Virus record (IMG/VR): IMGVR_UViG_3300037246_000990
Coordinates: 55,600-119,599 of that record
Length of the DNA stretch: 64,000 nucleotides
Direction: 5' to 3' (one strand)
From: a virus
Shown in pieces: positions 1 to 64,000 of the stretch. The notes under the pieces are model-generated. The model worked only from the letters and a program-made list of their open reading frames with translations, made no database searches and was not told the DNA's origin. The translations under genes were made by a program, and so were the position numbers. Position 1 is the stretch's first letter; each line of letters opens with the position of its first letter.

Positions 1-923
1 GTGCTCATTGTAAAGTACTGGTGCGAGCAACAACTTCTTATGGTAGGCCAAGTGGCAATGAAGTCATCGCCATCAATCTAGACTCTGAGACAGAGCGTGT
101 GGCTTTCTTGCATTCGTTTAACACAAGGTGCTTCACATACCATATGAACAACACCCTAGACACTTACCACGCACCCAAGCTGCCTTCTAGTATGCTAAAC
201 GATGGTCACTCTAACCTCCTAGCCTCAGGTATCATTGACACCAATGATAATGAGATACTCATTGAGATAGGAGACAAACCTTACCTCCTATACAAAAGGA
301 AAAAGGACGATGGCCCTGTAGTAACATGGTTCGATGGTGTCTGCACATTCAACAGCGCAGACCCAGTCTCAATAAGGGTAGCCACCATCAACGAAGCCAA
401 AGAACTGCTAGCCGATCCACCGGGAGCAGAACAACTATGTGGTCTTTGGTGGGCGCATAAGCAGCCAAGTGGGTTCCAACCACCTAAGTTGGATGATTCT
501 GTCCTCAAGATACTTAGTAATCCTGTTAATCCACTTAATCATGGGTACCTAATTAGTGATTGTTTTATTAAAAGCGAGGGCGTTTACTCAGATGCCACTC
601 AAACCTTGATTCCTGATACAGCACTGCTGCAAGAACCTCTCGATAGCCGATCCAGAAGTTACCTAACTGCTCGCTGCCTTTGGAATGATACATGTAAAGT
701 AGTCAAAAAGAGGCTACCTATGGAGTACGAAGGGTTGACGATCAAGAAAGACAAGTACGCAACCTCTTCTACCCCGGATGAAAAAACCGGCTGCATCATC
801 AGGACATCAAGCGGTGTGTTCATACAAGGCTTGATCAAAAACAACAAAGACTGGGGCCTACAGTCTAAGCTGGACCACTGGTACAAACTTGACTCCAAAA
901 TCAATAGGATTGATCTAACATGA
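1..923 (+). CDS. Unknown protein, 5' end outside window
   Basis: The reading frame is open through the left edge (first complete codon at base 3), and the only internal candidate start, GTG at 21, has no ribosome binding site. The true start therefore probably lies upstream and the gene is partial. The residues just before that GTG read A-H-C-K, which may be the end of a CxxC zinc motif. I recognise no family. The visible 300 residues are soluble, with scattered Cys and aromatic residues, and no membrane segment or Walker motif. The stop overlaps the sigma-factor start by 4 bases (ATGA), so the two are probably co-translated. Confidence 0.7.
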   Translation, partial: AHCKVLVRATTSYGRPSGNEVIAINLDSETERVAFLHSFNTRCFTYHMNNTLDTYHAPKLPSSMLNDGHSNLLASGIIDTNDNEILIEIGDKPYLLYKRKKDDGPVVTWFDGVCTFNSADPVSIRVATINEAKELLADPPGAEQLCGLWWAHKQPSGFQPPKLDDSVLKILSNPVNPLNHGYLISDCFIKSEGVYSDATQTLIPDTALLQEPLDSRSRSYLTARCLWNDTCKVVKKRLPMEYEGLTIKKDKYATSSTPDEKTGCIIRTSSGVFIQGLIKNNKDWGLQSKLDHWYKLDSKINRIDLT

Positions 924-2182
924 GCACGGACTCTTACACAAGACAGCACTATAACAATCACAAAAACCACAAGTCTCAACAGTATCAGGAGGTAGGCCGT
1001 AACCAAATATATCTCACTGAAGAAGAAGAAATTAAACTGGTCAATGAGTACACGGTAGCACGACAAACACTGCGTAGATACATTCTCTCCAAGAGAAAGT
1101 GCAGACAGTGGTACTTAAATCTATACCGACAGACAAAGGCAGAAGGCCGATCAGTAGCCAAGCTATGTGCTCGCTTCAATACCAGGGTGAAGGGGTTGAG
1201 TACCCAACTAGAAACAGAGATGGAACGTATCCTTCAGCGCTTAGGGACACACAACCCTGCGGGGCACGAGTGTGCGAACTGGGTCATCTTTGATATGCTA
1301 CCCTCCGAGTACTGCTACTCTGAGATGGTGAAGCTAGTGCCTCGCACCAAAATCCTAGCCCGTATGCAGGCTAAGGTAGCGAAGATAGAGGACACGCTGC
1401 TCCGCTCCATGCTCATGGCAGCACATGAGATAGCAAACAGCAGTTCATCTAACATCTTGAGTGTTGATGAGAATGATGCGGTGCAAGAAGTCCAGATGTA
1501 CTTCCTCGAATCCATACGCAAGTATGATCCTAACTTCCAGACACCTGAAGGGAACCGAGTGAAGCTGTGTACCTACGCCTACAGCAGAGGTGAACGACTG
1601 GTACAGGAATGGATACTGAACAACAGCAGGCTGGTGCGTGTACCTCGGAACAAAATGGGCAGAATACTCACCGTGATTAAAGCGTATGAGCTACTGGAAA
1701 ATGACAATCTCAACCTGTATGCATTGACCAACGAAACGAACAAGATTCAAAAAGAGAAAGGGGCCTTGACAAACAGCAATGTCTTCACAGTTAAAGAGGT
1801 AGACGAACTCATTAAGATACTCATGAGCAACTACATCCACTTGGATCAACCCTTTAACCGTAATAAAAACAACCCCACCACCATAGGTGAGATGCTTAGC
1901 AACGATGAACCTTGTGTCACAGAATTAATACAAGCACAAGATAAGAAGGAGCAACTGCTTGAGCTACTTCAAGACAATCTAAATAAGATAGAGTACCAGA
2001 TCATATCACTTCGATACTTCCATGACTCAGCGGACAAGGTACCTAAGGCACTGAAAGAGATAGGCCCGCTGCTTGTGTCAGTATACGGTGGTAAGAACTA
2101 CAGCAGAGAAAGCATACGAAAGATTGAGAAAACAGCCTTGGCTAAAATCAAGGCTCTATGGGAGGTCAAACGATTGTGGTAG
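920..2182 (+). CDS. Phage-encoded sigma-70-family RNA polymerase sigma factor
   Basis: Probably redirects host RNA polymerase to phage promoters. Region 2 is visible at about residues 160-245: a D-A-V-Q-E-V segment, then the K-Y-D-P-N-F core-binding motif, L-C-T-Y-A-Y, and a basic L-V-R-V-P-R stretch matching the R-x-I-R-I-P segment of primary sigmas. A region 4 helix-turn-helix lies at about 345-420 (I-I-S-L-R-Y-F, then L-K-E-I-G, then S-R-E-S-I-R-K-I-E-K-T-A-L-A-K-I-K). Region 4 has an extra loop of about 10 residues between its two helices. The first 150 residues are basic and not recognised. At 420 residues it is large for a phage sigma factor. It starts inside the upstream stop codon (ATGA). 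Family assignment is firm; the promoters it recognises are unknown. Confidence 0.9.
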   Translation: MSTDSYTRQHYNNHKNHKSQQYQEVGRNQIYLTEEEEIKLVNEYTVARQTLRRYILSKRKCRQWYLNLYRQTKAEGRSVAKLCARFNTRVKGLSTQLETEMERILQRLGTHNPAGHECANWVIFDMLPSEYCYSEMVKLVPRTKILARMQAKVAKIEDTLLRSMLMAAHEIANSSSSNILSVDENDAVQEVQMYFLESIRKYDPNFQTPEGNRVKLCTYAYSRGERLVQEWILNNSRLVRVPRNKMGRILTVIKAYELLENDNLNLYALTNETNKIQKEKGALTNSNVFTVKEVDELIKILMSNYIHLDQPFNRNKNNPTTIGEMLSNDEPCVTELIQAQDKKEQLLELLQDNLNKIEYQIISLRYFHDSADKVPKALKEIGPLLVSVYGGKNYSRESIRKIEKTALAKIKALWEVKRLW

Positions 2183-2487
2183 AACTAAACACTTGGATCA
2201 TGGCAGGCCTGCTGGGCTTCGGTGTTGGTGTGATTGTTACTGGTATCGTAGTGATGCTGGTGGTGATCTACAACAACATCAAGGTAGTGACAGAAAAAGT
2301 AAGTGAAGATGACAGCGAAGAAAATGTCTATGGAGGAATACCCTTGTCCGCTTTGCTGGGCGGTGGAGGAGGGAGACCAATCAGCATGGCAGACCTTCAG
2401 GCTATGGCATCGAGAGCAGCACCAGCACCAGCACCAGCACCAGCAACAGAAACCAAGCAAACAGATGGAGGAGGTAACTATCTCTAA
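2176..2487 (+). CDS. Small single-pass membrane protein with Ala-Pro tail
   Basis: The GTG at 2176 is preferred because GGGAGGT lies 10 bases upstream; an in-frame ATG at 2158 has no such site. The product is about 103 residues. A strongly hydrophobic helix near the N-terminus (roughly residues 8-32, rich in Gly, Val and Ile) is followed by an acidic stretch, a Gly-run (LLGGGGG) and an alternating Ala-Pro linker. The pattern suggests an inner-membrane anchored protein with a flexible cytoplasmic or periplasmic tail. It overlaps the end of the sigma gene and abuts the next gene (TAATG). Function unknown; a holin or inhibitor role cannot be excluded. Confidence 0.72.
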   Translation: MVELNTWIMAGLLGFGVGVIVTGIVVMLVVIYNNIKVVTEKVSEDDSEENVYGGIPLSALLGGGGGRPISMADLQAMASRAAPAPAPAPATETKQTDGGGNYL

Positions 2488-2816
2488 TGCCGTACATAAA
2501 ACAAGAAGATCGTGACACATACGAAGCGTGGCTCGCCGCACTGATAGAGGATCTGACAGAGGTTGACTTTCCCCCTGGGGATGTGACCTACCTGATGTAC
2601 AGGATCGTGGGCCACTGGTTCCTACACAAGCCCAGCTATCAGTCGATAGATGAGGTGCGTGGGGCGTTGGTGGGTGTGCTGTCTGAGTTCGACAGGAAGT
2701 TCGCCTTCCCTTATGAGGACAAGAAGATCAAGGAGAACGGTGACATCGCTTGGGAGTTGTCTCAACTAGAGGGAGAACCTGAAGTAGACGACATAGACAC
2801 AAGAGGAGGTGCATGA
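2487..2816 (+). CDS. DUF6899-like phage protein
   Basis: A 109-residue protein starting M-P-Y-I-K-Q-E-D-R, with internal G-D-V-T-Y-L-M-Y-R-I and F-P-Y-E-D-K-K-I-K-E-N-G-D. This matches the conserved layout of DUF6899 proteins common in phage early regions (MPYIK start, a GxxxY segment, a YEDxKixeNGD end). Function of the family is unknown. Start codon overlaps the upstream stop (TAATG). The C-terminal 20 residues are acidic and look like a disordered tail. Family call is from memory of the motif and was not searched. Confidence 0.75.
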   Translation: MPYIKQEDRDTYEAWLAALIEDLTEVDFPPGDVTYLMYRIVGHWFLHKPSYQSIDEVRGALVGVLSEFDRKFAFPYEDKKIKENGDIAWELSQLEGEPEVDDIDTRGGA

Positions 2817-3055
2817 TGGGTGATACTAACGAGTACGAAGTACCCCCTGGGTACAACCACAAGGCCACGTCAGAGAACTTTGGCGGAGCAGAGAAGGCAG
2901 TGATTTATTATTCAAGCAAGGAGGATAACTACCTAGTAGTACTCCACTCCAAGTTGAACGAGGACATAGATGAGACTGGTGTGTTCCTCAATGCAACACA
3001 GCTTGAGCTGGTTATCCACGCTGGTACAGATGTGTTGCACGACGCAAAGATGTAG
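2816..3055 (+). CDS. Small unknown protein
   Basis: 79 residues if translation starts at the second of two adjacent ATGs, which lies 6 bases from an AGGAGG site (2804-2809); the first ATG at 2813 is only 3 bases away. It has no membrane segment or cysteine motif. Composition is typical of a small mixed alpha/beta cytoplasmic protein. It overlaps the upstream stop. Function unknown. Confidence 0.6.
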   Translation: MGDTNEYEVPPGYNHKATSENFGGAEKAVIYYSSKEDNYLVVLHSKLNEDIDETGVFLNATQLELVIHAGTDVLHDAKM

Positions 3056-3057
3056 AC

Positions 3058-3399
3058 ATGATTAAACCTTTTCAAAACTATATGGCAGCATACCAGGCTG
3101 ACAGCAAAGCACTCCTTCACGATGGTAACTGGACTATCGAGAAGCTAAGTGAACTAGAAGAAGCACAGGGCTTCAGGTCACATCGGAGTGATTACTTCTC
3201 ATTGCTCAAGCATGTGTGTTATCCCAAGGGGTACGACGGTAAGGTTCCTTACCCAGAAAACGGGAGCAACTGCGTGTATCAAGTGGTGGTGTACCCCGAC
3301 GTCAGATCAGATTGCTGGCGTTGCGCGGCAAAGATACCCGAAGGCATGGTAGCGGTGTGGAAGTTTCAGAATTGGGAGCAACTAAAGTATGGAGGCTAA
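3058..3399 (+). CDS. Zinc-knuckle paralog family, member A
   Basis: 113 residues. Member of a dispersed small-protein family in this window. It carries the N-terminal element H-D-G-N-W-T-I, the central element L-L-K-H-V-C, and the C-terminal knuckle C-W-R-C-A-A-K-I-P-E-G-M followed by a hydrophobic stretch ending in N-W-E. The three cysteines plus a histidine could bind one zinc. No enzymatic motif is present. It overlaps the start of the next gene. The ribosome binding site upstream of the chosen ATG is weak, so the start is uncertain by some residues. Function unknown; see the finding on this family. Confidence 0.7.
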   Translation: MIKPFQNYMAAYQADSKALLHDGNWTIEKLSELEEAQGFRSHRSDYFSLLKHVCYPKGYDGKVPYPENGSNCVYQVVVYPDVRSDCWRCAAKIPEGMVAVWKFQNWEQLKYGG

Positions 3400-4081
3400 G
3401 AAACGAACAAGGCGGGTACCCAAGCGGTTGAACACACCCTTCCTGAAGCATGGCATAACGGAGATCAACAACGAGATCGAGAAGGCGTACTCCAAGGTGA
3501 CAGGAAAGGACAAGCTATGGCAGACGTATGACAAGATCCAGGTATCAGATGCAGAGGCGTGCTTCCGCCAGTACCGTGGCAAGTGTGTGTTCTGTGACAC
3601 ACGCCTCAGCTACCTAGGCAGGGTAACGATGCCCGCAGCACGGCTAATGTTCTACGTACCACTCAAGGTAGGTGGTGAAGCACGGCCCGACAACCTCATC
3701 GTAGTATGCGCTCACTGCAAGCATGAGTACCGAGACACACGCAAGCTGAGGCAGGACATAGTAGGGCTGGATAGCTTTGCTGACTGCTGCGAAGAGTTGT
3801 TCATAGCCATCAAGGAAGGGCACCCCCAAGCTAAGATCAACATGCTTAAGGCACGAATCAACACACGGCTGACCGATGTGGCTACGTGTATGAGGTACGT
3901 CACCACCCCCGACTGGAGGCCAGTCAAGATGGAGAAGCTGGTTGATGGGAAAAACACAATGGCTGAGGCACTGGAAAGTATGGGTAAGGGAGAGGATACG
4001 AAGGAGGCTATCACGAACAACGTGAAGCAGGCAGTGACAACTAAACAGTACAGGATCATGAGGGAGCCAACCGATGAGTAA
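3389..4081 (+). CDS. HNH-like zinc protein with degenerate active site
   Basis: 230 residues with an HNH/His-Me-finger-like layout at about residues 64-112: C-V-F-C, then a hydrophobic segment leading to P-L-K-V-G-G and D-N-L-I-V-V-C-A-H-C-K. The two CxxC pairs and the GG...DN-L segment match HNH nucleases that use a structural zinc. The histidine normally found just before P-L-x-x-G-G is replaced by Phe-Tyr, so catalysis is doubtful. The N-terminus is very basic, which suggests DNA binding. It may be an inactivated nuclease turned DNA- or protein-binding factor. Lies between two members or genes of the replication arm with overlapping ends. Confidence 0.65.
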   Translation: MEAKKRTRRVPKRLNTPFLKHGITEINNEIEKAYSKVTGKDKLWQTYDKIQVSDAEACFRQYRGKCVFCDTRLSYLGRVTMPAARLMFYVPLKVGGEARPDNLIVVCAHCKHEYRDTRKLRQDIVGLDSFADCCEELFIAIKEGHPQAKINMLKARINTRLTDVATCMRYVTTPDWRPVKMEKLVDGKNTMAEALESMGKGEDTKEAITNNVKQAVTTKQYRIMREPTDE

Positions 4082-4113
4082 GTTTGCCATCAACCTCGCA
4101 AGGTGGGCAACAG

Positions 4114-4395
4114 ATGCTGACGCTTGAAAAGATCTTTGAGAAACAGATCAGAACCAACATTATTAAAAGGGAAATCCTGTTTGAAGATGGGCTATGGTGT
4201 ATCTACAAAAGAACACCAGCCGACATTAACAGCACACACAGTCTCATCCATAGATGTAGTATATACGTATGGTCCGCAACCCTAAAAACACTTCCGGTCA
4301 GGTGCCCTGAATGTGAAGAGGCAGCACCTGAAGGGATACTGGGGTTGCTTGAGCTGCAACAGTGGGGAACAAAGGACGGTAAGTATGCTAATTGA
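4114..4395 (+). CDS. Zinc-knuckle paralog family, member B
   Basis: 93-94 residues. The ATG at 4114 follows an AAGGTGG site; an in-frame TTG at 4084 is less likely. It shows all three family elements: F-E-D-G-L-W-C-I, L-I-H-R-C-S-I, and C-P-E-C-E-E-A-A-P-E-G-I-L followed by L-L-E-L-Q-Q-W. The last match to member A (P-E-G-M/I...L/F-Q-x-W) is close. Ends within the start of the helicase gene. Function unknown. A 17-codon ATG frame (4075-4128) overlaps the upstream end and may be chance. Confidence 0.72.
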   Translation: MLTLEKIFEKQIRTNIIKREILFEDGLWCIYKRTPADINSTHSLIHRCSIYVWSATLKTLPVRCPECEEAAPEGILGLLELQQWGTKDGKYAN

Positions 4396-5854
4396 GTTCG
4401 ACAACACCGTAGCTCTAATCAAACCAGAGGATGATGATGAGCTAAAGATGTACGCTCAGGTACGAGATGGGGTCAAGACTATGGCCCCCGGTGCCCGGTA
4501 CATGAGGCAGCATAAGCTCTGGCTCCAAACGAAAGGGGCAAGAGGGTGGGATGGGCGCACCAGCATCCTCAGTAAGGCACACCCCAGCAACGGCAGTGCC
4601 TTCTTCCCTACGGGGCTGCTGCCCTACATCCACACAAAGCTAGCGGAGCTGGTTGTGTTGCCCTTCACCTTCAATGACCTGAGGCATACGCCACCAGTAC
4701 CCAGCTACAACTACACTGTACCACTATTTGACTTCCAAGCCATAGTCTTCCTTGATGCAGTAGACAACAGAGTATTCATGGGAACCACAGCAGGCTATCA
4801 CTGGCCTCAAGGTGTACTTCAGATAGCAACTGGAGGGGGCAAGACAGAGCTAGCTGTAGCTATGTGCCAAGCGATACCTGTACCCACCATGTTCATCGTC
4901 CATCGTAAGCACCTAGTTACCCAAGCTAAAGCTAGGTTCGCTAAGTATGGTATCACAGCGGGGCAGATAGGTGATGGGGTGTTTGACCCCAACACCTCCG
5001 GCGTGACTATAGCCACAACACAAACACTAGACCGGTTGTTCAAAGAGGGCGACAACGAGAAGATCAAGCAATTCTTAGGAGCAGAGCAGATCTTCTTCGA
5101 TGAGGCCCACCTTGCCGCCAGCAAGATAGCAGTGGGGAACCAACTTGTTTCGGTGTCTCGTCAGTTCCGCAGGGCGTACTACAGGTGGGGCCTAACCGGA
5201 ACCGCCTTTATGAAGGACAAATACAGTAACCAACTCCTTATGGGGTGTACTGGCGATAGGCTTGCTCATATCACCAGCGACCAGCTCATCAAAGCGGGCT
5301 ATCTCACGCCACCTCGGGTAGTGATGATAAATATGCCTGATATCGGCAGGCCAAAGAGTTGGCCTGAAGTATTTGATCACGCCATCGTTCTAAATCTGAA
5401 TCGGAACAAAAGAATCATAGAGGAGTTGGACAAATGCCCAAAGCCTGCGCTGGTGATGTCATCACGATTATCACATGCAAGTATCCTCCGAAGAATGGCG
5501 ATAAATAAAGGGATTTCGGTTCCGTCCGTTCATTGCGGGGCTACGAAAAACAAGGATAGAACCAAAGGGATAACTGACTTGCAATCTGGGAAAATAAATG
5601 CTATAATTGCTACAACAATCTATGACGAGGGTTTGGATATCCCCGAGCTACGTACCCTCATCTTGGCCGGAGGGGGTAAGAGTAAAGTGGCAGCACTTCA
5701 GAAGATTGGCCGAGGCTTGAGGAAAGCAGCAGGGAAACATGAGGTGCTGATCATTGATTTCTGTGATCAGACGGGAGCAATACTAAAACGACACTCGGCT
5801 GCGAGGAAAAAGATATGGGAGGAAGAAAACTTCAATGTTACAGAGGAAGACTAA
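4385..5854 (+). CDS. UvsW-like superfamily 2 DNA/RNA helicase
   Basis: Predicted ATP-dependent helicase acting in recombination-dependent replication and fork remodelling. The 489-residue product has Walker A A-T-G-G-G-K-T at 148-154, the DEAH box at 239-242, motif III L-T-G-T-A at 270-274, a second RecA fold with I-A-T-T-I-Y-D-E-G-L-D-I-P (motif V), and motif VI Q-K-I-G-R-G-L-R at 439-446. Size and an unrelated N-terminal segment of about 110 residues fit T4 UvsW. The ATG at 4385 follows AAAGGACGG; an ATG 72 bases upstream lies in the previous gene without a site. An internal promoter-like sequence lies near its 3' end (5579-5607). Confidence 0.93.
   Translation: MLIEFDNTVALIKPEDDDELKMYAQVRDGVKTMAPGARYMRQHKLWLQTKGARGWDGRTSILSKAHPSNGSAFFPTGLLPYIHTKLAELVVLPFTFNDLRHTPPVPSYNYTVPLFDFQAIVFLDAVDNRVFMGTTAGYHWPQGVLQIATGGGKTELAVAMCQAIPVPTMFIVHRKHLVTQAKARFAKYGITAGQIGDGVFDPNTSGVTIATTQTLDRLFKEGDNEKIKQFLGAEQIFFDEAHLAASKIAVGNQLVSVSRQFRRAYYRWGLTGTAFMKDKYSNQLLMGCTGDRLAHITSDQLIKAGYLTPPRVVMINMPDIGRPKSWPEVFDHAIVLNLNRNKRIIEELDKCPKPALVMSSRLSHASILRRMAINKGISVPSVHCGATKNKDRTKGITDLQSGKINAIIATTIYDEGLDIPELRTLILAGGGKSKVAALQKIGRGLRKAAGKHEVLIIDFCDQTGAILKRHSAARKKIWEEENFNVTEED
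5579..5607 (+). promoter_or_regulatory. Promoter-like element P0 inside the helicase gene
   Basis: TTGCAA at 5579-5584, a 17-base spacer and TATAAT at 5602-5607. The arrangement and the TTGCAATCT start match P2 at 19368. It lies within coding sequence, 228 bases before the HNH gene at 5835, and could give that gene and the following ones a separate promoter. Because it also encodes the ordinary helicase residues D-L-Q-S-G-K-I-N-A-I-I, a chance match cannot be excluded. Confidence 0.5.
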
Positions 5855-6299
5855 AGACTGGAAGAGATTCTGGAGCAAGGTAAAGAGAGGCCCGAACTGT
5901 TGGGAATGGCAAGCAGGTTGCTGCTCTGATGGTTACGGTAAGTTTTGGTTTGAAGGTCGAAATAGTCTGGCTCATCGTGTGTCGTATGCAACAAGCCAGG
6001 GTATACCAGAAAAGCTGTGTGTCTTACATACCTGCGATAACCCACCATGTGTCCGACCCTCTCACTTGTTCCTAGGGACACAGGCCGATAACGTAGCTGA
6101 CATGGTAATCAAAAGAAGGCAATCATATAATACCGGCGCTTGTGGTGTCCAACACGGGAACGCAAAGCTCACAGAAGCACAGGTGAAAGCTATCCGCTGC
6201 GACCCTAGGCTACAGTGTATAATAGCTAAAGATTACAAGGTGAGTCGTTCTACAATAACTTATATTAGGCAACGCAAAACCTGGAAGCACGTCGCATAG
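5835..6299 (+). CDS. HNH homing-type endonuclease (copy 1)
   Basis: 154 residues, free-standing. N-terminal C-W-E-W-Q-A-G motif and a central HNH core H-T-C-D-N-P-P-C-V-R-P-S-H-L-F-L-G-T followed by Q-A-D-N-V-A-D-M. This is the I-HmuI-like HNH_3 pattern. The C-terminus (H-G-N-A-K-L-T, then a helix-turn-helix-like S-R-S-T-I-T-Y-I) probably contacts DNA. Two further copies with the same core are at 15029 and 35782. Such enzymes cleave unoccupied sites and copy themselves by repair. It overlaps the helicase end by 20 bases, an unusual depth for an inserted mobile gene. Confidence 0.9.
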   Translation: MLQRKTKDWKRFWSKVKRGPNCWEWQAGCCSDGYGKFWFEGRNSLAHRVSYATSQGIPEKLCVLHTCDNPPCVRPSHLFLGTQADNVADMVIKRRQSYNTGACGVQHGNAKLTEAQVKAIRCDPRLQCIIAKDYKVSRSTITYIRQRKTWKHVA

Positions 6300-6309
6300 G
6301 AACCCACCA

Positions 6310-6579
6310 ATGGATGCTATAAAGTATGGCCAAGTCATGCTCACAGAAGGTGAGTTCTCCATCAAGGCAGGAATATTTAGTTATTTCATAGTACATGACG
6401 TTTGTGGTACTGGTGTTTATTCTGTAATGAGAGACAGGACCCCAGGGAAACATGATTGGTGCCGACGCTGCTACGACCTCTACGGTAAGAAGATACAATA
6501 CGATGAGAAAATGACAGGAATCGTAGCTCTACTAGATTGGAAAGATGAAGGAGACAGCCGTGACCAATTTGCTGAGTAA
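6310..6579 (+). CDS. Zinc-knuckle paralog family, member C
   Basis: 89 residues. Family elements: L-T-E-G-E-F-S-I-K, I-V-H-D-V-C-G, and W-C-R-R-C-Y-D-L followed, after an insert, by M-T-G-I-V-A-L-L-D-W. The proline usually found after the CxxC pair is missing and the knuckle is about 10 residues longer, so this is the most divergent of the clear members. It follows the HNH gene after 10 bases and overlaps the next gene. Function unknown. Confidence 0.68.
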   Translation: MDAIKYGQVMLTEGEFSIKAGIFSYFIVHDVCGTGVYSVMRDRTPGKHDWCRRCYDLYGKKIQYDEKMTGIVALLDWKDEGDSRDQFAE

Positions 6580-7258
6580 CGCAAAGACAAACGCTAAGAC
6601 AAAGAAGATGTTGGATGAGTTCGGATACGAAGGGGTCATTCACTACATGGCGCCTGACGTGGTGGCTGACGGAAAACACACAGTATGCCCTCATAGCACG
6701 ATAGGTTGCCGTGAGTCTTGTCTATATACTGCTGGTCGAGGAGCTATGAGAAATGTGCAAGATGCACGCATCCGTAAGACACTGGAGTTCCTCAAGGACA
6801 AGCAAGGGTACGCAGACAAGTTGGTCAAAGAACTGGCCAACCTTGAGACCCGTGCCTTGAAGAAGGGTTACACGCCAGTAGCTCGGCTGAATGGTACGTC
6901 AGACATCCCATGGGAGAACTACATCGACATGGAAGCCCTCCCCAACGTCCGATTCTATGACTACACCAAGGGTTATATGAGGATGCAGAGCTGGCTGCGT
7001 GGGGTGCTACCTTTCAACTATCATCTGACATTCAGCAATGATGAACACACGACGCTTGCAGAGCGGCACTTCATCCTGGCGAAGGGAGGCACCGTGGCCA
7101 TGGTATTCAGGGATAAGATCCCCGACTGCTGGCAGATGTACCCTGTAATTTCAGGTATGACACACGATTTTAGATTCCGTGACAAGACAGGCTGCATCAT
7201 AGGGCTACTCGCAAGGGGCCGTGCCAAGCAAGACAGCACAGGGTTTGTGGTGGATTGA
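6560..7258 (+). CDS. gp88/DUF7227-like phage protein
   Basis: 232 residues from GTG 6560, which lies 6 bases from an AAGGAG site; an in-frame ATG at 6545 overlaps that site and is less likely. Conserved features: C-P-H-S-T-I-G-C-R-E-S-C-L-Y-T-A-G-R-G near the N-terminus (three cysteines, a possible metal or Fe-S site), then A-R-L-N-G-T-S-D-I-P-W-E, F-Y-D-Y-T-K and N-Y-H-L-T-F-S. These match the widespread mycobacteriophage gp88 / DUF7227 family, sometimes named as replication-associated. The activity is not known; the cysteine pattern and TIM-barrel-like order of motifs recall radical enzymes, but this is inference. Confidence 0.8.
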   Translation: MTNLLSNAKTNAKTKKMLDEFGYEGVIHYMAPDVVADGKHTVCPHSTIGCRESCLYTAGRGAMRNVQDARIRKTLEFLKDKQGYADKLVKELANLETRALKKGYTPVARLNGTSDIPWENYIDMEALPNVRFYDYTKGYMRMQSWLRGVLPFNYHLTFSNDEHTTLAERHFILAKGGTVAMVFRDKIPDCWQMYPVISGMTHDFRFRDKTGCIIGLLARGRAKQDSTGFVVD

Positions 7259-7545
7259 TGAGTACGAGCAACGTAGGTACACTAAAGATCCTAGTACCTG
7301 ACATACAAGGGTGGGCAATAGTTAAACACCAGTTCAGCGTGACGGGTACTTCCATCCATGGTGAACATTTAATAGGATGCAAACATGCCTTCGATAGACT
7401 GATAGCTCGTTGGTGCTGGGAGTGGAGCGATGCTGGTGTAGAGAATACGGACCGCTGTTGGGTGTGTAAAGAACCTGTGCCAGAAGAGATCGTAGCGCTA
7501 GTAGCGATGATGAATTGGGAGAAGATACAACGTGGCAAACCTTAA
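7258..7545 (+). CDS. Zinc-knuckle paralog family, member D
   Basis: 95 residues. The ATG overlaps the preceding stop (TGATG). Family elements: I-Q-G-W-A-I-V, H-L-I-G-C-K-H, and R-C-W-V-C-K-E-P-V-P-E-E-I-V-A-L followed by M-M-N-W-E-K. The C-terminal knuckle is very close to member A (W-x-C-K/A...P-E-x-I/M...N-W-E). The gene overlaps the DNA ligase start by 14 bases. Function unknown. Confidence 0.72.
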   Translation: MSTSNVGTLKILVPDIQGWAIVKHQFSVTGTSIHGEHLIGCKHAFDRLIARWCWEWSDAGVENTDRCWVCKEPVPEEIVALVAMMNWEKIQRGKP

Positions 7546-8491
7546 AACATTCAAGAAGTACAAGCCCAAGTACAGGAAGCCGGTGCACAAGACAGACGAA
7601 GAACTGAGAGGCCCCTTCAAGCCTATGAAACCGTTTACTATTCACGACCCTAAGGTACACGTACAGTACCCATCTCTATGCACCCCCAAGATTGACGGGA
7701 TCCGGTGTGTCACGTATCCAAACGGGACACCTATGAGCTACCAACTCAAGCCCATCCCCAACCTCCACATCCGCAAGGTGTTGGAAGAGTACGGGGTAGA
7801 GGGTATGGACGGTGAGCTGTTCATCAGAGGTGCCAAGACATTCGGTGAGTCCTCCGGTCCCATCATGAAGGTAGATGGTGAACCTGACTTCATTTACTAC
7901 GTGTTCGATATCTATAACAGCCTTGACTTTTACAACCAGAGAGTGAAGCAGTTGGACAAGCTGCCTAAGCCGAGGCCAGCGTGCATCGAGTTGGTAAAAC
8001 CAACCCTTGTCTTTGATGCCGATGGGTTCATGAAGTATTGGAACAAGTGTGTAGACGAGGGGTACGAGGGAGTCATCGCAAGGCAAGGGCATGTGTACCT
8101 CCACGGTCGTAGCACCATGACACACGGTGGTATGGGTAAGTACAAGCATTTCCAAGATGATGAGGCAGAGATCATTGGGTTTGAAGAGATGTGTACTAAT
8201 ACGAATCCCAAGAAAACCAATGCTCATGGTAGGTCGGAGAGGTCGAGTGCTAAGGCAGGCAAGGTACCCAACGGCCACCTTGGTAAGTGGTTATGCCGAG
8301 ACCTCAAGACAGGCATCGAGTTCTCCTGCGGTACCATGAAGGGTGTGACGAAGAAGCAACGCAAGGAGTGGTGGAGTAACAGGCAAATCTACATTGGGTA
8401 CATCTGTAAGTACAAACATCAGCCAAGCGGAGAGACAGCGAAGCCTCGTTTCCCGGTTTGGTTGGGGTGGCGTTCAAAGGATGACATGTAA
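7532..8491 (+). CDS. ATP-dependent DNA ligase
   Basis: Seals nicks during phage replication and repair. 319 residues, GTG start behind GGGAG. Nucleotidyltransferase motifs: motif I P-K-I-D-G-I-R with the adenylated lysine at position 53, motif III D-G-E-L-F-I at 93-98, motif IV E-G-V-I-A-R at 179-184, and motif V G-K-Y-K at 202-205. A C-terminal OB-fold of about 110 residues (A-E-I-I-G-F onward) closes the protein. Length and motif spacing match the compact T7-type ligases. It lies between two members of the zinc-knuckle family and overlaps both. Confidence 0.94.
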   Translation: MANLKTFKKYKPKYRKPVHKTDEELRGPFKPMKPFTIHDPKVHVQYPSLCTPKIDGIRCVTYPNGTPMSYQLKPIPNLHIRKVLEEYGVEGMDGELFIRGAKTFGESSGPIMKVDGEPDFIYYVFDIYNSLDFYNQRVKQLDKLPKPRPACIELVKPTLVFDADGFMKYWNKCVDEGYEGVIARQGHVYLHGRSTMTHGGMGKYKHFQDDEAEIIGFEEMCTNTNPKKTNAHGRSERSSAKAGKVPNGHLGKWLCRDLKTGIEFSCGTMKGVTKKQRKEWWSNRQIYIGYICKYKHQPSGETAKPRFPVWLGWRSKDDM

Positions 8492-8754
8492 TGGCTTATA
8501 AGTTTGAAGTACTGGTTGAGGAAGGTGACTTTCGGATAGCCCGTGTTAAAGGGGATGCCCAACATCAGAGATGGATCGTTGTTCAACATCGTTGCGACCC
8601 AGATGTATACGTCGATAGGCTATTTAGTGATAACGGGTGGTCACTTTGTTATCATAGTGATAGGCGATGCTACTGCTGTAAAACGCCTGAACCTGACAAG
8701 ATGATAGGCTTCCACGACTTAATAATGTGGAACAATACTGAGTATAGAGTATGA
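8491..8754 (+). CDS. Zinc-knuckle paralog family, member E
   Basis: 87 residues; start overlaps the ligase stop. Family elements: V-E-E-G-D-F-R-I-A, V-V-Q-H-R-C-D-P, and R-C-Y-C-C-K-T-P-E-P-D-K-M-I-G-F followed by L-I-M-W-N-N. Four to five cysteines and two histidines are available for metal binding. Function unknown. Confidence 0.72.
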   Translation: MAYKFEVLVEEGDFRIARVKGDAQHQRWIVVQHRCDPDVYVDRLFSDNGWSLCYHSDRRCYCCKTPEPDKMIGFHDLIMWNNTEYRV

Positions 8755-8763
8755 GGAGATGCA

Positions 8764-8913
8764 ATGTGTTTCTTTAAGCACAAATGGGGGAAGTGGGAAG
8801 CCCCCGTCACAACTAACCCAGACGACGAAGGCAACATAAACAAAATGCAAGTAAGAACTTGTGATCGTTGTGGTCTATGGCAGCGACGGATGTGCTACCC
8901 GTATGGAATATGA
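8764..8913 (+). CDS. Small zinc-ribbon protein (49 aa)
   Basis: A complete short gene behind a GAGGAG site. It starts M-C-F-F-K-H-K-W-G-K-W-E and ends with R-T-C-D-R-C-G-L-W-Q. The pattern (H-K-W-G near the start and a CxxCG knuckle near the end) is common among tiny phage zinc-ribbon proteins of unknown role. The 17 bases around its start (8750-8766) are repeated exactly at the start of the next gene (8909-8925), which suggests local duplication of the translation start region. Confidence 0.72.
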   Translation: MCFFKHKWGKWEAPVTTNPDDEGNINKMQVRTCDRCGLWQRRMCYPYGI

Positions 8914-8922
8914 GGAGATGCA

Positions 8923-10149
8923 ATGCGTGTACTAACAGGTAACAAGCAGAAGGTTCCGGTGAAGGCATGGGTGGATGGCGTGGAGCTAGATATCAAGGCC
9001 GAGATACAGCTACGCCAGACAGCGCAGCTCCCCTTCATTCACAAGCATCTAGCTGTCATGCCAGATGCACACTGGGGCATGGGCTCCACTGTAGGGAGTG
9101 TCATAGCTACGAAGAAGGCAATCATACCTGCTGCGGTGGGTGTGGACATTGGGTGTGGTATGATTGCTGCACGCCTGCCTGGTGCGGGAATATCTTGTGG
9201 TGTGGTCGAGTTCTGTAAGGAGATCCGCGCAGCCATCGAAGCAGCGGTACCTCACGGGCGCACCGACAACGGTGGGCCGAAAGACGAGGGGCGGTGGCAA
9301 GACAGTATCCCTCGTAGCACAGGTGTCGAGTGGAGTAATATGCAGCAGGCTTTCTGGGACATAGGTGACAAGCACCCGGAGATCTATAAGTGGGGCTCTC
9401 CTATGTACCAGCTCGGTACGCTGGGTGGAGGCAACCACTTCATTGAGGTGTGCAAGGACGAAGAGAATGAGGTGTGGGTCATGCTGCACTCAGGGTCACG
9501 GGGTATCGGCAACAAGATCGGTAGGTACTTCATCAAGCTTGCTCAAAGGGAGTGTGAGAAGTGGAACATTGATCTACCCAACTCGGACCTGGCGTACTTG
9601 CCTGAAGGTACAGAATACCATGACGATTACGTTGAGGCGGTACACTGGGCACAGAGTTACGCCAAGATTAACAGAGATATCATGCTGGAGCTAACGCTGG
9701 AAGCGATGGGTGGTGTGCTTGGGTATGATATCCGGCCCGACGATCTTGTGGTGAATTGTCATCACAACTACGTGCAGAAGGAGAACCACTATGGGAAGAA
9801 CGTATTTGTTACGCGCAAAGGCGCTGTACGGGCTAGGGTTGGTGATCTTGGTATTATCCCTGGGTCTATGGGAGCCCGGTCTTACATTGTGGAAGGTCTT
9901 GGCAATCCTATGTCTTTCAATTCCTGTTCTCATGGAGCTGGTCGGGTTATGTCGAGGGCGGAAGCCAAGCGAACCTTCACGGTGAAGGATCACATCGCAG
10001 CCACCAAGGGTGTCGAGTGCCGGAAGGACAAGGGTGTGATAGATGAGACACCCGGCTGTTACAAGGACATCGATGCTGTCATGGCAGCGCAGAAGGATCT
10101 AGTGAAGATCAAGCACATACTGAAAGCTTTGGTGTGTGTCAAGGGGTAG
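8923..10149 (+). CDS. rtcB: RNA-splicing ligase RtcB
   Basis: Joins RNA 2',3'-cyclic phosphate or 3'-phosphate ends to 5'-OH ends using GTP and Mn. The 408-residue length matches Escherichia coli RtcB. Motifs in order: P-D-A-H-W-G-M-G (47-54), G-V-D-I-G-C-G-M (73-80), L-G-G-G-N-H-F-I-E (167-175), H-S-G-S-R-G (189-194), N-C-H-H-N-Y-V (278-284), and S-C-S-H-G-A-G-R whose His337 corresponds to the guanylylated histidine. All metal ligands appear present, so it should be active. In a lytic phage it may repair tRNAs cut by host anticodon nucleases. No tRNA genes are seen nearby. Confidence 0.96.
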   Translation: MRVLTGNKQKVPVKAWVDGVELDIKAEIQLRQTAQLPFIHKHLAVMPDAHWGMGSTVGSVIATKKAIIPAAVGVDIGCGMIAARLPGAGISCGVVEFCKEIRAAIEAAVPHGRTDNGGPKDEGRWQDSIPRSTGVEWSNMQQAFWDIGDKHPEIYKWGSPMYQLGTLGGGNHFIEVCKDEENEVWVMLHSGSRGIGNKIGRYFIKLAQRECEKWNIDLPNSDLAYLPEGTEYHDDYVEAVHWAQSYAKINRDIMLELTLEAMGGVLGYDIRPDDLVVNCHHNYVQKENHYGKNVFVTRKGAVRARVGDLGIIPGSMGARSYIVEGLGNPMSFNSCSHGAGRVMSRAEAKRTFTVKDHIAATKGVECRKDKGVIDETPGCYKDIDAVMAAQKDLVKIKHILKALVCVKG

Positions 10150-10240
10150 CCTACACCTAAATATAGTATTCGCTCGAATTGACGAGCATGAAAACCGTGC
10201 CAAAATGAGGAAATATTATACCTCGGCACAAGGAGGAAGC

Positions 10241-10546
10241 ATGCAAGCTAATGGTAAAGATATAATAGAAGTGATACGTATGGGGGAGTGGAGCATCCTC
10301 AATATGTTGGAGGCTAGTTCACGGGGTGTAGAGGGGCCAGGGGTCGTACATAGACCCTGCGACGGTTGGATAAGGTTTGGGATGCGGGAAAACGCTTTGT
10401 ACTGCCGCTCATGCCATGAAGCTATGCCTAAGGATATAGTAACACTTTGGTTACTCCTCGCAGCGGACTTAGCTTGTAGTAATGGCTTCTACAAGGGAGT
10501 TACCATCGCCGATGTCACCCAGGATGATCAAGGAGGTTACTCATGA
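10241..10546 (+). CDS. Zinc-knuckle paralog family, member F
   Basis: 101 residues. ATG at 10241 follows AGGAGG at 10231-10236; longer in-frame readings upstream lack a site. Family elements: R-M-G-E-W-S-I-L, V-V-H-R-P-C-D-G, and Y-C-R-S-C-H-E-A-M-P-K-D-I-V-T-L. It has an extra C-terminal tail of about 25 residues. The 91 bases between rtcB and this gene contain a short CTCG/CGAG inverted repeat but no promoter I can support. It overlaps the DnaB gene start (ATGA). Confidence 0.72.
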   Translation: MQANGKDIIEVIRMGEWSILNMLEASSRGVEGPGVVHRPCDGWIRFGMRENALYCRSCHEAMPKDIVTLWLLLAADLACSNGFYKGVTIADVTQDDQGGYS

Positions 10547-11955
10547 ACTTCGATGAAAGCGCCTTCATATACGCTCTGAGTTCACGTCCAGAGGATGCAA
10601 GAAAGTTTGCGACGACATTCAAACCAACGTGGCTCAACACCGCAGAGTATGTACCTATCCTGGCTGAGCTGTTCGCTTTCACCCGAGAACATGGAGAGCA
10701 GCCGTCTATCGACACGCTGCACAAGGTGTTCAAGGACAAGGACGAAGAAGCGTACGACCTAAGATACAAAGCCGCGCTCGATAGCATCACGGATGTCATA
10801 CCCGACCGATCCACCCAGCTCTACACGCTGGGTAAGGCGAGGGATACGGGTGTGGTGCGTGACTTCCAAGAACTGAGTGCCGACCAGAACTTCTTGAAGA
10901 AGCAGGCTGAGCTTGAAGGCGGTGATATGCTTAAAGCTTTACACCAATTCTTCATGAAGCATGGCGACTTGAGTGAGGACAGGACGATGGACGTACGTGA
11001 GGCCATTGATCACCTCATCGACAGTCATGGGTTCACACCAGATCTGGTACGTATCCCTTGTGGGATCCACACCATTGACAAGTGGACAGGAGGAGGGCTG
11101 CGAACGAAACAGCTCGGTATCATAATGGCCCCCACGGGGGATGGTAAGTCCAGCATGCTGGTGAACATGGCGCACAAGATGTCTGCGGTAGAGGAACGCA
11201 GGGTGTGGCTGGTAACCAATGAGCTGTCTCTTGAAGAGCAGACAGAACGTGTGCTGTCTAAGATCACAGGTGTCAAAGTGCAGGACATCATTGACGACCC
11301 GGGCGTGGCGTACACCTCGGAGCTAGCCCGGAAGTGGCGAGAAGGTCTAGCTGAGAAGCTCCGGATTACTGAGGTGAACCGAGAGGTTAGCGTGGATGAT
11401 CTCGAATCCGAGATGATGAAGTGGGTCAACCTGCTTGGGTGGAAGCCTGACGTGCTGGTGCTGGACTTCATCGAGAGGATGCGGCCCTGCGATACCGGGT
11501 ACAGTAGGGATAGAGTATGGGATTGGCTGGGTGCGATCAGCCGTGATCTCTCCCGCTATGCGAAGCGCCACAACATACTGGTATGGACAGCAGCGCAGAC
11601 TAACCGCTCAGGGTTCGGGAGGGACCCGAAGAAGAGGGATCCTCTCAGCCTGGAGATGGCGCAAGGCTCGGTCAAACATCTGCAAGAGGCAGCCTGCATC
11701 ATTGGGATGCGGCAACAAGAACTATCCGATGAACAGATCGTGATGGAGCTGGTTGACCTCAAGCAAAGGTTCGCCAAGCGGTCCAAGCGGAGCGTGTTCC
11801 TTGAGGTGGACCTCAGCAGGATGAGTATCACGAATAACGAAGTAGAAGCAGACACTTGCGAGGTTGATGAAGGTCCTCGTAAGCGGGCTTACACCCCTGC
11901 TGAGCAGCAGGCGCAGAAGAAAGAAAAGGCAGCGAGGCGGGCTGCCAAGGAGTAG
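10543..11955 (+). CDS. DnaB-type replicative DNA helicase
   Basis: Ring helicase expected to unwind the fork together with the primase at 13437. 470 residues. The N-terminal 160 residues are helical, as in the DnaB N-terminal domain. The RecA-like motor has Walker A A-P-T-G-D-G-K-S-S at 196-204, V-T-N-E-L-S-L (motif 1a, 224-230), and Walker B V-L-V-L-D-F at 304-309. A later Q-T-N-R-S-G segment matches the DnaB Q-x-N-R sensor, followed by K-R-F-x-x-R-like basic residues. The C-terminal tail is basic and Ala/Lys-rich. Stop is followed after one base by promoter P1. Confidence 0.92.
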   Translation: MNFDESAFIYALSSRPEDARKFATTFKPTWLNTAEYVPILAELFAFTREHGEQPSIDTLHKVFKDKDEEAYDLRYKAALDSITDVIPDRSTQLYTLGKARDTGVVRDFQELSADQNFLKKQAELEGGDMLKALHQFFMKHGDLSEDRTMDVREAIDHLIDSHGFTPDLVRIPCGIHTIDKWTGGGLRTKQLGIIMAPTGDGKSSMLVNMAHKMSAVEERRVWLVTNELSLEEQTERVLSKITGVKVQDIIDDPGVAYTSELARKWREGLAEKLRITEVNREVSVDDLESEMMKWVNLLGWKPDVLVLDFIERMRPCDTGYSRDRVWDWLGAISRDLSRYAKRHNILVWTAAQTNRSGFGRDPKKRDPLSLEMAQGSVKHLQEAACIIGMRQQELSDEQIVMELVDLKQRFAKRSKRSVFLEVDLSRMSITNNEVEADTCEVDEGPRKRAYTPAEQQAQKKEKAARRAAKE

Positions 11956-11956
11956 G

Positions 11957-11985
11957 TTGCAAAAGTTTGAAAGAAAAGCTATAAT
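11957..11985 (+). promoter_or_regulatory. Promoter P1 (class A)
   Basis: TTGCAA (11957-11962), 17-base spacer, TATAAT (11980-11985). The whole 29-base element is identical to P3 at 29088 and P4 on the other strand at 56483. It starts one base after the DnaB stop codon and reads into the gene at 12048. Consensus spacing suggests recognition by host housekeeping sigma-70. Confidence 0.9.
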
Positions 11986-12012
11986 GTAGTAGAGAGATAA
12001 GGGAGCGTCTCG

Positions 12013-12051
12013 ATGAAGGGAGGCACCCAGACAAAGGGAGGTACTATATGA
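12013..12051 (+). CDS. Possible 12-codon leader peptide
   Basis: The first ATG downstream of P1, behind AGGGAG. It encodes M-K-G-G-T-Q-T-K-G-G-T-I and stops at TGA overlapping the ATG of the next gene (ATGA). Two GGGAGG repeats lie within it, the second serving the next gene. Could be a coupling leader or simply a consequence of the repeated ribosome binding site. Confidence 0.3.
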   Translation: MKGGTQTKGGTI

Positions 12052-12383
12052 GCGGACTTAGGTTCTCGCCCCGGTGGGCACTCTCGCCTAGAGATTGGGA
12101 TATTCATCTATCCTGCTCGAAAAGAGTAATACCCGACCAACACGCCCAGAGTGGCACCATAAAAGGTAAACAACAAAGACAAGAAGAAGATAAACGTAAA
12201 GGACTACAACAAGAACAGTGGTTCTATATTGAGAGAGATGGGAATAGTAATAATTGTACTGTGGTACATGACTCCAGCTTTCTCCCCTCTGAGGGGTTGA
12301 TGTATTTTGGGCAACGAAACCAGCCATTCAACTTCAGGGGACAACAGCACACCCCCTCATGTCTTGGTGTGATGCCAGCATGA
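12048..12383 (+). CDS. Unknown Gln-rich protein
   Basis: 111 residues behind GGGAGG, first full-size gene after promoter P1. The middle is polar and rich in Gln, Lys, Arg and Glu (about residues 40-58), and the rest is aromatic-rich; no known motif. Its stop codon lies inside the hairpin at 12352-12388, so termination of translation and RNA folding may interact. Function unknown; small early phage proteins next to strong promoters are often host-takeover factors, but nothing in the sequence proves this. Confidence 0.6.
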   Translation: MSGLRFSPRWALSPRDWDIHLSCSKRVIPDQHAQSGTIKGKQQRQEEDKRKGLQQEQWFYIERDGNSNNCTVVHDSSFLPSEGLMYFGQRNQPFNFRGQQHTPSCLGVMPA

Positions 12384-12388
12384 GGGGG
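12352..12388 (+). terminator. Hairpin with 10-bp perfect stem
   Basis: CCCCCTCATG (12352-12361) pairs perfectly with CATGAGGGGG (12379-12388) around a 17-base loop. The downstream bases (CCTTCTAAGTCT) are only weakly T-rich, so it may be a weak terminator, an attenuator or an RNA-stability element. A TATAAT occurs at 12407-12412 but has no -35 partner. Confidence 0.55.
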
Positions 12389-12436
12389 CCTTCTAAGTCT
12401 CACACCTATAATCCAGGCGAAGGAGCCAAAACCAGA

Positions 12437-12802
12437 ATGGTAGAATGGGACGGCACTCAGTACATAGACATAGAGACTTACTACAAGCGCGTGGTTTTGA
12501 GCATGCCTCAGGACGGTGACGCCCTCCTAGGAGCCATGACACACCTCAATGCACTGACGTACCTCGGTTGTAGTAAGCTGTTCGTAGCTGAGACCGATGA
12601 GATGGATATCTACGTAGATGCTTGGCTGGTCAACGGTGCCTTCATCACCCACAAGCACCCTGAGTTCGGGGTGGTGAAGCAAGACAGCTGGGTGACCGGG
12701 ATGGTAGAATGTGGGCTACGTCACAGGGCGTGTGAACTATGTGGGAAAGTGATACCGGGTGAGATTGAAATGATGCATCACTTTTACAGGCTAGACAACT
12801 AA
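12437..12802 (+). CDS. Zinc-knuckle paralog family, member G
   Basis: 121 residues from ATG 12437, behind GAAGGAG; an upstream in-frame ATG at 12359 lies inside the hairpin and has no site. The C-terminal knuckle is clear: A-C-E-L-C-G-K-V-I-P-G-E-I-E-M followed by H-H-F-Y-R-L. The central element is H-K-H-P-E-F rather than H-x-C, and the first element is weak, so membership is less certain than for A, B, D, E, F and H. Another 40 residues precede the family region. Confidence 0.62.
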   Translation: MVEWDGTQYIDIETYYKRVVLSMPQDGDALLGAMTHLNALTYLGCSKLFVAETDEMDIYVDAWLVNGAFITHKHPEFGVVKQDSWVTGMVECGLRHRACELCGKVIPGEIEMMHHFYRLDN

Positions 12803-12828
12803 GGAGAAAGAAGAATGGGAGGATGTCG

Positions 12829-13005
12829 ATGCCGCACTACGAGATGATATGCAATAGCGGGCATGAGACAGAGGTGGAGCAACGGATCACCGAAGATCCT
12901 CTGACTGTGTGCCCCAAGCTGGGCACTGATCAAGATGGCAATGAGGTGCAGTGTTGCTCCCCTTGTCGTAGGCTGACGAAGGAGGCTGATGATGCCTCAC
13001 TATGA
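12829..13005 (+). CDS. FmdB-like zinc-ribbon protein, short copy
   Basis: 58 residues starting M-P-H-Y-E-M-I-C, with G-H-E-T-E-V-E-Q-R-I-T, T-V-C-P and a C-terminal C-C-S-P-C-R-R. This is the FmdB/zinc-ribbon layout (PF09723-like). The ATG at 12829 is 6 bases from GGGAGG. It closely matches the next gene but lacks the Phe/Gly tail, so it looks like a shortened tandem duplicate. Role in phages unknown. Confidence 0.75.
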   Translation: MPHYEMICNSGHETEVEQRITEDPLTVCPKLGTDQDGNEVQCCSPCRRLTKEADDASL

Positions 13006-13237
13006 TTACAAATGCGACGCGGGTCATGAGTTTGAGATTGAGCAGCGTATCACTGCGGATGCTTTGAAGGTGTGCTACTTCAGAGAAACCATAAATAGTA
13101 ATGAGCTTGAAGGGCTTGAAGGATACGGCACACCTATCAAGCAACGTGTGTGCGGTGCTCCTTGTCGTAGGCTGATCTCTAAGACCAGCTTCACGTTCAA
13201 AGGTGGAGCCCCAACCCCTAAGGGAGGTATGATATGA
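12992..13237 (+). CDS. FmdB-like zinc-ribbon protein, full copy
   Basis: 81 residues starting M-P-H-Y-D-Y-K-C-D-A-G-H-E-F-E-I-E-Q-R-I-T, then a C-G-A-P-C-R-R pair and the typical tail F-T-F-K-G-G. Start 12992 follows GGAGG. It overlaps the end of its neighbour, whose sequence it repeats. FmdB-like ribbons are annotated as regulators on weak evidence; zinc binding is likely, function open. Confidence 0.78.
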   Translation: MPHYDYKCDAGHEFEIEQRITADALKVCYFRETINSNELEGLEGYGTPIKQRVCGAPCRRLISKTSFTFKGGAPTPKGGMI

Positions 13238-13437
13238 AGGGTGAATTTGAAGAGAAAGAGTACTGGGTACACCAGCAGCAGCGCTTCGAGGCGGCGCTGA
13301 AGTTCGCTACCAGTAAAACATGGTGTAAAAGTGAGTTTACCACCTTGTCTATCTTTGAAGCAGTCGAGCGAGCTGATGAACTGCTCGCCAGGCTAGAAGA
13401 GACACGGACCAAGACGAACGAGGATACCCCGTTTTGA
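13234..13437 (+). CDS. Small helical unknown protein
   Basis: 67 residues, charged, predicted mostly helical (E-A-V-E-R-A-D-E-L-L-A-R-L-E-E-T-R region). Starts inside the upstream end (ATGA) and ends one base into the primase start. No known motif. Confidence 0.6.
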   Translation: MKGEFEEKEYWVHQQQRFEAALKFATSKTWCKSEFTTLSIFEAVERADELLARLEETRTKTNEDTPF

Positions 13438-14285
13438 TGAGCGAATACACCACAGCAGATATAACAGCTTGGATGTTGACCGCTTTCGCCGTCAATAAGA
13501 AGAACGGGGCCGAGCTACAGTTCGACTGCCCTGAGTGCGGGCACCCCTCATGCTACTTCAACGTGAAGAAGCAGGTTGGGTACTGCCACAGGGCTACGTG
13601 CCGGGAGGCATGGCCTCTCGATAAGCTGATCGACAAAGTAGGCCACACCCCTAAACAGGCAGGGTACCTGCCTGCTCTTGACACCATTGATGCCGTGCTC
13701 TCCAAGCCGGTAGCTCTGCCCAAAGCAGCAAAGCCCATTGAGTACCTCGACATGGCGGTTGACGCACTTAGCTATCGAGGTGTGACATGGGATCATATCC
13801 AAAAGTTCCGGATCCATCAGGATGAGAAACGATTGTACGTGCCAGTATACGAAGCTGGAGAGCTGGTGCAGTACAACTCACGTAGGGTGCGTAAGGAGAA
13901 CCCACCTGAGGATTGGTTCAAGGCGGGTGAGACGCCGTACCGTTACGCTAGCGGGCACCCCATCACCCACTACTTCTTAGGCTGGGAGGAGTGCAGACTT
14001 TGGAATGATATCGTGCTGGTGGAAAACTCATTTGTATCCATGTGGTTGCGTGATATCCATGCCACTGCGACGTTTGGGTCACACCTGAGCAACACACACA
14101 TCGACAAGATACTACACAGCCGCATCAACCATGTCACCTTCTTGTGGGACGAAGGGACTGAGTACGCCTCGCAGAAAGCGCAGCGCAAACTGAAGGAGCT
14201 AGGTGTACCAAGTAGGGCCGTCCACATCAAGGGACAACCGGATGACTACACGAAGGATGAACTGAAGGAGATGATCGATGGCTAA
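13437..14285 (+). CDS. DnaG-type DNA primase (zinc finger plus TOPRIM)
   Basis: Makes RNA primers for the DnaB-type helicase at 10543. 282 residues. An N-terminal CHC2-like zinc finger (C-P-E-C at 31-34, then C-H-R-A-T-C about 20 residues later) precedes a linker and a TOPRIM region starting V-L-V-E-N-S-F-V-S, with the glutamate conserved. The second TOPRIM acidic motif is L-W-D-E-G-T-E instead of D-x-D-x-x-G, so one acidic residue is displaced. It is much shorter than bacterial DnaG and lacks a helicase-binding domain. The ATG at 13437 overlaps the upstream stop. Confidence 0.85.
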   Translation: MSEYTTADITAWMLTAFAVNKKNGAELQFDCPECGHPSCYFNVKKQVGYCHRATCREAWPLDKLIDKVGHTPKQAGYLPALDTIDAVLSKPVALPKAAKPIEYLDMAVDALSYRGVTWDHIQKFRIHQDEKRLYVPVYEAGELVQYNSRRVRKENPPEDWFKAGETPYRYASGHPITHYFLGWEECRLWNDIVLVENSFVSMWLRDIHATATFGSHLSNTHIDKILHSRINHVTFLWDEGTEYASQKAQRKLKELGVPSRAVHIKGQPDDYTKDELKEMIDG

Positions 14286-14526
14286 AGCACTAGACATGAC
14301 AGACGAACAACTGGACAGGTTCATTGTAGATATGCAGCATCGTATTGATGACGGCGACGCCGACTACTATGGAATCAATGACACCTTTGAGGAAGCAAAG
14401 GTAATCGCTGAAGAACTGGTGAAATTGAAACAGAGAGATCTGATGCTTTCAGCATTGGAAGGAGCCGGAGTCGACAACTGGGAGGGGTACGACTACGCCA
14501 TGGAAGAACTGGAGAAAGAATCATGA
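14278..14526 (+). CDS. Small acidic unknown protein
   Basis: 82 residues, acidic and helical, overlapping the primase end. The C-terminal G-V-D-N-W-E-G-Y-D-Y-A-M segment occurs in many small phage proteins of unknown function. No cysteine motif or membrane segment. Confidence 0.68.
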   Translation: MAKALDMTDEQLDRFIVDMQHRIDDGDADYYGINDTFEEAKVIAEELVKLKQRDLMLSALEGAGVDNWEGYDYAMEELEKES

Positions 14527-14708
14527 AGATGCTATTCTGTGACGTCTGTAATAGGAAGATAACAATCGGCGAAGCTGAGTCGTTCAACTACAATCGCGAG
14601 GGCGAAGGCCCCTTCTGTGACGTTTGCTTCTTCTTCGTTGAGAAGATCCAGATGCTAGAGATTAGGATCGATGATCTAGAGTATGCTAATAGGATACCTT
14701 TGATGTGA
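14523..14708 (+). CDS. Small zinc-ribbon protein
   Basis: 61 residues: C-D-V-C-N at the N-terminus and F-C-D-V-C in the middle form two CxxC pairs, followed by a helix. Starts within the upstream stop (ATGA). Likely binds zinc; function unknown. Confidence 0.68.
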   Translation: MKMLFCDVCNRKITIGEAESFNYNREGEGPFCDVCFFFVEKIQMLEIRIDDLEYANRIPLM

Positions 14709-14899
14709 CAACTTGCTGTCAGTGCCACAGAAGCTACTGGCCTGGGAAAGGGAAGTGCCCAGGTCGACCCCAGCGCTGGGACGCCTTTGAGTACGAGGAA
14801 GCCAAATCATGTGGTCACGACCCGTGCGAAAAGTGTACACATTACGTAGATGAAAAGGAGAAAGACTATGGACCCCAAAAGACATCAAGAAATAGATAG
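14705..14899 (+). CDS. Small Cys-rich protein
   Basis: 64 residues from a GTG that overlaps the preceding stop. C-C-Q-C, C-P-G, and C-G-H-D-P-C-E-K-C give at least seven cysteines and one histidine, enough for two metal sites. Two further genes with CxxC pairs flank it, making a run of three. Function unknown. Confidence 0.6.
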   Translation: MTTCCQCHRSYWPGKGKCPGRPQRWDAFEYEEAKSCGHDPCEKCTHYVDEKEKDYGPQKTSRNR

Positions 14900-15017
14900 C
14901 TTTGTTGATGCTACTAGCGGGGATCTATGGCGTTGTTTGAAGTGCAACCTTGTACATCAGTACTTCCGAAGTCAGCCAGGGTGCCCGAGGTGTAAAAGGA
15001 GAGAAGCGGATGAGTAG
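14868..15017 (+). CDS. Small zinc-ribbon protein (49 aa)
   Basis: Complete short gene behind AAGGAG, overlapping the previous one by 32 bases in another frame. Contains C-L-K-C and G-C-P-R-C, spaced like a rubredoxin-type zinc ribbon. Third member of the small Cys-rich run. Function unknown. Confidence 0.62.
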   Translation: MDPKRHQEIDSFVDATSGDLWRCLKCNLVHQYFRSQPGCPRCKRREADE

Positions 15018-15028
15018 GTGGAGAACTA

Positions 15029-15490
15029 ATGCCGTATAAAAGTATACCGTTAACTGACAGGCTACAGAGGGGGCTTAAGCTACAACCTAGTGGATGCTGG
15101 GAATGGCAGGGTTACTGTACCCGGGGAGGGTATGGACAGACCGGTAGTGGCGGAAAATATGGTAAAAAGCTTTATGTACATAGAGCAATATGGGAAATTG
15201 TCTTTGGTTTTATTCCAGAAAGGCTGTGCGTCTTGCATAAGTGTGATAACCCTCCTTGTGCTAACCCGGCTCATCTATTTTTAGGTACGAAGGCTGACAA
15301 TATAGCTGATATGGTAAGCAAAGGGCGTCAACGAGGCCCACGGGGAACCCAACACGGAAACGCAAAACTAACTTGGGATCAAGTTCACGCTATTCGTGTT
15401 GATGGTAGAACTCAACTTAAAATTGGCAAAGCGTATGGAATTAACCAGACAGCAGTGAGTGCTATTAAAAGAGGCACGCGATGGAAGTAA
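15029..15490 (+). CDS. HNH homing-type endonuclease (copy 2)
   Basis: 153 residues. Same architecture as the gene at 5835: C-W-E-W-Q-G, core H-K-C-D-N-P-P-C-A-N-P-A-H-L-F-L-G-T, K-A-D-N-I-A-D-M, then H-G-N-A-K-L-T and a helix-turn-helix-like end. The stretch and the following 130 bases look AT-richer than the flanks, as expected for an inserted mobile gene. No intron is evident; it appears free-standing between two genes. Confidence 0.9.
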   Translation: MPYKSIPLTDRLQRGLKLQPSGCWEWQGYCTRGGYGQTGSGGKYGKKLYVHRAIWEIVFGFIPERLCVLHKCDNPPCANPAHLFLGTKADNIADMVSKGRQRGPRGTQHGNAKLTWDQVHAIRVDGRTQLKIGKAYGINQTAVSAIKRGTRWK

Positions 15491-15630
15491 AAGATTATAA
15501 ACAGGTAAATATGAAAATAAATGAGATAAGATTAGCTTTCATTATAACTAAATTGAAGTTGGTTCGAGCTTTATTGACACCTATTTTGAGGCTTCACATT
15601 CGTATTCGACTGAGAAGGAGAGGGCAATGA
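15481..15630 (+). CDS. Possible 49-aa basic hydrophobic peptide
   Basis: Open frame from an ATG inside the end of the HNH gene to a TGA that overlaps the next start (ATGA). It encodes a basic peptide with a hydrophobic stretch (R-L-A-F-I-I-T-K-L-K-L-V). The exact overlap with the following gene favours translation, while the AT-rich composition favours a remnant carried with the HNH insertion. Low confidence. Confidence 0.35.
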   Translation: MEVKDYKQVNMKINEIRLAFIITKLKLVRALLTPILRLHIRIRLRRRGQ

Positions 15631-15872
15631 CAGAGCAGCCGTACCTAGAGAGGCTTGAACAGATAATCGAGCGGCAGTACAAAGACCACCCGACTGGCTG
15701 CGGTGGGAGCTTCGGAGAGCTGCTGTGTTGGGAGATCCATGAGAACGGGAAGACCTTCATCTGGCTGGCTGAGAAATGGGGGATCAGTGTGACCACGCTT
15801 GGGGATCTAATCGCGGACCATTGCCGCAAGCTAGAGGAAGACCCGTGTGTATCGCATGAGGAGAGCAGATGA
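15627..15872 (+). CDS. Small helix-turn-helix-like protein
   Basis: 81 residues with a good GAAGGAGAGGG site. The segment W-L-A-E-K-W-G-I-S-V-T-T-L-G-D-L-I reads as a helix-turn-helix, resembling a conserved small phage protein beside DNA polymerase genes. It overlaps the polymerase start. Probably DNA-binding; role unknown. Confidence 0.68.
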   Translation: MTEQPYLERLEQIIERQYKDHPTGCGGSFGELLCWEIHENGKTFIWLAEKWGISVTTLGDLIADHCRKLEEDPCVSHEESR

Positions 15873-18442
15873 CAGAAAGTTGTAAATTGAGCTGTGACGG
15901 CCAACCGGCCTGTAAGCTAGGGTCGCTGACCAAGCAGGTCCAGGTCGCGGGCCATAACCTGCTCTACACCCCTAGGACGTCGAATCTAGAGGCCCCAGTA
16001 CCCCACAAAGTCATGATTGTGGTGAAATCTCCTGATAACAAGGACATTGGGACCCTGGGCAAGGGCCGAAACATTGAGAAGTTGAAGGAGCTACTGGCCC
16101 TCGCAACCCTAGATGAGAGCGATGTCTACGTCACGGGGCTGGTCAAGTGCTCGCCGCCAAAGCGACCGCCCTCGGTACAGGAGATCCTAGCTTGCATGGG
16201 GCATCTGGGCGATGAGCTGAAGGCCGTGGACCCTGACGTGGTGGTACTTATGGGGGCAGCTACCCTCCGTGCCTTCAACCTGATGGGGGAGGGCGGCGTT
16301 AATAAGCTGCACGGAAAGATCATTGAGAAAGCTTTTCCTCATGACGACACCAATGACAAGGTGTACAAACTCATGGTTACAACCGATCCCAACGCCCTGT
16401 ACATGAACCCTGACCCGCGCCTCCAGGGCACAATGGTCAAGGACCTGATCCTCGCCAAGGCTGTGGTTGAGGGCGACCTCGTCAACCCACACCAGCAGGA
16501 CGTGGACTACAAGCTGATCGACAACCTCGCTGACCTAGACTGGATGGTGAAGCAGATCCGGAGGAAGGGAATGTTCGCCTTTGACTCTGAGTCACGGGGC
16601 CTACCCTGGAGCGAGCAACCCCTAATCTGCTTGCAGTTCTGCTGGGGTTACAATGAGGATACTCAGACAGTGGCAGTGCTGCCCTTCTACAACCACGATC
16701 CGGATGGCACGGATTGGAAGTTGAAGGCCCGGTGGTCTGCTTTTGGGTACCGGGGTCGGATCATAGAAAAGCTGAAGGAGATCTTTGAAGACCCCAACAT
16801 CCCGAAGGTCGCCCACAACATCAAGTACGACATGTGCGTGATGCGGAAGCACCTCGGCATAGAGACTAAGGGCTTCCTGTTCGACACCCTGCTTCTCCAT
16901 CACGTCCTGTGGGAGCACCCGCCGCATGACCTTGAGTACCTCGCTGACCTAGAGCTGAACACAGGCAACTACAGTAAAGCAGTCCACGACATCACAGGTC
17001 ATGGTAGGGTGCTACGGAACACCTATGATCACGTACCTGATGAGATCCTCCATCCCTACGGGGCCAAGGATGCTGAGAGTACGTATCGTTTGTTCTGCCG
17101 GTACTACTCCAGGCTGCAGAACCTACCGGACCAGTGGCAGCTATACACGGATGAGGTGCATCCCTTCATCCGCACCATGATGAAGGCTGAGTGGAAGGGC
17201 ACTCGTTTGTCTACAGACGTGATCGACACACTGACCGAGGAGTTCGTGAAGGAGCAGGCTGAGCTGTCTATCAGCCTCAAGAAACGGACGTGGCCTGAGT
17301 TCAACGGCGACAAGTCAGATGATGTGGCTAAGGCCATCATCCAGGCTGGGTACGGGAGGGATATAGAGACCCCCAAGACCACCCAAGGCTACAGCACTGA
17401 CAAATCTAAGCTGCTGCCCCTCATCAAGAAGCTCCCCATCGTGGAGGAGTTCATGAGGTACCGCTCGCTCACCAAGCTGATCAGTACCTACATGAACAAC
17501 GCCAAGGATATGAGTGGGTCTGCTGATGGTAGGGCTAGGATCAGTGTGCTGCTGCATGGTACTGTTAATGGTCGGCCTTCCTGCGCTTTCCTTCACCAGA
17601 TTCCTCGCCTTGATTGGGAGCGTATCAAGAAAGGCCTGGGCAACCTGAGGGACATGTTCATAGCTCAAGAGGGCTACAGCATGGTCTATGGGGACTTTTC
17701 TCAAATTGAATTGGTTGTCCTCGCCATCAAGTCAGGCGATGAGAACATGATGGAGATCTTCCGATCAGGCCAGGACATCCACAAGGCCACGGCTGCTCAG
17801 TTCGTAGGGCTTGAGGACGATCAGGTCTGTGCCCACAACCGTGACCTCGCCAAGCCCGTCAACTTCAGTAGGGTGTACGGTGCGGTGGAAGGGCGCTCGC
17901 TGATGAAGCTGACGTGGATGGACCTGGAAGGAAACGAGTGGCCTGTGACGAAGGAGATGATACAGGACGGGTACGCTGCGCTGGACGAACGGTTTCCTGC
18001 TGCGGGTGAGTACTTCATCAACACGGTGGCTGAGATCTCAGCTAACGCTGGCATCCACGTCACTCCGTTTGGTAGGGTCAAGCACATGGGCAGCACCCTC
18101 AACTCAGGCAACAAGTGGGCGAGGGAGAACGCTGAGCGACAGGCAGTGAACGGCACCATCCAGTCACCGGCTGCATCGGTGACTATCCGTACCCTTAACG
18201 CCATGAACGCGTACCTTGAGGAGCAGATCAAGGTAGGTCTCATGACGGAAGAGGAAGCGGCCCTCATCATCACGGTGCATGACTCCGGGTTGTTTGAGGT
18301 GAAGAACGAACACCTGGGTTGGTTCGAAGATAAGCTACGTGAGATCTCGAATCGTCCCGTACCCCAGCTCGACAACTGGCGCTTCACCATGAAGGTGGGC
18401 ATCGGGCAGAGCTGGTCGGAGGCAGAACTCAATGCAAAATAA
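15869..18442 (+). CDS. Family A DNA polymerase with N-terminal UDG-like domain
   Basis: Replicative polymerase, 857 residues. Residues 1-200 resemble family 4/5 uracil-DNA glycosylases: Cys5, Cys9 and Cys15, then V-K-C-S-P-P (Cys94) and L-A-C-M (Cys109), the pattern of an Fe-S cluster. The usual His motif appears as T-D-P-N (172-175), so glycosylase activity is doubtful. A 3'-5' exonuclease follows (Asp239-x-Glu241, Asn317/Asp321, Asp401). The polymerase has motif A G-D-F-S-Q-I-E-L (Asp609), motif B R658...K662...F666...Y670, and motif C H-D-S (Asp805). The position equal to E. coli Pol I residue 762 is Phe. SPO1 polymerase has the same UDG fusion. Confidence 0.95.
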   Translation: MTESCKLSCDGQPACKLGSLTKQVQVAGHNLLYTPRTSNLEAPVPHKVMIVVKSPDNKDIGTLGKGRNIEKLKELLALATLDESDVYVTGLVKCSPPKRPPSVQEILACMGHLGDELKAVDPDVVVLMGAATLRAFNLMGEGGVNKLHGKIIEKAFPHDDTNDKVYKLMVTTDPNALYMNPDPRLQGTMVKDLILAKAVVEGDLVNPHQQDVDYKLIDNLADLDWMVKQIRRKGMFAFDSESRGLPWSEQPLICLQFCWGYNEDTQTVAVLPFYNHDPDGTDWKLKARWSAFGYRGRIIEKLKEIFEDPNIPKVAHNIKYDMCVMRKHLGIETKGFLFDTLLLHHVLWEHPPHDLEYLADLELNTGNYSKAVHDITGHGRVLRNTYDHVPDEILHPYGAKDAESTYRLFCRYYSRLQNLPDQWQLYTDEVHPFIRTMMKAEWKGTRLSTDVIDTLTEEFVKEQAELSISLKKRTWPEFNGDKSDDVAKAIIQAGYGRDIETPKTTQGYSTDKSKLLPLIKKLPIVEEFMRYRSLTKLISTYMNNAKDMSGSADGRARISVLLHGTVNGRPSCAFLHQIPRLDWERIKKGLGNLRDMFIAQEGYSMVYGDFSQIELVVLAIKSGDENMMEIFRSGQDIHKATAAQFVGLEDDQVCAHNRDLAKPVNFSRVYGAVEGRSLMKLTWMDLEGNEWPVTKEMIQDGYAALDERFPAAGEYFINTVAEISANAGIHVTPFGRVKHMGSTLNSGNKWARENAERQAVNGTIQSPAASVTIRTLNAMNAYLEEQIKVGLMTEEEAALIITVHDSGLFEVKNEHLGWFEDKLREISNRPVPQLDNWRFTMKVGIGQSWSEAELNAK

Positions 18443-18602
18443 ACCGAAGGCATCGCTAATCACAACAGGTATGGTTGCAGGTGTAGCAGGGCTCGTCACT
18501 TTGGGGATAAACGCACCTTTGTTAATGGGCGGACTTGTGATCGCAGCGCTTGTAGTGGGTGTGTATCTTTTGATACTAGAAGGTTTAGAGTCAAAGAGCT
18601 AG
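18432..18602 (+). CDS. Small two-helix membrane protein (56 aa)
   Basis: Complete short gene overlapping the polymerase stop. Lys-rich start (M-Q-N-K-P-K) followed by two hydrophobic stretches rich in Gly, Val, Leu and Ala separated by N-A-P, and ends with a charged tail E-G-L-E-S-K-S. The hairpin-like topology resembles small holins or membrane peptides, but it sits among replication genes, so function is open. Confidence 0.62.
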   Translation: MQNKPKASLITTGMVAGVAGLVTLGINAPLLMGGLVIAALVVGVYLLILEGLESKS

Positions 18603-18612
18603 GAGAAGTATA

Positions 18613-18912
18613 ATGGATAACGAAACAGACAGCAAAGCAACACACTACATGGCAACAGTATCAATCAACATGGGGTGGCAATGCCCTGTGTGCGACAAGT
18701 GCTACGCTCCCTGGGTTCCTAAGTGTGAGGATTGTGGCTCAGGTTCAGACTTCACCGTCAAATACAACGATAACATGGCAGGGTGCGAGCACATCTGGAG
18801 CCCTAACTCGCAGACCATAATGGGTGTCTTCTGTATCTACTGTGGCCACCCGCAGACACCCCCAGCAGCTTCGGGGAACGTATGCTCAAACGAAGGAGAA
18901 GTAAATGGTTGA
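18613..18912 (+). CDS. Double zinc-ribbon protein
   Basis: 99 residues behind AGGAG. C-P-V-C-D-K-C and C-E-D-C-G-S-G-S form one ribbon; C-E-H (with I-W) and C-I-Y-C-G-H a second. Likely binds two zinc ions. Overlaps the next gene by 8 bases. Function unknown. Confidence 0.68.
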   Translation: MDNETDSKATHYMATVSINMGWQCPVCDKCYAPWVPKCEDCGSGSDFTVKYNDNMAGCEHIWSPNSQTIMGVFCIYCGHPQTPPAASGNVCSNEGEVNG

Positions 18913-19366
18913 AGTAACAGTGGAATACTTGGAAGAAGGCCAGTGGGTCGCCAACTCAGTGGAGCTAGACACCGATAGTGACCTAGCTCTCAGTGATGAA
19001 ACCCTTAACAAGGACATGTGCGCGCTCCCTAAGCGTATTGCACACTACGCTGAGGTGGCGGCTGAGTGTCATGCCTATGCCTCTCGTAAGAAGAACGAGG
19101 TGGAGGTGGTAGAAGCTGAGGTGGCACAGGCACTTAGGATCGAAGCTGCTCAAAACAAGCTGAAGATCACGGAGGCTGGTATCCGAGAGCATGTCGTCCA
19201 GCAGGTTGAGGTGACTGAGGCACGCCATGCCTCATACAAGGCACAGGCTCAATACACCATGGTTGATGGCTTCTACAGGGCCCTGCGAGAGATGGCATCC
19301 CTGGCTATCGCCCTGTGCTACAAGCAGAAGGAGGAGATTCGGGTCCTAAATAGCCCATTGGAATAG
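18905..19366 (+). CDS. Coiled-coil protein of the polymerase cluster
   Basis: 153 residues, helical, with heptad-like stretches (E-V-E-V-V-E-A-E-V-A-Q-A-L). Segments L-P-K-R-I-A-H-Y-A-E-V-A-A-E, F-Y-R-A-L-R-E-M-A and C-Y-K-Q-K-E-E-I-R resemble a conserved unnamed protein found next to recombination genes in other phages. Possibly an accessory or mediator protein; unproven. The stop codon is followed after one base by promoter P2. Confidence 0.68.
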   Translation: MVEVTVEYLEEGQWVANSVELDTDSDLALSDETLNKDMCALPKRIAHYAEVAAECHAYASRKKNEVEVVEAEVAQALRIEAAQNKLKITEAGIREHVVQQVEVTEARHASYKAQAQYTMVDGFYRALREMASLAIALCYKQKEEIRVLNSPLE

Positions 19367-19367
19367 G

Positions 19368-19396
19368 TTGCAATCTTTGGAAAGAAAAGCTATAAT
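19368..19396 (+). promoter_or_regulatory. Promoter P2 (class A variant)
   Basis: TTGCAA (19368-19373), 17-base spacer, TATAAT (19391-19396). The spacer ends in the same AAAGAAAAGC as P1, P3 and P4 but differs in its first half. It starts one base after a stop codon, as P1 does. It leads into small genes, then SSB, RecA and SbcDC. Confidence 0.88.
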
Positions 19397-19445
19397 TGAA
19401 TCATAACCAATTCGTCAACGACGACGATACTGAATGAGGAGAAAC

Positions 19446-19631
19446 ATGGGCATTGCATTATCGATAGAGATATACGAAGACAGAGTACAACCAGGGCTAT
19501 TCCGTTGGGTTTTTCTTGACTCCTCCGGAGACAAACACGGTCCTTCTGTGGGGTTCACATCCCGTTGGGAGGCGAAGGCTGATGTTGAAAGGATTCTTGC
19601 TACACATATGGATAAGAAGGGAGGCAAATAA
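19446..19631 (+). CDS. Small protein, possible DUF1508-like fold
   Basis: 61 residues from ATG 19446 behind GAGGAG; first gene after P2. Reads I-E-I-Y-E-D...F-R-W-V-F-L-D-S-S-G-D...S-R-W-E-A-K-A-D-V-E-R-I, which recalls the YegP/DUF1508 pattern (F-E-I-Y-x-D...W-R...S-K-x-x-A). The resemblance is weak. Function unknown. Confidence 0.6.
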   Translation: MGIALSIEIYEDRVQPGLFRWVFLDSSGDKHGPSVGFTSRWEAKADVERILATHMDKKGGK

Positions 19632-19843
19632 TGTCTGAAGAACTAAGGAAGATAGCAGAAGATCTGCAAAAGCATTACGCTCGCCTAAGCGTCTTGGCGG
19701 CGGAAAGCCTAGAGCAGACTAGAAAGAATTCCGGAGCAGGCTACTGCTGGTCTATCAAAGATGCAGCAAATGATTGCTTTAATAGTGCCGTGTGCCTACA
19801 AAGCCATGCAGACAACCTGGACCTGGATAAGGGAGACAACTAA
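19631..19843 (+). CDS. Small helical unknown protein
   Basis: 70 residues, helical, starting at the stop of its neighbour (TAATG) behind GGGAGG. Three cysteines without a zinc-like spacing. No recognised family. Confidence 0.62.
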   Translation: MSEELRKIAEDLQKHYARLSVLAAESLEQTRKNSGAGYCWSIKDAANDCFNSAVCLQSHADNLDLDKGDN

Positions 19844-20031
19844 TGGAAGGGAAACGAAAGTTCAATCGTATGGTCTGGTGGAAGCAGTTGTTCCCTCGAA
19901 CCCTATACACTATTTATCGAGACGAGCAAGAAGGCGGCAGGCGCTACTTTTCCATCTGGCGACAGTGGATGAACCGGGCTTACGACTTCCGTCGTATACC
20001 TGTAGCTGAACAGGACGAGGGAGACAAATAA
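19843..20031 (+). CDS. Small basic unknown protein
   Basis: 62 residues, Arg- and Trp-rich, with TAATG overlaps at both ends and a GGGAG site. Possible nucleic-acid or membrane-surface binding from composition only. Confidence 0.6.
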   Translation: MEGKRKFNRMVWWKQLFPRTLYTIYRDEQEGGRRYFSIWRQWMNRAYDFRRIPVAEQDEGDK

Positions 20032-20765
20032 TGGAAGATGAAAACGGCCTGCCCGCAGGCTTTGGTGAGGTGGACAAGGACTTTCAGCGCGAGGCATACG
20101 AAGAGTCCAAGAAGATCAGAGATAGTGGTGATGGGAAGACCCTCTTCCTGAAGTCGGGGATGACCCACCTACGTATCCTCCCTCCGGTCAAGGGTGCCAA
20201 GTCATGGTTCCGTGCGTACAAAGAGCATGGGCTCAGGACCGATGGGAAGTACGGGACGTTCACTTGCCCTACGTCGATTGACGACAGCGAGTGCCCCATC
20301 TGTGAGGTAGGTAAGGAACTGTACGAGGCGAAGGGAGACACGAACATCAAGAAGGCTAAGAAACTGTACGCGAAGCAAGCCTACTTGTACAACGCCTACG
20401 TGTACAGCTCTCCGGACGGCAAGACTCTAGCTGATGGTATCTTCACTGTTAAGTCCGGGTCAATGGTGTTCAAGCAGTTCATGGAGTACGACAACGATCC
20501 GGCAGGCGATTGGGGTGATATCTCCAACATCGCCAGCGGTGTTGAGCTGAAGGTTACACGCACCGGCAAGGGTCGGTTCGATACTGAGTACGGGGTTATG
20601 GGCGTGCCTGCACGGTCTAACATCGTGGACCAGGTGACCGCGAAAGGCGTGGACTTTGGTGAGCCCACTGATCTGACTGAGGTATACCCTCCGCTTTCTT
20701 ATGATGAGTTGGCGGATGTGTACGCGAAGTCGGACAACGCTACTCAGGAAGCTGTAGTAGAATAA
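20031..20765 (+). CDS. gp32-like single-stranded DNA-binding protein
   Basis: Coats single-stranded DNA during replication and recombination; it directly precedes the recombinase. 244 residues. The segment L-F-L-K-S-G-M-T-H-L-R-I-L-P-P with S-W-F-R-A-Y-K-E-H-G opens an OB fold. A zinc insertion F-T-C-P...C-P-I-C-E-V-G follows, as in T4-like gp32 proteins of many phages. The C-terminus has several acidic residues but no strongly acidic tail. Start overlaps the upstream stop (TAATG). Confidence 0.88.
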   Translation: MEDENGLPAGFGEVDKDFQREAYEESKKIRDSGDGKTLFLKSGMTHLRILPPVKGAKSWFRAYKEHGLRTDGKYGTFTCPTSIDDSECPICEVGKELYEAKGDTNIKKAKKLYAKQAYLYNAYVYSSPDGKTLADGIFTVKSGSMVFKQFMEYDNDPAGDWGDISNIASGVELKVTRTGKGRFDTEYGVMGVPARSNIVDQVTAKGVDFGEPTDLTEVYPPLSYDELADVYAKSDNATQEAVVE

Positions 20766-20773
20766 GGTCTGGT

Positions 20774-20816
20774 GGGGTGGTGCCTTTGAGTCGAGACCAT
20801 TGGTCAGGGCCACCCC
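20774..20816 (+). terminator. GC-rich hairpin between SSB and RecA genes
   Basis: GGGGTGG (20774-20780) pairs with CCACCCC (20810-20816); CCT/AGG can extend the stem across a small internal loop. The 3' side is GCCTTTCC, only briefly T-rich. It lies in the only gap (72 bases) of this operon and may attenuate transcription so that SSB is made in excess over the recombinase. Confidence 0.5.
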
Positions 20817-20837
20817 GCCTTTCCGCCGGGAGATTAA

Positions 20838-21896
20838 ATGAATAGCTTCGACAACATGTTCAAAGCGGTAGTCAAGAAGACAAAGAAAGATCCCAACACA
20901 GCCGTGTTCAAACCAGGCGACATCAACATCAAGAGCAACATCCCCTGGAGTATTCGCACTGGAATACCTGAGCTAGACTTCAACATGGGGAAACCAGGCT
21001 GGCCTGCAGGCCGGTGTGTTGAGCTGTACGGATTTGAACACAGTGGTAAAACAACATTAGGGTATCATGCCATTGCCGAAGCGCAGCGCATGAGAGGTAG
21101 CGCGTGGTTCCTTGACACAGAGAAGTCGTGGGATGAGCTACGAGCGATGGACTGTGGTGTAGACCCTGATTATCATCTAGGTATCGGCGACCCCGACTCA
21201 GTGGACGCTATGTTCCGACAGATCCAGTACATCATTGAGGCAAGAGAAGAAGACAACGACGGCAAACCGCTGGTCATCGTAGTTGACTCCGTCACTGGCG
21301 CTGCTACTGAAGGTATGAAGGCTAAGACCATCGGCGAGATTGAGAAGATTGCACAGGATGCCAAGGCTATCCGTGGGGGTATCCGTCGTATTCAGCCTGA
21401 TATCGCAGGGCTCAACATCAACCTGTTCATGATCAATCATGCGACAGCCAACATCACAGCCAACAAGTACGCCAAGCAGAGTGACTCGTCTGGGGGGCAC
21501 TCTATCAAGCTGGCTGCTACTGTACGTTGTTCGATGAAGCATGCAGGGTGGATTACAGACACGGACAAGATCAAGCGGCTCGGCCAGAAGATCAGCCTTA
21601 AAATAGAAAAGCTGAAGGGGTCTCAATTAGATTACCCTGAAGTGCAGGACACCCCGCTGCTCAACACAGTGGGCTTTGACACGACTGAGAGCCTACTACG
21701 TGCTGGTATAAAGGCGGGTTGGGTGGAACATAAGAAGGGCTCCCAGGCTTACAAGCTATACGATGAGGAGTTCGACCGGAAGTCGTGGCCCGCACTTGTG
21801 TTTGGCCGTGGTGGGATTGATGCAGCATACACAGAGTGGATCGATTGGTGCATCGAGGATGGGTGCATGACTAGGTGGGGAAGGGGTCTCGAATGA
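20838..21896 (+). CDS. RecA/UvsX-like recombinase
   Basis: Strand-exchange ATPase, 352 residues. Walker A G-F-E-H-S-G-K-T-T at 65-73, Walker B L-V-I-V-V-D at 145-150, and a G-G-H-S-I-K-L-A-A-T segment matching the L2-end motif of RecA-like recombinases. I-N-H-A-T-A-N provides the N-H element that senses DNA binding. Lies between SSB and the SbcDC pair, completing a phage recombination module with the UvsW-like helicase. Confidence 0.92.
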   Translation: MNSFDNMFKAVVKKTKKDPNTAVFKPGDINIKSNIPWSIRTGIPELDFNMGKPGWPAGRCVELYGFEHSGKTTLGYHAIAEAQRMRGSAWFLDTEKSWDELRAMDCGVDPDYHLGIGDPDSVDAMFRQIQYIIEAREEDNDGKPLVIVVDSVTGAATEGMKAKTIGEIEKIAQDAKAIRGGIRRIQPDIAGLNINLFMINHATANITANKYAKQSDSSGGHSIKLAATVRCSMKHAGWITDTDKIKRLGQKISLKIEKLKGSQLDYPEVQDTPLLNTVGFDTTESLLRAGIKAGWVEHKKGSQAYKLYDEEFDRKSWPALVFGRGGIDAAYTEWIDWCIEDGCMTRWGRGLE

Positions 21897-22240
21897 GTAG
21901 GCGTACTAGCTATGAGATTTTCCAAACGATGTCACTAACAGGCAACATAAAAGAAATAAAGCTTTATGTTGACGGGGCTTGGAGTCTCTATGGCAGACCA
22001 TCTACTTGGGGGTTGGATAATCTTATGAAGTCTTATTTTATCCATGATTGCCCTAACTATAAGAAGAGCATATGGTATCATTATTGGATTAACTATCTGG
22101 GCGAGGAAAAGCAGAGTACTCTCTTCGATATTGATTGCCAGGAGTGCAACACATCAGCACCCCAAGGACTTCAAGCACTCTGGCGTTTTCATAGCTTTGG
22201 GTGTGAAACAGCTCTTATCTTTATGGAGAAGACTACATGA
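21893..22240 (+). CDS. Zinc-knuckle paralog family, member H
   Basis: 115 residues from an ATG overlapping the recombinase stop, behind AAGGGG. Family elements: Y-V-D-G-A-W-S-L-Y, Y-F-I-H-D-C-P-N-Y, and I-D-C-Q-E-C-N-T-S-A-P-Q-G-L-Q-A-L-W. It lies about 9 kb from the next nearest member, again between two conserved recombination genes, with overlapping ends on both sides. Function unknown. Confidence 0.72.
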   Translation: MSRRTSYEIFQTMSLTGNIKEIKLYVDGAWSLYGRPSTWGLDNLMKSYFIHDCPNYKKSIWYHYWINYLGEEKQSTLFDIDCQECNTSAPQGLQALWRFHSFGCETALIFMEKTT

Positions 22241-23295
22241 AGATCCTGATCTTTGCAGACCTACACCTCCACAATCATGTCTACGGGGCTACCATTGTAG
22301 ATTATCCTTCATGGAATTTCATGGGTATAAATTCTAGACTGCTTGATGGGTTCAAGGTATTTGAGCAAATCTGTGCCTACCTCAAAGACAACCCAGTAGA
22401 TGAGATTGTGTTCTGCGGAGATACATTTCATACACACGGGAAGATAGACGCTGGTGTGTTAAGGGTGGCGTACGAGGGGTGGGAGACAATCATGCAGTAC
22501 CACAATAAGAAGTACCATGCATACGCCATTGTGGGCAACCACGATACAGCGGACAAGTCCATGAACACTCACGCTTTGCACTGGCTGGATGCGCTAGGTA
22601 TCAACGTCATCAACACGGCTTGTCATAATGAGTTCAACGGTCTACCTAGGAAGCTCAGCTTCTTGTCATACACTGAGAATGTGGAGGTGATCGAGCAGTT
22701 CTTCAAGGACGCAGTGAAAAAGGGCGGCAACCCTGTCTGCTTCATGCATGCTGGGATCGATGGCGTGCCTATGAAGTCGGGGTTCGTACCCGGCTCAGCG
22801 TTCAACACGGATATGATACCTGATGGCGTGCAGCATGTGTTCGCAGGGCACTATCATCCTTACAGGATGGTGACGGACAAGGCCACAGTCCCAGGCTCAC
22901 CGCTCCAGTTGAACTGGGCTGATGAGGAGGATACCCGAGGCTTCATCGTTTACGACACAGATACAGGCGAGCAGGATTTTCATCCCATCAAAGCACCGAA
23001 GTTCGTGACAGTAGACATGGATGATCCAGGGTGTGGGTTCTCTCTTGGTTATAGACTACAAGGCAACTTTATTCGTGTGGTCAACCATGACCACTTCAAG
23101 CAGGAAGAACTACGAGAAGAGTTTACGGGGGCAGGTGCAAGATCCGTGGAGTTCGTCGTGAAGATAAAGGAGGTTGACCGGCTGCAGCCCCTTAGTAGCG
23201 ACGGGCTCCACATCCCCGAGGCAATCAGAGAGTACGAAGAGCAGAAGGAAGTAACGTTGGAACGTCGCAAGGTAGGGGAGGAGTTAAGGAAATGA
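22237..23295 (+). CDS. SbcD/gp47-like nuclease subunit
   Basis: Calcineurin-like phosphoesterase that pairs with the next gene to process DNA ends. 352 residues. Metal ligands: A-D-L-H (Asp8, His10), G-D-T (61-63), G-N-H-D (100-103), His171 in F-M-H-A-G, and G-H-Y-H (204-207). All residues of the Mre11-type site are present. Start and end overlap the neighbours (ATGA), which suggests stoichiometric translation with SbcC. Confidence 0.93.
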   Translation: MKILIFADLHLHNHVYGATIVDYPSWNFMGINSRLLDGFKVFEQICAYLKDNPVDEIVFCGDTFHTHGKIDAGVLRVAYEGWETIMQYHNKKYHAYAIVGNHDTADKSMNTHALHWLDALGINVINTACHNEFNGLPRKLSFLSYTENVEVIEQFFKDAVKKGGNPVCFMHAGIDGVPMKSGFVPGSAFNTDMIPDGVQHVFAGHYHPYRMVTDKATVPGSPLQLNWADEEDTRGFIVYDTDTGEQDFHPIKAPKFVTVDMDDPGCGFSLGYRLQGNFIRVVNHDHFKQEELREEFTGAGARSVEFVVKIKEVDRLQPLSSDGLHIPEAIREYEEQKEVTLERRKVGEELRK

Positions 23296-25082
23296 AACTG
23301 CTGAACTTGCACGCCCACAACGTCTTCAGCATCGGGACCATCGATCTCGACCTCACGGGCAAAGGGTTGGTGTTGGTCACAGGGTGGAGCAACGATGAGA
23401 ACACCGGGAACATGGCGGGTAAATCCTGCGTGGCTAACCGGACCATTGTGTGGGGGTTGTATGGTCGGACGGTGGACGGTATCAAGGCCGACGATGTCAT
23501 CAACACCAGCATCAAGAACGCCAAGCACTGCGGCGTGCGGATCCATTTTGAAGGGATTGATGGTAAGGAGTACCGGATCTATCGGGCACGCAAGCCGAAC
23601 TGTCTGGTGCTCAGTATCAAGAACGCCTTCGAAGAGGTGTGGACAGATTTGTCGAAGAGGAACGAGAAGGATACCCAAGAGCTTATCAATGCACTGTTGG
23701 GGCGAGACCACAAAACATTCATCCAATCGGACTTCTTTGGGCAAGGGAGGGAGCGGTCTTTTCTGGCACTGCCGGGTAGCGAGCAGAAGGCGGTGGTAGA
23801 AGAGATCCTCCCCCTCAACTCTCTTGAGAAGTGGAAAGACAAGGCGAAGGAAGAGTTGAAGCTAGTGGAGGAGCGTGTCGAAGCAGCAGAGATCGAGCAG
23901 TGCATGTCTCATGAGCGAAAGAGAACCGCTCTCTCCCACTACCACACTCTCCAGTCGCAGGAAGCAGGGTGGAATACCAACAACGCAATCGAACTCAATC
24001 AAGCGCAGAAGGAGCTGAATAAGATCCTCTGCATTACCGAAAACATCGAGGATGAGATTGAGGTACTGAAGGAGTCAATCCCTGGAACGCCAGCGAGAAC
24101 GCTAGAAGAGCAGATTGTTATTGAAAGAGTGTTGAGTCAGTCGATCAATTCCCTTGGGTATAGGATTGATACCCTCACAGGGGATATCGACCGTCGTGCC
24201 TCTCGCCCTGAGATATGCGTGAGTTGTGAGCAGACACTACCGAAGGAGCGGGTCGAGCTGAACGCCGAGGCTTTGAAGAATGACAGGGCTAAGCGAGAGG
24301 AACTGATCGCAGAGCGGGGTGAGAAGGAAGCCAAGCAGTACCTCGCTGCCTCCTATATAGCGATCTGCCATGAGATTCAAGGGCTAGAGGTGAGCGTCAA
24401 GGTTAAAAGCCAGCGGGCAGCACTGGAAGAGAAAGTTAGAATACTCGTCAATGCCACTAACCCGTTTGCTCATCTCGTCTACGTCGCCGACAAACAGGTG
24501 AAAGCAGAACAGATCATAAATGAGGAGACGGAGCTTCAGGTTCTTGAGATGGCAGAGGAGAGAGAACACTACCGATTCTGGGCCAACGCTTTCGGTCATG
24601 ACTTGAAGACGATGATCTTCAATCAGGTGTGTCCCTACCTTGAGCGACAGACGAACCAGTACCTTCGTGACTTGGACAACGCTCAAATCAAGGTCAAGTT
24701 TCGCACAGTCAAGCTGCTGAAGTCAGGCGATGCCCGTGACCAGTTCTGTGTGACCGCAGCGTCGGACACAGGCAGCAAGGTATTCGAGCTGTTCAGTGGA
24801 GCAGAGAAACAGCTCACCAGTTTCGCAGTAGGCATGGCTCTCTCAGATCTAGCGGGGATGCAAGTGGAGGGGGCATCCTCGTTTATGATCCTCGATGAGC
24901 CCTTCTTGTATCAGAGCCCTGAGAACTGTGAGCGTATCATCAACTTCATTACCACCCATTTAGTGTCCGGTGGTGAGGGTGGTAAAACGGTACTACTTAT
25001 ATCCAATGAGGATAACTTAGTGAACCTAGTGCATGATCGAGTACATGTCGTGAAAGAGAAGGGGGTAACTTACATTGCCTAA
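23292..25082 (+). CDS. SbcC/gp46-like ATPase subunit
   Basis: SMC-like ATPase partner of the nuclease. 596 residues. Walker A is stretched (G-W-S-N-D-E-N-T-G-N-M-A-G-K-S, 31-45), a known form in gp46-like proteins. The coiled coil holds a zinc hook C-V-S-C at 309-312. ABC signature F-S-G-A-E-K-Q at 501-507 and Walker B F-M-I-L-D-E-P at 531-537. Size matches T4 gp46 (560). It overlaps the ClpP-like gene. Confidence 0.93.
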   Translation: MKLLNLHAHNVFSIGTIDLDLTGKGLVLVTGWSNDENTGNMAGKSCVANRTIVWGLYGRTVDGIKADDVINTSIKNAKHCGVRIHFEGIDGKEYRIYRARKPNCLVLSIKNAFEEVWTDLSKRNEKDTQELINALLGRDHKTFIQSDFFGQGRERSFLALPGSEQKAVVEEILPLNSLEKWKDKAKEELKLVEERVEAAEIEQCMSHERKRTALSHYHTLQSQEAGWNTNNAIELNQAQKELNKILCITENIEDEIEVLKESIPGTPARTLEEQIVIERVLSQSINSLGYRIDTLTGDIDRRASRPEICVSCEQTLPKERVELNAEALKNDRAKREELIAERGEKEAKQYLAASYIAICHEIQGLEVSVKVKSQRAALEEKVRILVNATNPFAHLVYVADKQVKAEQIINEETELQVLEMAEEREHYRFWANAFGHDLKTMIFNQVCPYLERQTNQYLRDLDNAQIKVKFRTVKLLKSGDARDQFCVTAASDTGSKVFELFSGAEKQLTSFAVGMALSDLAGMQVEGASSFMILDEPFLYQSPENCERIINFITTHLVSGGEGGKTVLLISNEDNLVNLVHDRVHVVKEKGVTYIA

Positions 25083-25665
25083 AGGTATCCCTAAGATTGA
25101 TACCGAACTCGCCAAGTTGAACATGACGTTCGACAGGGGAGTAGATCTTGACAAGCGCATCATCTACATCTTTAATATAATTGATGAGTCGATGGCCGAG
25201 AATGTAATTGTGAGTTTGCAGCATCTATCCGTTACCGATCCTGAAGCCGGTATCACCATTATGATTAATAGCGAAGGCGGTACCGTGTCTGCTATGTTTG
25301 CTATTTACGATGCGATGCGTGCTTGTACTAACGAGATCACTACTATTGGCATCGGTGAGGTGTGTTCCGCTGCTGGTCTACTGCTAGTAGCTGGAGATAA
25401 GCGCCTCGCTTCTAGAAACTGTCTGTTCATGGCGCATCAGATGATTGGCGGGTACAGCCCAGATGAGAACATTGACACAATCGAAGCACAGGTAGCTGCC
25501 AACAAGATGTGTTGGGATCGCTGGGCCGCAGCAATGGCTGAACACACGAATCAGAAAGTGAACTACTGGAAGCGAGAGCTACCTTCTAAGTTGAATGAGC
25601 TGTGGTTGCCGGTGGAGAAAATGAAGATGCCGAAATACGGAATCGTTGACGGAGTATGGGAGTAA
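25075..25665 (+). CDS. ClpP-like serine protease
   Basis: 196 residues, TTG start behind AAGGGGG. ClpP/crotonase fold: I-N-S-E-G-G, catalytic serine in G-E-V-C-S-A-A-G (Ser98), histidine in F-M-A-H-Q (His121), and a final Y-G-I-V-D. The segment where ClpP has its catalytic Asp reads N-E-L-W-L-P, so the acid appears to be Asn174 or Glu175. Phage ClpP-like enzymes often act as prohead proteases, but this one sits in the recombination operon, far from the capsid genes. It may instead act on host proteins. Confidence 0.88.
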   Translation: MPKGIPKIDTELAKLNMTFDRGVDLDKRIIYIFNIIDESMAENVIVSLQHLSVTDPEAGITIMINSEGGTVSAMFAIYDAMRACTNEITTIGIGEVCSAAGLLLVAGDKRLASRNCLFMAHQMIGGYSPDENIDTIEAQVAANKMCWDRWAAAMAEHTNQKVNYWKRELPSKLNELWLPVEKMKMPKYGIVDGVWE

Positions 25666-25667
25666 TC

Positions 25668-25922
25668 ATGAAAACAGTAAAAGAGATAAAAGAACTGCTA
25701 ACCTATCCAGCGTTTATTTGGCTTGTGACAATTGGTGTTTTATTGGCGGTAAATGCATGGACAAAGGAAACTACCACTTTAGACGAAGCGCTTGAGCACC
25801 CGGTTAAGGTGGAGAAGTTTGTAGACAAGGTAAACGGAGTGGTGTGTTACTGGAGTACTCGTCACCCTCAGTACCTTGATTGTGTGAAGGTCACCAATAC
25901 GAGCAAGAGGCACGCACAATGA
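25668..25922 (+). CDS. Small single-pass membrane protein
   Basis: 84 residues from ATG 25668 behind GGAG. A hydrophobic helix (F-I-W-L-V-T-I-G-V-L-L-A-V) near the N-terminus follows a basic/acidic short segment; the C-terminal part holds two cysteines and would be soluble. End overlaps the next start (ATGA). Function unknown. Confidence 0.68.
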   Translation: MKTVKEIKELLTYPAFIWLVTIGVLLAVNAWTKETTTLDEALEHPVKVEKFVDKVNGVVCYWSTRHPQYLDCVKVTNTSKRHAQ

Positions 25923-26185
25923 CTAAAGAGAAGATGGCACTAATTGAGACGGCTCTTGCTGAGGTGCGAGGTGAGTTGCTTGCCGCTTATGAGAACTACC
26001 CCGACTTTCGTTCCGCTCATGAAGGAGTGGCGATAATAGAGGAGGAGTTCATTGAGTTTAGGGACGCAGCGTACTGGTCACACAAACACCCATTAGATGC
26101 TGAAGTGACTGAGGCACGACAGCTTGCTGCAATGAGTGTTCGCTACTTAGTGGATATATGTTTCAATAAGGAGGCACCAAGATGA
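25919..26185 (+). CDS. MazG-like nucleotide pyrophosphohydrolase fold (tentative)
   Basis: 88 residues starting at ATG 25919, which overlaps the previous stop. Helical, with H-E-G-V-A-I-I-E-E-E-F-I-E-F and later E-A-R-Q-L-A-A-M-S-V-R-Y-L-V-D. The E-E-x-x-E pattern followed by a Q-L-A-A-M-A-x-R helix resembles a common small phage protein with an all-alpha NTP-pyrophosphohydrolase-like fold. The second acidic motif is weak, so activity is uncertain. Confidence 0.55.
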   Translation: MTKEKMALIETALAEVRGELLAAYENYPDFRSAHEGVAIIEEEFIEFRDAAYWSHKHPLDAEVTEARQLAAMSVRYLVDICFNKEAPR

Positions 26186-26448
26186 GTTTGAAAGTTACAT
26201 TGGAAGAAGAACCTAGAATATTTCTAGTCAAAGTTGGAGAGAATAGTATCGGCAAAGTCACGTCACACTGGGAGAAGGGTGACGCAGATGATGATGAAAA
26301 CTATCATGCCGCACTCTTCACAAACGATGAAGATAAGAGGGATAAGGGGTTGGGTTGGTTCGACACACTTGAAAAAGCAGGGATAGCTGTAGTGGAGTAC
26401 GCACACGGCCCCACGAAGATCAACAAGGTGACAGAAAGGATCGTATGA
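26182..26448 (+). CDS. Small acidic unknown protein
   Basis: 88 residues, acidic, with no recognised motif, translated from an ATG overlapping the previous stop behind AAGGAGG. No membrane segment. Possibly beta-rich at the N-terminus. Confidence 0.65.
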   Translation: MSLKVTLEEEPRIFLVKVGENSIGKVTSHWEKGDADDDENYHAALFTNDEDKRDKGLGWFDTLEKAGIAVVEYAHGPTKINKVTERIV

Positions 26449-26912
26449 TTACTGAGCTTGCCTACGCCCTGTGTGGGCTCATCATGCTACCGCTAGTGGA
26501 TAACGCTACGGAGTACGACTTGTACACCAACGATGCGTACGATATTACACTGACGCACCCAGACAACATCATAGAGGTGTGCAGAGATGACTACCCCCAG
26601 GTCTATATTTGTGAACCGAGGTACGGGTGCTTCATTAGATCAGACTATTATTACATCGCTCGAAACGAGGACGAAGAGTCTGATCCAGGGGAGAAGCTGG
26701 AGATACGGTGGGTGTGGGATCCAGACTTTGATGATGATGGTATCGTAGGTTTCTTAGACTTTGGTTTGTGGGTCGGTGCGTTCGGAGGTACTGATCCTAG
26801 GGCCGACGCAGACGGGAATGGCATAGTAGGTTTCTCAGACTTTGGTTGGTTTGTGCAGCGGTTTGGTGAGTGTCTTAGTGAGAACCTTGTGAAGGTGGTG
26901 CCTTGTGGCTAG
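26445..26912 (+). CDS. Dockerin-like/EF-hand calcium-binding protein
   Basis: 155 residues. A hydrophobic N-terminus (about residues 5-18) could be a signal peptide, though without a basic start. The C-terminal third holds two EF-hand-type loops 27 residues apart: D94-x-D96-x-D98-G-I...D105 and D121-x-D123-x-N125-G-I...D132, each followed by F-G/D-F-G and aromatic residues. This duplicated loop-helix layout is that of type I dockerins, which bind calcium and dock onto cohesins. It is unusual in phages. The two copies share D/N-G-I-V-G-F-x-D-F-G-x-W/F-V. Function unknown; adhesion or host-surface interaction is a guess. Confidence 0.72.
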   Translation: MITELAYALCGLIMLPLVDNATEYDLYTNDAYDITLTHPDNIIEVCRDDYPQVYICEPRYGCFIRSDYYYIARNEDEESDPGEKLEIRWVWDPDFDDDGIVGFLDFGLWVGAFGGTDPRADADGNGIVGFSDFGWFVQRFGECLSENLVKVVPCG

Positions 26913-27555
26913 GAAGAAGAAGAAGAAACGATGTGGCAGGTGCCACGTTCTAAAGCCAATTACGAAGTTTCCTCCTTGTAAGATGGGTAAGGACGGGGTT
27001 TACAGTTATTGTAAGCCGTGCCATTGTGCATATCAAAAAGAGAGGCATCCTAACCGAAAAGAGATTGATGAAAAAGCAGCTCGCAGAATAGGATTAAAGA
27101 AACAAGAGCTAAAGACTTGTACATCGTGTAAAACTGTGCATCCTTATAGTAATTTCTATAGTGATTCTAGACATATCGACGGTAAACAAAGTATTTGTAA
27201 AGATTGCTGGTATGTCAAGGGTAACACATCCTATCTAAAGAAGGAATATGGTCTAACAGTGGATGAATTTCATCTATTATTAGACGCTCAGGGTGGTTGT
27301 TGTGTAATCTGCCGTCGACCTCCGAAGAAGAACCGATTCAATATAGATCATTGTCATAAGACGCATCGGATCAGAGCGTTACTCTGTGTCAACTGTAACA
27401 CTAATCTTTTGCCTCTTATTGAAGCCCACCCTGATTGGGTGAAAAGAGCTTTTGATTATCTAGAAAACCCACCGGCTTTTGAAGTTATAGGTAAAAGACA
27501 AGTACCAAAAACAAATCAAGCACGTAGGAAGCAGAAGGAGAAAACAAATGGGTAA
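26905..27555 (+). CDS. Endonuclease VII-like nuclease with N-terminal zinc ribbons
   Basis: 216 residues, GTG start, highly basic beginning. Two zinc modules come first: C-G-R-C...C-K-P-C and C-T-S-C...C-K-D-C. The C-terminal domain G-C-C-V-I-C...N-I-D-H-C-H-K-T...R-A-L-L-C-V-N-C-N is the endonuclease VII (T4 gp49-like) His-Me finger with D-H-x-H and two CxxC pairs. It may resolve branched DNA or act as a homing nuclease; many free-standing homing enzymes have this design. The sequence is AT-richer than its neighbours, supporting a mobile origin. Confidence 0.87.
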   Translation: MARKKKKKRCGRCHVLKPITKFPPCKMGKDGVYSYCKPCHCAYQKERHPNRKEIDEKAARRIGLKKQELKTCTSCKTVHPYSNFYSDSRHIDGKQSICKDCWYVKGNTSYLKKEYGLTVDEFHLLLDAQGGCCVICRRPPKKNRFNIDHCHKTHRIRALLCVNCNTNLLPLIEAHPDWVKRAFDYLENPPAFEVIGKRQVPKTNQARRKQKEKTNG

Positions 27556-28321
27556 ACGTGTAGACCATACGGGACACAGACTTGTGTTTGATATCGAAGT
27601 CTCTCCGGCGATCTACTGGATTTGGAAGGGTGGGTACGGTATCAATGTACCGACCAGTAACTTGCTTGAAGAGCCTAAAGTGATCTGCATCAGTTACAAA
27701 TGGGAAGGTGAGCAGCAGACACACCACCTACAATGGGACAAAAAGCAGTGTGATAAGAAGATGCTGAAGAAATTCATTCCGATCATGCAAGAAGCAGGGG
27801 TACTGATTGGTCATAACTCAGACAACTTCGATATTCGTTGGCTGCGTACGAGATGCCTATATCATAGACTACCTTGCCCGCCTGACTTCATCACCATCGA
27901 TACGTGGAAGCAGGCGAAGAAGTTTCTGAGACTCCAGGGGAATGGCCTAAAGTACGTCGCCCAATTTCTCCGACTTAAGAAAGGCAAGCTTGTGACCGCT
28001 GAAAACGCGGGGCTGTGGAAGGAAGTGGTATTCAAGAAGAGTGCTAAAGCAATGAAAGAGATGCTAGCCTATTGCGACCGCGACGTAGATGTTACTATGG
28101 AAGTTTATGAAGCGTTCGTCCCTTACACCGGCACCATCGGCCACCGTGGCAAGAGCATGCAGGACTGCGCTCACTGCGGTAGCAGTAACACCAAGTGGGA
28201 GAAGAATCGGGTCTCTACTGCTGGTATGAAGAGGACACAGTTCAGGTGTCAGGAACCAGGCTGTATGAAGTATGGTACTTGTGCAGCTAGTAAATGGTAC
28301 AAAAACACCAAGATAAAGTAG
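27548..28321 (+). CDS. DnaQ-like 3'-5' exonuclease with zinc ribbon
   Basis: 257 residues. RNase H-like exonuclease motifs: F-D-I-E (Asp15, Glu17), I-G-H-N-S-D-N-F-D in the middle, and Y-C-D-R-D-V near residue 180, matching ExoI, II and III of PF13482-like enzymes. A C-terminal zinc ribbon follows (C-A-H-C-G...C-Q-E-P-G-C). The polymerase has its own proofreading domain, so this enzyme probably trims recombination or repair intermediates. It overlaps the upstream gene. Confidence 0.82.
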   Translation: MGKRVDHTGHRLVFDIEVSPAIYWIWKGGYGINVPTSNLLEEPKVICISYKWEGEQQTHHLQWDKKQCDKKMLKKFIPIMQEAGVLIGHNSDNFDIRWLRTRCLYHRLPCPPDFITIDTWKQAKKFLRLQGNGLKYVAQFLRLKKGKLVTAENAGLWKEVVFKKSAKAMKEMLAYCDRDVDVTMEVYEAFVPYTGTIGHRGKSMQDCAHCGSSNTKWEKNRVSTAGMKRTQFRCQEPGCMKYGTCAASKWYKNTKIK

Positions 28322-28337
28322 ACAGGAGGACTGTAAA

Positions 28338-28757
28338 TTGCGTGTTTACCTCTGTGGACCGATGGATAACTACACCGAAGAAGAGTTGAGTACTTGGAGG
28401 AAGGATGCTAAGAACTATCTAGGTCTCCAAGGGATCACATGCCTCGACCCAACGGATCGCATCTACAGGAATGAGGATTACGGAAGCGATCCAGAGAGTG
28501 TGCTGCCTGATCTTGTTGAAGCAGACAAGATCGACATTGAGGCATCAGATGTGCTCCTCGTTAACTACACGAAGGTAAGCGTAGGGACCAGCATGGAGAT
28601 TTTATTGGCTTGGATGAAGGACAAGCACGTAATTGTAGTGGCTCCCGAAGGCATGCACCTGAGTGCGTGGGTTCATTACCATTCTCACAGAGTATTCCGA
28701 AGTATGCAGGAAGCATACGACCATATCATTCAGTTCAACCTTCGTATCGGGCCATGA
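28338..28757 (+). CDS. Nucleoside 2-deoxyribosyltransferase-like protein
   Basis: 139 residues from a TTG behind CAGGAGG. Starts R-V-Y-L-C-G-P-M-D (substrate-binding G-P motif), then D-P-T-D-R, S-D-V-L-L-V-N-Y and S-V-G-T-S-M-E-I with the glutamate of the active site, as in the Nuc_deoxyrib_tr family. It could salvage or alter deoxynucleosides during infection. DNA modification enzymes were not otherwise seen. Confidence 0.8.
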   Translation: MRVYLCGPMDNYTEEELSTWRKDAKNYLGLQGITCLDPTDRIYRNEDYGSDPESVLPDLVEADKIDIEASDVLLVNYTKVSVGTSMEILLAWMKDKHVIVVAPEGMHLSAWVHYHSHRVFRSMQEAYDHIIQFNLRIGP

Positions 28758-29074
28758 GGAACTGGAGGGAGTGGTTCATAACACCTGAGGATGAGGCCCC
28801 AGTCTATGAGACTGAGGATGACATTCGAGTACTATCAGGGTCCGGACATATAAAAGAGGGTAAGATCCTCCCTATCCGGAAGAAGCTGCCTCCTCGCTGC
28901 GCCACCTGTAAGAAGTTCGTAGGCTCCGATACAGGCATGCATCTCCTGCTAACAGGGCAGTGGAGGGTTCATATCTCCTGCTTCGCTGAGGTGCTGGAAC
29001 GCCACTACAAGGACGGAGAGCTGATTGACTTCACCAATGGATCCATCAGAAAGATTGATTACGACGATTCTTGA
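28754..29074 (+). CDS. Small CxxC unknown protein
   Basis: 106 residues from ATG 28754, which overlaps the previous stop (ATGA). One C-A-T-C pair followed by H-I-S-C about 30 residues later may form a treble-clef-like zinc site. No recognised family. Last gene before promoter P3. Confidence 0.65.
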   Translation: MRNWREWFITPEDEAPVYETEDDIRVLSGSGHIKEGKILPIRKKLPPRCATCKKFVGSDTGMHLLLTGQWRVHISCFAEVLERHYKDGELIDFTNGSIRKIDYDDS

Positions 29075-29087
29075 CCGGCAGACAGGG

Positions 29088-29116
29088 TTGCAAAAGTTTG
29101 AAAGAAAAGCTATAAT
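29088..29116 (+). promoter_or_regulatory. Promoter P3 (class A)
   Basis: TTGCAA (29088-29093), 17-base spacer, TATAAT (29111-29116), identical over 29 bases to P1 and P4. Transcription should start about 7 bases downstream, leaving a very short leader before the AAGGAG site of the AAA+ gene at 29135. Confidence 0.9.
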
Positions 29117-29134
29117 TGAGGTTAAGGAGAGCAA

Positions 29135-30253
29135 ATGAATAAAAGCGAGAAGGGTAGGACCCTCTTGATGACGATTGATAAAAGGATGAAGGTCGCCCGG
29201 GAGATGTACGGGATGGAACCTCTGCTTCAGTATCAGGCTATGATGAATGCAGCGCTTGAGGGGGATACCTCGGTACTTAGGTATATGCATGAAGGTCGGG
29301 GGGATAAAGAAAGTGCACTCAAGCAACTAACTATATGGTTCGGAGCGTATATTTCATTTCAAGAAAGTGACGATGAATTTCAATACGTGTTTGTTGACGA
29401 CGCTTCTTACCTGTCTGTGCATATCAATAAGTATGATAAAGATGGTAAGAACCATATCGAGGTTGACTTGGTGACAACCCAACAGGAAACATTCGATAAG
29501 ATTAAGGACAAGTTTAAGAGCCTAGTTCAGACCTCACCACCTTCGAACGCTGTGCTTGCTCTGGTTAGCACCCCAAACGGCTTGGGGCTTTCAGCTCTTG
29601 GACAGTTCAAGCAAGAGCTACTTACTTGTAACTACTCGGCTAATGTCATTAAAGGGTTTGAGCATGTGAAGGCTTGTCTCGCTACTAAGTCACCTTGTGG
29701 TCGGCTTGTGCTGTTTCAAGGGGCACCGGGTACGGGTAAGAGCTATATGATTAGATCTTTGGTGTCTACTGTTGAGTCTACTTTCATTATCGTTGGCTCC
29801 AATATGATTGCCGATCTATCTGGGCCTGCCATACTGCCGGTTCTGATGAGCACTGGGCGTGACCAGGATAAGCCGATTACGTTTATTCTTGAAGACGCAG
29901 ACGTGGCGCTCTCTGACAGGAAGTCATCAGGGATGAATCATCTTAGTGGTTTACTGAACCTCGGAGATGGCCTCCTTGGTGAGATGATGGACATCAGAAT
30001 CGTAGCCACGACCAACGCAGGTACGATGGAACTTGATGATGCGATTGTCCGACCCGGAAGGATGTGTCAGCACATCATGTTCGATTCGCTCAGTGCCACC
30101 GAAGCAAATGTGCTGTACTCTAAGCTGGTCGAGGGTAAGGATAAGGACACTCATATTACTAAAGCACTAACCTTGGCTGAGGTCTACAGGATGGCCCGTC
30201 AGGATGGGTGGGTACCACCTAAGCCCACCGTGACACACGGCGCATACGTTTAA
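29135..30253 (+). CDS. AAA+ ATPase
   Basis: 372 residues. An N-terminal domain of about 180 residues has no recognised motif. The AAA+ module follows: Walker A G-A-P-G-T-G-K-S (196-203), Walker B F-I-L-E-D-A-D (250-256), sensor 1 A-T-T-N (291-294), and R-P-G-R (306-309), as in the FtsH/proteasome-like clade. It lacks a protease domain. It is the first gene of the P3 unit, before the glycosyltransferases. It could remodel protein complexes or help the ClpP-like protease, but no ClpP-binding loop is obvious. Confidence 0.85.
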   Translation: MNKSEKGRTLLMTIDKRMKVAREMYGMEPLLQYQAMMNAALEGDTSVLRYMHEGRGDKESALKQLTIWFGAYISFQESDDEFQYVFVDDASYLSVHINKYDKDGKNHIEVDLVTTQQETFDKIKDKFKSLVQTSPPSNAVLALVSTPNGLGLSALGQFKQELLTCNYSANVIKGFEHVKACLATKSPCGRLVLFQGAPGTGKSYMIRSLVSTVESTFIIVGSNMIADLSGPAILPVLMSTGRDQDKPITFILEDADVALSDRKSSGMNHLSGLLNLGDGLLGEMMDIRIVATTNAGTMELDDAIVRPGRMCQHIMFDSLSATEANVLYSKLVEGKDKDTHITKALTLAEVYRMARQDGWVPPKPTVTHGAYV

Positions 30254-30262
30254 GGAGGGAAC

Positions 30263-30664
30263 ATGGGACAAGAGCATATCGAGTTTGTGTTTAACGATGC
30301 AAAGGCTACTATTATCGAGCGCGGTAATGAGCGGGATCAGCCTGATGGGGAGCGTACCATCCCCCGCTGTGTGACGGCGTTCAACGCCATCACAGGGCAT
30401 AAGCTATCGAACTGTGACGGGTGGTTGTTCATGGAGATCTTGAAGAAATGCCGCTCCGTCCAGGGTACATACAAGTACGACGATTACCGAGACGGTGTAG
30501 GCTACGCTGCCCTTAGGGCAGAGGAAGCTAGGATGGAACACGAAAAGGCGACGCCTGACGTTACCTCTGAGTTGGTGTTCAAACCTTGTGCTCATGGCTA
30601 TACGAACTGTAGTACGTGCGGTCTCTCGATGGTACCTGTGGAGTGTGATACCCGTGCCGTTTGA
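30263..30664 (+). CDS. DUF6378-like protein with C-terminal Cys-rich tail
   Basis: 133 residues behind AAGGAGG. The pattern I-I-E-R-G-N-E-R...[12 protein letters not shown]...E-I-L-K-K-C-R...[16 protein letters not shown] matches the common phage DUF6378 layout (E-R-G start, K-x-x-R, D-D-Y-x-D-x-x-x-Y-A-A-L). A tail with [12 protein letters not shown] adds a likely zinc site. Function of the family is unknown. It overlaps the large glycosyltransferase. Confidence 0.7.
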
Positions 30665-33600
30665 CAAGAAGGGTAACTGGATAGGTAAGACTAAGGATGA
30701 AGTAGATGCCTTCGTGTCCTCCCTCGATGAGGAGATGCAGACAGTACCTAAGGAACTCCAATTACAAATCCAGGCCCTAGGTGATCAGGTGCTGGGTGCT
30801 AACAGCGCTCTGGTAAAGTCAAACAAGAACAGGGGGAAGGCATTTTCCAACATTCTGTACAAGGGAGTCAAGCCGGTAGATATTGTGATCCCGGTGTATG
30901 GTGGGCTCCACGTCTTAGCTCCATGTCTCGCTTCCATCATCCAGCGTACAGGTTGGCCGTACAGACTCATCCTCGTTGACGACGCCTCGCCTGACAAGGG
31001 CACCACTGCGTGGCTTAAGACGTGGGCTACGGAGCACCCCAACCACACCGTCCTCTACAACAAGAAGAATCGAGGCTTCGCTGCCACAGTCAACCGAGGC
31101 ATCGAGGCAGGGGATAACGACTACATCTGCGTCCTCAATTCAGACGTGCTGGTCACGAAAGGCTGGCTCTTCAAGCTGGTGGTGGCGATGGAGACGGATC
31201 CGAAGCACAACAAAATCATCAACCCCTGCACCAACAACACCGCCCTTATCAACATCCCTCTCCAAGAGGGCTACGACTACAACGATATGAACCGGGCCTT
31301 TGAGAAGCTGTCTTCTCATTCCTACCCGGAGATCATGCCTACAGGCTTCTGCTTCTTCATGCCCCGCTCTTTAGTGAATGACATAGGTACCTTCGATGAG
31401 GGGTACGTGTCCTACGGTGAGGAGTCAGACTTCTGGATGCGGACAATTACTCGGATCCATAATGGTGGAGTGGTGAACTGGAGATCAATACTCGCAGACG
31501 ACACTTACATCTTCCACGAGAGAGGCACCTCGTTCGGTGTGATGGGCGCGGAAGAGCACATGGGGTTCCGGAAAGCAGGGTCAGCCCGGTTTCATGGTAT
31601 CTGGCCTGGGTTCAAGGCATGGGAACAGTCCTTTGACATCCGTAAGTCCTTAGCAACCTTAAGGACACCTGTCGCTGAAGACCTCATCAAGAAAGAGAAC
31701 CCGCCGTACCACATCTGCTTCGTGGTGTACAGCACGGAGAATTGCGGTGGCATGAAGGTGATTGCAGACATCGTTAACCACCTCAATGAGACAGGAGTAG
31801 ACGCTAAGATCGCTCACGTCAAGAGAGACCCTAAAATGAAGAAGAACGTGTTGCCTTCACTGCGGACAGAACCCATCGTATTTGAAGGCACGCCTGACTT
31901 CATCAACAACTTCCACGACCGAGTGTTCAAAGAAGGTATCGTGGTAGCTGGTACTGGAGAGCTGATGCCTCTGGTGGCTGCGGTTACTCACGGGAACTCC
32001 AAACTGACCTCGATCCATTTCTCACAGAGTGATGACCTCTGTATCGCCCCCTCCAAGCAGTTGAAGGATTCTATCAGGAACGCTAACAAGCTGGCTGACT
32101 TCACCTTCACCAATAGCAAGTGGACAGCGAAGAAGATGGCTAAATCTCACAAGGTACACGGCACCATCAACCCTGGGTACGACGAACTGATGTTCTCCCC
32201 TAAAGGTAGAGAAGAAGGTGACGAGCGTCCTACTATGTTGGTGTCTCTCGGCAATCAGGTGTACCCCTTCAAGGGGCATGACCGTGGTGTCGAGCTGTGT
32301 CACCACGTACATAGGCTTTGCAAAGAGAATAAGAAGGAGGTTCGGATCCTGGCTAACGGAGTTGATTCGGTGCAAGGCTCTCCCTACATTATAGGGCTAG
32401 GTATCCTACCTCAGACGAGGTTCGCCAAGGTTTTAGGGACAGAGGTAGACGTCTACGTTGATCCTGCAAGGAACCACAGCTACGGGCTACCCTCCTTAGA
32501 GGCGATGGCTTCTGGTGCAGTGCCGGTGTGTTGGGACAACAAGGGCATCAGGGAGTATGCGACGCACGATCTTGACGCTATCGTCCTCAACAACAAGACA
32601 GTACCCGAGGTCCTGGCAGAGAGGATCTACAACCTCCTATTCAATGAGCCGAAGCGATTAGCTCAGCTCAGGGAAGCGGGGCAGAAGACAGTTCGGAAGC
32701 TGACCCGGCAACAAGGAGTCTTCGACTTCATCAAGCTGCTAGAGAAGAAGCTCGACCTCAGAGTGCAATCTAAGAAGATTGCAATTATCACCCCGCACCT
32801 AAGGAAGCACGGCGGACCCACCACTATCCTGAACACGGCCAACATGCTCCAAAAAGCAGGGCACAATGTGTGTCTCTACTCCATTTACACCGATATCGCC
32901 CCAAGCATTCAGAAGAGCTGTGAGGTACCGCTGCGGGTGGACTGGCAGAACATTCCGCCTTGTGACTTGTTGATCTCGAACTCAGACAACGAACACAACA
33001 AGGAATTCCTTGAGATGTCACACATTAATAAGAAGGTCATGCTCAAGCTGTCACACAACCCCAGGTTCCAGTCACTAGAGGCTGACTCGTTGAACCTTAA
33101 GTGGGACGCCATAGCCACCAGCACGCAGTGGCTAAAGGATGCGTGTGAGACGGTGACTGAGGGGTGGAAATACAAGACACATAAGAACGCTAAGCGGGTG
33201 GGGTGGTACCACTACGGACATGAGCTGTTCAGTGCAGCAGCAAACCGCCGAAGGTTCGGCGATAAGGACGTCGGCCTCACCGTAGGAACATTGATCCATC
33301 AACATCCTCTTAAGGGAACCACTGAGGCACTTCAAGTTATGGAAGCTATGGCTCGTAGGTACCCCAGTAAGCTCCAGTTGGTGGGTGTAGGTGAAGCACC
33401 TGAGTTTGCTAAGACGAAACCTGACTGGTTGAACTACGTACTCAGCCCGAGCAGAGAAGAGATGTCTAAAGTCATGGCGCAGGTAGACATTTGGATCGTC
33501 GCATCCCATACCGAGGGGCTAGGGCGCATGACGTTGGAGGCCATGTCCAGCGCTTGCGCCATTGTGTCCACTGACACCGGGGCTGAGTTCCTTGAAGACG

Positions 33601-33785
33601 GGAAGAACTGCCTGCTTGCTAAGGTAGGCGACGTCGAAGGTCTTACGAAGTGCGTTGATATCCTCTACCAAGAGACAGAGTACAAACAAACTCTAGTGAG
33701 TGCTGGCTTCGACACAGCAACAAAAGCGGCCGACTCGACGGAGTATAAGAAGAACTGGAACAGGATCATAGGAGACTTGTTTTGA
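30654..33785 (+). CDS. Three-domain glycosyltransferase (GT2 plus two GT4-like)
   Basis: 1043 residues from GTG 30654, with GGAG 8 bases upstream. Domain 1 (about 75-300) is a GT2 fold: [14 protein letters not shown] (107-112), N-S-D (162-164) and a later G-E-E-S-D-F-W-M-R. Domain 2 (about 350-700) is GT-B-like: G-G-M-K-V near its start and [14 protein letters not shown] near its end. Domain 3 (about 705-1043) repeats the GT-B form: H-G-G-P-T-T start and [15 protein letters not shown]. No signal peptide or membrane helix, so it acts in the cytoplasm. The acceptor (DNA, virion protein or host glycan) is unknown. Confidence 0.9.
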
Positions 33786-33952
33786 ACCAAGAAGAACTGA
33801 CCAAACAGATTGAGCATGCTTTCCAGTACGCAGCACCCGGGAAGTTCAAGAACACCAAAGAGGCGCTACAGGTAGTAGCTTCAGCTCTCCGATTCTTGAC
33901 GAATCAGTGTGAAAACATGGACACAATAGAGGCTCCGAATGACGACGACTAG
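33782..33952 (+). CDS. Small helical protein (56 aa) between glycosyltransferases
   Basis: TTG start overlapping the upstream stop, AGGAG 7-8 bases before it, and an end overlapping the next gene by 14 bases. Helical and charged ([11 protein letters not shown]...[13 protein letters not shown]), acidic C-terminus. Function unknown; the tight overlap on both sides supports translation. Confidence 0.6.
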
Positions 33953-34688
33953 AGCTGTAGCTATTAGCACATACAACAGAAGTACCCGTTTAGGTGAAGT
34001 AATAGAAGGAGTGCTGAGCACTGTACCTAAAAACACAGACGTGTTCGTAGTAGATGATGGTAGTACAGATTCCACTGCTAGTTTGATGGGTAGCTTCCGG
34101 GGCGCACACTACTACCGGGGCCCGAACATGGGGGTTGGTACGAACAAAACCCGCTGCTTGTATCTCATGAAGAACCACCACTTCAGTTGCATTCTCGAAG
34201 ACGATCTTGTACCCACAGAGAAGAACTGGTTTGAATGCTATGAGGCCGCAGCCACCTTGATGGATGTCCATCACTGGTGTCGGGTCCAAGACAAAGAGAT
34301 ATCGGAGACAATGCCGTCCTTTACTGAATACATGAAGAAGACTATGAACGCCACCCCAATCTACGCATCGTCGCCGAGGGGGGACATGACCTTCATCACT
34401 CGTAAGGTCATCAGCACGGTCGGTGGTATGGACCCCGCGTTCCAGGGCGTTGGATATGCTCACGGTAGCTGGAGTAACAGAGTAGTGCGGGCAGGGCTTA
34501 TCTCTCATCCTCTTAAGTGGATCGACATCGCTGAATGCCGGGATAAGTTTAAGCAGGTGGGCGACACAGAAGGGGGCCGCTGGGATGAAGATCCGGAGAA
34601 GATTAAGAAGCAGCTCGCGTATAATAAGAAGGTATCGAAGAAGCTGGGCGACCTTGAGCAAATCTACTGTCCGCTGAGGCTACGCTAA
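33939..34688 (+). CDS. GT2-family glycosyltransferase
   Basis: 249 residues. I-S-T-Y-N-R-S near the start, V-F-V-V-D-D-G-S-T-D, and L-E-D-D-L as the DxD-like metal motif form the GT2 GT-A core. A later segment (G-G-M-D-P-A-F...G-V-G-Y-A-H) fits the acceptor half. No membrane segment. Second gene of the glycosyltransferase module; ends at the start of the next gene (TAATG). Confidence 0.85.
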   Translation: MTTTRAVAISTYNRSTRLGEVIEGVLSTVPKNTDVFVVDDGSTDSTASLMGSFRGAHYYRGPNMGVGTNKTRCLYLMKNHHFSCILEDDLVPTEKNWFECYEAAATLMDVHHWCRVQDKEISETMPSFTEYMKKTMNATPIYASSPRGDMTFITRKVISTVGGMDPAFQGVGYAHGSWSNRVVRAGLISHPLKWIDIAECRDKFKQVGDTEGGRWDEDPEKIKKQLAYNKKVSKKLGDLEQIYCPLRLR

Positions 34689-35617
34689 TGGCTAATATTC
34701 TTCTAGGCTATCGGCAGGACTACGATAAGCGCGGCGATCTTGTGAAGTCGTACTCTCATAGCACACATCAAGCTTTAATAAATCTGAACCATTCTGTTAC
34801 CCCTGTAGGTGAGGGTCACGATCTTGTTTCTCTGTCCGATCCACGGTGGTCGAAGACACCTAAAGATGTAATGGATTACGATTTGTTCCTTGACATCGAT
34901 AGCGGGCGCAACAAGGACGGAGAGTTGGCCTTTCAGACTGAGAAGCCTCCTATCCTCTCGGCTGTACGATTTATAGATTCGCACGGCCACGCTACCCTGC
35001 ATAAGCGGCTAGCTAAGAACTATGACCATGTGTTCTTTGCAGTGTGGGATAAACGGGATCTGTTCACCAAACATCCGTCATCCCACTGGTGCCCAAATGC
35101 TTCAGATGCGAAATACTTTTACAAGGATATCCTCCCTGACGCACATGAATCTCGGCCCTTCGACGTGGGGTTCTTCGGGAGTAAGCACGGGCTTGATCGG
35201 GCCGACATACTCAAGACTGTAGGGGACCGCAACAAGTGGAAGCTCGACATCCGACAGCTTGGGAAGACCACGAATCGATGGCCGCACACAGCCGAGGCCA
35301 TGGCGCAGTGCAGAGTGTTGTTCAACAAGGGCCAGAAGCACGACGGTCCTAATCAACGGGTGCTTGAGAGCATGCTGATGGAGCGTCCGCTGGTTAATGA
35401 TCGCGATCCTAGGGATGGTATGTCACAGCTCTTTGAGGAGGGGGAGCACTACCTCGGTTACGATAGTGATTCGGAACTCGCTAACAACATCCAGTGGTGC
35501 CTCCGAGAACCATCCTTGGCTAGCGCTATGGCTAAGCGAGCTTATCGGGTGGCGTACGAGAAACACCAAGTCAAGCACAGGGTGGAACAGATACTGGAGG
35601 TGACAGGTGTCGGATAA
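34688..35617 (+). CDS. CgeB/GT-B-like glycosyltransferase
   Basis: 309 residues. The C-terminal half shows N-Q-R-V-L-E-S-M-L-M-E-R-P-L-V, then D-G-M-S-Q-L-F-E-E-G-E-H-Y-L, and the spaced A-Y-x-x-A-Y-E-K-H helix. This is the pattern of group 1 glycosyltransferases of the CgeB type, where the family has E-x-x-A-x-G-x-P. The N-terminal half is divergent. Cytoplasmic; donor and acceptor unknown. Confidence 0.8.
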   Translation: MANILLGYRQDYDKRGDLVKSYSHSTHQALINLNHSVTPVGEGHDLVSLSDPRWSKTPKDVMDYDLFLDIDSGRNKDGELAFQTEKPPILSAVRFIDSHGHATLHKRLAKNYDHVFFAVWDKRDLFTKHPSSHWCPNASDAKYFYKDILPDAHESRPFDVGFFGSKHGLDRADILKTVGDRNKWKLDIRQLGKTTNRWPHTAEAMAQCRVLFNKGQKHDGPNQRVLESMLMERPLVNDRDPRDGMSQLFEEGEHYLGYDSDSELANNIQWCLREPSLASAMAKRAYRVAYEKHQVKHRVEQILEVTGVG

Positions 35618-35789
35618 AGAAAAGCGGGAGCAACGATGGCGAGCTAGCGCTCATATTCAATTCTTGATTAAACAGTTGAGAAAGCAGAGAGAGCAGAAAA
35701 GAATGTCAGTTGAAACTGTACAGAAATGTAAGGAGACTATAAAGAGGCTTAAGCGTCTTAAAGATGAGGAGATGACAGGGATTGGGTAA
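35607..35789 (+). CDS. Small basic coiled-coil protein
   Basis: 60 residues from a GTG behind GGAGG, overlapping both neighbours. Almost entirely charged (Lys, Arg, Glu, Gln) and helical, with a net positive charge. Could bind nucleic acid or serve as a small scaffold. No family recognised. Confidence 0.62.
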
Positions 35790-36219
35790 GAAAGGCTGTA
35801 AAGAAGGTTTGAGTATAGCAGAACGTATTGACGAAAACGTTGATAAGAGTTCTGGTTGCTGGGCTTGGCTTTTATATACTAAACCTTATGGGTACGGTCA
35901 TTTCAAGGTAAATGGGAGAACAAGGCGAGCACACAGGGTATCCTGGGAAGAGTTTAATGGACCAATACCAGAAGGAATGTTTGTTTGTCATGATTGTGAT
36001 AACCCGTCGTGTGTTAATCCTGAACACTTATTCTTAGGGACGCAGGCCGATAACTTACAAGACATGAAACAAAAAGGTAGAGGAAGAGGTAGGTTCTCTG
36101 GGGTTACTCATTGTAGATTAGGGCATCCTTTCTCTTTAGCTACAAGTGGAAAGCGTATCTGTAGAACCTGTCATCGTCAAAGAGATAAAGCTAGGTATCA
36201 TAGGAGAAAACATGGATAA
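35782..36219 (+). CDS. HNH homing-type endonuclease (copy 3)
   Basis: 145 residues, TTG start. Same core as the copies at 5835 and 15029: C-W-A-W near the start, [26 protein letters not shown]. The C-terminal DNA-contact region differs: it has a zinc module (C-R-L-G-H...C-R-T-C-H) in place of the helix-turn-helix. The region is AT-rich compared with the glycosyltransferase genes on both sides, which it separates. Confidence 0.88.
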
Positions 36220-36967
36220 GATAAGAGGTCTTACGCCAACAATTCTAGCCATGAATGACCAGTTCTGGCTCCCCTACGCTCTAGAATCCCTTCGCGGTCG
36301 ATTCGAGCGTTATGTAATATATGATGCGGGAAGTGAGGATGAGACCGGGAATATTATTGATTGGTTTTGTGAAACAGAAGAGGCTGAGTTCTTCGTTCGC
36401 AAGCTGCCGTTCGCCGTGCCCTCTATCCAGGGATGCTACCGCAACTCTATGCTGGTGGAGGCTGAAACAGAGTGGACGTACATGGTAGACTGCGATGAGG
36501 TGTACCACCCAACCAGTCTTGATAACTTACGTAAAATATGTTTGAGAAACGGTGACACGGCTACTGCTTTCCAAGAAAGCATCAAGTACGGGGTAGTGCA
36601 ACGCATAGAAATGGCTGGGAATCTGCTTCAGAAGTACTCAGACGAGCGCACACACCACCGCCTATACCGCCGGAACGCTTACTTCACCGGTAACCACCCA
36701 GGAGAAGCACCTAAGTTTAAGCAACGACAGAACAACGAGATTATTATTGAAGACGTCACATGCTGGCACTTCCACAATGCTCTTCGCTCCCCCTTGGAGG
36801 GGTCGGTGCCGAAGAGACTGGATCGAAAGTCCCAAGGTACGTACCACCCAGGAGAGTTGGTACCCTTCGATCTGTTGAAAGAACTGCCTATCCTACGGGA
36901 ACCGATCAATGACTTCCCAGTCAGTCCCGATTTGGAAAGGCTACAGCATGGCGCTCGTAAGATGTAA
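36212..36967 (+). CDS. GT2-like glycosyltransferase
   Basis: 251 residues from ATG 36212 behind [27 protein letters not shown] (donor-binding) and M-V-D-C-D-E-V-Y (DxD) are GT2 features. A later C-W-H-F-H-N segment completes the fold. Last glycosyltransferase of the module, interrupted from the others by the HNH gene. Confidence 0.8.
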
Positions 36968-37136
36968 GTGCGGCAGGTATACTCAGAATGGATTTCTCTG
37001 CACTAACTGTCAGAAGGATTCTTCTATCGATTTAATGTACTACACCCCAGAGGATGTCGAGGATGAGGATGAGTTCGATGAGTACGGATTCCTCATCATT
37101 GATACTCTAGAAGAGTGCAATGCAGAGGATGATTAG
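36948..37136 (+). CDS. Small zinc-ribbon acidic protein
   Basis: 62 residues from ATG 36948. C-K-C-G-R and C-T-N-C-Q give a zinc ribbon; the second half is acidic (D-V-E-D-E-D-E-F-D-E). Its stop codon overlaps the stop codon of the convergent gene on the other strand. Last gene of the left arm. Confidence 0.68.
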   Translation: MALVRCKCGRYTQNGFLCTNCQKDSSIDLMYYTPEDVEDEDEFDEYGFLIIDTLEECNAEDD

Positions 37137-37519
37137 AAGTCTATTTCGTACTGCGGGTTCTTAAGCTCCCCGGCCTCGCACATCAATTCCCGTGCTCTAT
37201 CCACCGCCATTGAATGTCTGTTCATCAAATCCCACTGCATCTGCACATAAAAACACATGAGCTTACCGTACTTATAGTCAGGGCTGTTCTCTTTTGCTTC
37301 TTCGCAGTACTGGATGCGCTCTGTCAGGTGTATCATCTCTTTATATTGGAAGCTGTAACTATCGGCCAGCGCCTCACAAGGGAAGCCGAGGTACAATGTT
37401 ACCAGATTAGGGTCTACCTCATCAACAGGTGTGTCTGTTCTAGCTCGGAACGCCACAAGAAACAGTATCGCTAACACACACGCCAAACCCAAGGCATACG
37501 CTGCTACTCTACTAATCAT
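37133..37519 (-). CDS. Membrane-anchored protein at end of virion operon
   Basis: 128 residues. An N-terminal hydrophobic helix (A-A-Y-A-L-G-L-A-C-V-L-A-I-L-F-L-V) followed by R-A-R suggests an inner-membrane anchor with the rest in the periplasm. The soluble part has four cysteines and is helical. Position as the last late gene, and the topology, would fit a lysis-related or spanin-like protein, but no family is recognised. ATG at 37519 follows GGGAGAAG. Confidence 0.65.
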   Translation of the reverse strand: MISRVAAYALGLACVLAILFLVAFRARTDTPVDEVDPNLVTLYLGFPCEALADSYSFQYKEMIHLTERIQYCEEAKENSPDYKYGKLMCFYVQMQWDLMNRHSMAVDRARELMCEAGELKNPQYEIDF

Positions 37520-40500
37520 CAACTTCTCCCTTTCAACATGTATTCTTTGCGGAGAGCTTCAAGCAACTCCTCCCTCGCTCGGTTTCTTTCTTGCCCAGCC
37601 CATTGCCCTGCTTGTTCTAGTCTGTCTTCAATGTCTGACTGGGACCACTGCCGCAGCTTCGGGTGCTGCCCTAGTCTATCCGAGATCCCCTTCAGGTAGC
37701 GGGTGTACTTCTCCTGAGCTATTAGCGGGCTGTGCTGGAACTGCTCAGCGAACGAACCTTGGATCTCTGTCAGGATCTGCACGATCTCCCTCTCGTTGCC
37801 CTTGTTGAGGTGGTAGTCGAGGTTCTTAGCGAGGTGCTTCCGGATCTTGTACATGTGCTGCTCTGTCTTGCTCTCGTTGGCGAGCTGCTGCTCACCGGTG
37901 GCAGCGTACGACTTGAAGACACCGAAGTTGTTGATCCAGAAGTCGTTGGTCATGCTGCCGGGTCGCCCTGTCATCGGGTCGATAGCGTTACCTGTGTCGA
38001 TCAGGAACCGGGATATGTTGGTAATGCCTGTAGGTTCGCCCCACAGCGGCACATCGGGTGTTGACATCTTCAGACCGTACTTCTGAAGGATAGGAGGTGC
38101 CAAGAAACCCAGCATACCAGCGATAGTCTTGGAGAGACCCCCCAAAACAGTACCGTCACCAGCAGGCTCGCCATAAGGAGTCTCGCCTGTGAAGGCAGAG
38201 ATCATCGGCTTTAGGATGGCGAGGGGCTCGGCTGGCATCTGCTCCAACAGCCCAGGCAAGTCCTGCCACGGAGCGTAGTTGCCGCCGAAGTCCGGGGCGT
38301 TCGTGGTCATCATGAACGTGGAGTGAGGTAGGAAGTCCAGCATCGCACCCCGCATCTGCTTGGCATGCGCTTCATCTGTGCTCATGGCGGCTAGGAACCC
38401 ACCGAAGGCGCCGCCGGTCAGTCCACCAGCGTACGCTGCTTTGGCACTCTTCCCCATTATGGCTCCTGCTGCCGCACCGAACAAGGCACCGGTGCCACCA
38501 CCACCCACAGCAGCGATAGCACGCCCCTCTCCAAGCAGGGTGGTGTGAGCCTGCGCCCAGAAGGGGAGCTGGCGCTTGGACTCTCGCACTTCTGTCGGAT
38601 CCCCTGCAAATCCCATGCCACTCATCATCGATTGAATGACTTGAGGCGCACGCAGCCAGGGGATCATCCGGAGGGGGTGATCTTGGAGGTTGTTCTTCGT
38701 GATACGTAGGGCTTCAGCAGGGAACGTAGCCCACGGGAAGGCGAACTTACGGCCACGCTTAATAGCGGACCCCACGGTTCCGTACATAGGGAGCCGTCTA
38801 GCCACCTCTGTCACGGCTGATTGTCTTGACAGGCCCCTGCCCCTGAGGTGGATGAAATACGCCATCTTGGGGACCATATCCTCAGCGAGGTACGCCTTGG
38901 TCAGTTGGTCGAACCACTTCACTCTGTTGCCCACCTGGGCGATGTCTTTTGTCTTCGTGTAAGCCCTGATCACACCCTTAGTGAAGATCTGCGTGTCAGA
39001 CAGGGCCTTTCCCATCCGTTCCAATGCTCTCGAACCCTCGATTTGTTCAAACGCTGACGCCTCAAGCAGCTCCTGCACTGTGGGGTCGAAGAACTCATCG
39101 GCTAGGTTCAACCGCTGACCCTTGAAGCCCGCCTCTGACCCCAGGTCTATGCCTTTGAGGAGGCCCTCTGAGTCGAATAGCTTGCCTCTTGTCGTCATAC
39201 CCGCCTCGGTGGCCACCTTGTTGATCTCAGCGATCTTGTTGAAGGTTGTAGTCATCCGGCCCATGAGAGCGATGTTTTCAGGTGAGGCTACGTTGAAGCC
39301 AGCCTGAGCCAAGAAGGACATGTTACCCGTGAGGTTCTGGATGTGGGTCGGGACGGATCCTGCTGTCTTCATCGTCTTATAGATCGTGGTCATGATATCC
39401 ATGAGGGAGTGGGAGATCTGCTGGGTCTGGGCCATCATACCTCGCTCACCCCAGATCTCATTGAAGACATCAGTCTTGATCCACGGAAGCGCCTCTTCTG
39501 CCTTCCCTGTCTTCTTCGCAATCATGCGCCTGAGGATGGCAGATGCACCGTCAGGAGCGTTCTCCAGCGACACATAGCCAAGTTGTTTCATCTTTCTAGC
39601 ACCAAACCCAGATGCTTTCGCGAGGTCAGAAGGCTGGAAGAGGGTGCTGTTCGGTTTGGTAATCATGTCTGTGATGAATTGGAAGTTGGAATGCAGGATC
39701 CCATCAGTCATGTACCCGTTGATAGTAACGTCGGCCATGTCGGTGACCATATCACCAGACTGGAGGCGTTCAAAGATGTCTTCAGGCGTACCTGTCCGGT
39801 GCTTCAGGGTGGGGCTGCTCAGTTTAGGTTCGTGGCGTGTTGTAATTGCTACGTGCTGGTACTCGCCGACGGCTTTGATCTTGCCCTCTTCCTCGATGAT
39901 ACCTGTCGCCCGTTTCTTTCCAGGCTTGGGCTTGATAGGCACCATGTGTGTGGTGGTGGGGCTGATATCACCAAGTCCTGGCGTATCTTTGTATGTAGCA
40001 GGAAGGTGAGCAGGGCCGATGCTTTTGAACGTTTCTTCGGTGATGAACCCGCTCTTTACCATCTCGGATTGCCGTCGCTTCGCTGCTTCATAGTAGAAGT
40101 CAGCCCACTTCTGGTTTTTGACGGACAGTTTACCGTACTGCTTTGTCGCTGCTGTTGTTAGCCCTCTACCGGGTGCGATTCTACCGAGGAGATATGCGTA
40201 GATAGCGGGGCTATCCACCTCGGTGGGCATTTCTCGGAGGATGGTACCGATAGTGTCATTCTGCCACAGCTTGTCGTGCATTTCATGGAACGCACTCTTG
40301 ACACCACCGTTGGCGGCATCGTCGATCAGGGCGTTGTAGGTCTGCGCGAACCTTCTATCGAACTCATGCTGTATTCTCTCCCAAGCGTTGAGGGGCTCAT
40401 CGCTAGCTGCCCGCTCTGCTCTGGCTTTCATCTTCGTGTAGCGGTTGACGGCGACTTCTTGCTTCCGCAGCATGATCACGGTGTCTTTGTCAAGGTCAGC

Positions 40501-41112
40501 GTAATTGTTGATCCTTTGATCTTTTATTATGCCCATCTCTTTCCATGTACCGATCTCCGCTTTCTCCAAGGCGGTACCAACCTTCAGTTTAGTAGCCATT
40601 CTACCTACCTTGAAGGTGCTCTTCACGGCTAGGGCCGCGGGCAACATGATGGTACCCACCAGTGAGGTGGTGGCGAGGGCGTTTACCCACACCGGCTGTT
40701 CAGACCACTGCTGTTTTGCGTTGTCCACGCTCCAGGACCAACCCTTGCTGTCGTGTGCGATGCCGATGACTGCTGCTTCGGGGCCGAACAGGAAGTCCAG
40801 CGTTTTAACCCCGATGCTGTCCTCCTCTGGCTTGCTGAGGTGTGACACTACTTTGTACATGTCAACGGTCTTTCTGACAGGAGGCGCACCAATGCCAGAA
40901 CTCCCCGACGGGCCTAGGATGCCAGATTTACCTGACGGACCTAGGATACCAGAGGATCCGATGCCGCTGTCGCTTGGAGTCTTAGGAGACCCCCCTCGGA
41001 TGGCTGTGTTTTTAGACAGTAGAGCACTGCCTTCTGCCTCTCTCTGAGACAGGGCTCTTTCCTCTTCTTCCTTTTTAGCGGAGAGGATCCCTGAGTTGGG
41101 TTCATAAGCCAC
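37519..41112 (-). CDS. Large internal virion (ejection) protein candidate
   Basis: 1197 residues, the largest complete gene of the late arm. The N-terminus has short tandem repeats of the type S-G-I-L-G-P-S-G. Around residues 855-905 there is a Gly/Ala-rich segment with glycine-zipper spacing (G-A-L-F-G-A-A-A-G-A-I-M-G), able to insert in membranes. A segment R-K-F-A-F-P-W-A-T-F-P-A-E-A-L-R precedes it. Size, position at the end of the tail genes and lack of enzymatic motifs fit podovirus ejection proteins that form a trans-envelope channel. No transglycosylase motif was found. Confidence 0.72.
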   Translation of the reverse strand: MAYEPNSGILSAKKEEEERALSQREAEGSALLSKNTAIRGGSPKTPSDSGIGSSGILGPSGKSGILGPSGSSGIGAPPVRKTVDMYKVVSHLSKPEEDSIGVKTLDFLFGPEAAVIGIAHDSKGWSWSVDNAKQQWSEQPVWVNALATTSLVGTIMLPAALAVKSTFKVGRMATKLKVGTALEKAEIGTWKEMGIIKDQRINNYADLDKDTVIMLRKQEVAVNRYTKMKARAERAASDEPLNAWERIQHEFDRRFAQTYNALIDDAANGGVKSAFHEMHDKLWQNDTIGTILREMPTEVDSPAIYAYLLGRIAPGRGLTTAATKQYGKLSVKNQKWADFYYEAAKRRQSEMVKSGFITEETFKSIGPAHLPATYKDTPGLGDISPTTTHMVPIKPKPGKKRATGIIEEEGKIKAVGEYQHVAITTRHEPKLSSPTLKHRTGTPEDIFERLQSGDMVTDMADVTINGYMTDGILHSNFQFITDMITKPNSTLFQPSDLAKASGFGARKMKQLGYVSLENAPDGASAILRRMIAKKTGKAEEALPWIKTDVFNEIWGERGMMAQTQQISHSLMDIMTTIYKTMKTAGSVPTHIQNLTGNMSFLAQAGFNVASPENIALMGRMTTTFNKIAEINKVATEAGMTTRGKLFDSEGLLKGIDLGSEAGFKGQRLNLADEFFDPTVQELLEASAFEQIEGSRALERMGKALSDTQIFTKGVIRAYTKTKDIAQVGNRVKWFDQLTKAYLAEDMVPKMAYFIHLRGRGLSRQSAVTEVARRLPMYGTVGSAIKRGRKFAFPWATFPAEALRITKNNLQDHPLRMIPWLRAPQVIQSMMSGMGFAGDPTEVRESKRQLPFWAQAHTTLLGEGRAIAAVGGGGTGALFGAAAGAIMGKSAKAAYAGGLTGGAFGGFLAAMSTDEAHAKQMRGAMLDFLPHSTFMMTTNAPDFGGNYAPWQDLPGLLEQMPAEPLAILKPMISAFTGETPYGEPAGDGTVLGGLSKTIAGMLGFLAPPILQKYGLKMSTPDVPLWGEPTGITNISRFLIDTGNAIDPMTGRPGSMTNDFWINNFGVFKSYAATGEQQLANESKTEQHMYKIRKHLAKNLDYHLNKGNEREIVQILTEIQGSFAEQFQHSPLIAQEKYTRYLKGISDRLGQHPKLRQWSQSDIEDRLEQAGQWAGQERNRAREELLEALRKEYMLKGRS

Positions 41113-41115
41113 AGG

Positions 41116-42645
41116 CTAATCCTTTGTGTCTTCATCGCCCTGCGGGAATTGTTTCCTGAAGTCTGGCGGGTACAGGCCCTTAACTAGGCGACCGAGGCCA
41201 CCACGCCCACGGCGAGGCGTGCCTGCAGGTTGAGACTTCTGCTCAGGCAAGAGCCCTTCGGTTCCTGCACCAGAACCGAGCCACTTGGAGGCTTTCTCTA
41301 GAGCCTTACGCACGGCTGCGATGTAAGGCGCTGCTGCTTTGTTCGCTTCTTCGGCTGTCAGACCATCAAACTGTTTAAGGTAAGCACCACCTTCTGCGAT
41401 GTCGGTTCCGTCCAAAGCTTTAGGGAGCCATTCATCCATCAACCAATCCTTCGCTTCTTTCTTCGACATACCAGGGTCTCTCGCCATCTGTTCATTAGCT
41501 TTTGCCACACCGAGAGCGTCCCACCTGTCTGTCTTCTCTTTTGTTTCCTTCTTAGTAGGATTGGTTGTGACGTCGTACTTAAACGGAGCTGCGGTACCCT
41601 CAAGCATACCGGGGCGGTCCGCAGCCGCCGCCTCCGCAGCGTCTTGACCATATTCTTGCTTCATCCATTCGTACGTTGCTCGTTGACGGATTCTAGGCAG
41701 CTCTGACTGTACGAAGTTTTGGGTCGCTTCTTGGTTAGGTCCGTGCATTGCTTCTGCTTGGTCCCATTTCTGTCTCTTGATGTACTCGTCAGCGGTCTGC
41801 TGCGTCAACTTCTCCATGAAGCCGGGGAACTCTGTCTGCTCCAGTAGCGCCTTGCCTTCTACGTTATTAGCAAAGTATCTCGCAGCCTGTGCTGGACCCA
41901 TATCACGCATGACGGAGTCAGTAGACTTGTATTTACCCTCCGTTCTACTCGTCTGTGCGTCGGCTTGACGGGTGAGTGCTTGCTTGTACTTAATGTCGGC
42001 ACGTCCGGTGTCGAGTCCCATTTGATCCTTCGCCTGCTGCATAGGCCTAGGTGTTTGGAACTGTGCTGCCATGGCTTGTGTTTGATGTTCCATCATTTGC
42101 TGGATCATGAGGTCGATGATAGGATTCTTCGAGTACTTCTCTGCTGCTACGTTATTCAAGTTGACCTGTAGGTCTGTAATCCTGCGAATTGCTTCTGACT
42201 GAACATGATTCCTCAAGCGGGCTGCCTTCGTCCTCTGCTCTGGGATGTTGTAATCCAATAGTTCCACCTGACCGTCGGATGTCGGCCAACGTCCTTCTTG
42301 AAGTTCTTGAGTGAGAAAACTCGACGTCTTCTCTATCTCTTGCATTTCGGCTTGGAACTTGTCAAGGTGATTCTTCCGGAAGTTGCTGAACTCGCTTTTA
42401 TGCCACCGGTCTTCAAGAGCCTTTTGTGCCTTGCTCCCTGCTTCCGTCCAGTTGTCCAAGTAGGAGGTATCAGGGCGCATCCCTCGGGGAGTATAACCGC
42501 CGCCGTCAAAAGCTTTGCCAAAGGATCGATAAGCACTTCCTAACATCGCGCCACTAAGCCCTCGATAGGCATCACTGTTGATTGCCTTACGAACAGCTAC
42601 GCCAGTCTTACCACCTCTAGTATTTTCTTCGTTATATTCAGCCAC
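41116..42645 (-). CDS. Internal virion protein candidate
   Basis: 509 residues, helical, rich in Gln, Ala and Lys, with no membrane segment. The C-terminus is Gly/Arg-rich (R-R-G-R-G-G-L-G-R). It lies between two other long helical virion proteins, in the order seen for T7 gp14-gp15-gp16. The assignment is by position and composition. Confidence 0.62.
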   Translation of the reverse strand: MAEYNEENTRGGKTGVAVRKAINSDAYRGLSGAMLGSAYRSFGKAFDGGGYTPRGMRPDTSYLDNWTEAGSKAQKALEDRWHKSEFSNFRKNHLDKFQAEMQEIEKTSSFLTQELQEGRWPTSDGQVELLDYNIPEQRTKAARLRNHVQSEAIRRITDLQVNLNNVAAEKYSKNPIIDLMIQQMMEHQTQAMAAQFQTPRPMQQAKDQMGLDTGRADIKYKQALTRQADAQTSRTEGKYKSTDSVMRDMGPAQAARYFANNVEGKALLEQTEFPGFMEKLTQQTADEYIKRQKWDQAEAMHGPNQEATQNFVQSELPRIRQRATYEWMKQEYGQDAAEAAAADRPGMLEGTAAPFKYDVTTNPTKKETKEKTDRWDALGVAKANEQMARDPGMSKKEAKDWLMDEWLPKALDGTDIAEGGAYLKQFDGLTAEEANKAAAPYIAAVRKALEKASKWLGSGAGTEGLLPEQKSQPAGTPRRGRGGLGRLVKGLYPPDFRKQFPQGDEDTKD

Positions 42646-42654
42646 TATAGCTCC

Positions 42655-43875
42655 TTATCGGCCTGTCTCAATGCCCCAACCTGAATCCAACTGGGTGCCT
42701 CTATCGATACTCCAGCCATCTTCGTTTTCGGAGTCACCTCGACTATTCATGTACTCAAGACCAGCCGTTAAGGAAGTCCCTGCGAGGTTCATAAGCGAAC
42801 CTGCGAAGTCAGCTCCTGGATTATAACCACCACCACCACTGCTACTACCATAGGTCCTCGGAGTATAGCCTCTATCCGGAGCGCCCTCCCACATAGCAGT
42901 CATCCCACTCTGCACGCCGCCACTACCACCGCCCCTACCGCCCTTGGCACCTAGGTAGGAATCGATAGCACCGCCAATGATGGCGGGGCCCGATTTGATT
43001 GTACCCTCAATGAAATTGCCAAGGAAGTTAACAGCTTGCTGCGACTCCCTAATATCATACGCCTCTGAAATAGCTTTTTGGGCCTGCTCACCAGCCATGA
43101 TCTGCAGCTGCGCCGTGCGCTGCATAGCGTCACGGTACGAGTCATTCACTAGAGGCAGCCCGGCCATGAAGGACGCAGTCCCTGCTGCTACACGGTCAGC
43201 GTTCTGCCTAACCGAATCATAAAGTGCGAGGTTGGCTTGCCAGGTCTCCTGTACACGGGTACGCATGGCTCGTTCGCCTGCTATTAGTTCGTTAGCTTCG
43301 AACATGGCAGTCCGTCGCGCCGTCCCTCCCTTGGCGTATTGGTTCTTCAGCTTTCGCATAGCGTCCCTGAGCTGAAGGGCTGACCCCTCGTTGATGACAC
43401 CGAGGACGGAGTTCGACAGCATATCCCACGCAGGGCCCTCTTGGTTGAGGAGTTCTTCAGACTCGCGGACGCGCTGACTTTGGATCCGGAAGGAGGCTGT
43501 CTTGGAGATGGCTGAGGCATACGCTTCGGGGTCAAGGATACCCTCTCTGGCTGTGCCTAGGAGCTGCTGTCTACCTTTTTTGTCGTACCGACCAGACTCC
43601 CAAAGGGCTTGGTCTGGTTGTGAGAGCCCCACACCACTGGTGTCGAACAGACTGGTGGGGTCATCAACGTTTTTGACATTTGTGAACTCGGTGAAGGAGT
43701 TAGGGTCAGATCCTAAAAGCCCGAACACAGTAGCTTTAGCCTGCTCACCTGCGATACCTCGGGCACGTTCTCTAGCAACAGCTTCCATGGAGGCTATGCC
43801 GGTGTGTTGTATAGCTCCAGCTGCCTTCTTGGCTCTTTTGATGCCTTTCTTGTTGGAAAAGATCTCAATTCCCAT
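42655..43875 (-). CDS. Internal virion protein candidate with Gly-rich tail
   Basis: 406 residues. The first 290 are helical and alanine-rich; a short hydrophobic segment (G-P-A-I-I-G-G-A-I-D) is followed by Gly/Ser-rich linkers (G-G-R-G-G-G-S-G-G and S-S-S-G-G-G-G) and a polar end. This resembles gp14-like ejection proteins of podoviruses. It has its own promoter P5, 36 bases upstream. Confidence 0.62.
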   Translation of the reverse strand: MGIEIFSNKKGIKRAKKAAGAIQHTGIASMEAVARERARGIAGEQAKATVFGLLGSDPNSFTEFTNVKNVDDPTSLFDTSGVGLSQPDQALWESGRYDKKGRQQLLGTAREGILDPEAYASAISKTASFRIQSQRVRESEELLNQEGPAWDMLSNSVLGVINEGSALQLRDAMRKLKNQYAKGGTARRTAMFEANELIAGERAMRTRVQETWQANLALYDSVRQNADRVAAGTASFMAGLPLVNDSYRDAMQRTAQLQIMAGEQAQKAISEAYDIRESQQAVNFLGNFIEGTIKSGPAIIGGAIDSYLGAKGGRGGGSGGVQSGMTAMWEGAPDRGYTPRTYGSSSGGGGYNPGADFAGSLMNLAGTSLTAGLEYMNSRGDSENEDGWSIDRGTQLDSGWGIETGR

Positions 43876-43910
43876 ACTACCTCTCTAAGTAAAGCGCATA
43901 CTCCTACATA

Positions 43911-43939
43911 ATTATAGGAAATTCCTCACTATTTTGCAA
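43911..43939 (-). promoter_or_regulatory. Promoter P5 (class B)
   Basis: On the minus strand: TTGCAA (43939-43934), 17-base spacer, TATAAT (43916-43911). The spacer ends in AATTTCC, as in P6, not in AAAGAAAAGC as in class A. The -35 box begins 2 bases after the stop of the upstream adhesin gene. Drives the internal virion protein genes. Confidence 0.85.
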
Positions 43940-43940
43940 A

Positions 43941-46604
43941 TCACGGCCAAGGAGGCTGTCCTGTCAGAGTCTCAGAGCTGAACGGTCCATCCGGGAATAC
44001 ATCTTCACCTAGACTCCATGCTGCGTGGATAGGTCCAAACGTTTTGGGTTCGTCGAGCACCCCATTGGTGGTGTTTGGTCGTCTCCACCCTATATCCACC
44101 CCGACGTTAGCTTCATTGTGCATCATCAAGAGGCCAGGGTAGGCGGTGTAGTGAGCTGTGGTACCGGCGTCGGGGTACCCTGCTCCATTGATGTGCCCTG
44201 CTGGCTGGATGACTCCGTTTTGGTCAGCCCAGTTCGGCCTTCCATCAGTAGCTGCGAATTCCACCGGAGGTAGCCTTCCTCTGACAGTATCGTTCTGGCC
44301 TAGGTTTTGATCAGTCCAAAGGCTTCGCGTGGGAGAGAAGATGTCAGACAATTTGCAGTCTTCAGACCATGCGTTTGAACTCTTACCAGCCAGAGTCCCA
44401 GATGTGATAGTTCTAAGAAAGTTCACGCCTCCACCGAGGAGGTGGTTTCCAGTATCTCTGAGTGTTCTTGCTGTAGTGCTGTATTCGTCGGCAATTGCTC
44501 CAAATTGCCAAAGGTGTATCAAGTTCTCAGCGAAGATATATTCCTTAGCTCCATCAATTCTGGTATTTGAATTCTTCTTCCAATCGATGTCCGTTCCATA
44601 CCCTTGGTTATACAAGTAATGGATAGCAGTTAGAGAGGAACCTTTGAATGGGTTGTGTCTCCCGTCTGCCCCGGATTCTCCAGAATTAAAAGGTAAAAGA
44701 TATGACGGACTGCTATCCCTCTGCTCAGCGACGCCTGGGTTGAACCCCATACCGTCCCAGTTGTCGAGGGCTACATTCCACATCCCCATCTGATGGATTG
44801 TAAATGACCCGTTCTGGACCTTTGTTTCGTCGCCTTTATAAACACCGTTTGTATAGAACGGAATCGGCGTCGCATTCTGGCCGATACCATAAATGTAGTC
44901 GCTTGTCAAGTCTTGGTTCATTGGTTCAAGTAGCTGGGAAGGTGTATTTTGCTTGATGATGTAGGCCCCGTCAGCTACCATTTGGTTTAGCAAAGTCATC
45001 CCATTTGCTGGAAAACTCCACCTGTCGTCAGGGTTTGTTAGATTATAATGTCTATTTTGAGAGTAAACCCTGATCTTTGGTGTATCAGCAGCCCCTCCTT
45101 GCGCCCCCCCCTCAAAACAGATAACATAGAACATCCATCCGTAGTTTGTAAGCCATGCGTCCGGGAACGTACCCCATAAGTAAGACCTATCATCGGCGTC
45201 GGGAGGGTTGTGATCGCCAAACGTCCATGTCCAGAAATCTGCTGAAATAGCGTTATTGTTGATTCCATCGGTATCCCATACGGTAACGGTGACAGTGGGT
45301 TGCAGTTCCCTGCCCGGAGGCTGCCCGCCGGGTCTTGTAGCGTCTAGCTGTATACGTATTGCATTGTGGTTCCAGTTGTAAGGGGCGCTAGCGTTGTAAG
45401 AGTTCCTGGTGAATATGGTATTAAGAGCCGATAGCTTGCCGTTTTCTTCGGTTGTGGCGTCTACCATCGGTGTAATGTGCTGACTTTCTAGTCGCACCCA
45501 GAACGCTATAGTCCATGCGTTGTCTATGATGTTAAATTCCTTTGGCTGTTGAGCTAAGTACCAACTACCCCTGGTAACTGTATCGAAATTCGGATCAGGC
45601 GCCACCTCTCTTCGCCAGATCCTAAGAGAGTTGAGGTGCGGGAATACATATTCGCTAGGTGCCCAAGGGTCTTGGGGTATGTTGTCTCCAAGACCATCGA
45701 ACCCACCCCATAGGACGAGTGAGAGGTTTACCTCATCTTGTTCTACTGTCCGACCTAGTGCTTGTAGGAAGAATGTGAACGTCACATTCTCTTCAGTAGT
45801 GCTGATCGAGATAGGGGAGAACATGACTGATTGGCTGGTCTCGAAACTACCGGGTCGACTGGTCCCTACAGGTACAGGGCGTTCAATCTCTGCGCCATGT
45901 GCTTGATCGTCGAGGTTAGCGAAAGATTCTGTTGCAGGGTACAACGTGATTGTTTGTTGCAGCTCAGCTATGTTGGCGTCGAATGTTTGGTTTGCTCCTT
46001 CCATACTCCAGAGACGAAACACTGCTGGTTCGTTGCTAGACCCTGCTATATACTTGTCCAGAACCACAGAACCCCACGCGTAAACACTGTATCCGTTATA
46101 CATGGTGATTTGGTCTTGCACCATAGTACCCAACGATGTCGGACCGTTCTTGTTGCCTTCGATCTGCATGAGACTTCCACCCATGTGGAAAGTAATCGTT
46201 TGGATAGCAGAAGAAGACCCATCCCGCCCTACGGATTTGACAGTTGCTGTGTAGGATCCGTTTACGTTCTTGTATCTCAGTTCGTTGGTGTAGGCTGACT
46301 TGGTTTCAGATACACCGGTCTCGGTGTTCGTGATCTTTATCTCATAGCGTAGGTGTTGGTCTGAGTCAGGAGCAGTCCATGTCAGCTTCAGCGTTTGGTA
46401 CCCTGTGTAAGCTACTAGACCTGTCGGAGGATACAACAATCGATGAGGGTTGTTCTTAGAGGGTTCGTATGGGTTGGAGGCTTGTCTATTATTAAGAGCA
46501 GCGTCCATTAGGTTTCCGATTCTTTGCAGCAACATCTTCTCGTCGGGCGGAAGCCCTCGCATTCTGCTGAACCTATGAAAGATTGCATTTCTTCGTCTAG
46601 CCAT
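43941..46604 (-). CDS. Large adhesin/tail fibre with Fn3 and LamG-like domains
   Basis: 887 residues. Residues about 60-140 form an Fn3 domain (P-P-T-G-L-V-A-Y, L-K-L-T-W-T-A-P-D, Y-E-I-K-I-T). From about 330 to 640 the sequence has concanavalin/LamG features: A-W-T-I-A-F-W-V-R-L, later Y-T-N-G-V-Y-K-G and H-Q-M-G-M-W-N-V-A-L-D. Such folds bind glycans. It is likely a receptor-binding or decoration protein on the tail. The N-terminal 50 residues may attach to the two Fn3 proteins that precede it in transcription order. It has no chaperone or pectate-lyase segment. Confidence 0.78.
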   Translation of the reverse strand: MARRRNAIFHRFSRMRGLPPDEKMLLQRIGNLMDAALNNRQASNPYEPSKNNPHRLLYPPTGLVAYTGYQTLKLTWTAPDSDQHLRYEIKITNTETGVSETKSAYTNELRYKNVNGSYTATVKSVGRDGSSSAIQTITFHMGGSLMQIEGNKNGPTSLGTMVQDQITMYNGYSVYAWGSVVLDKYIAGSSNEPAVFRLWSMEGANQTFDANIAELQQTITLYPATESFANLDDQAHGAEIERPVPVGTSRPGSFETSQSVMFSPISISTTEENVTFTFFLQALGRTVEQDEVNLSLVLWGGFDGLGDNIPQDPWAPSEYVFPHLNSLRIWRREVAPDPNFDTVTRGSWYLAQQPKEFNIIDNAWTIAFWVRLESQHITPMVDATTEENGKLSALNTIFTRNSYNASAPYNWNHNAIRIQLDATRPGGQPPGRELQPTVTVTVWDTDGINNNAISADFWTWTFGDHNPPDADDRSYLWGTFPDAWLTNYGWMFYVICFEGGAQGGAADTPKIRVYSQNRHYNLTNPDDRWSFPANGMTLLNQMVADGAYIIKQNTPSQLLEPMNQDLTSDYIYGIGQNATPIPFYTNGVYKGDETKVQNGSFTIHQMGMWNVALDNWDGMGFNPGVAEQRDSSPSYLLPFNSGESGADGRHNPFKGSSLTAIHYLYNQGYGTDIDWKKNSNTRIDGAKEYIFAENLIHLWQFGAIADEYSTTARTLRDTGNHLLGGGVNFLRTITSGTLAGKSSNAWSEDCKLSDIFSPTRSLWTDQNLGQNDTVRGRLPPVEFAATDGRPNWADQNGVIQPAGHINGAGYPDAGTTAHYTAYPGLLMMHNEANVGVDIGWRRPNTTNGVLDEPKTFGPIHAAWSLGEDVFPDGPFSSETLTGQPPWP

Positions 46605-47485
46605 TATCCTGCTCCCGCTTCAAGTGCATTAAGGTGACACCATTCAATCAATGTAGAGTTAGCTTTTCTCACCCCACCAGTTTCAGTTGTTGTCAGATCC
46701 CACGCAACTACCCTTACCACTACGGATGAACCAGAGTCTGGGTGCTCCACAGGGAACGGTCCTATGTTTAAGGAGTTGTAGTTTTCTCCGAACGTGAGGC
46801 GCTCATACTCAGTATCGCTTATCAAGCTACCTTGACTATCATAGACAGCCACCCATACCGAGGCTTGTATCTTTCCATCACCAATGAAAGCACATGCAGG
46901 GTCTGCGTACCCTGTTAGAAAGCCCCATACCATGCTAGTACCACCGGGATTAAGCGGTGTGTATTGCAAGTCCGTTCCCAATCCACCCAGGATTGTGTGC
47001 GCTGTGTTTACTTCTAACGTAGTGTAGAAGCTCTCAGCACTATGCGCCCTTATCTCAAATAGTTGAGGGTCGACAGTTAGTACTTCTGAAAACGGGGTAG
47101 TTGTACCGTCTCGTCTAACTCCGCGCACTCTAATATATCTTGCTGACTGTAATCCTTCAAGCACAATGTCTTGTCCAAACGTAGTAACTGTAGTGAATGT
47201 TGAGAAATTACTGAACGTCGATACGTGCGCCTCGTAGAAATTAATCCTTTGATCGGGCAGCGCAGGCCAAGTAATAATTGCACCTTGTATCGATTCACTA
47301 GAGGTTAGCTGGGGAATCGGTAGGCTCTGATCCGGTTTGCGTTTCAGCAGCCTAAGCGACTCGTCTAAGCTAGTCATCTCTTTCATATTCTGTAAGTCCG
47401 CAAACGCTCGATCCAGCTCCTGGCGTTGGGATTTGGTCAGGTTCGTGAAGAACTTTGAGAAGCTACCTAAGAACTCTCCAGCCAT
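46604..47485 (-). CDS. Fn3-containing virion protein
   Basis: 293 residues. After a helical N-terminus of about 50 residues, an Fn3 domain is seen (G-A-I-I-T-W-P-A-L, F-Y-E-A-H-V-S, Y-I-R-V-R-G-V-R-R-D-G). A second beta-rich region follows. Start and end touch the neighbours (TAATG/ATGA). Probably part of the tail-fibre attachment complex. Confidence 0.72.
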   Translation of the reverse strand: MAGEFLGSFSKFFTNLTKSQRQELDRAFADLQNMKEMTSLDESLRLLKRKPDQSLPIPQLTSSESIQGAIITWPALPDQRINFYEAHVSTFSNFSTFTTVTTFGQDIVLEGLQSARYIRVRGVRRDGTTTPFSEVLTVDPQLFEIRAHSAESFYTTLEVNTAHTILGGLGTDLQYTPLNPGGTSMVWGFLTGYADPACAFIGDGKIQASVWVAVYDSQGSLISDTEYERLTFGENYNSLNIGPFPVEHPDSGSSVVVRVVAWDLTTTETGGVRKANSTLIEWCHLNALEAGAG

Positions 47486-48531
47486 TACGTCACCAATGAT
47501 TCAAAGATATTAAAGTTCTTGACTTTCACGATGGCATCGCTTTCGTATTGGAACTTAGTTCGGAAGTCAATTGGATAGAATGCATTGGCTCTGTTAGGAG
47601 CAGACATGACCCTTCCTTCAAGTCGTAACCCGTAGTCACCCCCCTGCATTGTTGAGAACTTCTGTACGAAGGTTCCTCTCCTCGGGCACTCCCACGCTCC
47701 CGGTGAGATTAGAGGCGAATAGAACTCTTCAACACCAACACTAAAGGCATAGAAGCCAGATACTCCGAAGTTGCTGTTAGTAGCATACGCGGTAGCAAAG
47801 AACTGTCGACCCTTTTGTACGTAGTCGGAGTCTTCCCCTGTCGCTCCTACGTTCTCCATCCATCTGAACTCGCAATCTGTCCACTCTACATTTCCCTGAT
47901 TCTCTTTCGCAGTAGAGAAAGACCAATCTCTCGCTACCTTCACTTCAAAGTCAATAGCGTAGTATGCCTTCCCTCCAATCGCTGTGTAGTCTCTATCAAA
48001 GATAGGGGTCCACGGATTGTTGTTCTTGGCCGATACCCTAGTGGCTGACTCACTGCCGTCATAGAGTCCATACGATTGAGAGTACGGAGTAGATACATCG
48101 AGCGCATCAGACCAAGGCCCTACCTCTCCGTTCTTAGTGACTATCCTGATCCTTAGGAAGTACTGTACCCCTTCATCTAAACCCGGCCAGATGTACGTAG
48201 TCTCGGGTGACTGGAACTGGTCGAAGTTGTAGAACCCTTCTGTCGCACTGAGCTGATACTCATAGAACAAGAGGTTCTTGATCCCTCTAGGAGTCTCAAA
48301 ACTCACCCTGATTTCTTTGAACGATACCGCAGTCGTGATATCCTGCGGTACGATCTTAGGCACGAACTCAGAAAACGTACGTTGAGGCGACTGCTGCACC
48401 TGAGCGGCTAAGGATATACCCACGGCCTGCTCAAGATGACCAAGGAACAACTTGAGTTGAGACACCCTGCCAGCAGGCCATTTCCGAAGCCGTACTTCGG
48501 TCTGAGTAACGAGGGACTGTACGCGACCCAT
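47485..48531 (-). CDS. Fn3-containing virion protein
   Basis: 348 residues. Helical N-terminus of about 60 residues, then an Fn3 domain (I-R-V-S-F-E-T-P-R, Y-E-Y-Q-L-S, Y-F-L-R-I-R-I-V-T-K-N-G-E-V-G-P-W-S) and a C-terminal beta domain of about 190 residues. Same domain order as the following gene, so the two probably arose by duplication. Tail-associated by position. Confidence 0.72.
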   Translation of the reverse strand: MGRVQSLVTQTEVRLRKWPAGRVSQLKLFLGHLEQAVGISLAAQVQQSPQRTFSEFVPKIVPQDITTAVSFKEIRVSFETPRGIKNLLFYEYQLSATEGFYNFDQFQSPETTYIWPGLDEGVQYFLRIRIVTKNGEVGPWSDALDVSTPYSQSYGLYDGSESATRVSAKNNNPWTPIFDRDYTAIGGKAYYAIDFEVKVARDWSFSTAKENQGNVEWTDCEFRWMENVGATGEDSDYVQKGRQFFATAYATNSNFGVSGFYAFSVGVEEFYSPLISPGAWECPRRGTFVQKFSTMQGGDYGLRLEGRVMSAPNRANAFYPIDFRTKFQYESDAIVKVKNFNIFESLVT

Positions 48532-51107
48532 TATGCTATCGTATTGTCGATGCCGGTGTCTATGAAGTTTGCTGGCTGTGTCTTGTAGTAGAACCTGGCG
48601 CCCAAGATCTTCGTATAGACATCTGCTTGAGCGTTTCGGAACGTAAGCCTGACGTACTCCTCAGGCGTAGACCCGGCCGAAGGCACCCTCATTCTACGTA
48701 TCCCGTCGTTGAGCCCAAACTGCAACGACACCGCAGAGCTGGAAGTAGCTAGGGTCTGTGTGATACCCTTAGCCATCTCCACTGTAGCTGTCCATGTACA
48801 AGCGTCGTCGCTCCCAATCCTCATCTCTATTGTGTGCGGGTGCATCCGGCCTGTAGCCTGGAATACATCAGCACCCAACCCACCAGCCCTTAGGTAGTGG
48901 GTCCGGATCATGGTATCGATGGGGTACTCAACTCCAGTCGCGTCCACCCAGTTCTTGGAGGAGTCGTTGAACAGCCTGTAAATCATCCCGTCTGCCCCGC
49001 CTGCCAGGATTTGGAACTGTCCATTAGCGTCTTCGATCTCACACGCATCCTGGAAGTTCAAGTTAGCAGCAGGAGGAGTGACGATCTCCGACCAATACCC
49101 CACCTCAACAGAGTCAATCGGGTACTGGTAGCAGAAGATTGAGGAGTAACCCCCTGAAGCATCCGGGTTGAACTGAAGGATCATGTTCTTAGCTCTACTG
49201 TGGACCGTGTGTATCAGCTCGATGTTGGCCTTGTTCACGTCGCTGGAATCGTACTTGTCCCGGATAGGCTCACTGATCTTCTGGGTCTCACTGAGGTCGA
49301 AGAGCCTCAGCCCGTCACGGTCAACTGAGTAACCGATCAGGCGAGCATTCCCAGCAGCCCTCCGACCCACACAGCCCATGCCGTGTACGATCTTGTCGAA
49401 GGAGAAGTCAGGGTTGTCGCCGATGAGCTGCCACTTACCAGTCTCAGTCTCAATCACCGCCCCTGCGTAGGTCTCATAGATGGCCGTGATCTTGGCGTCC
49501 ATGTCCAGGGCGTTGATGAGCGGGAAGCTTTCAGGCTCGGCGTCCTCAGAGTAGTACAGGGTGTATGGGTTCTGGGGGTCACCGGCCATCAGGATTGTTT
49601 TCTTCCACGCGTACACGATGGAGCATCGCGGGGGTACGGAGTTATCGTCTGCGTAGTCCCCTGCCTGCGGCGCGGTCTCATTGCCGAGGCTACCGTCCGC
49701 AACGATGTCCTTGTAGGTGGTGGTGGTGTTGTCGAGGATCTCGTCAAGGTACAGCCAGACCGATCCATTGCCTACTGTTCGGTAGATCCGTCGCGTTGTG
49801 ACTTGCGTATCCAGCGAAACCGGGACCCGAGTGAGGTCAATTTGGAGGTGATGATCGGCGGCCACAGATACAGAAGCAGGACCAGCATTACTAAGATGAC
49901 CATACTTAGAAACGTAAACAATCTTATAGCTGTAGACGCCAGTGAGTTCACCCTCGCCCTCCCCTGAGGGCGTCGCAACGGGCGCACCCTCGTCGGCCTT
50001 CTGGTATTTGTCAATCCGAAGCCCGCTGGTGACCGTCTGGGCTGTTGAGAGATAGAACTCAAAACGCGTTCTTCGTATCGTCTGGTCCTCTGGGTAGAAG
50101 TATCCTGTTTGTTGTCCGACCGGGGAGTTGAATTGACCACTACCCGGTGCCCCTGATGCAAAGTCGAGCCTTATTTTGTTCCATCCTTCTCTAATCACTC
50201 CGTTTGTGAAGTCGAATTGCCAGTTGTTGTTGGCCGTGGTATCACTGTCCGGACTGACGTACACAGACAACACAGGGCCTGCTGTCTTGAAGCCCTGGTT
50301 GGTCGGAAAGGTCAGTGACTTGGTCAGTGAGCCACGGGGGAAGTATGTGAAGAACGATACTCGGTTCCGGATCGCTTCTGGATTCTCTCGGGCGTCTCCT
50401 TGGGCATAGAACCCAGAGTCAGCGTGTGCTTTCTCAAAGGAGAACACGTCTGATGCGTAGAAGGCGGAAGAACCGATGGGGGGCCCGCTCTGTCCTGCGG
50501 CGTCAATCCGCACAGCCGATCCGTCCCAGGTAACATGCCCTGTGGTGCCGCTGGCTTGATCGGATAGCTCACAGAGGTGGGGTGCCCAAGCGGAAGCGTC
50601 ATCGAACTCCTCGACGACCGTAATCTCAGCACCCGGGGGGGCTACACCCCATTTGGTGAACACAGCGCCGTCGTACTTGACGAGGTCATCGCCTACACCC
50701 ACCTTATCGGGGTCGTAGTTAGTGACGAACATGAATCTGTCGAGGAAGGTTGAGTGGTGGTATAGGTCAGCTGTCCTACCTGTGAGGAGCGGGGTTATCG
50801 CACCGTTCTCGACTCGGCCAAGTATGGTACCTGCTGCCGTCATTGTCTGGCGTAGGATGGTACCGTCAAGGTCAGCCGACTTGAAGAACTCAACCCATGT
50901 AACCTTCTTGGTCGAGCCCCTTTCAGTGTAGGGGGTGTTTAAGACTCTAGAGCTACCACGTATCTTAGAAATAGCACCGTACTCTTCGAAGAAGTCACAG
51001 TTCTGAGCAATCGAAAGCTGCTCAGCCTGCAAGACTTCGGGGGTGCTCTTCGTGTAGAGCCCTTGAAATCCTTTGATGTCAAGGTACGGGATATGCTCTC
51101 TACCCAT
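48531..51107 (-). CDS. Tail nozzle-like protein (T7 gp12/P22 gp10-type role)
   Basis: 858 residues, beta-rich. The start (G-F-Q-G-L-Y-T-K-S, then A-Q-N-C-D-F-F-E-E-Y-G, R-G-S-S-R-V-L) matches the beginning of podovirus nozzle/tubular proteins, where G-L-x-T and N-x-x-x-x-x-x-G-x-L-x-x-R are conserved. Repeated blade-like segments in the middle suggest a beta-propeller with inserted carbohydrate-binding-like domains (about residues 165-370). It directly follows the adaptor gene in transcription order, as in T7-like phages. It forms the distal tail tube in those phages. Confidence 0.75.
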   Translation of the reverse strand: MGREHIPYLDIKGFQGLYTKSTPEVLQAEQLSIAQNCDFFEEYGAISKIRGSSRVLNTPYTERGSTKKVTWVEFFKSADLDGTILRQTMTAAGTILGRVENGAITPLLTGRTADLYHHSTFLDRFMFVTNYDPDKVGVGDDLVKYDGAVFTKWGVAPPGAEITVVEEFDDASAWAPHLCELSDQASGTTGHVTWDGSAVRIDAAGQSGPPIGSSAFYASDVFSFEKAHADSGFYAQGDARENPEAIRNRVSFFTYFPRGSLTKSLTFPTNQGFKTAGPVLSVYVSPDSDTTANNNWQFDFTNGVIREGWNKIRLDFASGAPGSGQFNSPVGQQTGYFYPEDQTIRRTRFEFYLSTAQTVTSGLRIDKYQKADEGAPVATPSGEGEGELTGVYSYKIVYVSKYGHLSNAGPASVSVAADHHLQIDLTRVPVSLDTQVTTRRIYRTVGNGSVWLYLDEILDNTTTTYKDIVADGSLGNETAPQAGDYADDNSVPPRCSIVYAWKKTILMAGDPQNPYTLYYSEDAEPESFPLINALDMDAKITAIYETYAGAVIETETGKWQLIGDNPDFSFDKIVHGMGCVGRRAAGNARLIGYSVDRDGLRLFDLSETQKISEPIRDKYDSSDVNKANIELIHTVHSRAKNMILQFNPDASGGYSSIFCYQYPIDSVEVGYWSEIVTPPAANLNFQDACEIEDANGQFQILAGGADGMIYRLFNDSSKNWVDATGVEYPIDTMIRTHYLRAGGLGADVFQATGRMHPHTIEMRIGSDDACTWTATVEMAKGITQTLATSSSAVSLQFGLNDGIRRMRVPSAGSTPEEYVRLTFRNAQADVYTKILGARFYYKTQPANFIDTGIDNTIA

Positions 51108-51796
51108 TATGCGTCTCGATATGGACCGCGGAAGGGGGTGACGCTGTTAGAGGAAATCATTCGGTTGTCGATAAACCGCTCCCAGTCCAGTTCCCATTCA
51201 GCACGCAGTCTAAGTAAACTCCTGACCCTGCCCTCTTCCTGCGTCTGCTCTTGGTCGAACAGAGCTACCGCAGCGTCCAGCACTAGGATCTCATCCATCA
51301 TAGTGGGGAAGTCAGAGTGGAGTTGATCGTCGCTTTCTGTCAATTCGGTAGGTGTGACGCAGTACTCCATCCGGATCTGTCCCTTCACCCCTGTTACGGG
51401 GGCGGGCTCAAGGACAAAGCCACTGCCGATTGATCTGTATGCGGGGAGGTAGGAGTCTCCGCTACCCGCGGGTGCGGGTTTCGAACCGTAGTGTCTTTCT
51501 TGTCGCTGAACAGGCACGGTCGTGCCGTTTGAACGGACTAGCTCCAGCTTGAAGAGGCGTTCAAAGTTCGTGGGCCACGCGTACCGTTCTTGTAGAGAGA
51601 CTGTGTCTCGGGTAGCCACTACTGTAAAGTAGCCTTCGTACGCCATGATCAGTTGCGCGCACCGCCTTCGGTAGCATGAGTTGAATATTTGCTTGACTAG
51701 GTCTTCGCTCCAATAGCTAGTGGATGCTTGCTCCTCGCCGACGTATCTACGAACCCTGATAATAAAGTTCCCCAGGGTTCCGGTAAGCTGTGCCAT
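51107..51796 (-). CDS. Head-tail adaptor (T7 gp11-like)
   Basis: 229 residues. A helical bundle with a beta insert: I-F-N-S-C-Y-R-R-R near the N-terminus, R-Y-A-W-P-T-N-F-E-R-L in the middle, and D-F-P-T-M-M-D-E-I-L-V-L-D-A-A-V-A-L-F at the end, typical of podovirus adaptors (gatekeepers) that bind under the portal. Immediately upstream of the nozzle gene. No portal in the window. Confidence 0.72.
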   Translation of the reverse strand: MAQLTGTLGNFIIRVRRYVGEEQASTSYWSEDLVKQIFNSCYRRRCAQLIMAYEGYFTVVATRDTVSLQERYAWPTNFERLFKLELVRSNGTTVPVQRQERHYGSKPAPAGSGDSYLPAYRSIGSGFVLEPAPVTGVKGQIRMEYCVTPTELTESDDQLHSDFPTMMDEILVLDAAVALFDQEQTQEEGRVRSLLRLRAEWELDWERFIDNRMISSNSVTPFRGPYRDA

Positions 51797-51818
51797 ACTT
51801 GGTCTCCTTATTTAGGAG

Positions 51819-52496
51819 TCAGAGATCTTCGATTCCTTTCAGCCCAACGTCCGCGTCTTCAAGAGGACGGCTCAACCTTGACCTGTTTTTCTGACCCGAA
51901 TAGCTAATAATGGTCTCTTTTTGGGGGTTAGTAGGTGCTGTGACTCCCCTTGCCATATTATCCCTAGCGTTTCGAGTCAACCATGAGTTTTCTTCTTGCA
52001 CAGCTTCGAACATCTCTTGATGTGCGTCCTGTGCTTTGACCTGTGCTTCTTCACTTTCGAAGCTTGTGTTCCGATTCCAGGCGATGTCTCCGTAACGGTC
52101 ACGGAACCGGGCTTGGATACTTAGTCTGTCAACTATCAGCTTGAGGTACTCTCCTTCCTTGGATTCTACTCTTACCACATGTGCCCATCCGTGGGGCTCA
52201 CAGAGCCTCCACACATGCCACGCACACTCGGGGAGTGGGGCTCCGACACCATCTGTGGTGACAAAGCCCCATACCTCTTGGCCGTGCTCCCGGTGGATGG
52301 TAAAACGTGGATCTTCTAGTTCGCCCTCGTACTGGTTCATCATGTCATCCCAGATTGTAGCAAAGGGGTGGTACACGATGTACAGTCTCTCATCGATTGA
52401 TTTCAAATCATTCATGAACCAAGAAGGTAAGTCCTTCCCAGGCATGCATTCTTTGTATTCCGAGTTACTGGGTCGTAGCGTACTAGGTAGTTTCAT
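51819..52496 (-). CDS. Unknown head-region protein
   Basis: 225 residues from the second of two adjacent ATGs, six bases after GGGGAGAG. Soluble, with no clear family; the central segment W-H-V-W-R-L-C-E-P-H-G-W is notable. The C-terminus is polar and probably disordered. Given its place between the decoration-like genes and the adaptor, a virion or assembly role is likely. Confidence 0.6.
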   Translation of the reverse strand: MKLPSTLRPSNSEYKECMPGKDLPSWFMNDLKSIDERLYIVYHPFATIWDDMMNQYEGELEDPRFTIHREHGQEVWGFVTTDGVGAPLPECAWHVWRLCEPHGWAHVVRVESKEGEYLKLIVDRLSIQARFRDRYGDIAWNRNTSFESEEAQVKAQDAHQEMFEAVQEENSWLTRNARDNMARGVTAPTNPQKETIISYSGQKNRSRLSRPLEDADVGLKGIEDL

Positions 52497-52526
52497 CATC
52501 CTCTCCCCGGGATTATGTTGCGTTTC

Positions 52527-52805
52527 TTAGAATCCGATTACAATCAGAGTCTGGGTTGTCACCGCCGGATCATAGAGCGTAATGGTTTTCTGAGTGGCAG
52601 ATGTAGCTGCCGCATTAACCACGGCCGATTGATTCTGAGTTGTGCTACCAGCATCAGTGCCAGGAAACATGAACGCAGCGATAGGCTGAGCCAGTCTGCT
52701 CACGTACGTTTCTCCGTCACTAACTGAGGTCAAACGCACAACTTCGATCTTGAAAGGACCGAGAGCGGCGATAATCGCCTTGTCAGGGTATGCTACTGTA
52801 GTCAT
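52527..52805 (-). CDS. Small virion-type protein
   Basis: 92 residues, beta-rich, Ala/Thr-rich (A-A-A-T-S-A-T-Q-K-T-I-T-L-Y). Its ATG overlaps the stop of the tiny zinc gene (TAATG). May be a head decoration protein like the following paralogous sets. No family recognised. Confidence 0.6.
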   Translation of the reverse strand: MTTVAYPDKAIIAALGPFKIEVVRLTSVSDGETYVSRLAQPIAAFMFPGTDAGSTTQNQSAVVNAAATSATQKTITLYDPAVTTQTLIVIGF

Positions 52806-52930
52806 TATTTACTCCTTTTCTTAAACTCATCCTGCCTCTTTTTGCGGCACACTTCACAGTACTTCGGAGCACGACCCGCGAGTCGCTTCCTTTTGATCGG
52901 CATGCCACAATCAGCGCAGCGTAGAGTCAC
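52805..52930 (-). CDS. Tiny zinc-finger protein (41 aa)
   Basis: GTG start just after the previous stop; encodes a basic peptide with R-C-A-D-C-G-M and Y-C-E-V-C-R-K-K, two CxxC pairs 16 residues apart, followed by a Lys/Arg-rich end. The ribosome binding site is weak, so expression may depend on coupling. Its stop overlaps the next start, which supports it as a real gene. Confidence 0.55.
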   Translation of the reverse strand: MTLRCADCGMPIKRKRLAGRAPKYCEVCRKKRQDEFKKRSK

Positions 52931-52935
52931 TTAGT

Positions 52936-53370
52936 TTATGTCAGGTCCGCGTTGTGCGCGTCACCAACTGCCAGCCACCTGAGATCCAACGTGTCGCCGT
53001 CTGTAGGCGCAGCCGATCCGCCGCCAGCGTCGACACCGATGGTTTCCAATCCAAAGATTAGATCACTACCAGTGTCAAGCTGAAAGGTTCTAACGATATC
53101 TTTAGTCGCAACAGCGCCGCTGGTTTTATAAAGCGTCAGTTCAACAAAGTCGAGGGTTTCGAGACCAAACACTGTCTTAGTGAATGTCGCGCCTTGCCCT
53201 AGTGAACCTGTTGCGCTATCCGGGTTAATACCTGTACTCACGTAAGTACAAGTGATCTTTCCCCAAGTTACAATCTTGTTCTGGACTTGCTTACCAGTAC
53301 GGGTGTTACCTCCACCAGGCAGCAAGAAGCGGCCCAAACACTGGACGTTTGTAATATCTCCACTAGCCAT
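52936..53370 (-). CDS. Tandem virion paralog set 1, copy c
   Basis: 144 residues starting M-A-S-G-D-I-T. Shares with the next two genes the N-terminal G-D-I-T, a G-R-F/S-x-x-x-G-G-G segment, a V-x-x-G-x-I-x-x-T-Y element followed by a G-I/L region, and an end D-x-x-T-L-D-L-R-W/F-L-x-x-G-D-A. Beta-rich and small; likely capsid decoration or fibre subunits. The set probably arose by two tandem duplications. Confidence 0.7.
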   Translation of the reverse strand: MASGDITNVQCLGRFLLPGGGNTRTGKQVQNKIVTWGKITCTYVSTGINPDSATGSLGQGATFTKTVFGLETLDFVELTLYKTSGAVATKDIVRTFQLDTGSDLIFGLETIGVDAGGGSAAPTDGDTLDLRWLAVGDAHNADLT

Positions 53371-53381
53371 CTTTTATCTCC

Positions 53382-53780
53382 TTATGTGAGTTCCGGTGCG
53401 TCAGCATCATCGCCACACGCTAGAAAACTAATAACAATTGTTGCACCTACGTCCGGGTTTGCTGGTGTCCCTGCACCTTCGTCTGCTACAATGAAGATCT
53501 TCTGATTGGTCACGTCGTAGTTCGCAATCTGAAGCGCTTCAGCATCAGGGTACGTGGTATTTATTCGGATCATTTGCAGCTTCACAAAGTCAAGTTTGTC
53601 AACCCCAAAAGCATTAGGACCACCAAGCTTGTTCACTGCGATGCCTGCATCAAGGTAGGTCGCTGTAATCTCACCAACAACGAATCTCTTGGTGTTCTTC
53701 TTAGTACCGTTTTCATCTTGCCCACCGCCGAGCGATTGGCTGTACAGTACCTTTACTGCTGTAATGTCACCATTAGCCAT
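53382..53780 (-). CDS. Tandem virion paralog set 1, copy b
   Basis: 132 residues starting M-A-N-G-D-I-T. Ends S-F-L-A-C-G-D-D-A-D-A-P-E-L-T, nearly the same as copy a (V-I-G-E-D-A-T-A-P-E-L-V). F-V-V-G-E-I-T-A-T-Y-L-D-A-G-I matches the shared element. Own AGGAG-type site and short spacing to the neighbours. Function as in copy c. Confidence 0.72.
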   Translation of the reverse strand: MANGDITAVKVLYSQSLGGGQDENGTKKNTKRFVVGEITATYLDAGIAVNKLGGPNAFGVDKLDFVKLQMIRINTTYPDAEALQIANYDVTNQKIFIVADEGAGTPANPDVGATIVISFLACGDDADAPELT

Positions 53781-53791
53781 TGTTTACTCCT

Positions 53792-54208
53792 TTACACCAG
53801 TTCCGGTGCGGTTGCGTCTTCACCAATTACGAGGAAGTCGATAGTAACAGACTCAGCATCCGACGGTTCTGCCGGAGGATCTTGGCCAACCTCATCAGCA
53901 ACAAAGATTCTGCCGGGAGTAGTAAGTAGTTCCAAGTCTGCCAAGAACAACTTGAGGTCAGTAGGAACTGTCGTTGCCGTACTGCCGCAGTACCGAACCG
54001 TGAAAGACCAGAAGTCCGCAACTGAAACACCTAGTGCTCTAAGACCACCACGATCTATAAGAGCCAGCCCTAGTGTGTCATATGTCCCAACGAGGCGACC
54101 CCAAACAAGAACCTTGTTGTTCTTTGCCATACCTTGCAAGTTGTGGCCTGCTCCGGGAATCGCAAAGCGCCCATATTCTGTGATAGTCGTAATATCACCA
54201 TCAGCCAT
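53792..54208 (-). CDS. Tandem virion paralog set 1, copy a
   Basis: 138 residues starting M-A-D-G-D-I-T, with V-W-G-R-L-V-G-T-Y-D-T-L-G-L and the end E-D-A-T-A-P-E-L-V. First of the three copies in transcription order. All three have their own ribosome binding sites and 10-12 base gaps, which suggests similar, high expression. Confidence 0.72.
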   Translation of the reverse strand: MADGDITTITEYGRFAIPGAGHNLQGMAKNNKVLVWGRLVGTYDTLGLALIDRGGLRALGVSVADFWSFTVRYCGSTATTVPTDLKLFLADLELLTTPGRIFVADEVGQDPPAEPSDAESVTIDFLVIGEDATAPELV

Positions 54209-54219
54209 TGTATTTCTCC

Positions 54220-54612
54220 TTATTCATCAGCCATCCAATCAGGCTGTTTGATGTTGTGACGACACCGGTCACCGACCGAAGTGTCGCAGCTATCCCAAGA
54301 ACCAAACCCACCTCCGATATACACTCCAATGTAGAGTATGATCGGTGCTAGATTTAGATACGCAGGGAGTAGTTCTCTTGCGTGCTTTCGCAGAGCCTTG
54401 TCAGCCCATCTCTTTTGTGGGTCTGTCATAGAACCTGCTTTATGACATCGTGTGCAGTAGTGCCAGTCATGGACACGTCCTGCTATGCTTAGGTTCCAAC
54501 GCTTGTACATCCAGTCAGGGAAGCCACCAGAAAGGCCGTCATCCCTAAAGTCAGGAGTTTTCTGATCTATTAGCGTAAGGTACCAATCTGTATTCTCGAT
54601 TACTGTACTCAT
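54220..54612 (-). CDS. Phospholipase A2-like/HD-Y motif protein
   Basis: 130 residues. D-D-G-L-S-G-G-F-P (Asp25-Gly26) followed by R-V-H-D-W-H-Y (His48, Asp49, Tyr52) and A-D-K-A-L (Asp71) recalls the calcium loop, His-Asp active pair and second Asp of secreted phospholipases A2; a similar arrangement occurs in DUF1353-like phage proteins. A hydrophobic segment (I-I-L-Y-I-G-V-Y-I-G-G-G) lies near residues 91-102. It could act on the host envelope at entry or lysis. Activity not proven. Confidence 0.6.
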   Translation of the reverse strand: MSTVIENTDWYLTLIDQKTPDFRDDGLSGGFPDWMYKRWNLSIAGRVHDWHYCTRCHKAGSMTDPQKRWADKALRKHARELLPAYLNLAPIILYIGVYIGGGFGSWDSCDTSVGDRCRHNIKQPDWMADE

Positions 54613-54899
54613 GGTAGGGGTATTACTCCTTTAACAGCGCCTTTCACAAGGCCTTCAGCGATCTCGCCACCTAGGTCTTTAGCGTTATCACTGATTCCTG
54701 TATCTTTTGTGTCGTATATAAGGGTGATTGCACAATCCTTGTCAACGATATAGAGTTCAGTTTCACCAGTACCGAGAACAGTAGATCTAGTCTCAGCACA
54801 TATAGTCCCATCAGAGCGATAGAACCAGTTGTGTGTGGTGGCGCACCCCCCTACCACGAGGGTGAGCCCGATCACACATGTTACAAATATCTTTTCCAT
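54609..54899 (-). CDS. Lipoprotein with lipobox
   Basis: 96 residues. Signal peptide M-E-K-I-F...L-T-L-V-V-G-G-C with the lipobox cysteine at position 19, followed by A-T-T. The mature part is about 77 residues with two further cysteines, and a Gly/Val-rich end (L-V-K-G-A-V-K-G-V). It implies a host with a lipoprotein pathway, most likely Gram-negative. Possible roles are superinfection exclusion or lysis. Its end overlaps the PLA2-like gene (ATGA). Confidence 0.72.
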   Translation of the reverse strand: MEKIFVTCVIGLTLVVGGCATTHNWFYRSDGTICAETRSTVLGTGETELYIVDKDCAITLIYDTKDTGISDNAKDLGGEIAEGLVKGAVKGVIPLP

Positions 54900-55202
54900 C
54901 TACTTCGGAGTGTCCAAGGTAGATCTACCTGGGAAGAAGTTGACGCCACCAACGTGGTTGGAGACAACAATGTATTCTGTCCCTACCGTAGCACCGTCGA
55001 TAGCCAGTGTGGCACCATCAGGGTGAACGATGTAGAACTCAGGATCCGTCGCGCCTGAGGCTGTAAGTACAGCCGCATCAACCGCGTTCGGAAGCTCCAA
55101 GTGATCCGAAGTAGAACTCGTAATTTTGACGGTAGACACCAGCACCTGCGTGTCATCCTTCAGATCCACGAATGCTTGTTTGGAGGGAAATAATTGAGCC
55201 AT
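54900..55202 (-). CDS. Tandem virion paralog set 2, copy b
   Basis: 100 residues starting M-A-Q-L-F-P-S-K-Q, ending V-G-T-E-Y-I-V-V-S-N-H-V-G-G-V-N-F. The adjacent gene has the same start, length and end, so the pair is a tandem duplication. Beta-rich; probable head decoration protein. Immediately precedes the lipoprotein gene in transcription. Confidence 0.7.
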   Translation of the reverse strand: MAQLFPSKQAFVDLKDDTQVLVSTVKITSSTSDHLELPNAVDAAVLTASGATDPEFYIVHPDGATLAIDGATVGTEYIVVSNHVGGVNFFPGRSTLDTPK

Positions 55203-55213
55203 ATTCTTCTCCT

Positions 55214-55516
55214 TTACTTGGGATCGTCAGCGGTTGCACCGCCTGGAGCGAAGTTTACAATACCACTATGCTGGGAGACAACTGTGTACTCCGTGCCAAC
55301 CGAAGCTGCGAGCCACCCAACACATCTATCTCCACCAGCAAGATAGAATGTAGGGTCGCTTGTATCCTTCGCAGGATTCAAATTCACAGCATCAAGGTAT
55401 GTCGGAAGCTCAATGAAGTCATTGGCAACCGTAATAGCAGTAACTTTTGTAACTACCAAGGTCGTTCCGTTTTGAAGATCGATTGCGACTTGTTTAGAGG
55501 GAAATAGCAATGCCAT
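55214..55516 (-). CDS. Tandem virion paralog set 2, copy a
   Basis: 100 residues starting M-A-L-L-F-P-S-K-Q, ending V-G-T-E-Y-T-V-V-S-Q-H-S-G-I-V-N-F. Same layout as its neighbour: a central V-x-K-V/I-T element, then F-I/L-E-L-P. Likely a capsid-surface protein. Preceded by a good ribosome binding site. Confidence 0.7.
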   Translation of the reverse strand: MALLFPSKQVAIDLQNGTTLVVTKVTAITVANDFIELPTYLDAVNLNPAKDTSDPTFYLAGGDRCVGWLAASVGTEYTVVSQHSGIVNFAPGGATADDPK

Positions 55517-55529
55517 CGTTTAGCCCTCC

Positions 55530-55856
55530 TTAAAGTACGCCAGTTCCCGAACCCATGCCAGCAGCCGAACCGCTGAAGCGGATGATCAGTTTAACGAGAC
55601 CCGTTGCTATTGCGGACGCGACTACGACTTCTTTAATGACAGCCTCGGCTTCGGTACTGTCAGTATCGTTGGTAATCGTCACTGAGCCGCCGTTGGAAGC
55701 GTCATCAGGGATCTGAGCTGCTGATAGCACGCTATTAGGTACGAAGATATCAGTATCCGTACCAGTAGTGTGCCATACATCACAGATCCAGTAGTGGTTG
55801 CCGTTCCTGTCGTCGACATGTACGACGTTGAGTAGAGCGGTTGTGTCATTAGCCAT
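55530..55856 (-). CDS. Small beta-rich virion-type protein
   Basis: 108 residues starting M-A-N-D-T-T-A-L-L-N-V-V-H-V-D-D. Polar Thr/Asp-rich middle and a Gly-rich C-terminus (G-S-A-A-G-M-G-S-G-T-G). No recognised family, but size, start style and position match the paralogous sets that follow, so it may be a distant relative. First virion gene after the HNH gene. Confidence 0.6.
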   Translation of the reverse strand: MANDTTALLNVVHVDDRNGNHYWICDVWHTTGTDTDIFVPNSVLSAAQIPDDASNGGSVTITNDTDSTEAEAVIKEVVVASAIATGLVKLIIRFSGSAAGMGSGTGVL

Positions 55857-55888
55857 TTGTAAATCTCCTTACATTTGTTTCATTATTA

Positions 55889-56434
55889 CTAGACTAGCTT
55901 TCCATGTGTTACCAACATACCTCCTCCGGGTAGGAAGAAGTTGTTACTTTTGAAGCCGTTACATTCACGGCATAAAATCTGTAGGTTCTCAAGAGTGCCA
56001 ACCCCACCATAAGAAACAGGGCGGATGTGATCAAACTGAAGTTCTTTGTCTGAGCCACAGAGTTGACAGATCTTGTCTCGTTCTTGGATTTGCTTGAGTA
56101 CTGCGATAGATGCTCCCTTTGACTTTCTTGCTCTGTTCTTTAGTCTGTAGTACTCGATGTTTTCGTGATACCGCTTTCTTTCGTAGGCTTGTTTCTTTTC
56201 TTTTCCGCGGGCTGTCTGTTTGTACTTCTTTGATGCAGCGTTTACGGATGCTTTTCCTTTAGCACTGCTACGGTACTTTCTAAGTGCTTTGTGTCCTTCT
56301 TTCGTTTTGCGACGCTTTGTAACCATCTCAACACGACACGGTTTACAGTACCCTTGAAGGCCGTCGTACCGTGATTTGTCTTTGGCGAATCCTTCTTCGT
56401 TTTTACTTGTATCACACTTCGGACAGTACTTCAT
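55889..56434 (-). CDS. HNH endonuclease (McrA-like) between capsid and decoration genes
   Basis: 181 residues from the ATG six bases after GGGAG; a longer reading to 56467 lacks a site. N-terminal zinc module (C-P-K-C, C-K-P-C) and a long basic middle (K-R-R-K-T-K-E) precede the HNH core: C-Q-L-C-G...L-Q-F-D-H-I-R-P...G-G-V-G-T-L-E-N-L-Q-I-L-C-R-E-C-N. The histidine and asparagine of the site are intact. Likely a homing or mobile nuclease; it has its own class A promoter (P4). Its core differs from the three HNH_3 copies. Confidence 0.87.
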   Translation of the reverse strand: MKYCPKCDTSKNEEGFAKDKSRYDGLQGYCKPCRVEMVTKRRKTKEGHKALRKYRSSAKGKASVNAASKKYKQTARGKEKKQAYERKRYHENIEYYRLKNRARKSKGASIAVLKQIQERDKICQLCGSDKELQFDHIRPVSYGGVGTLENLQILCRECNGFKSNNFFLPGGGMLVTHGKLV

Positions 56435-56482
56435 TTGCATCTCCCTTGCATATGAATTGCGTATCACTAGCTATATAGTTTA

Positions 56483-56511
56483 ATTATAGCTTTTCTTTCA
56501 AACTTTTGCAA
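56483..56511 (-). promoter_or_regulatory. Promoter P4 (class A)
   Basis: On the minus strand: TTGCAA (56511-56506), 17-base spacer, TATAAT (56488-56483). Identical over 29 bases to P1 and P3 on the plus strand. It lies between the hairpin after the capsid gene and the HNH gene, and should also drive the small virion genes downstream. Confidence 0.9.
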
Positions 56512-56512
56512 C

Positions 56513-56544
56513 ATAGGGCGAGAGGCGTAAGCCCCCCGCCCTAT
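56513..56544 (-). terminator. GC-rich hairpin after capsid gene
   Basis: ATAGGGCG (56513-56520) pairs with CGCCCTAT (56537-56544), and AGGC/GCCC extend the stem inside to a four-base loop. On the minus strand it follows the capsid stop by about 36 bases and ends next to the P4 -35 box. No T-run follows, so it may be a weak terminator or a 3'-end stabiliser that keeps capsid mRNA abundant. Confidence 0.55.
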
Positions 56545-56580
56545 ATTATCACTATGTTACAGTACTTACTTGCTTACGGC

Positions 56581-57798
56581 TTAGTACGTCGGAGTTGTCA
56601 GACCAGTCAGCTTGGCTGTCTGGTTAGGCATTCTCGCAACATTTTCTCCGTAATATTTCATTAGCACTGTAAAGGCGTCCTGTCCGGGTACCCACGCCAT
56701 ATTCACGCGTTCGTCAATAGACAGTGGCCTAACAACGCCACGCACAATCGCACCAAGGTTCAACTGGAACACCTGATCCGGAAGAGCCTGATGCGAGATC
56801 AGCCAGGGACGGCCTTCAAACGTAGTCAGCTCTTGCTGTGCGCCCAACTCCAACCGCATGTCATTGAACCGACGGAAGGGCAAGGCGATTTCGGTGTAAC
56901 GATCATACTGTTCCCAGTTACTGATCATTGCGAAACCTTCAAGACTTCCAACATCGGTCTCAACCAAGAGCTGGCGACGCAGTCGGCGAAGCAGAGCTTC
57001 GTCAAGAGCCACCGAGCCCGCAGCGATTACCTTCGACTGAAGGATCGGATACGTGGTTCGAGAAAGGTTGTAGATGGTTCCGGTGGCCGACACGATTGCC
57101 GGGAGACCAAGAGCGGTCACTTCAGCCGGGGCCGAGGCCTCGGACTGCTCACCAGAGATGTAAATACCATCGTTAGCACTACCGGAACCAGTCACTGCAC
57201 TGGAAACCGTAATTGTCTTGCCGCTGATGGATCTAGAAACGACTGTTACCGGACCGAAGATCCGGAGGCCAGTCGAGTTACTCAGGCCAACAATGACTTG
57301 ACCAGAACGGAACGGTCGAGCGTCGTCCACTGCGATAGCGGTTACAGCACTCGGACTCGCCGACGTGTTGGTCAAACGTCCCGTACCGTCTCCCCGAAGG
57401 AAGTCAGTCTCGAAACGTGCGCCTGCGCGCTTGACAGCCTGACTAATTGCATCAGTAATGCCAGACGCGAAAGCATCTTCCCCGCCTCTAGCTGAAACTG
57501 CTTCAGCCAGACCAGAGAAGGTCACTGTGTGGTAATACTTCTTGGGTCGAACGCGTGCCTTCTTTACGTTCTCATTGCTTGCTGTCGGGAGGACATTGTC
57601 GTCCGTCGCACGCCAGCCACCACCCGCTTCGTTGCCCGCAATACGAATCGCGAAGTAAGCACCATCGCCCGAAGGCTGAAAATTGGTGTCTTCTTGGAGT
57701 TGCGTATAGATGGGCGCGGACAGATTCTGCATCTGAGCAATAAAGTCCACGATGTATCGACGCAGAAGCATATCACCAAGGGTGTTAAATGTAATCAT
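56581..57798 (-). CDS. Major capsid protein
   Basis: 405 residues, HK97-like fold by pattern: an N-terminal helical arm, G-D-G-A-Y-F-A-I-R-I-A-G-N, K-K-Y-Y-H-T-V-T-F-S-G (E-loop strand region), a beta insertion near 160-225, and the P-domain/A-domain end with W-L-I-S-H-Q-A-L-P-D. It directly follows the scaffold-like gene and has a strong AGGAG site. It ends before a hairpin and promoter P4. No cleavage motif or protease is next to it. Confidence 0.85.
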   Translation of the reverse strand: MITFNTLGDMLLRRYIVDFIAQMQNLSAPIYTQLQEDTNFQPSGDGAYFAIRIAGNEAGGGWRATDDNVLPTASNENVKKARVRPKKYYHTVTFSGLAEAVSARGGEDAFASGITDAISQAVKRAGARFETDFLRGDGTGRLTNTSASPSAVTAIAVDDARPFRSGQVIVGLSNSTGLRIFGPVTVVSRSISGKTITVSSAVTGSGSANDGIYISGEQSEASAPAEVTALGLPAIVSATGTIYNLSRTTYPILQSKVIAAGSVALDEALLRRLRRQLLVETDVGSLEGFAMISNWEQYDRYTEIALPFRRFNDMRLELGAQQELTTFEGRPWLISHQALPDQVFQLNLGAIVRGVVRPLSIDERVNMAWVPGQDAFTVLMKYYGENVARMPNQTAKLTGLTTPTY

Positions 57799-57820
57799 GG
57801 TTCAAAGCTCCTAAGTTGAG

Positions 57821-58759
57821 CTACTCTGCCTTCTCATGGGCCAACTTGAGAGTCTGTGATAGAACGGCATTGAATTCATCGTCACTCAGTTCAGGCTCGA
57901 CCACGGTCTTGCCTCCGACTTCCGTTTTCTTCAATCCGCCCCAAGGCAGCTTCATCAAGTCAGTCAACTCCTCAACGGGAGTTTGGGTAGACTCAGCAGC
58001 TTCAGGTGTCAACACTTCAACTTCTTCAGCATTGAACAACGCTCCACGGGGCATGCCATACTTGTCAATGGTCGCTTGAAAACCCTCAGTAAGGATTTCC
58101 GAGAGGCTCTCCGGTTCCGCGATTAAGGCGTCCCAGTTAACCTTCTCATGAAAGAGATCATTGATAACACCGAGGTCATCAGCGTTATACTCATCAGGTA
58201 GTGCATTCAGCAGCTTGTCAACAGTGGCATCAACTTTAGCTATCAGTTGATCGGCCTTAACATCGTCCTGAGAGTCTCGCAGCTCTGTCCGGGCCTCTTC
58301 AAGAAGGTCTCGGGTTTGTCGGACTGCGTCCTCCGGGGTTGTCTCGCCAGCGTTTACTTCCTCTTTGATAGCCTCAATCCCCTTGAGTTTTTGATCAATC
58401 GCGATAACGTGATCCTTCATCTCTGGGTCATTTATGAAACTTTTGATTTCATTGAGGGTAGCAACGTCTGTATCTTTAGCTTCCAGAATCTGTGTCAGTT
58501 CAACTAGCCTATCTTGCGACTTCGCAAGCTGATCGCGGGTCTCTGATGCTTCCAGTTTGGAGGCTTTCAGGGAGTCGTTGATCTCGTTGAAACGACTCTG
58601 AGGGACGCGGTTCTCTTCTTTGTCGTCTGTCTCAGTTGCAGCTTCTTCGGTGGGGGTTTCCAATTCTGTTTCTGGGGTCGATGATCCCTCCAGGGCACGC
58701 TGTAGCTTTGCTTCTACCTCGTCCTTGTTTACATCGGTTGTCTCGTCTTTGTCCTTCAT
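57821..58759 (-). CDS. Scaffolding-like protein
   Basis: 312 residues, strongly acidic, predicted long coiled coil (about 60-190: L-K-A-S-K-L-E-A-S-E-T-R-D-Q-L-A) with a polar N-terminus full of Glu/Thr and a C-terminal L-S-D-D-E-F-N-A-V. Composition, length and position just before the capsid gene fit a podovirus scaffolding protein. It is the first gene after promoter P6, 109 bases upstream. Confidence 0.8.
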   Translation of the reverse strand: MKDKDETTDVNKDEVEAKLQRALEGSSTPETELETPTEEAATETDDKEENRVPQSRFNEINDSLKASKLEASETRDQLAKSQDRLVELTQILEAKDTDVATLNEIKSFINDPEMKDHVIAIDQKLKGIEAIKEEVNAGETTPEDAVRQTRDLLEEARTELRDSQDDVKADQLIAKVDATVDKLLNALPDEYNADDLGVINDLFHEKVNWDALIAEPESLSEILTEGFQATIDKYGMPRGALFNAEEVEVLTPEAAESTQTPVEELTDLMKLPWGGLKKTEVGGKTVVEPELSDDEFNAVLSQTLKLAHEKAE

Positions 58760-58867
58760 TACGCATCTCCTTTAACGCCTGGGAATGGCGGAAATGAAGC
58801 ATCTTTACGTGGGAGAGCGGGCCACAACGCAGCTAACTACGGTAGATACTTCGCACTCTCTCTCTTA

Positions 58868-58896
58868 ATTATAGGAAATCTGCAACAAAAGTGCAA
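58868..58896 (-). promoter_or_regulatory. Promoter P6 (class B)
   Basis: On the minus strand: TTGCAC (58896-58891), 17-base spacer, TATAAT (58873-58868). The spacer ends GATTTCC, like P5 (AATTTCC). It drives scaffold and capsid. The 234-base gap 58760-58993 holds this promoter, a 109-base leader and two hairpins; I see no gene in it. Confidence 0.85.
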
Positions 58897-58918
58897 CTCT
58901 TCCCATAAGATGAGGCCG

Positions 58919-58952
58919 CAGCAGGGATAGGAGGGAGAGCCGGTCCCTGCTG
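58919..58952 (-). repeat. Inverted repeat upstream of P6
   Basis: CAGCAGGGA (58919-58927) pairs perfectly with TCCCTGCTG (58944-58952), loop 16 bases. Together with the hairpin at 58958-58979 it lies between the upstream operon's stop and promoter P6, so the pair may separate the two transcription units. No T-run follows. Confidence 0.5.
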
Positions 58953-58957
58953 GGCCA

Positions 58958-58979
58958 GCCTGTGACCGTAATCACAGGC
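58958..58979 (-). terminator. Hairpin after small basic-protein operon
   Basis: GCCTGTGA (58958-58965) pairs perfectly with TCACAGGC (58972-58979), six-base loop. On the minus strand it follows the stop of the gene ending at 58994 by 14 bases. It lacks a clear T-run downstream, so its termination strength is uncertain. Confidence 0.5.
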
Positions 58980-58993
58980 GAAAATCAGTCTTT

Positions 58994-59200
58994 CTAGTCT
59001 CCCCTTGTAGTACCACCGCCTTGTCTAGTAACGCCACCTGCCTTTCCAGGGATGAAGGCTTTGTCGATGGTCTTGAACAAGGAACCTTCCTTCTCTCCCT
59101 TCTTGCGAGCCTTCTGTCGAAGCTTCAAGAGGGCCTTCTTGACGGCTTTCTTGTCGTCTGGGTTCAGCCACTTCAGAGCTTTAGAACTGGGGGTCAACAT
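58994..59200 (-). CDS. Small Lys-rich protein
   Basis: 68 residues, very basic (K-A-V-K-K-A-L-L-K-L-R-Q-K-A-R-K-K), with a Gly/Arg/Thr tail. Fifth and last of a run of tiny basic proteins before the scaffold. Could bind DNA or the acidic scaffold; no known family. Confidence 0.62.
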   Translation of the reverse strand: MLTPSSKALKWLNPDDKKAVKKALLKLRQKARKKGEKEGSLFKTIDKAFIPGKAGGVTRQGGGTTRGD

Positions 59201-59401
59201 TTAATCTACCTGATCCAGCAAGCGGCGCTGGTTTATGTTGAGACCGCCGCGTCCTTGCTTGGCGCCTTCTTTGAGGAGGTCTTTGACTTTTTCCTTCTTC
59301 TTAAGCTTGGCCTTCTCGGCATCAGTAGCTGCTGTGGCGTCTGCTTTATGCTTATCCAATAAAGCCAGAGCTTCGTCTAGCGTCAGTTTCTTATCGGGCA
59401 C
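59201..59401 (-). CDS. Small Lys-rich helical protein
   Basis: 66 residues: an amphipathic start (L-T-L-D-E-A-L-A-L-L-D-K-H) and a basic middle (K-L-K-K-K-E-K-V-K-D-L). Abuts the next gene with no gap and overlaps the previous one. Function unknown. Confidence 0.6.
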   Translation of the reverse strand: MPDKKLTLDEALALLDKHKADATAATDAEKAKLKKKEKVKDLLKEGAKQGRGGLNINQRRLLDQVD

Positions 59402-59618
59402 GGGGGGCTCCTTTTCTATTGTTGAGTTTGTTGTGAATCTTGTCGCTCACAACTCCATCTCTACTGCGCTTGTTCAGCTCCTCTTCAGCCGAGCCGGGGA
59501 ATACCTCCGGCGGGGGCTTAGGAGGTGCAAACGTTTCAGAGCCCTGGTCTAGGCCCATCTTCTCAGACAGGAGACCCTTCTTCTTTTTCTTCTTGGGCTC
59601 TTGTTCGTTGTTCAGCAT
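59391..59618 (-). CDS. Small protein with poly-Lys stretch
   Basis: 75 residues from the ATG overlapping the upstream stop (TAATG). A six-lysine run follows residue 8, then P-P-K-P-P-P-E-V and a polar end. The string of AAG/AAA codons could be slippery. Disordered by composition; function unknown. Confidence 0.58.
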   Translation of the reverse strand: MLNNEQEPKKKKKKGLLSEKMGLDQGSETFAPPKPPPEVFPGSAEEELNKRSRDGVVSDKIHNKLNNRKGAPRAR

Positions 59619-59803
59619 TACTTCTTGCCTTTCTTCTTGGCCTTCCATTTCTCAAGCATGGCCTTGAACTTCTCTTTCCGGCTAACGGGCTTGTTTTCGT
59701 CCTTCTTAGCCATGCCCTTTTCGTAGCCTTTATTGGAATCCTTCTTATCTGCACCCTTCGGGTACTTGCCTTGAGACTTCAGAGTTCTAACTTTTGCTTT
59801 CAT
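59618..59803 (-). CDS. Small Lys-rich protein
   Basis: 61 residues, over a third lysine, ending W-K-A-K-K-K-G-K-K. Good AGGAG site. Second of the basic run. Probably nucleic-acid binding by charge alone. Confidence 0.6.
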   Translation of the reverse strand: MKAKVRTLKSQGKYPKGADKKDSNKGYEKGMAKKDENKPVSRKEKFKAMLEKWKAKKKGKK

Positions 59804-59812
59804 TTCCTTCTC

Positions 59813-60292
59813 CTATTTGACGTACTTGGCGTAGTAAGCAGAGAGCTTCATGCCACGTTGTTTAGCATTGCGCTTGAAGAAAGCTGTATCCTGCTTTAGG
59901 GATGTACCGCTTTTCATCTTCTTTTTCATCGAAGCTTTGTTCTCTTTCCTAGTAGTGCGGGCCGCTCGTTTAGCAGTTCTACGGTCAGTCTTGCGTTGTT
60001 TCTTGGCAGTCCGGGCCTTAATCTTGGCTGCTACTTTAGCATGATACTTGCCGACCGCGGCGAAGCCGCCTACTTCACCCTTGTCGCTTACCCTGTGGAA
60101 CTTTCTAACACTCTTGATAGCTCTACGGCGGTCTTTCTTAGACATTTCCTTGTCTTTCCTGTAACCCTTGACAGCAGCACGCCTCTCAGAGCGATGCTTT
60201 TTCCTTAGACTTTTAACTTCCTTTTGTTTGGCGCGCTTTTCAGCGATCTTTTTAGCCAAACTTTCTTTGCTCATATTGTTAAATGCTGACAT
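59813..60292 (-). CDS. Highly basic histone-like-composition protein
   Basis: 159 residues, about 57 of them Lys or Arg, with K-K-Q-R-K-T-D-R-R-T-A-K-R-A-A-R-T-T-R-K-like stretches and an ordered-looking C-terminus (M-K-L-S-A-Y-Y-A-K-Y). Such composition suits DNA condensation inside the head or RNA binding. It follows the large disordered protein gene by 9 bases. No family recognised. Confidence 0.65.
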   Translation of the reverse strand: MSAFNNMSKESLAKKIAEKRAKQKEVKSLRKKHRSERRAAVKGYRKDKEMSKKDRRRAIKSVRKFHRVSDKGEVGGFAAVGKYHAKVAAKIKARTAKKQRKTDRRTAKRAARTTRKENKASMKKKMKSGTSLKQDTAFFKRNAKQRGMKLSAYYAKYVK

Positions 60293-60301
60293 TTCTGCTC
60301 C

Positions 60302-63300
60302 TTAGCGCCTCGACGCTTTTAGTTTTGCTTGTTCTCGTTCCCACCGTCGAGCTATTTCTTCGGTATCGTCGAGCGTCATTCGGGTTCCATCTGCCTTCAA
60401 GCCCTTCCTTGTACGGGTGGCTGCTTCTATGGTGCCGTATTTTGCCTTGTTGTATGCTGCTTCTCTCTTGGTCTTTTCAGACACGCTCTTGACTCTACTG
60501 TAGATGTCGCCTGCGAAAGCCCCTGCGGTCCAGCCCACTGCCAAAGAACCGCCTATCCGCGCGAGGCCACCAACTGCAGGCTTAAGGACTTTAGGTGCAG
60601 CCTTCCTCAACCCAGCGACGCCTGCTGTAAATAGCCCGAGGCTAGCCCCCACCTCGATACCAGATTCAAGCGCCTGTCCGCCTGCGGCTTTGATTCTTTC
60701 TCGCTGAGCACCTGAAGCATCCATGTAGGCGCTAGCAATTTCTGGTGCTGCGAACAAAGCAGTACCAGCACCTAGACCGGCTACGAGTCCACCGACAACC
60801 TTAGGCTTCTTGGCGCCTCGCATAACTGCACCGCTTAGTTTCTTGAAGGCTTCTGAGATGTTTGCTCCAACGTTAGACCCGATAGAAGGACTGGTCAAAG
60901 GTCTCGGTCTACCTGCTCGCTCTAGCGATCTTTTCCATATGTTAGGATCTTCAGCAATCCAGCCAACAGGCCGATCACGCGCGATCTTTTCACCAATCTT
61001 GAGATCCGGAGCGGGGCGCACTGTTCTGCCGCGTTCCGGTCCAATGTGCGGGCGTGTTCTACGCGGTGTGGGGCGCCTCTCCTGCTTGCCTTCCGCAGCA
61101 TCGGGCGTCCCTGTCGGGGAAGCTCTACGCTCAGGCGCCTTCTGTACGTCGCGTCTACTTGTCTCACCTCTGACGTGCCCACGGGCTTCTGTTCGGGGGA
61201 TAACCTTTTCGCCCGGGACCCTGGCACCTTCAGCCCGCTCGGACGCAGCTTTCGGGAACTGTCGGGTCTGCGCTTCTCTCGCCACTTCCTGGGTGAGTCC
61301 GTCACGCTGTCGCTTCAGTTTCTCAAGCGTTTCCTCAGCTTGGTACACCACGTTCGGATCGTTCTTCAGTCTCTTCTCAAAGTCAGAGATCCGCTTGTTC
61401 ATGCGCTCAAGGGTGTTCGCCTTGATCGGGTCTCCGCTGTATACCCTGACGTCGGGCATGAGATCGGCTTCCACATTCATCTGCGGTGTAAGCACGCGGC
61501 GCTGTGCCTTCGGGTCCCACGTTGACGTGGATTCCGTTATGCCGATACCTTGCTCAGCTCGTTCAATATCGAGTTGGAGCCGGGCAGACTCACGCGGAGC
61601 GGTATCTGTCGCACGTCGCTCTTTCTGTATACCCTTTAGCTCAAGCCTGTACTGCCTCAAGGTCTCCTTAGCGTTGGCGTCACCGCGAGCGGCACCGTCT
61701 TTCAGCTCACCAAGGTCGAGGTCTAGTAAGGTACGACCGCGTCTATCCGGGAGGCCACCAGGTCTCAGATTCTCAGGCTTCGCTAGCTCCTCACCGATGT
61801 CCACCGGCTTCCAAGTTGAACCCTTCTGGCGTCGGTCTCCACCAGTCTGCTTCTCACGGCGCGTGCCCTTCTTGGCACCAACCTGCTTGCCACCAACTCT
61901 CTCCTTGACGTCTGCTTCGGTGAGCAAGTCGCTCGCTTCAGCAGCGGTAGAGCGGGTTGCGAATCTCCGGCGTGTAGCTTCTCCAGATCTGCGCTCTCCA
62001 CCCTTACGTAGGTCTTCTTGGGCCTCCACAACGGTCTTCTCCAGAGCACCCCCTTCAAGGATACGGGTCTCGAACTCGCCTTCGGAACTGAGAAGAGATC
62101 GAACGATGCGCTGGCCTTTGAACTTAGCCACGTCGGCAGTGAGGGTATCTATAGGAGCACCGGCCGCTTCCTTCAGCTTCGCACCGAGTGTACTCTTTCG
62201 AGCCTCGGTCTCAGCAATTTGGACGCCCAGCGCCTTAGCGTCTAGCTTGGCTTGCTCAACCGGGGTGCGAGCAGCTTCAGCGTTCTTAGCCTTCTTATTC
62301 CACTCTTCAGTAGTCGCGTCGGCTTCAGGCGCTGTCCGTGCCGGGACCTTCCGGACGTCGATACCTTGCTCTCTGATAAGATCCTTAGTGGGGCGGCGCT
62401 GGATCGAGGGCGGCGTCACAGCCACAGCCTTCGGCTGCGCTCCTATAACAGCAGGATCGATTGCTGTGGAGGTCCCCTTCTTGAAGGAGCCTTGCTGCTC
62501 AATACGCTTTTGCTTCTCGTTATAGAACTTTTGCGCTGCCTTCTTCTGTTTAGCTGTCTCAGCCGTGGTCGGACCACCGGCCTCTGTCTGACCAAGGCTA
62601 GCTTCAAGTCGCCGCTGATACGCCGTACGCTCTTCCACGGTGGCGTTCTTCATCTTATCATCACTCCACGGAGTGAACTCTGCCTCTGTCTTAGCTGCAA
62701 CCTTGGTCGCCTCGGGACTGGTGTCATAGGGCCGACCAGCAGCAATACCCAGCGCATCTAGCGGCCTCTCAGGGAGCCGCTTGGGGGCTTCTTTGGCTAT
62801 ACGGCGTGCTGCGTCTGCGGTCGTGTACTGCTTAGCGTTTTCGATGGCGGCGAGGTCCGCGCCTAGGGGGTGCTCGACAGGCTTAGCCGGGGGCTTCGGT
62901 GCGGCCTTTTGGGGAACCGGGGGCTTGGGTGTAATCACCTTGGCCGGGTCGTACCTTGAAGGCCGTCCGCTGTATGTAGTTCCTTCCTTCTTAGCCTTGA
63001 GCTTAGCGTTCAACTCCCTCGCAGTCTCCAGCTTCTTTGCGAGCTTTGTATCTACGGCCGGGGCCTTGGCTGCTTTCTCTCTTGCTACTGTTGCCGGGAG
63101 GGCGCGTCCTCGCCTGTCAGAACCACGGGCACGTCGAGTACCCTGCTTAGGTGCCTTGCCAACTTCACCAGCTTTAGCCCTGCTTGGCTGGTCTCGGCGA
63201 CCTGTTACCCTTTGCTCACCTTGGCGGCGTTCATCAGGTGTGGTCTCCAGCTTCTGCTCGGACTGTATGTTCGGGGAAGCTTCGGCTCTATGGATGGCTG

Positions 63301-64000
63301 TCTGTAGTCGCGCAGCCTCCTGTCTGGTGCGGGCGATGTCGCGTTGCTTAACTGCATCCGCGTCTACTGGGGTAGTGATAGTAGGCTTCTTGGCTTCACT
63401 ACCGCCAAGCTTGACGTTCTTCTTCCGCTCGGCTGCGAGATCCTTCTTGAGCTTCGAACCAGCCGCCTTGGCCTCCGTCCGAGCGCGACCAGTCTCGATT
63501 CGCGCTTCAAGCTCCTTCTGCCTGGCTTGGAGCTGATCGGGAGCTAGGTCTTCAAACTCACCAACCGCTACTGCGGGCTTATCTACGGGGGTTACGATAG
63601 CACTCTTCGCGGCCTTCTTTTCAGCGGCAGCGACAGGGCTAGCTGCGTCAGCAATCTGACGGGTGAGGGATGCTGCCTGCTTCTTAGCTGCGCTGACAGT
63701 AGCAGTAACCGCACGGCCCGGGGCTTTCACGGTACGCGTTATGCGACCTTCGGGCTTGGCCTCAGCCTTGGGCTTATCGACAGGGGTAACGATAGCCTTG
63801 GGTGTAGCTTGGCGCGTGGCTTTCCTAGACGCCTGGATTTCAGCGAGTTCGGCATCAGGCTTAAACGCTTCACGGACACGCTGGAACTTGCTTTGCTTAG
63901 CAGGTGCGTTAGGAGGTGTACCTTCCGGTACGGGTATTGGCCTATCAGTAGAACGCCGCCCGGTCGGATCGGGGATATTGGTATCTAGCTTCCGCCGTTC
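60302..64000 (-). CDS. Very large low-complexity protein, 5' end outside window
   Basis: The frame is open to base 64000, so at least 1232 residues are visible and the start is outside; the GTG at 63730 has no ribosome binding site and lies within continuous coding sequence. Most of it is Lys/Arg/Ala/Glu-rich and repetitive: several I-V-T-P-V-D-K-P units (also I-T-T-P-V-D) and many R-R-G/R-R-x-G-R patches. The last 200 residues have glycine-zipper-like hydrophobic stretches (G-L-V-A-G-L-G-A-G-T-A-L-F and G-G-S-L-A-V-G-W-T-A-G-A). May be a structural or ejected protein. No enzymatic motif seen. Confidence 0.7.
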   Translation of the reverse strand, partial: ERRKLDTNIPDPTGRRSTDRPIPVPEGTPPNAPAKQSKFQRVREAFKPDAELAEIQASRKATRQATPKAIVTPVDKPKAEAKPEGRITRTVKAPGRAVTATVSAAKKQAASLTRQIADAASPVAAAEKKAAKSAIVTPVDKPAVAVGEFEDLAPDQLQARQKELEARIETGRARTEAKAAGSKLKKDLAAERKKNVKLGGSEAKKPTITTPVDADAVKQRDIARTRQEAARLQTAIHRAEASPNIQSEQKLETTPDERRQGEQRVTGRRDQPSRAKAGEVGKAPKQGTRRARGSDRRGRALPATVAREKAAKAPAVDTKLAKKLETARELNAKLKAKKEGTTYSGRPSRYDPAKVITPKPPVPQKAAPKPPAKPVEHPLGADLAAIENAKQYTTADAARRIAKEAPKRLPERPLDALGIAAGRPYDTSPEATKVAAKTEAEFTPWSDDKMKNATVEERTAYQRRLEASLGQTEAGGPTTAETAKQKKAAQKFYNEKQKRIEQQGSFKKGTSTAIDPAVIGAQPKAVAVTPPSIQRRPTKDLIREQGIDVRKVPARTAPEADATTEEWNKKAKNAEAARTPVEQAKLDAKALGVQIAETEARKSTLGAKLKEAAGAPIDTLTADVAKFKGQRIVRSLLSSEGEFETRILEGGALEKTVVEAQEDLRKGGERRSGEATRRRFATRSTAAEASDLLTEADVKERVGGKQVGAKKGTRREKQTGGDRRQKGSTWKPVDIGEELAKPENLRPGGLPDRRGRTLLDLDLGELKDGAARGDANAKETLRQYRLELKGIQKERRATDTAPRESARLQLDIERAEQGIGITESTSTWDPKAQRRVLTPQMNVEADLMPDVRVYSGDPIKANTLERMNKRISDFEKRLKNDPNVVYQAEETLEKLKRQRDGLTQEVAREAQTRQFPKAASERAEGARVPGEKVIPRTEARGHVRGETSRRDVQKAPERRASPTGTPDAAEGKQERRPTPRRTRPHIGPERGRTVRPAPDLKIGEKIARDRPVGWIAEDPNIWKRSLERAGRPRPLTSPSIGSNVGANISEAFKKLSGAVMRGAKKPKVVGGLVAGLGAGTALFAAPEIASAYMDASGAQRERIKAAGGQALESGIEVGASLGLFTAGVAGLRKAAPKVLKPAVGGLARIGGSLAVGWTAGAFAGDIYSRVKSVSEKTKREAAYNKAKYGTIEAATRTRKGLKADGTRMTLDDTEEIARRWEREQAKLKASRR

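Follow-up and report, generated by a model that had tools for sequence, protein, structure and literature searches.

A family of 31 small paralogous proteins with a putative zinc site in the genome of a tailed phage

Gene Content of the Locus

The window analyzed here, a stretch of 64,000 nucleotides, comprises bases 55,600-119,599 of a virus record of 119,599 bases. The genome outside the window was covered as well, and the family search described below took in all stop-to-stop open reading frames (ORFs) of the genome. The virus is a tailed phage, as terminase and major head protein genes were detected. It also encodes a sigma factor, a DNA helicase, a ligase, RtcB, DnaB, a primase, SSB, SbcC and a DNA polymerase, next to RecA-like and SbcD-like genes whose names were assigned from motif and position. 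Megablast against the phage record collection gave no close relative of this phage, and searches of bacterial genomes with DnaB and RecA gave zero matches, or just distant (29%) RecA-like ones.

Eight small plus-strand genes of the window, A to H (Z24 to Z31), are the starting point of this analysis; each was recovered at, or adjoining, the place where a sequence-only reading had first put it. The E-values in brackets stem from a profile built solely from the 23 copies located beyond the window, and the percentages are identities to the ortholog in a sister phage. A (3058..3399; 113 aa; E 1.3e-8; 69%) has BLASTP matches to D, H, E and B. B (4114..4395; 93 aa; E 1.7e-10; 46%) overlaps the start of an SF2 helicase gene. 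C (6310..6579; 89 aa; E 0.011) retains H-x2-C and C-x2-C, carries an insertion preceding the helix and has no ortholog in the sister phage. D (7258..7545; 95 aa; E 3.5e-10; 55%) has a displaced fourth ligand, and its start overlaps the stop of the phrog_1617 gene, just as the start of E (8491..8754; 87 aa; E 3.7e-11; 62%) overlaps the stop of the DNA ligase gene. In the sister phage, E has an additional duplicate beyond RtcB. The stop of F (10241..10546; 101 aa; E 2.6e-7; 42%) overlaps the start of the DnaB-like helicase gene. G (12437..12802; 121 aa; E 1.9e-4) shows H-x-H in place of H-x-C and has an N-terminal extension. Finally, H (21893..22240; 115 aa; E 4.3e-11; 59%) lies between the RecA-like and SbcD-like genes and overlaps both.

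Several other features were recorded along the way. The RtcB RNA ligase gene (window 8923-10149; PHROG E 5e-137) stands between ligase and DnaB here and after primase in the relatives G005-G007. A 1094-aa protein (window 30501-33782) contains several glycosyltransferase regions within a single chain. Four similar small HNH endonuclease-like ORFs (window 5835-6299, which is PHROG-confirmed, 15029-15490 and 35776-36216, and L023:13185-13655) form a second, smaller paralogous set, possibly of homing endonucleases. Two adjacent, overlapping ORFs at window 12823-13005 and 12989-13237 are alike in sequence (MPHYEMICNSGHETEVEQRI / MPHYDYKCDAGHEFEIEQRI); they look like FmdB-type zinc ribbons and fall outside the 31-copy family. 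The ORF between DnaB and member G (window 11985-12380) has a dN/dS near 1.0 against the sister phage and is either non-coding or unusually fast-evolving.

Homology and Copy Number

Sequence comparison confirms that the eight proteins form one homologous family. Pairwise BLASTP links B with H (1.7e-7), A with D (1e-6), A with H (6e-5), D with E (2e-4) and B with D (3e-4). With the profile of the copies beyond the window, the eight take the first eight places among 763 window ORFs, with E-values from 3.7e-11 to 0.011 and the next-best ORF at 0.24, while 20 rounds of residue shuffling brought 1 out of 15,260 sequences below E 0.01. When each of the eight was left out in turn, A, B, D, E, F and H were recovered from the others (E 1.8e-9 to 3e-4) and C (0.98) and G (0.90) were not, in line with the earlier designation of these two as the weakest members. 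Orthologs in five further phages secure the membership of G, the most widely kept copy across phages. C is the least secure, borderline member; its assignment draws on the outside profile, on the iterated profile (E 4e-12, a value obtained after C's own inclusion) and on its retained ligands. Profile comparison, proposed beforehand as a check, thus reveals significant similarity among the members.

The eight genes are real, but the genome total is 31 rather than eight. A profile of the eight run against the stop-to-stop ORFs of the genome finds more than 20 further copies outside its training set. Upon iteration it converges at 30 copies; a 31st follows at E 0.002, and a sharp gap sets the noise apart. 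A genome search with a profile of all 31 returned the identical 31 places. According to their summed coordinates, these genes total about 9.6 kb, or 8% of the genome.

Sequence Signature and Predicted Fold

The family alignment comprises 92 sequences from seven phages. The domain covers around 70 residues, starting with a beta-hairpin (L-x-x-x-G-x-W-x-[IL]) and a strand that ends in H-x-[C/H]. Next come a strand bearing an aromatic residue, the C-x2-C turn and then an amphipathic helix (P-[DE]-x-[ILM]-x-[GA]...L-x-x-W). One His and both Cys of C-x2-C are invariant across the 92 sequences, save for one gene (found in two contigs) with C-x-C. The fourth ligand is supplied by HxC in 64 members, HxH in 19 and HxxC in six, and is displaced or otherwise altered in three, so that four Cys/His ligands are conserved in 89 of the 92. 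Since a metal ligand permits such an exchange of Cys and His, this pattern supports a metal site, and a single zinc ion is most likely coordinated by the two pairs H-x-[C/H] and C-x2-C. Further signature positions are a W/F two residues past the G, a W/Y ahead of C-x2-C, the P-[DE] opening the helix, and L/M/F and often W inside it. The N-W or D-W ending that the sequence-only reading had pointed out is general in part, but a W occupies that column in just 40% of the members. The two loops vary from 8 to 36 and from 6 to 43 residues. The pI of the copies ranges from 4.1 to 9.05, mostly acidic to neutral, and no basic column is conserved in the family alignment.

AlphaFold2 modelling of E, based on the alignment of 92, gave a pLDDT of 85.9 and a pTM of 0.77 for a model without metal, with strands at residues 4-11, 14-20, 29-34 and 50-54 and a helix at 69-80. 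A domain of four strands, a knuckle and a helix is hence predicted with confidence. G, modelled with H-x-H relatives only, reached a pLDDT of 75.7 with the same order of elements; the comparison concerns this order, and the G sequences are also part of the E alignment. Structure prediction, the second check suggested at the outset, therefore yields a common element order for the copies modelled (E and G). Foldseek retrieved no relative of the model from the PDB (best E 0.81; small domains may be missed by this search) and no match from BFVD (best E 0.29). Designed TIM barrels, which came up in a PDB profile match at E 0.025, were rejected as a short chance match.

Relation to Known Families

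The proposal of an unrecognized small protein family with a conserved potential zinc site is supported. Searches of Pfam (with the 31 own copies), PHROGs, NCBIfam and PADLOC each returned no family matched by more than one member. The anti-phage defence profiles known to PADLOC were unmatched apart from three single weak matches (best E 0.011), and none of the known anti-defence or takeover families was matched. A search of the open-access literature brought up no published description of the family.

The label of zinc knuckle under which the proteins were first described does not hold in its classical CCHC sense. The C-x2-C turn is shared with the retroviral-type CCHC knuckle, but here two distant ligand pairs occur, the alignments contain no C-x2-C-x4-H-x4-C and Pfam gives no match. 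Treble clefs and zinc ribbons are alike in having one predicted metal site, two strand-joined ligand pairs and a C-terminal helix; the first pair here is instead an H-x-[C/H] on a strand. In a treble clef the second ligand pair sits at the N-terminus of the helix, whereas in the model of E the pair is C60/C63 and the helix spans 69-80; it begins 6 residues past C-x2-C, which leaves the second pair outside its first turn. Lar-like restriction alleviation proteins (PHROG 6795; Pfam Lar_restr_allev) are likewise small phage proteins with Cys pairs and a helix after C-x2-C, yet they carry a CPxCG knuckle, in contrast to the H-x-[C/H] first pair of this family. A single member (1 out of 92) matches PHROG 6795, at E 0.002, which is the chance expectation for that many queries, and none of the 31 own copies matches the Lar profile in Pfam.

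All detections of the family fall within this phage lineage. Tblastn with four single members against 50,697 phage records gave none in cultured phages, no family copies occur in a 174-kb phage whose RecA is distant, and in degenerate scans the family alignments found the sister phage alone and single members found this lineage alone. Two candidates outside the lineage were rejected: a Rhizobium phage match to H runs antisense to an annotated helicase, and one match in 299 genomes of one bacterial phylum (E 8e-4) crosses two stops and was taken as false. As these searches are less sensitive than an all-phage profile search, the confinement to the lineage is provisional.

Arrangement along the Genome

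All 31 copies lie on the plus strand between 33.5 and 77.8 kb of the genome. The sequence-only reading had the copies scattered singly and not in tandem, which fails genome-wide: 16 of them make up a near-continuous head-to-tail array (33,505-38,832), located some 17-22 kb upstream of where the window begins, in which most successive genes overlap by 1 to 8 bases. The other 15, including the eight of the window, are spread over the remainder of the rightward gene block, its replication genes among them. The array stands at the start of this block, as the leftward genes end near 33.2 kb, and where leftward genes switch to rightward ones, two divergent matches to TTGCAA-N17-TATAAT occur (33,269-33,337). 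A 10/12 sigma-70-like match precedes the array. The array region holds 7 promoter-like matches where about 5 are expected by chance; with a count so near chance, the promoter support is by position only. The array is probably an immediate-early operon. A tRNA-Thr gene (L022:13139-13212, minus strand) adjoins the divergent promoter-like sites (region L022:13139-13340).

The first ORF behind the promoter-like site (33,344-33,655; L022:13344-13655) keeps HxC, W, CxxC and GL..W in the form LLHIC...CTGC...GLRAIW, has a sister-phage ortholog of 80% identity and is, judged by these residues, a probable degenerate 32nd member. A 79-aa ORF with THFC...CLAC (genome 55,265-55,501; L023:15265-15501; 95% identity to the sister phage) may either derive from the family in a frozen state or have no relation to it.

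Evolution among Related Phages

The sister phage (119,470 bases; RecA 95% identical) contains 33 copies, and five fragmentary, more distant relatives contain 2 to 8 copies each. Based on reciprocal best match and order, 23 syntenic orthologs are shared with the sister phage; around eight copies are private to the present phage (C included) and around ten to its sister (the E duplicate included). The orthologs are under purifying selection, with a dN/dS of 0.16-0.46 in 24 ortholog pairs. Their median dN is 0.25, whereas in that region the value is 0.08 for large genes and 0.16 for the remaining small ones. Pooled by structural element, dN/dS is 0.13 for the helix, 0.17 for the ligand strand and 0.46-0.48 for the loops. 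The two loops also carry most indels, the scaffold and the helix being constrained. A dN/dS above 1 was looked for by gene pair and by pooled segment and found in neither, so an arms race is undemonstrated.

Copies have been gained, lost and moved while the order of the core genes remained fixed. The five relatives keep the order sigma, helicase, ligase, DnaB, primase, polymerase, SSB, RecA, SbcD, SbcC and have zinc-site genes in overlapping slots, mostly as non-orthologous copies; only the DnaB-to-primase slot, that of G, is kept in most phages. For instance, the slot between RecA and SbcD lacks H in G003-G007, and the nearest relative of H beyond the sister phage, G004 30449 (support 96/91), has a different position. 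Z09 lies within the array in G000 and beside the DNA polymerase in G003, and G004 21029 groups with Z20 (99/94) yet stands upstream of the helicase. The family tree is built on few columns and has many unresolved forks. Within it, the array genes Z10, Z11, Z13, Z14 and Z15 and their sister copies form one clade (99/90), which shows local tandem duplication. The suggested origin through repeated duplication is supported.

Functional Interpretation

The reading that we prefer, with a probability of roughly 45%, is that of a lineage-specific family of zinc-scaffold binders that are made early, directed at the host and diversified by birth-and-death. One zinc ion would pin the scaffold and two variable loops would be presented to different protein partners. 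The copies would then act as small, early-made binding or inhibitor proteins that disable or redirect host functions, for host takeover or counter-defence, in a repertoire diversified by duplication as targets change. The pointers to such a role are indirect, namely the position of the array, the turnover of copies and the variability of the loops. Small early takeover and anti-defence proteins of phages share the traits of small size, location in the early region, fast evolution and lineage specificity; they are normally single-copy and mutually unrelated, unlike the 31 copies here, which have one fold. A likeness in organization is offered by large eukaryotic DNA viruses, whose multigene families (MGF360/505 of ASFV, and the ankyrin and Bcl-2-like families of poxviruses) also consist of small diverged paralogs, tandem and dispersed, with copy numbers varying among relatives. 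Their proteins are unrelated to this domain, and here it is a bacterial virus for which the host-directed role is inferred. The option of different host targets raised in the sequence-only reading is viable. Its strongest form, with 30 or more early zinc-scaffold proteins each fitted to a different host or defence protein by a birth-and-death process like that of the eukaryotic virus families, is put forward tentatively. Copies located in the replication operons may serve different purposes.

Nucleic-acid binding is common among small zinc domains, and the copies may alternatively be regulators that bind DNA or RNA and time or route phage or host gene expression. Some copies are indeed basic, at the upper end of the pI range, and the phage has its own sigma factor, hence a staged programme. 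On the contrary, the predominance of acidic to neutral copies, the lack of a conserved basic column and the absence of a recognizable DNA-binding motif or family match make this reading unlikely. The charge of the copies and their movement independent of neighbours lower both this explanation and the next one.

Start and stop overlaps (D with phrog_1617, E with ligase, F with DnaB, H with RecA and SbcD), positions conserved between both sister phages and a DnaB-to-primase slot occupied in most relatives would fit accessory subunits, in which dispersed copies bind and tune the product of the adjoining replication or repair gene, to which they would be translationally coupled. Yet 16 copies sit in the array, away from such enzymes, the slots in relatives are empty or hold non-orthologs, relatives of H, Z09 and Z20 have moved, and the neighbouring genes are far better conserved than the copies. 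The earlier suggestion that each copy serves a neighbouring enzyme is therefore unsupported, as the core order is fixed while copies come, go and move, and we hold this role for rather improbable.

A structural or assembly role, be it a heteromeric shell, nucleoid or compartment of many paralogs or a zinc store, would account for the many same-fold paralogs within a single genome and for the conserved helix; it is very unlikely, given that the genes lie in the early/replication block and not among the virion genes, that copy number differs from phage to phage and that one ion per domain makes a poor store. Least probable of all is a self-spreading or largely neutral duplication, with copies piling up by recombination in a permissive region and little individual function: local tandem duplicates and private gains and losses agree with it, but all 24 ortholog pairs are constrained, the ligands are retained throughout where neutral copies would decay, and no mobility gene accompanies the copies.

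Implications

To our knowledge, phage genomes rarely keep large paralogous families, and we know of viral multigene families but of none like this one in a phage on this fold. Spending approximately 8% of 119.6 kb on one small domain makes for an unusually large phage gene family, and the turnover of its copies from one related phage to another resembles that of tools directed at shifting host targets. Should the copies target different host or defence proteins, they would constitute a naturally occurring library of binders sharing one scaffold, and would make it possible to test how phages assemble a repertoire for takeover or counter-defence. Even otherwise, the family adds an unnamed domain with a confidently predicted fold and a clear signature for annotation libraries. 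If the strongest form of the host-directed reading is true, it would represent a previously undescribed phage repertoire of interchangeable binders on one fold.
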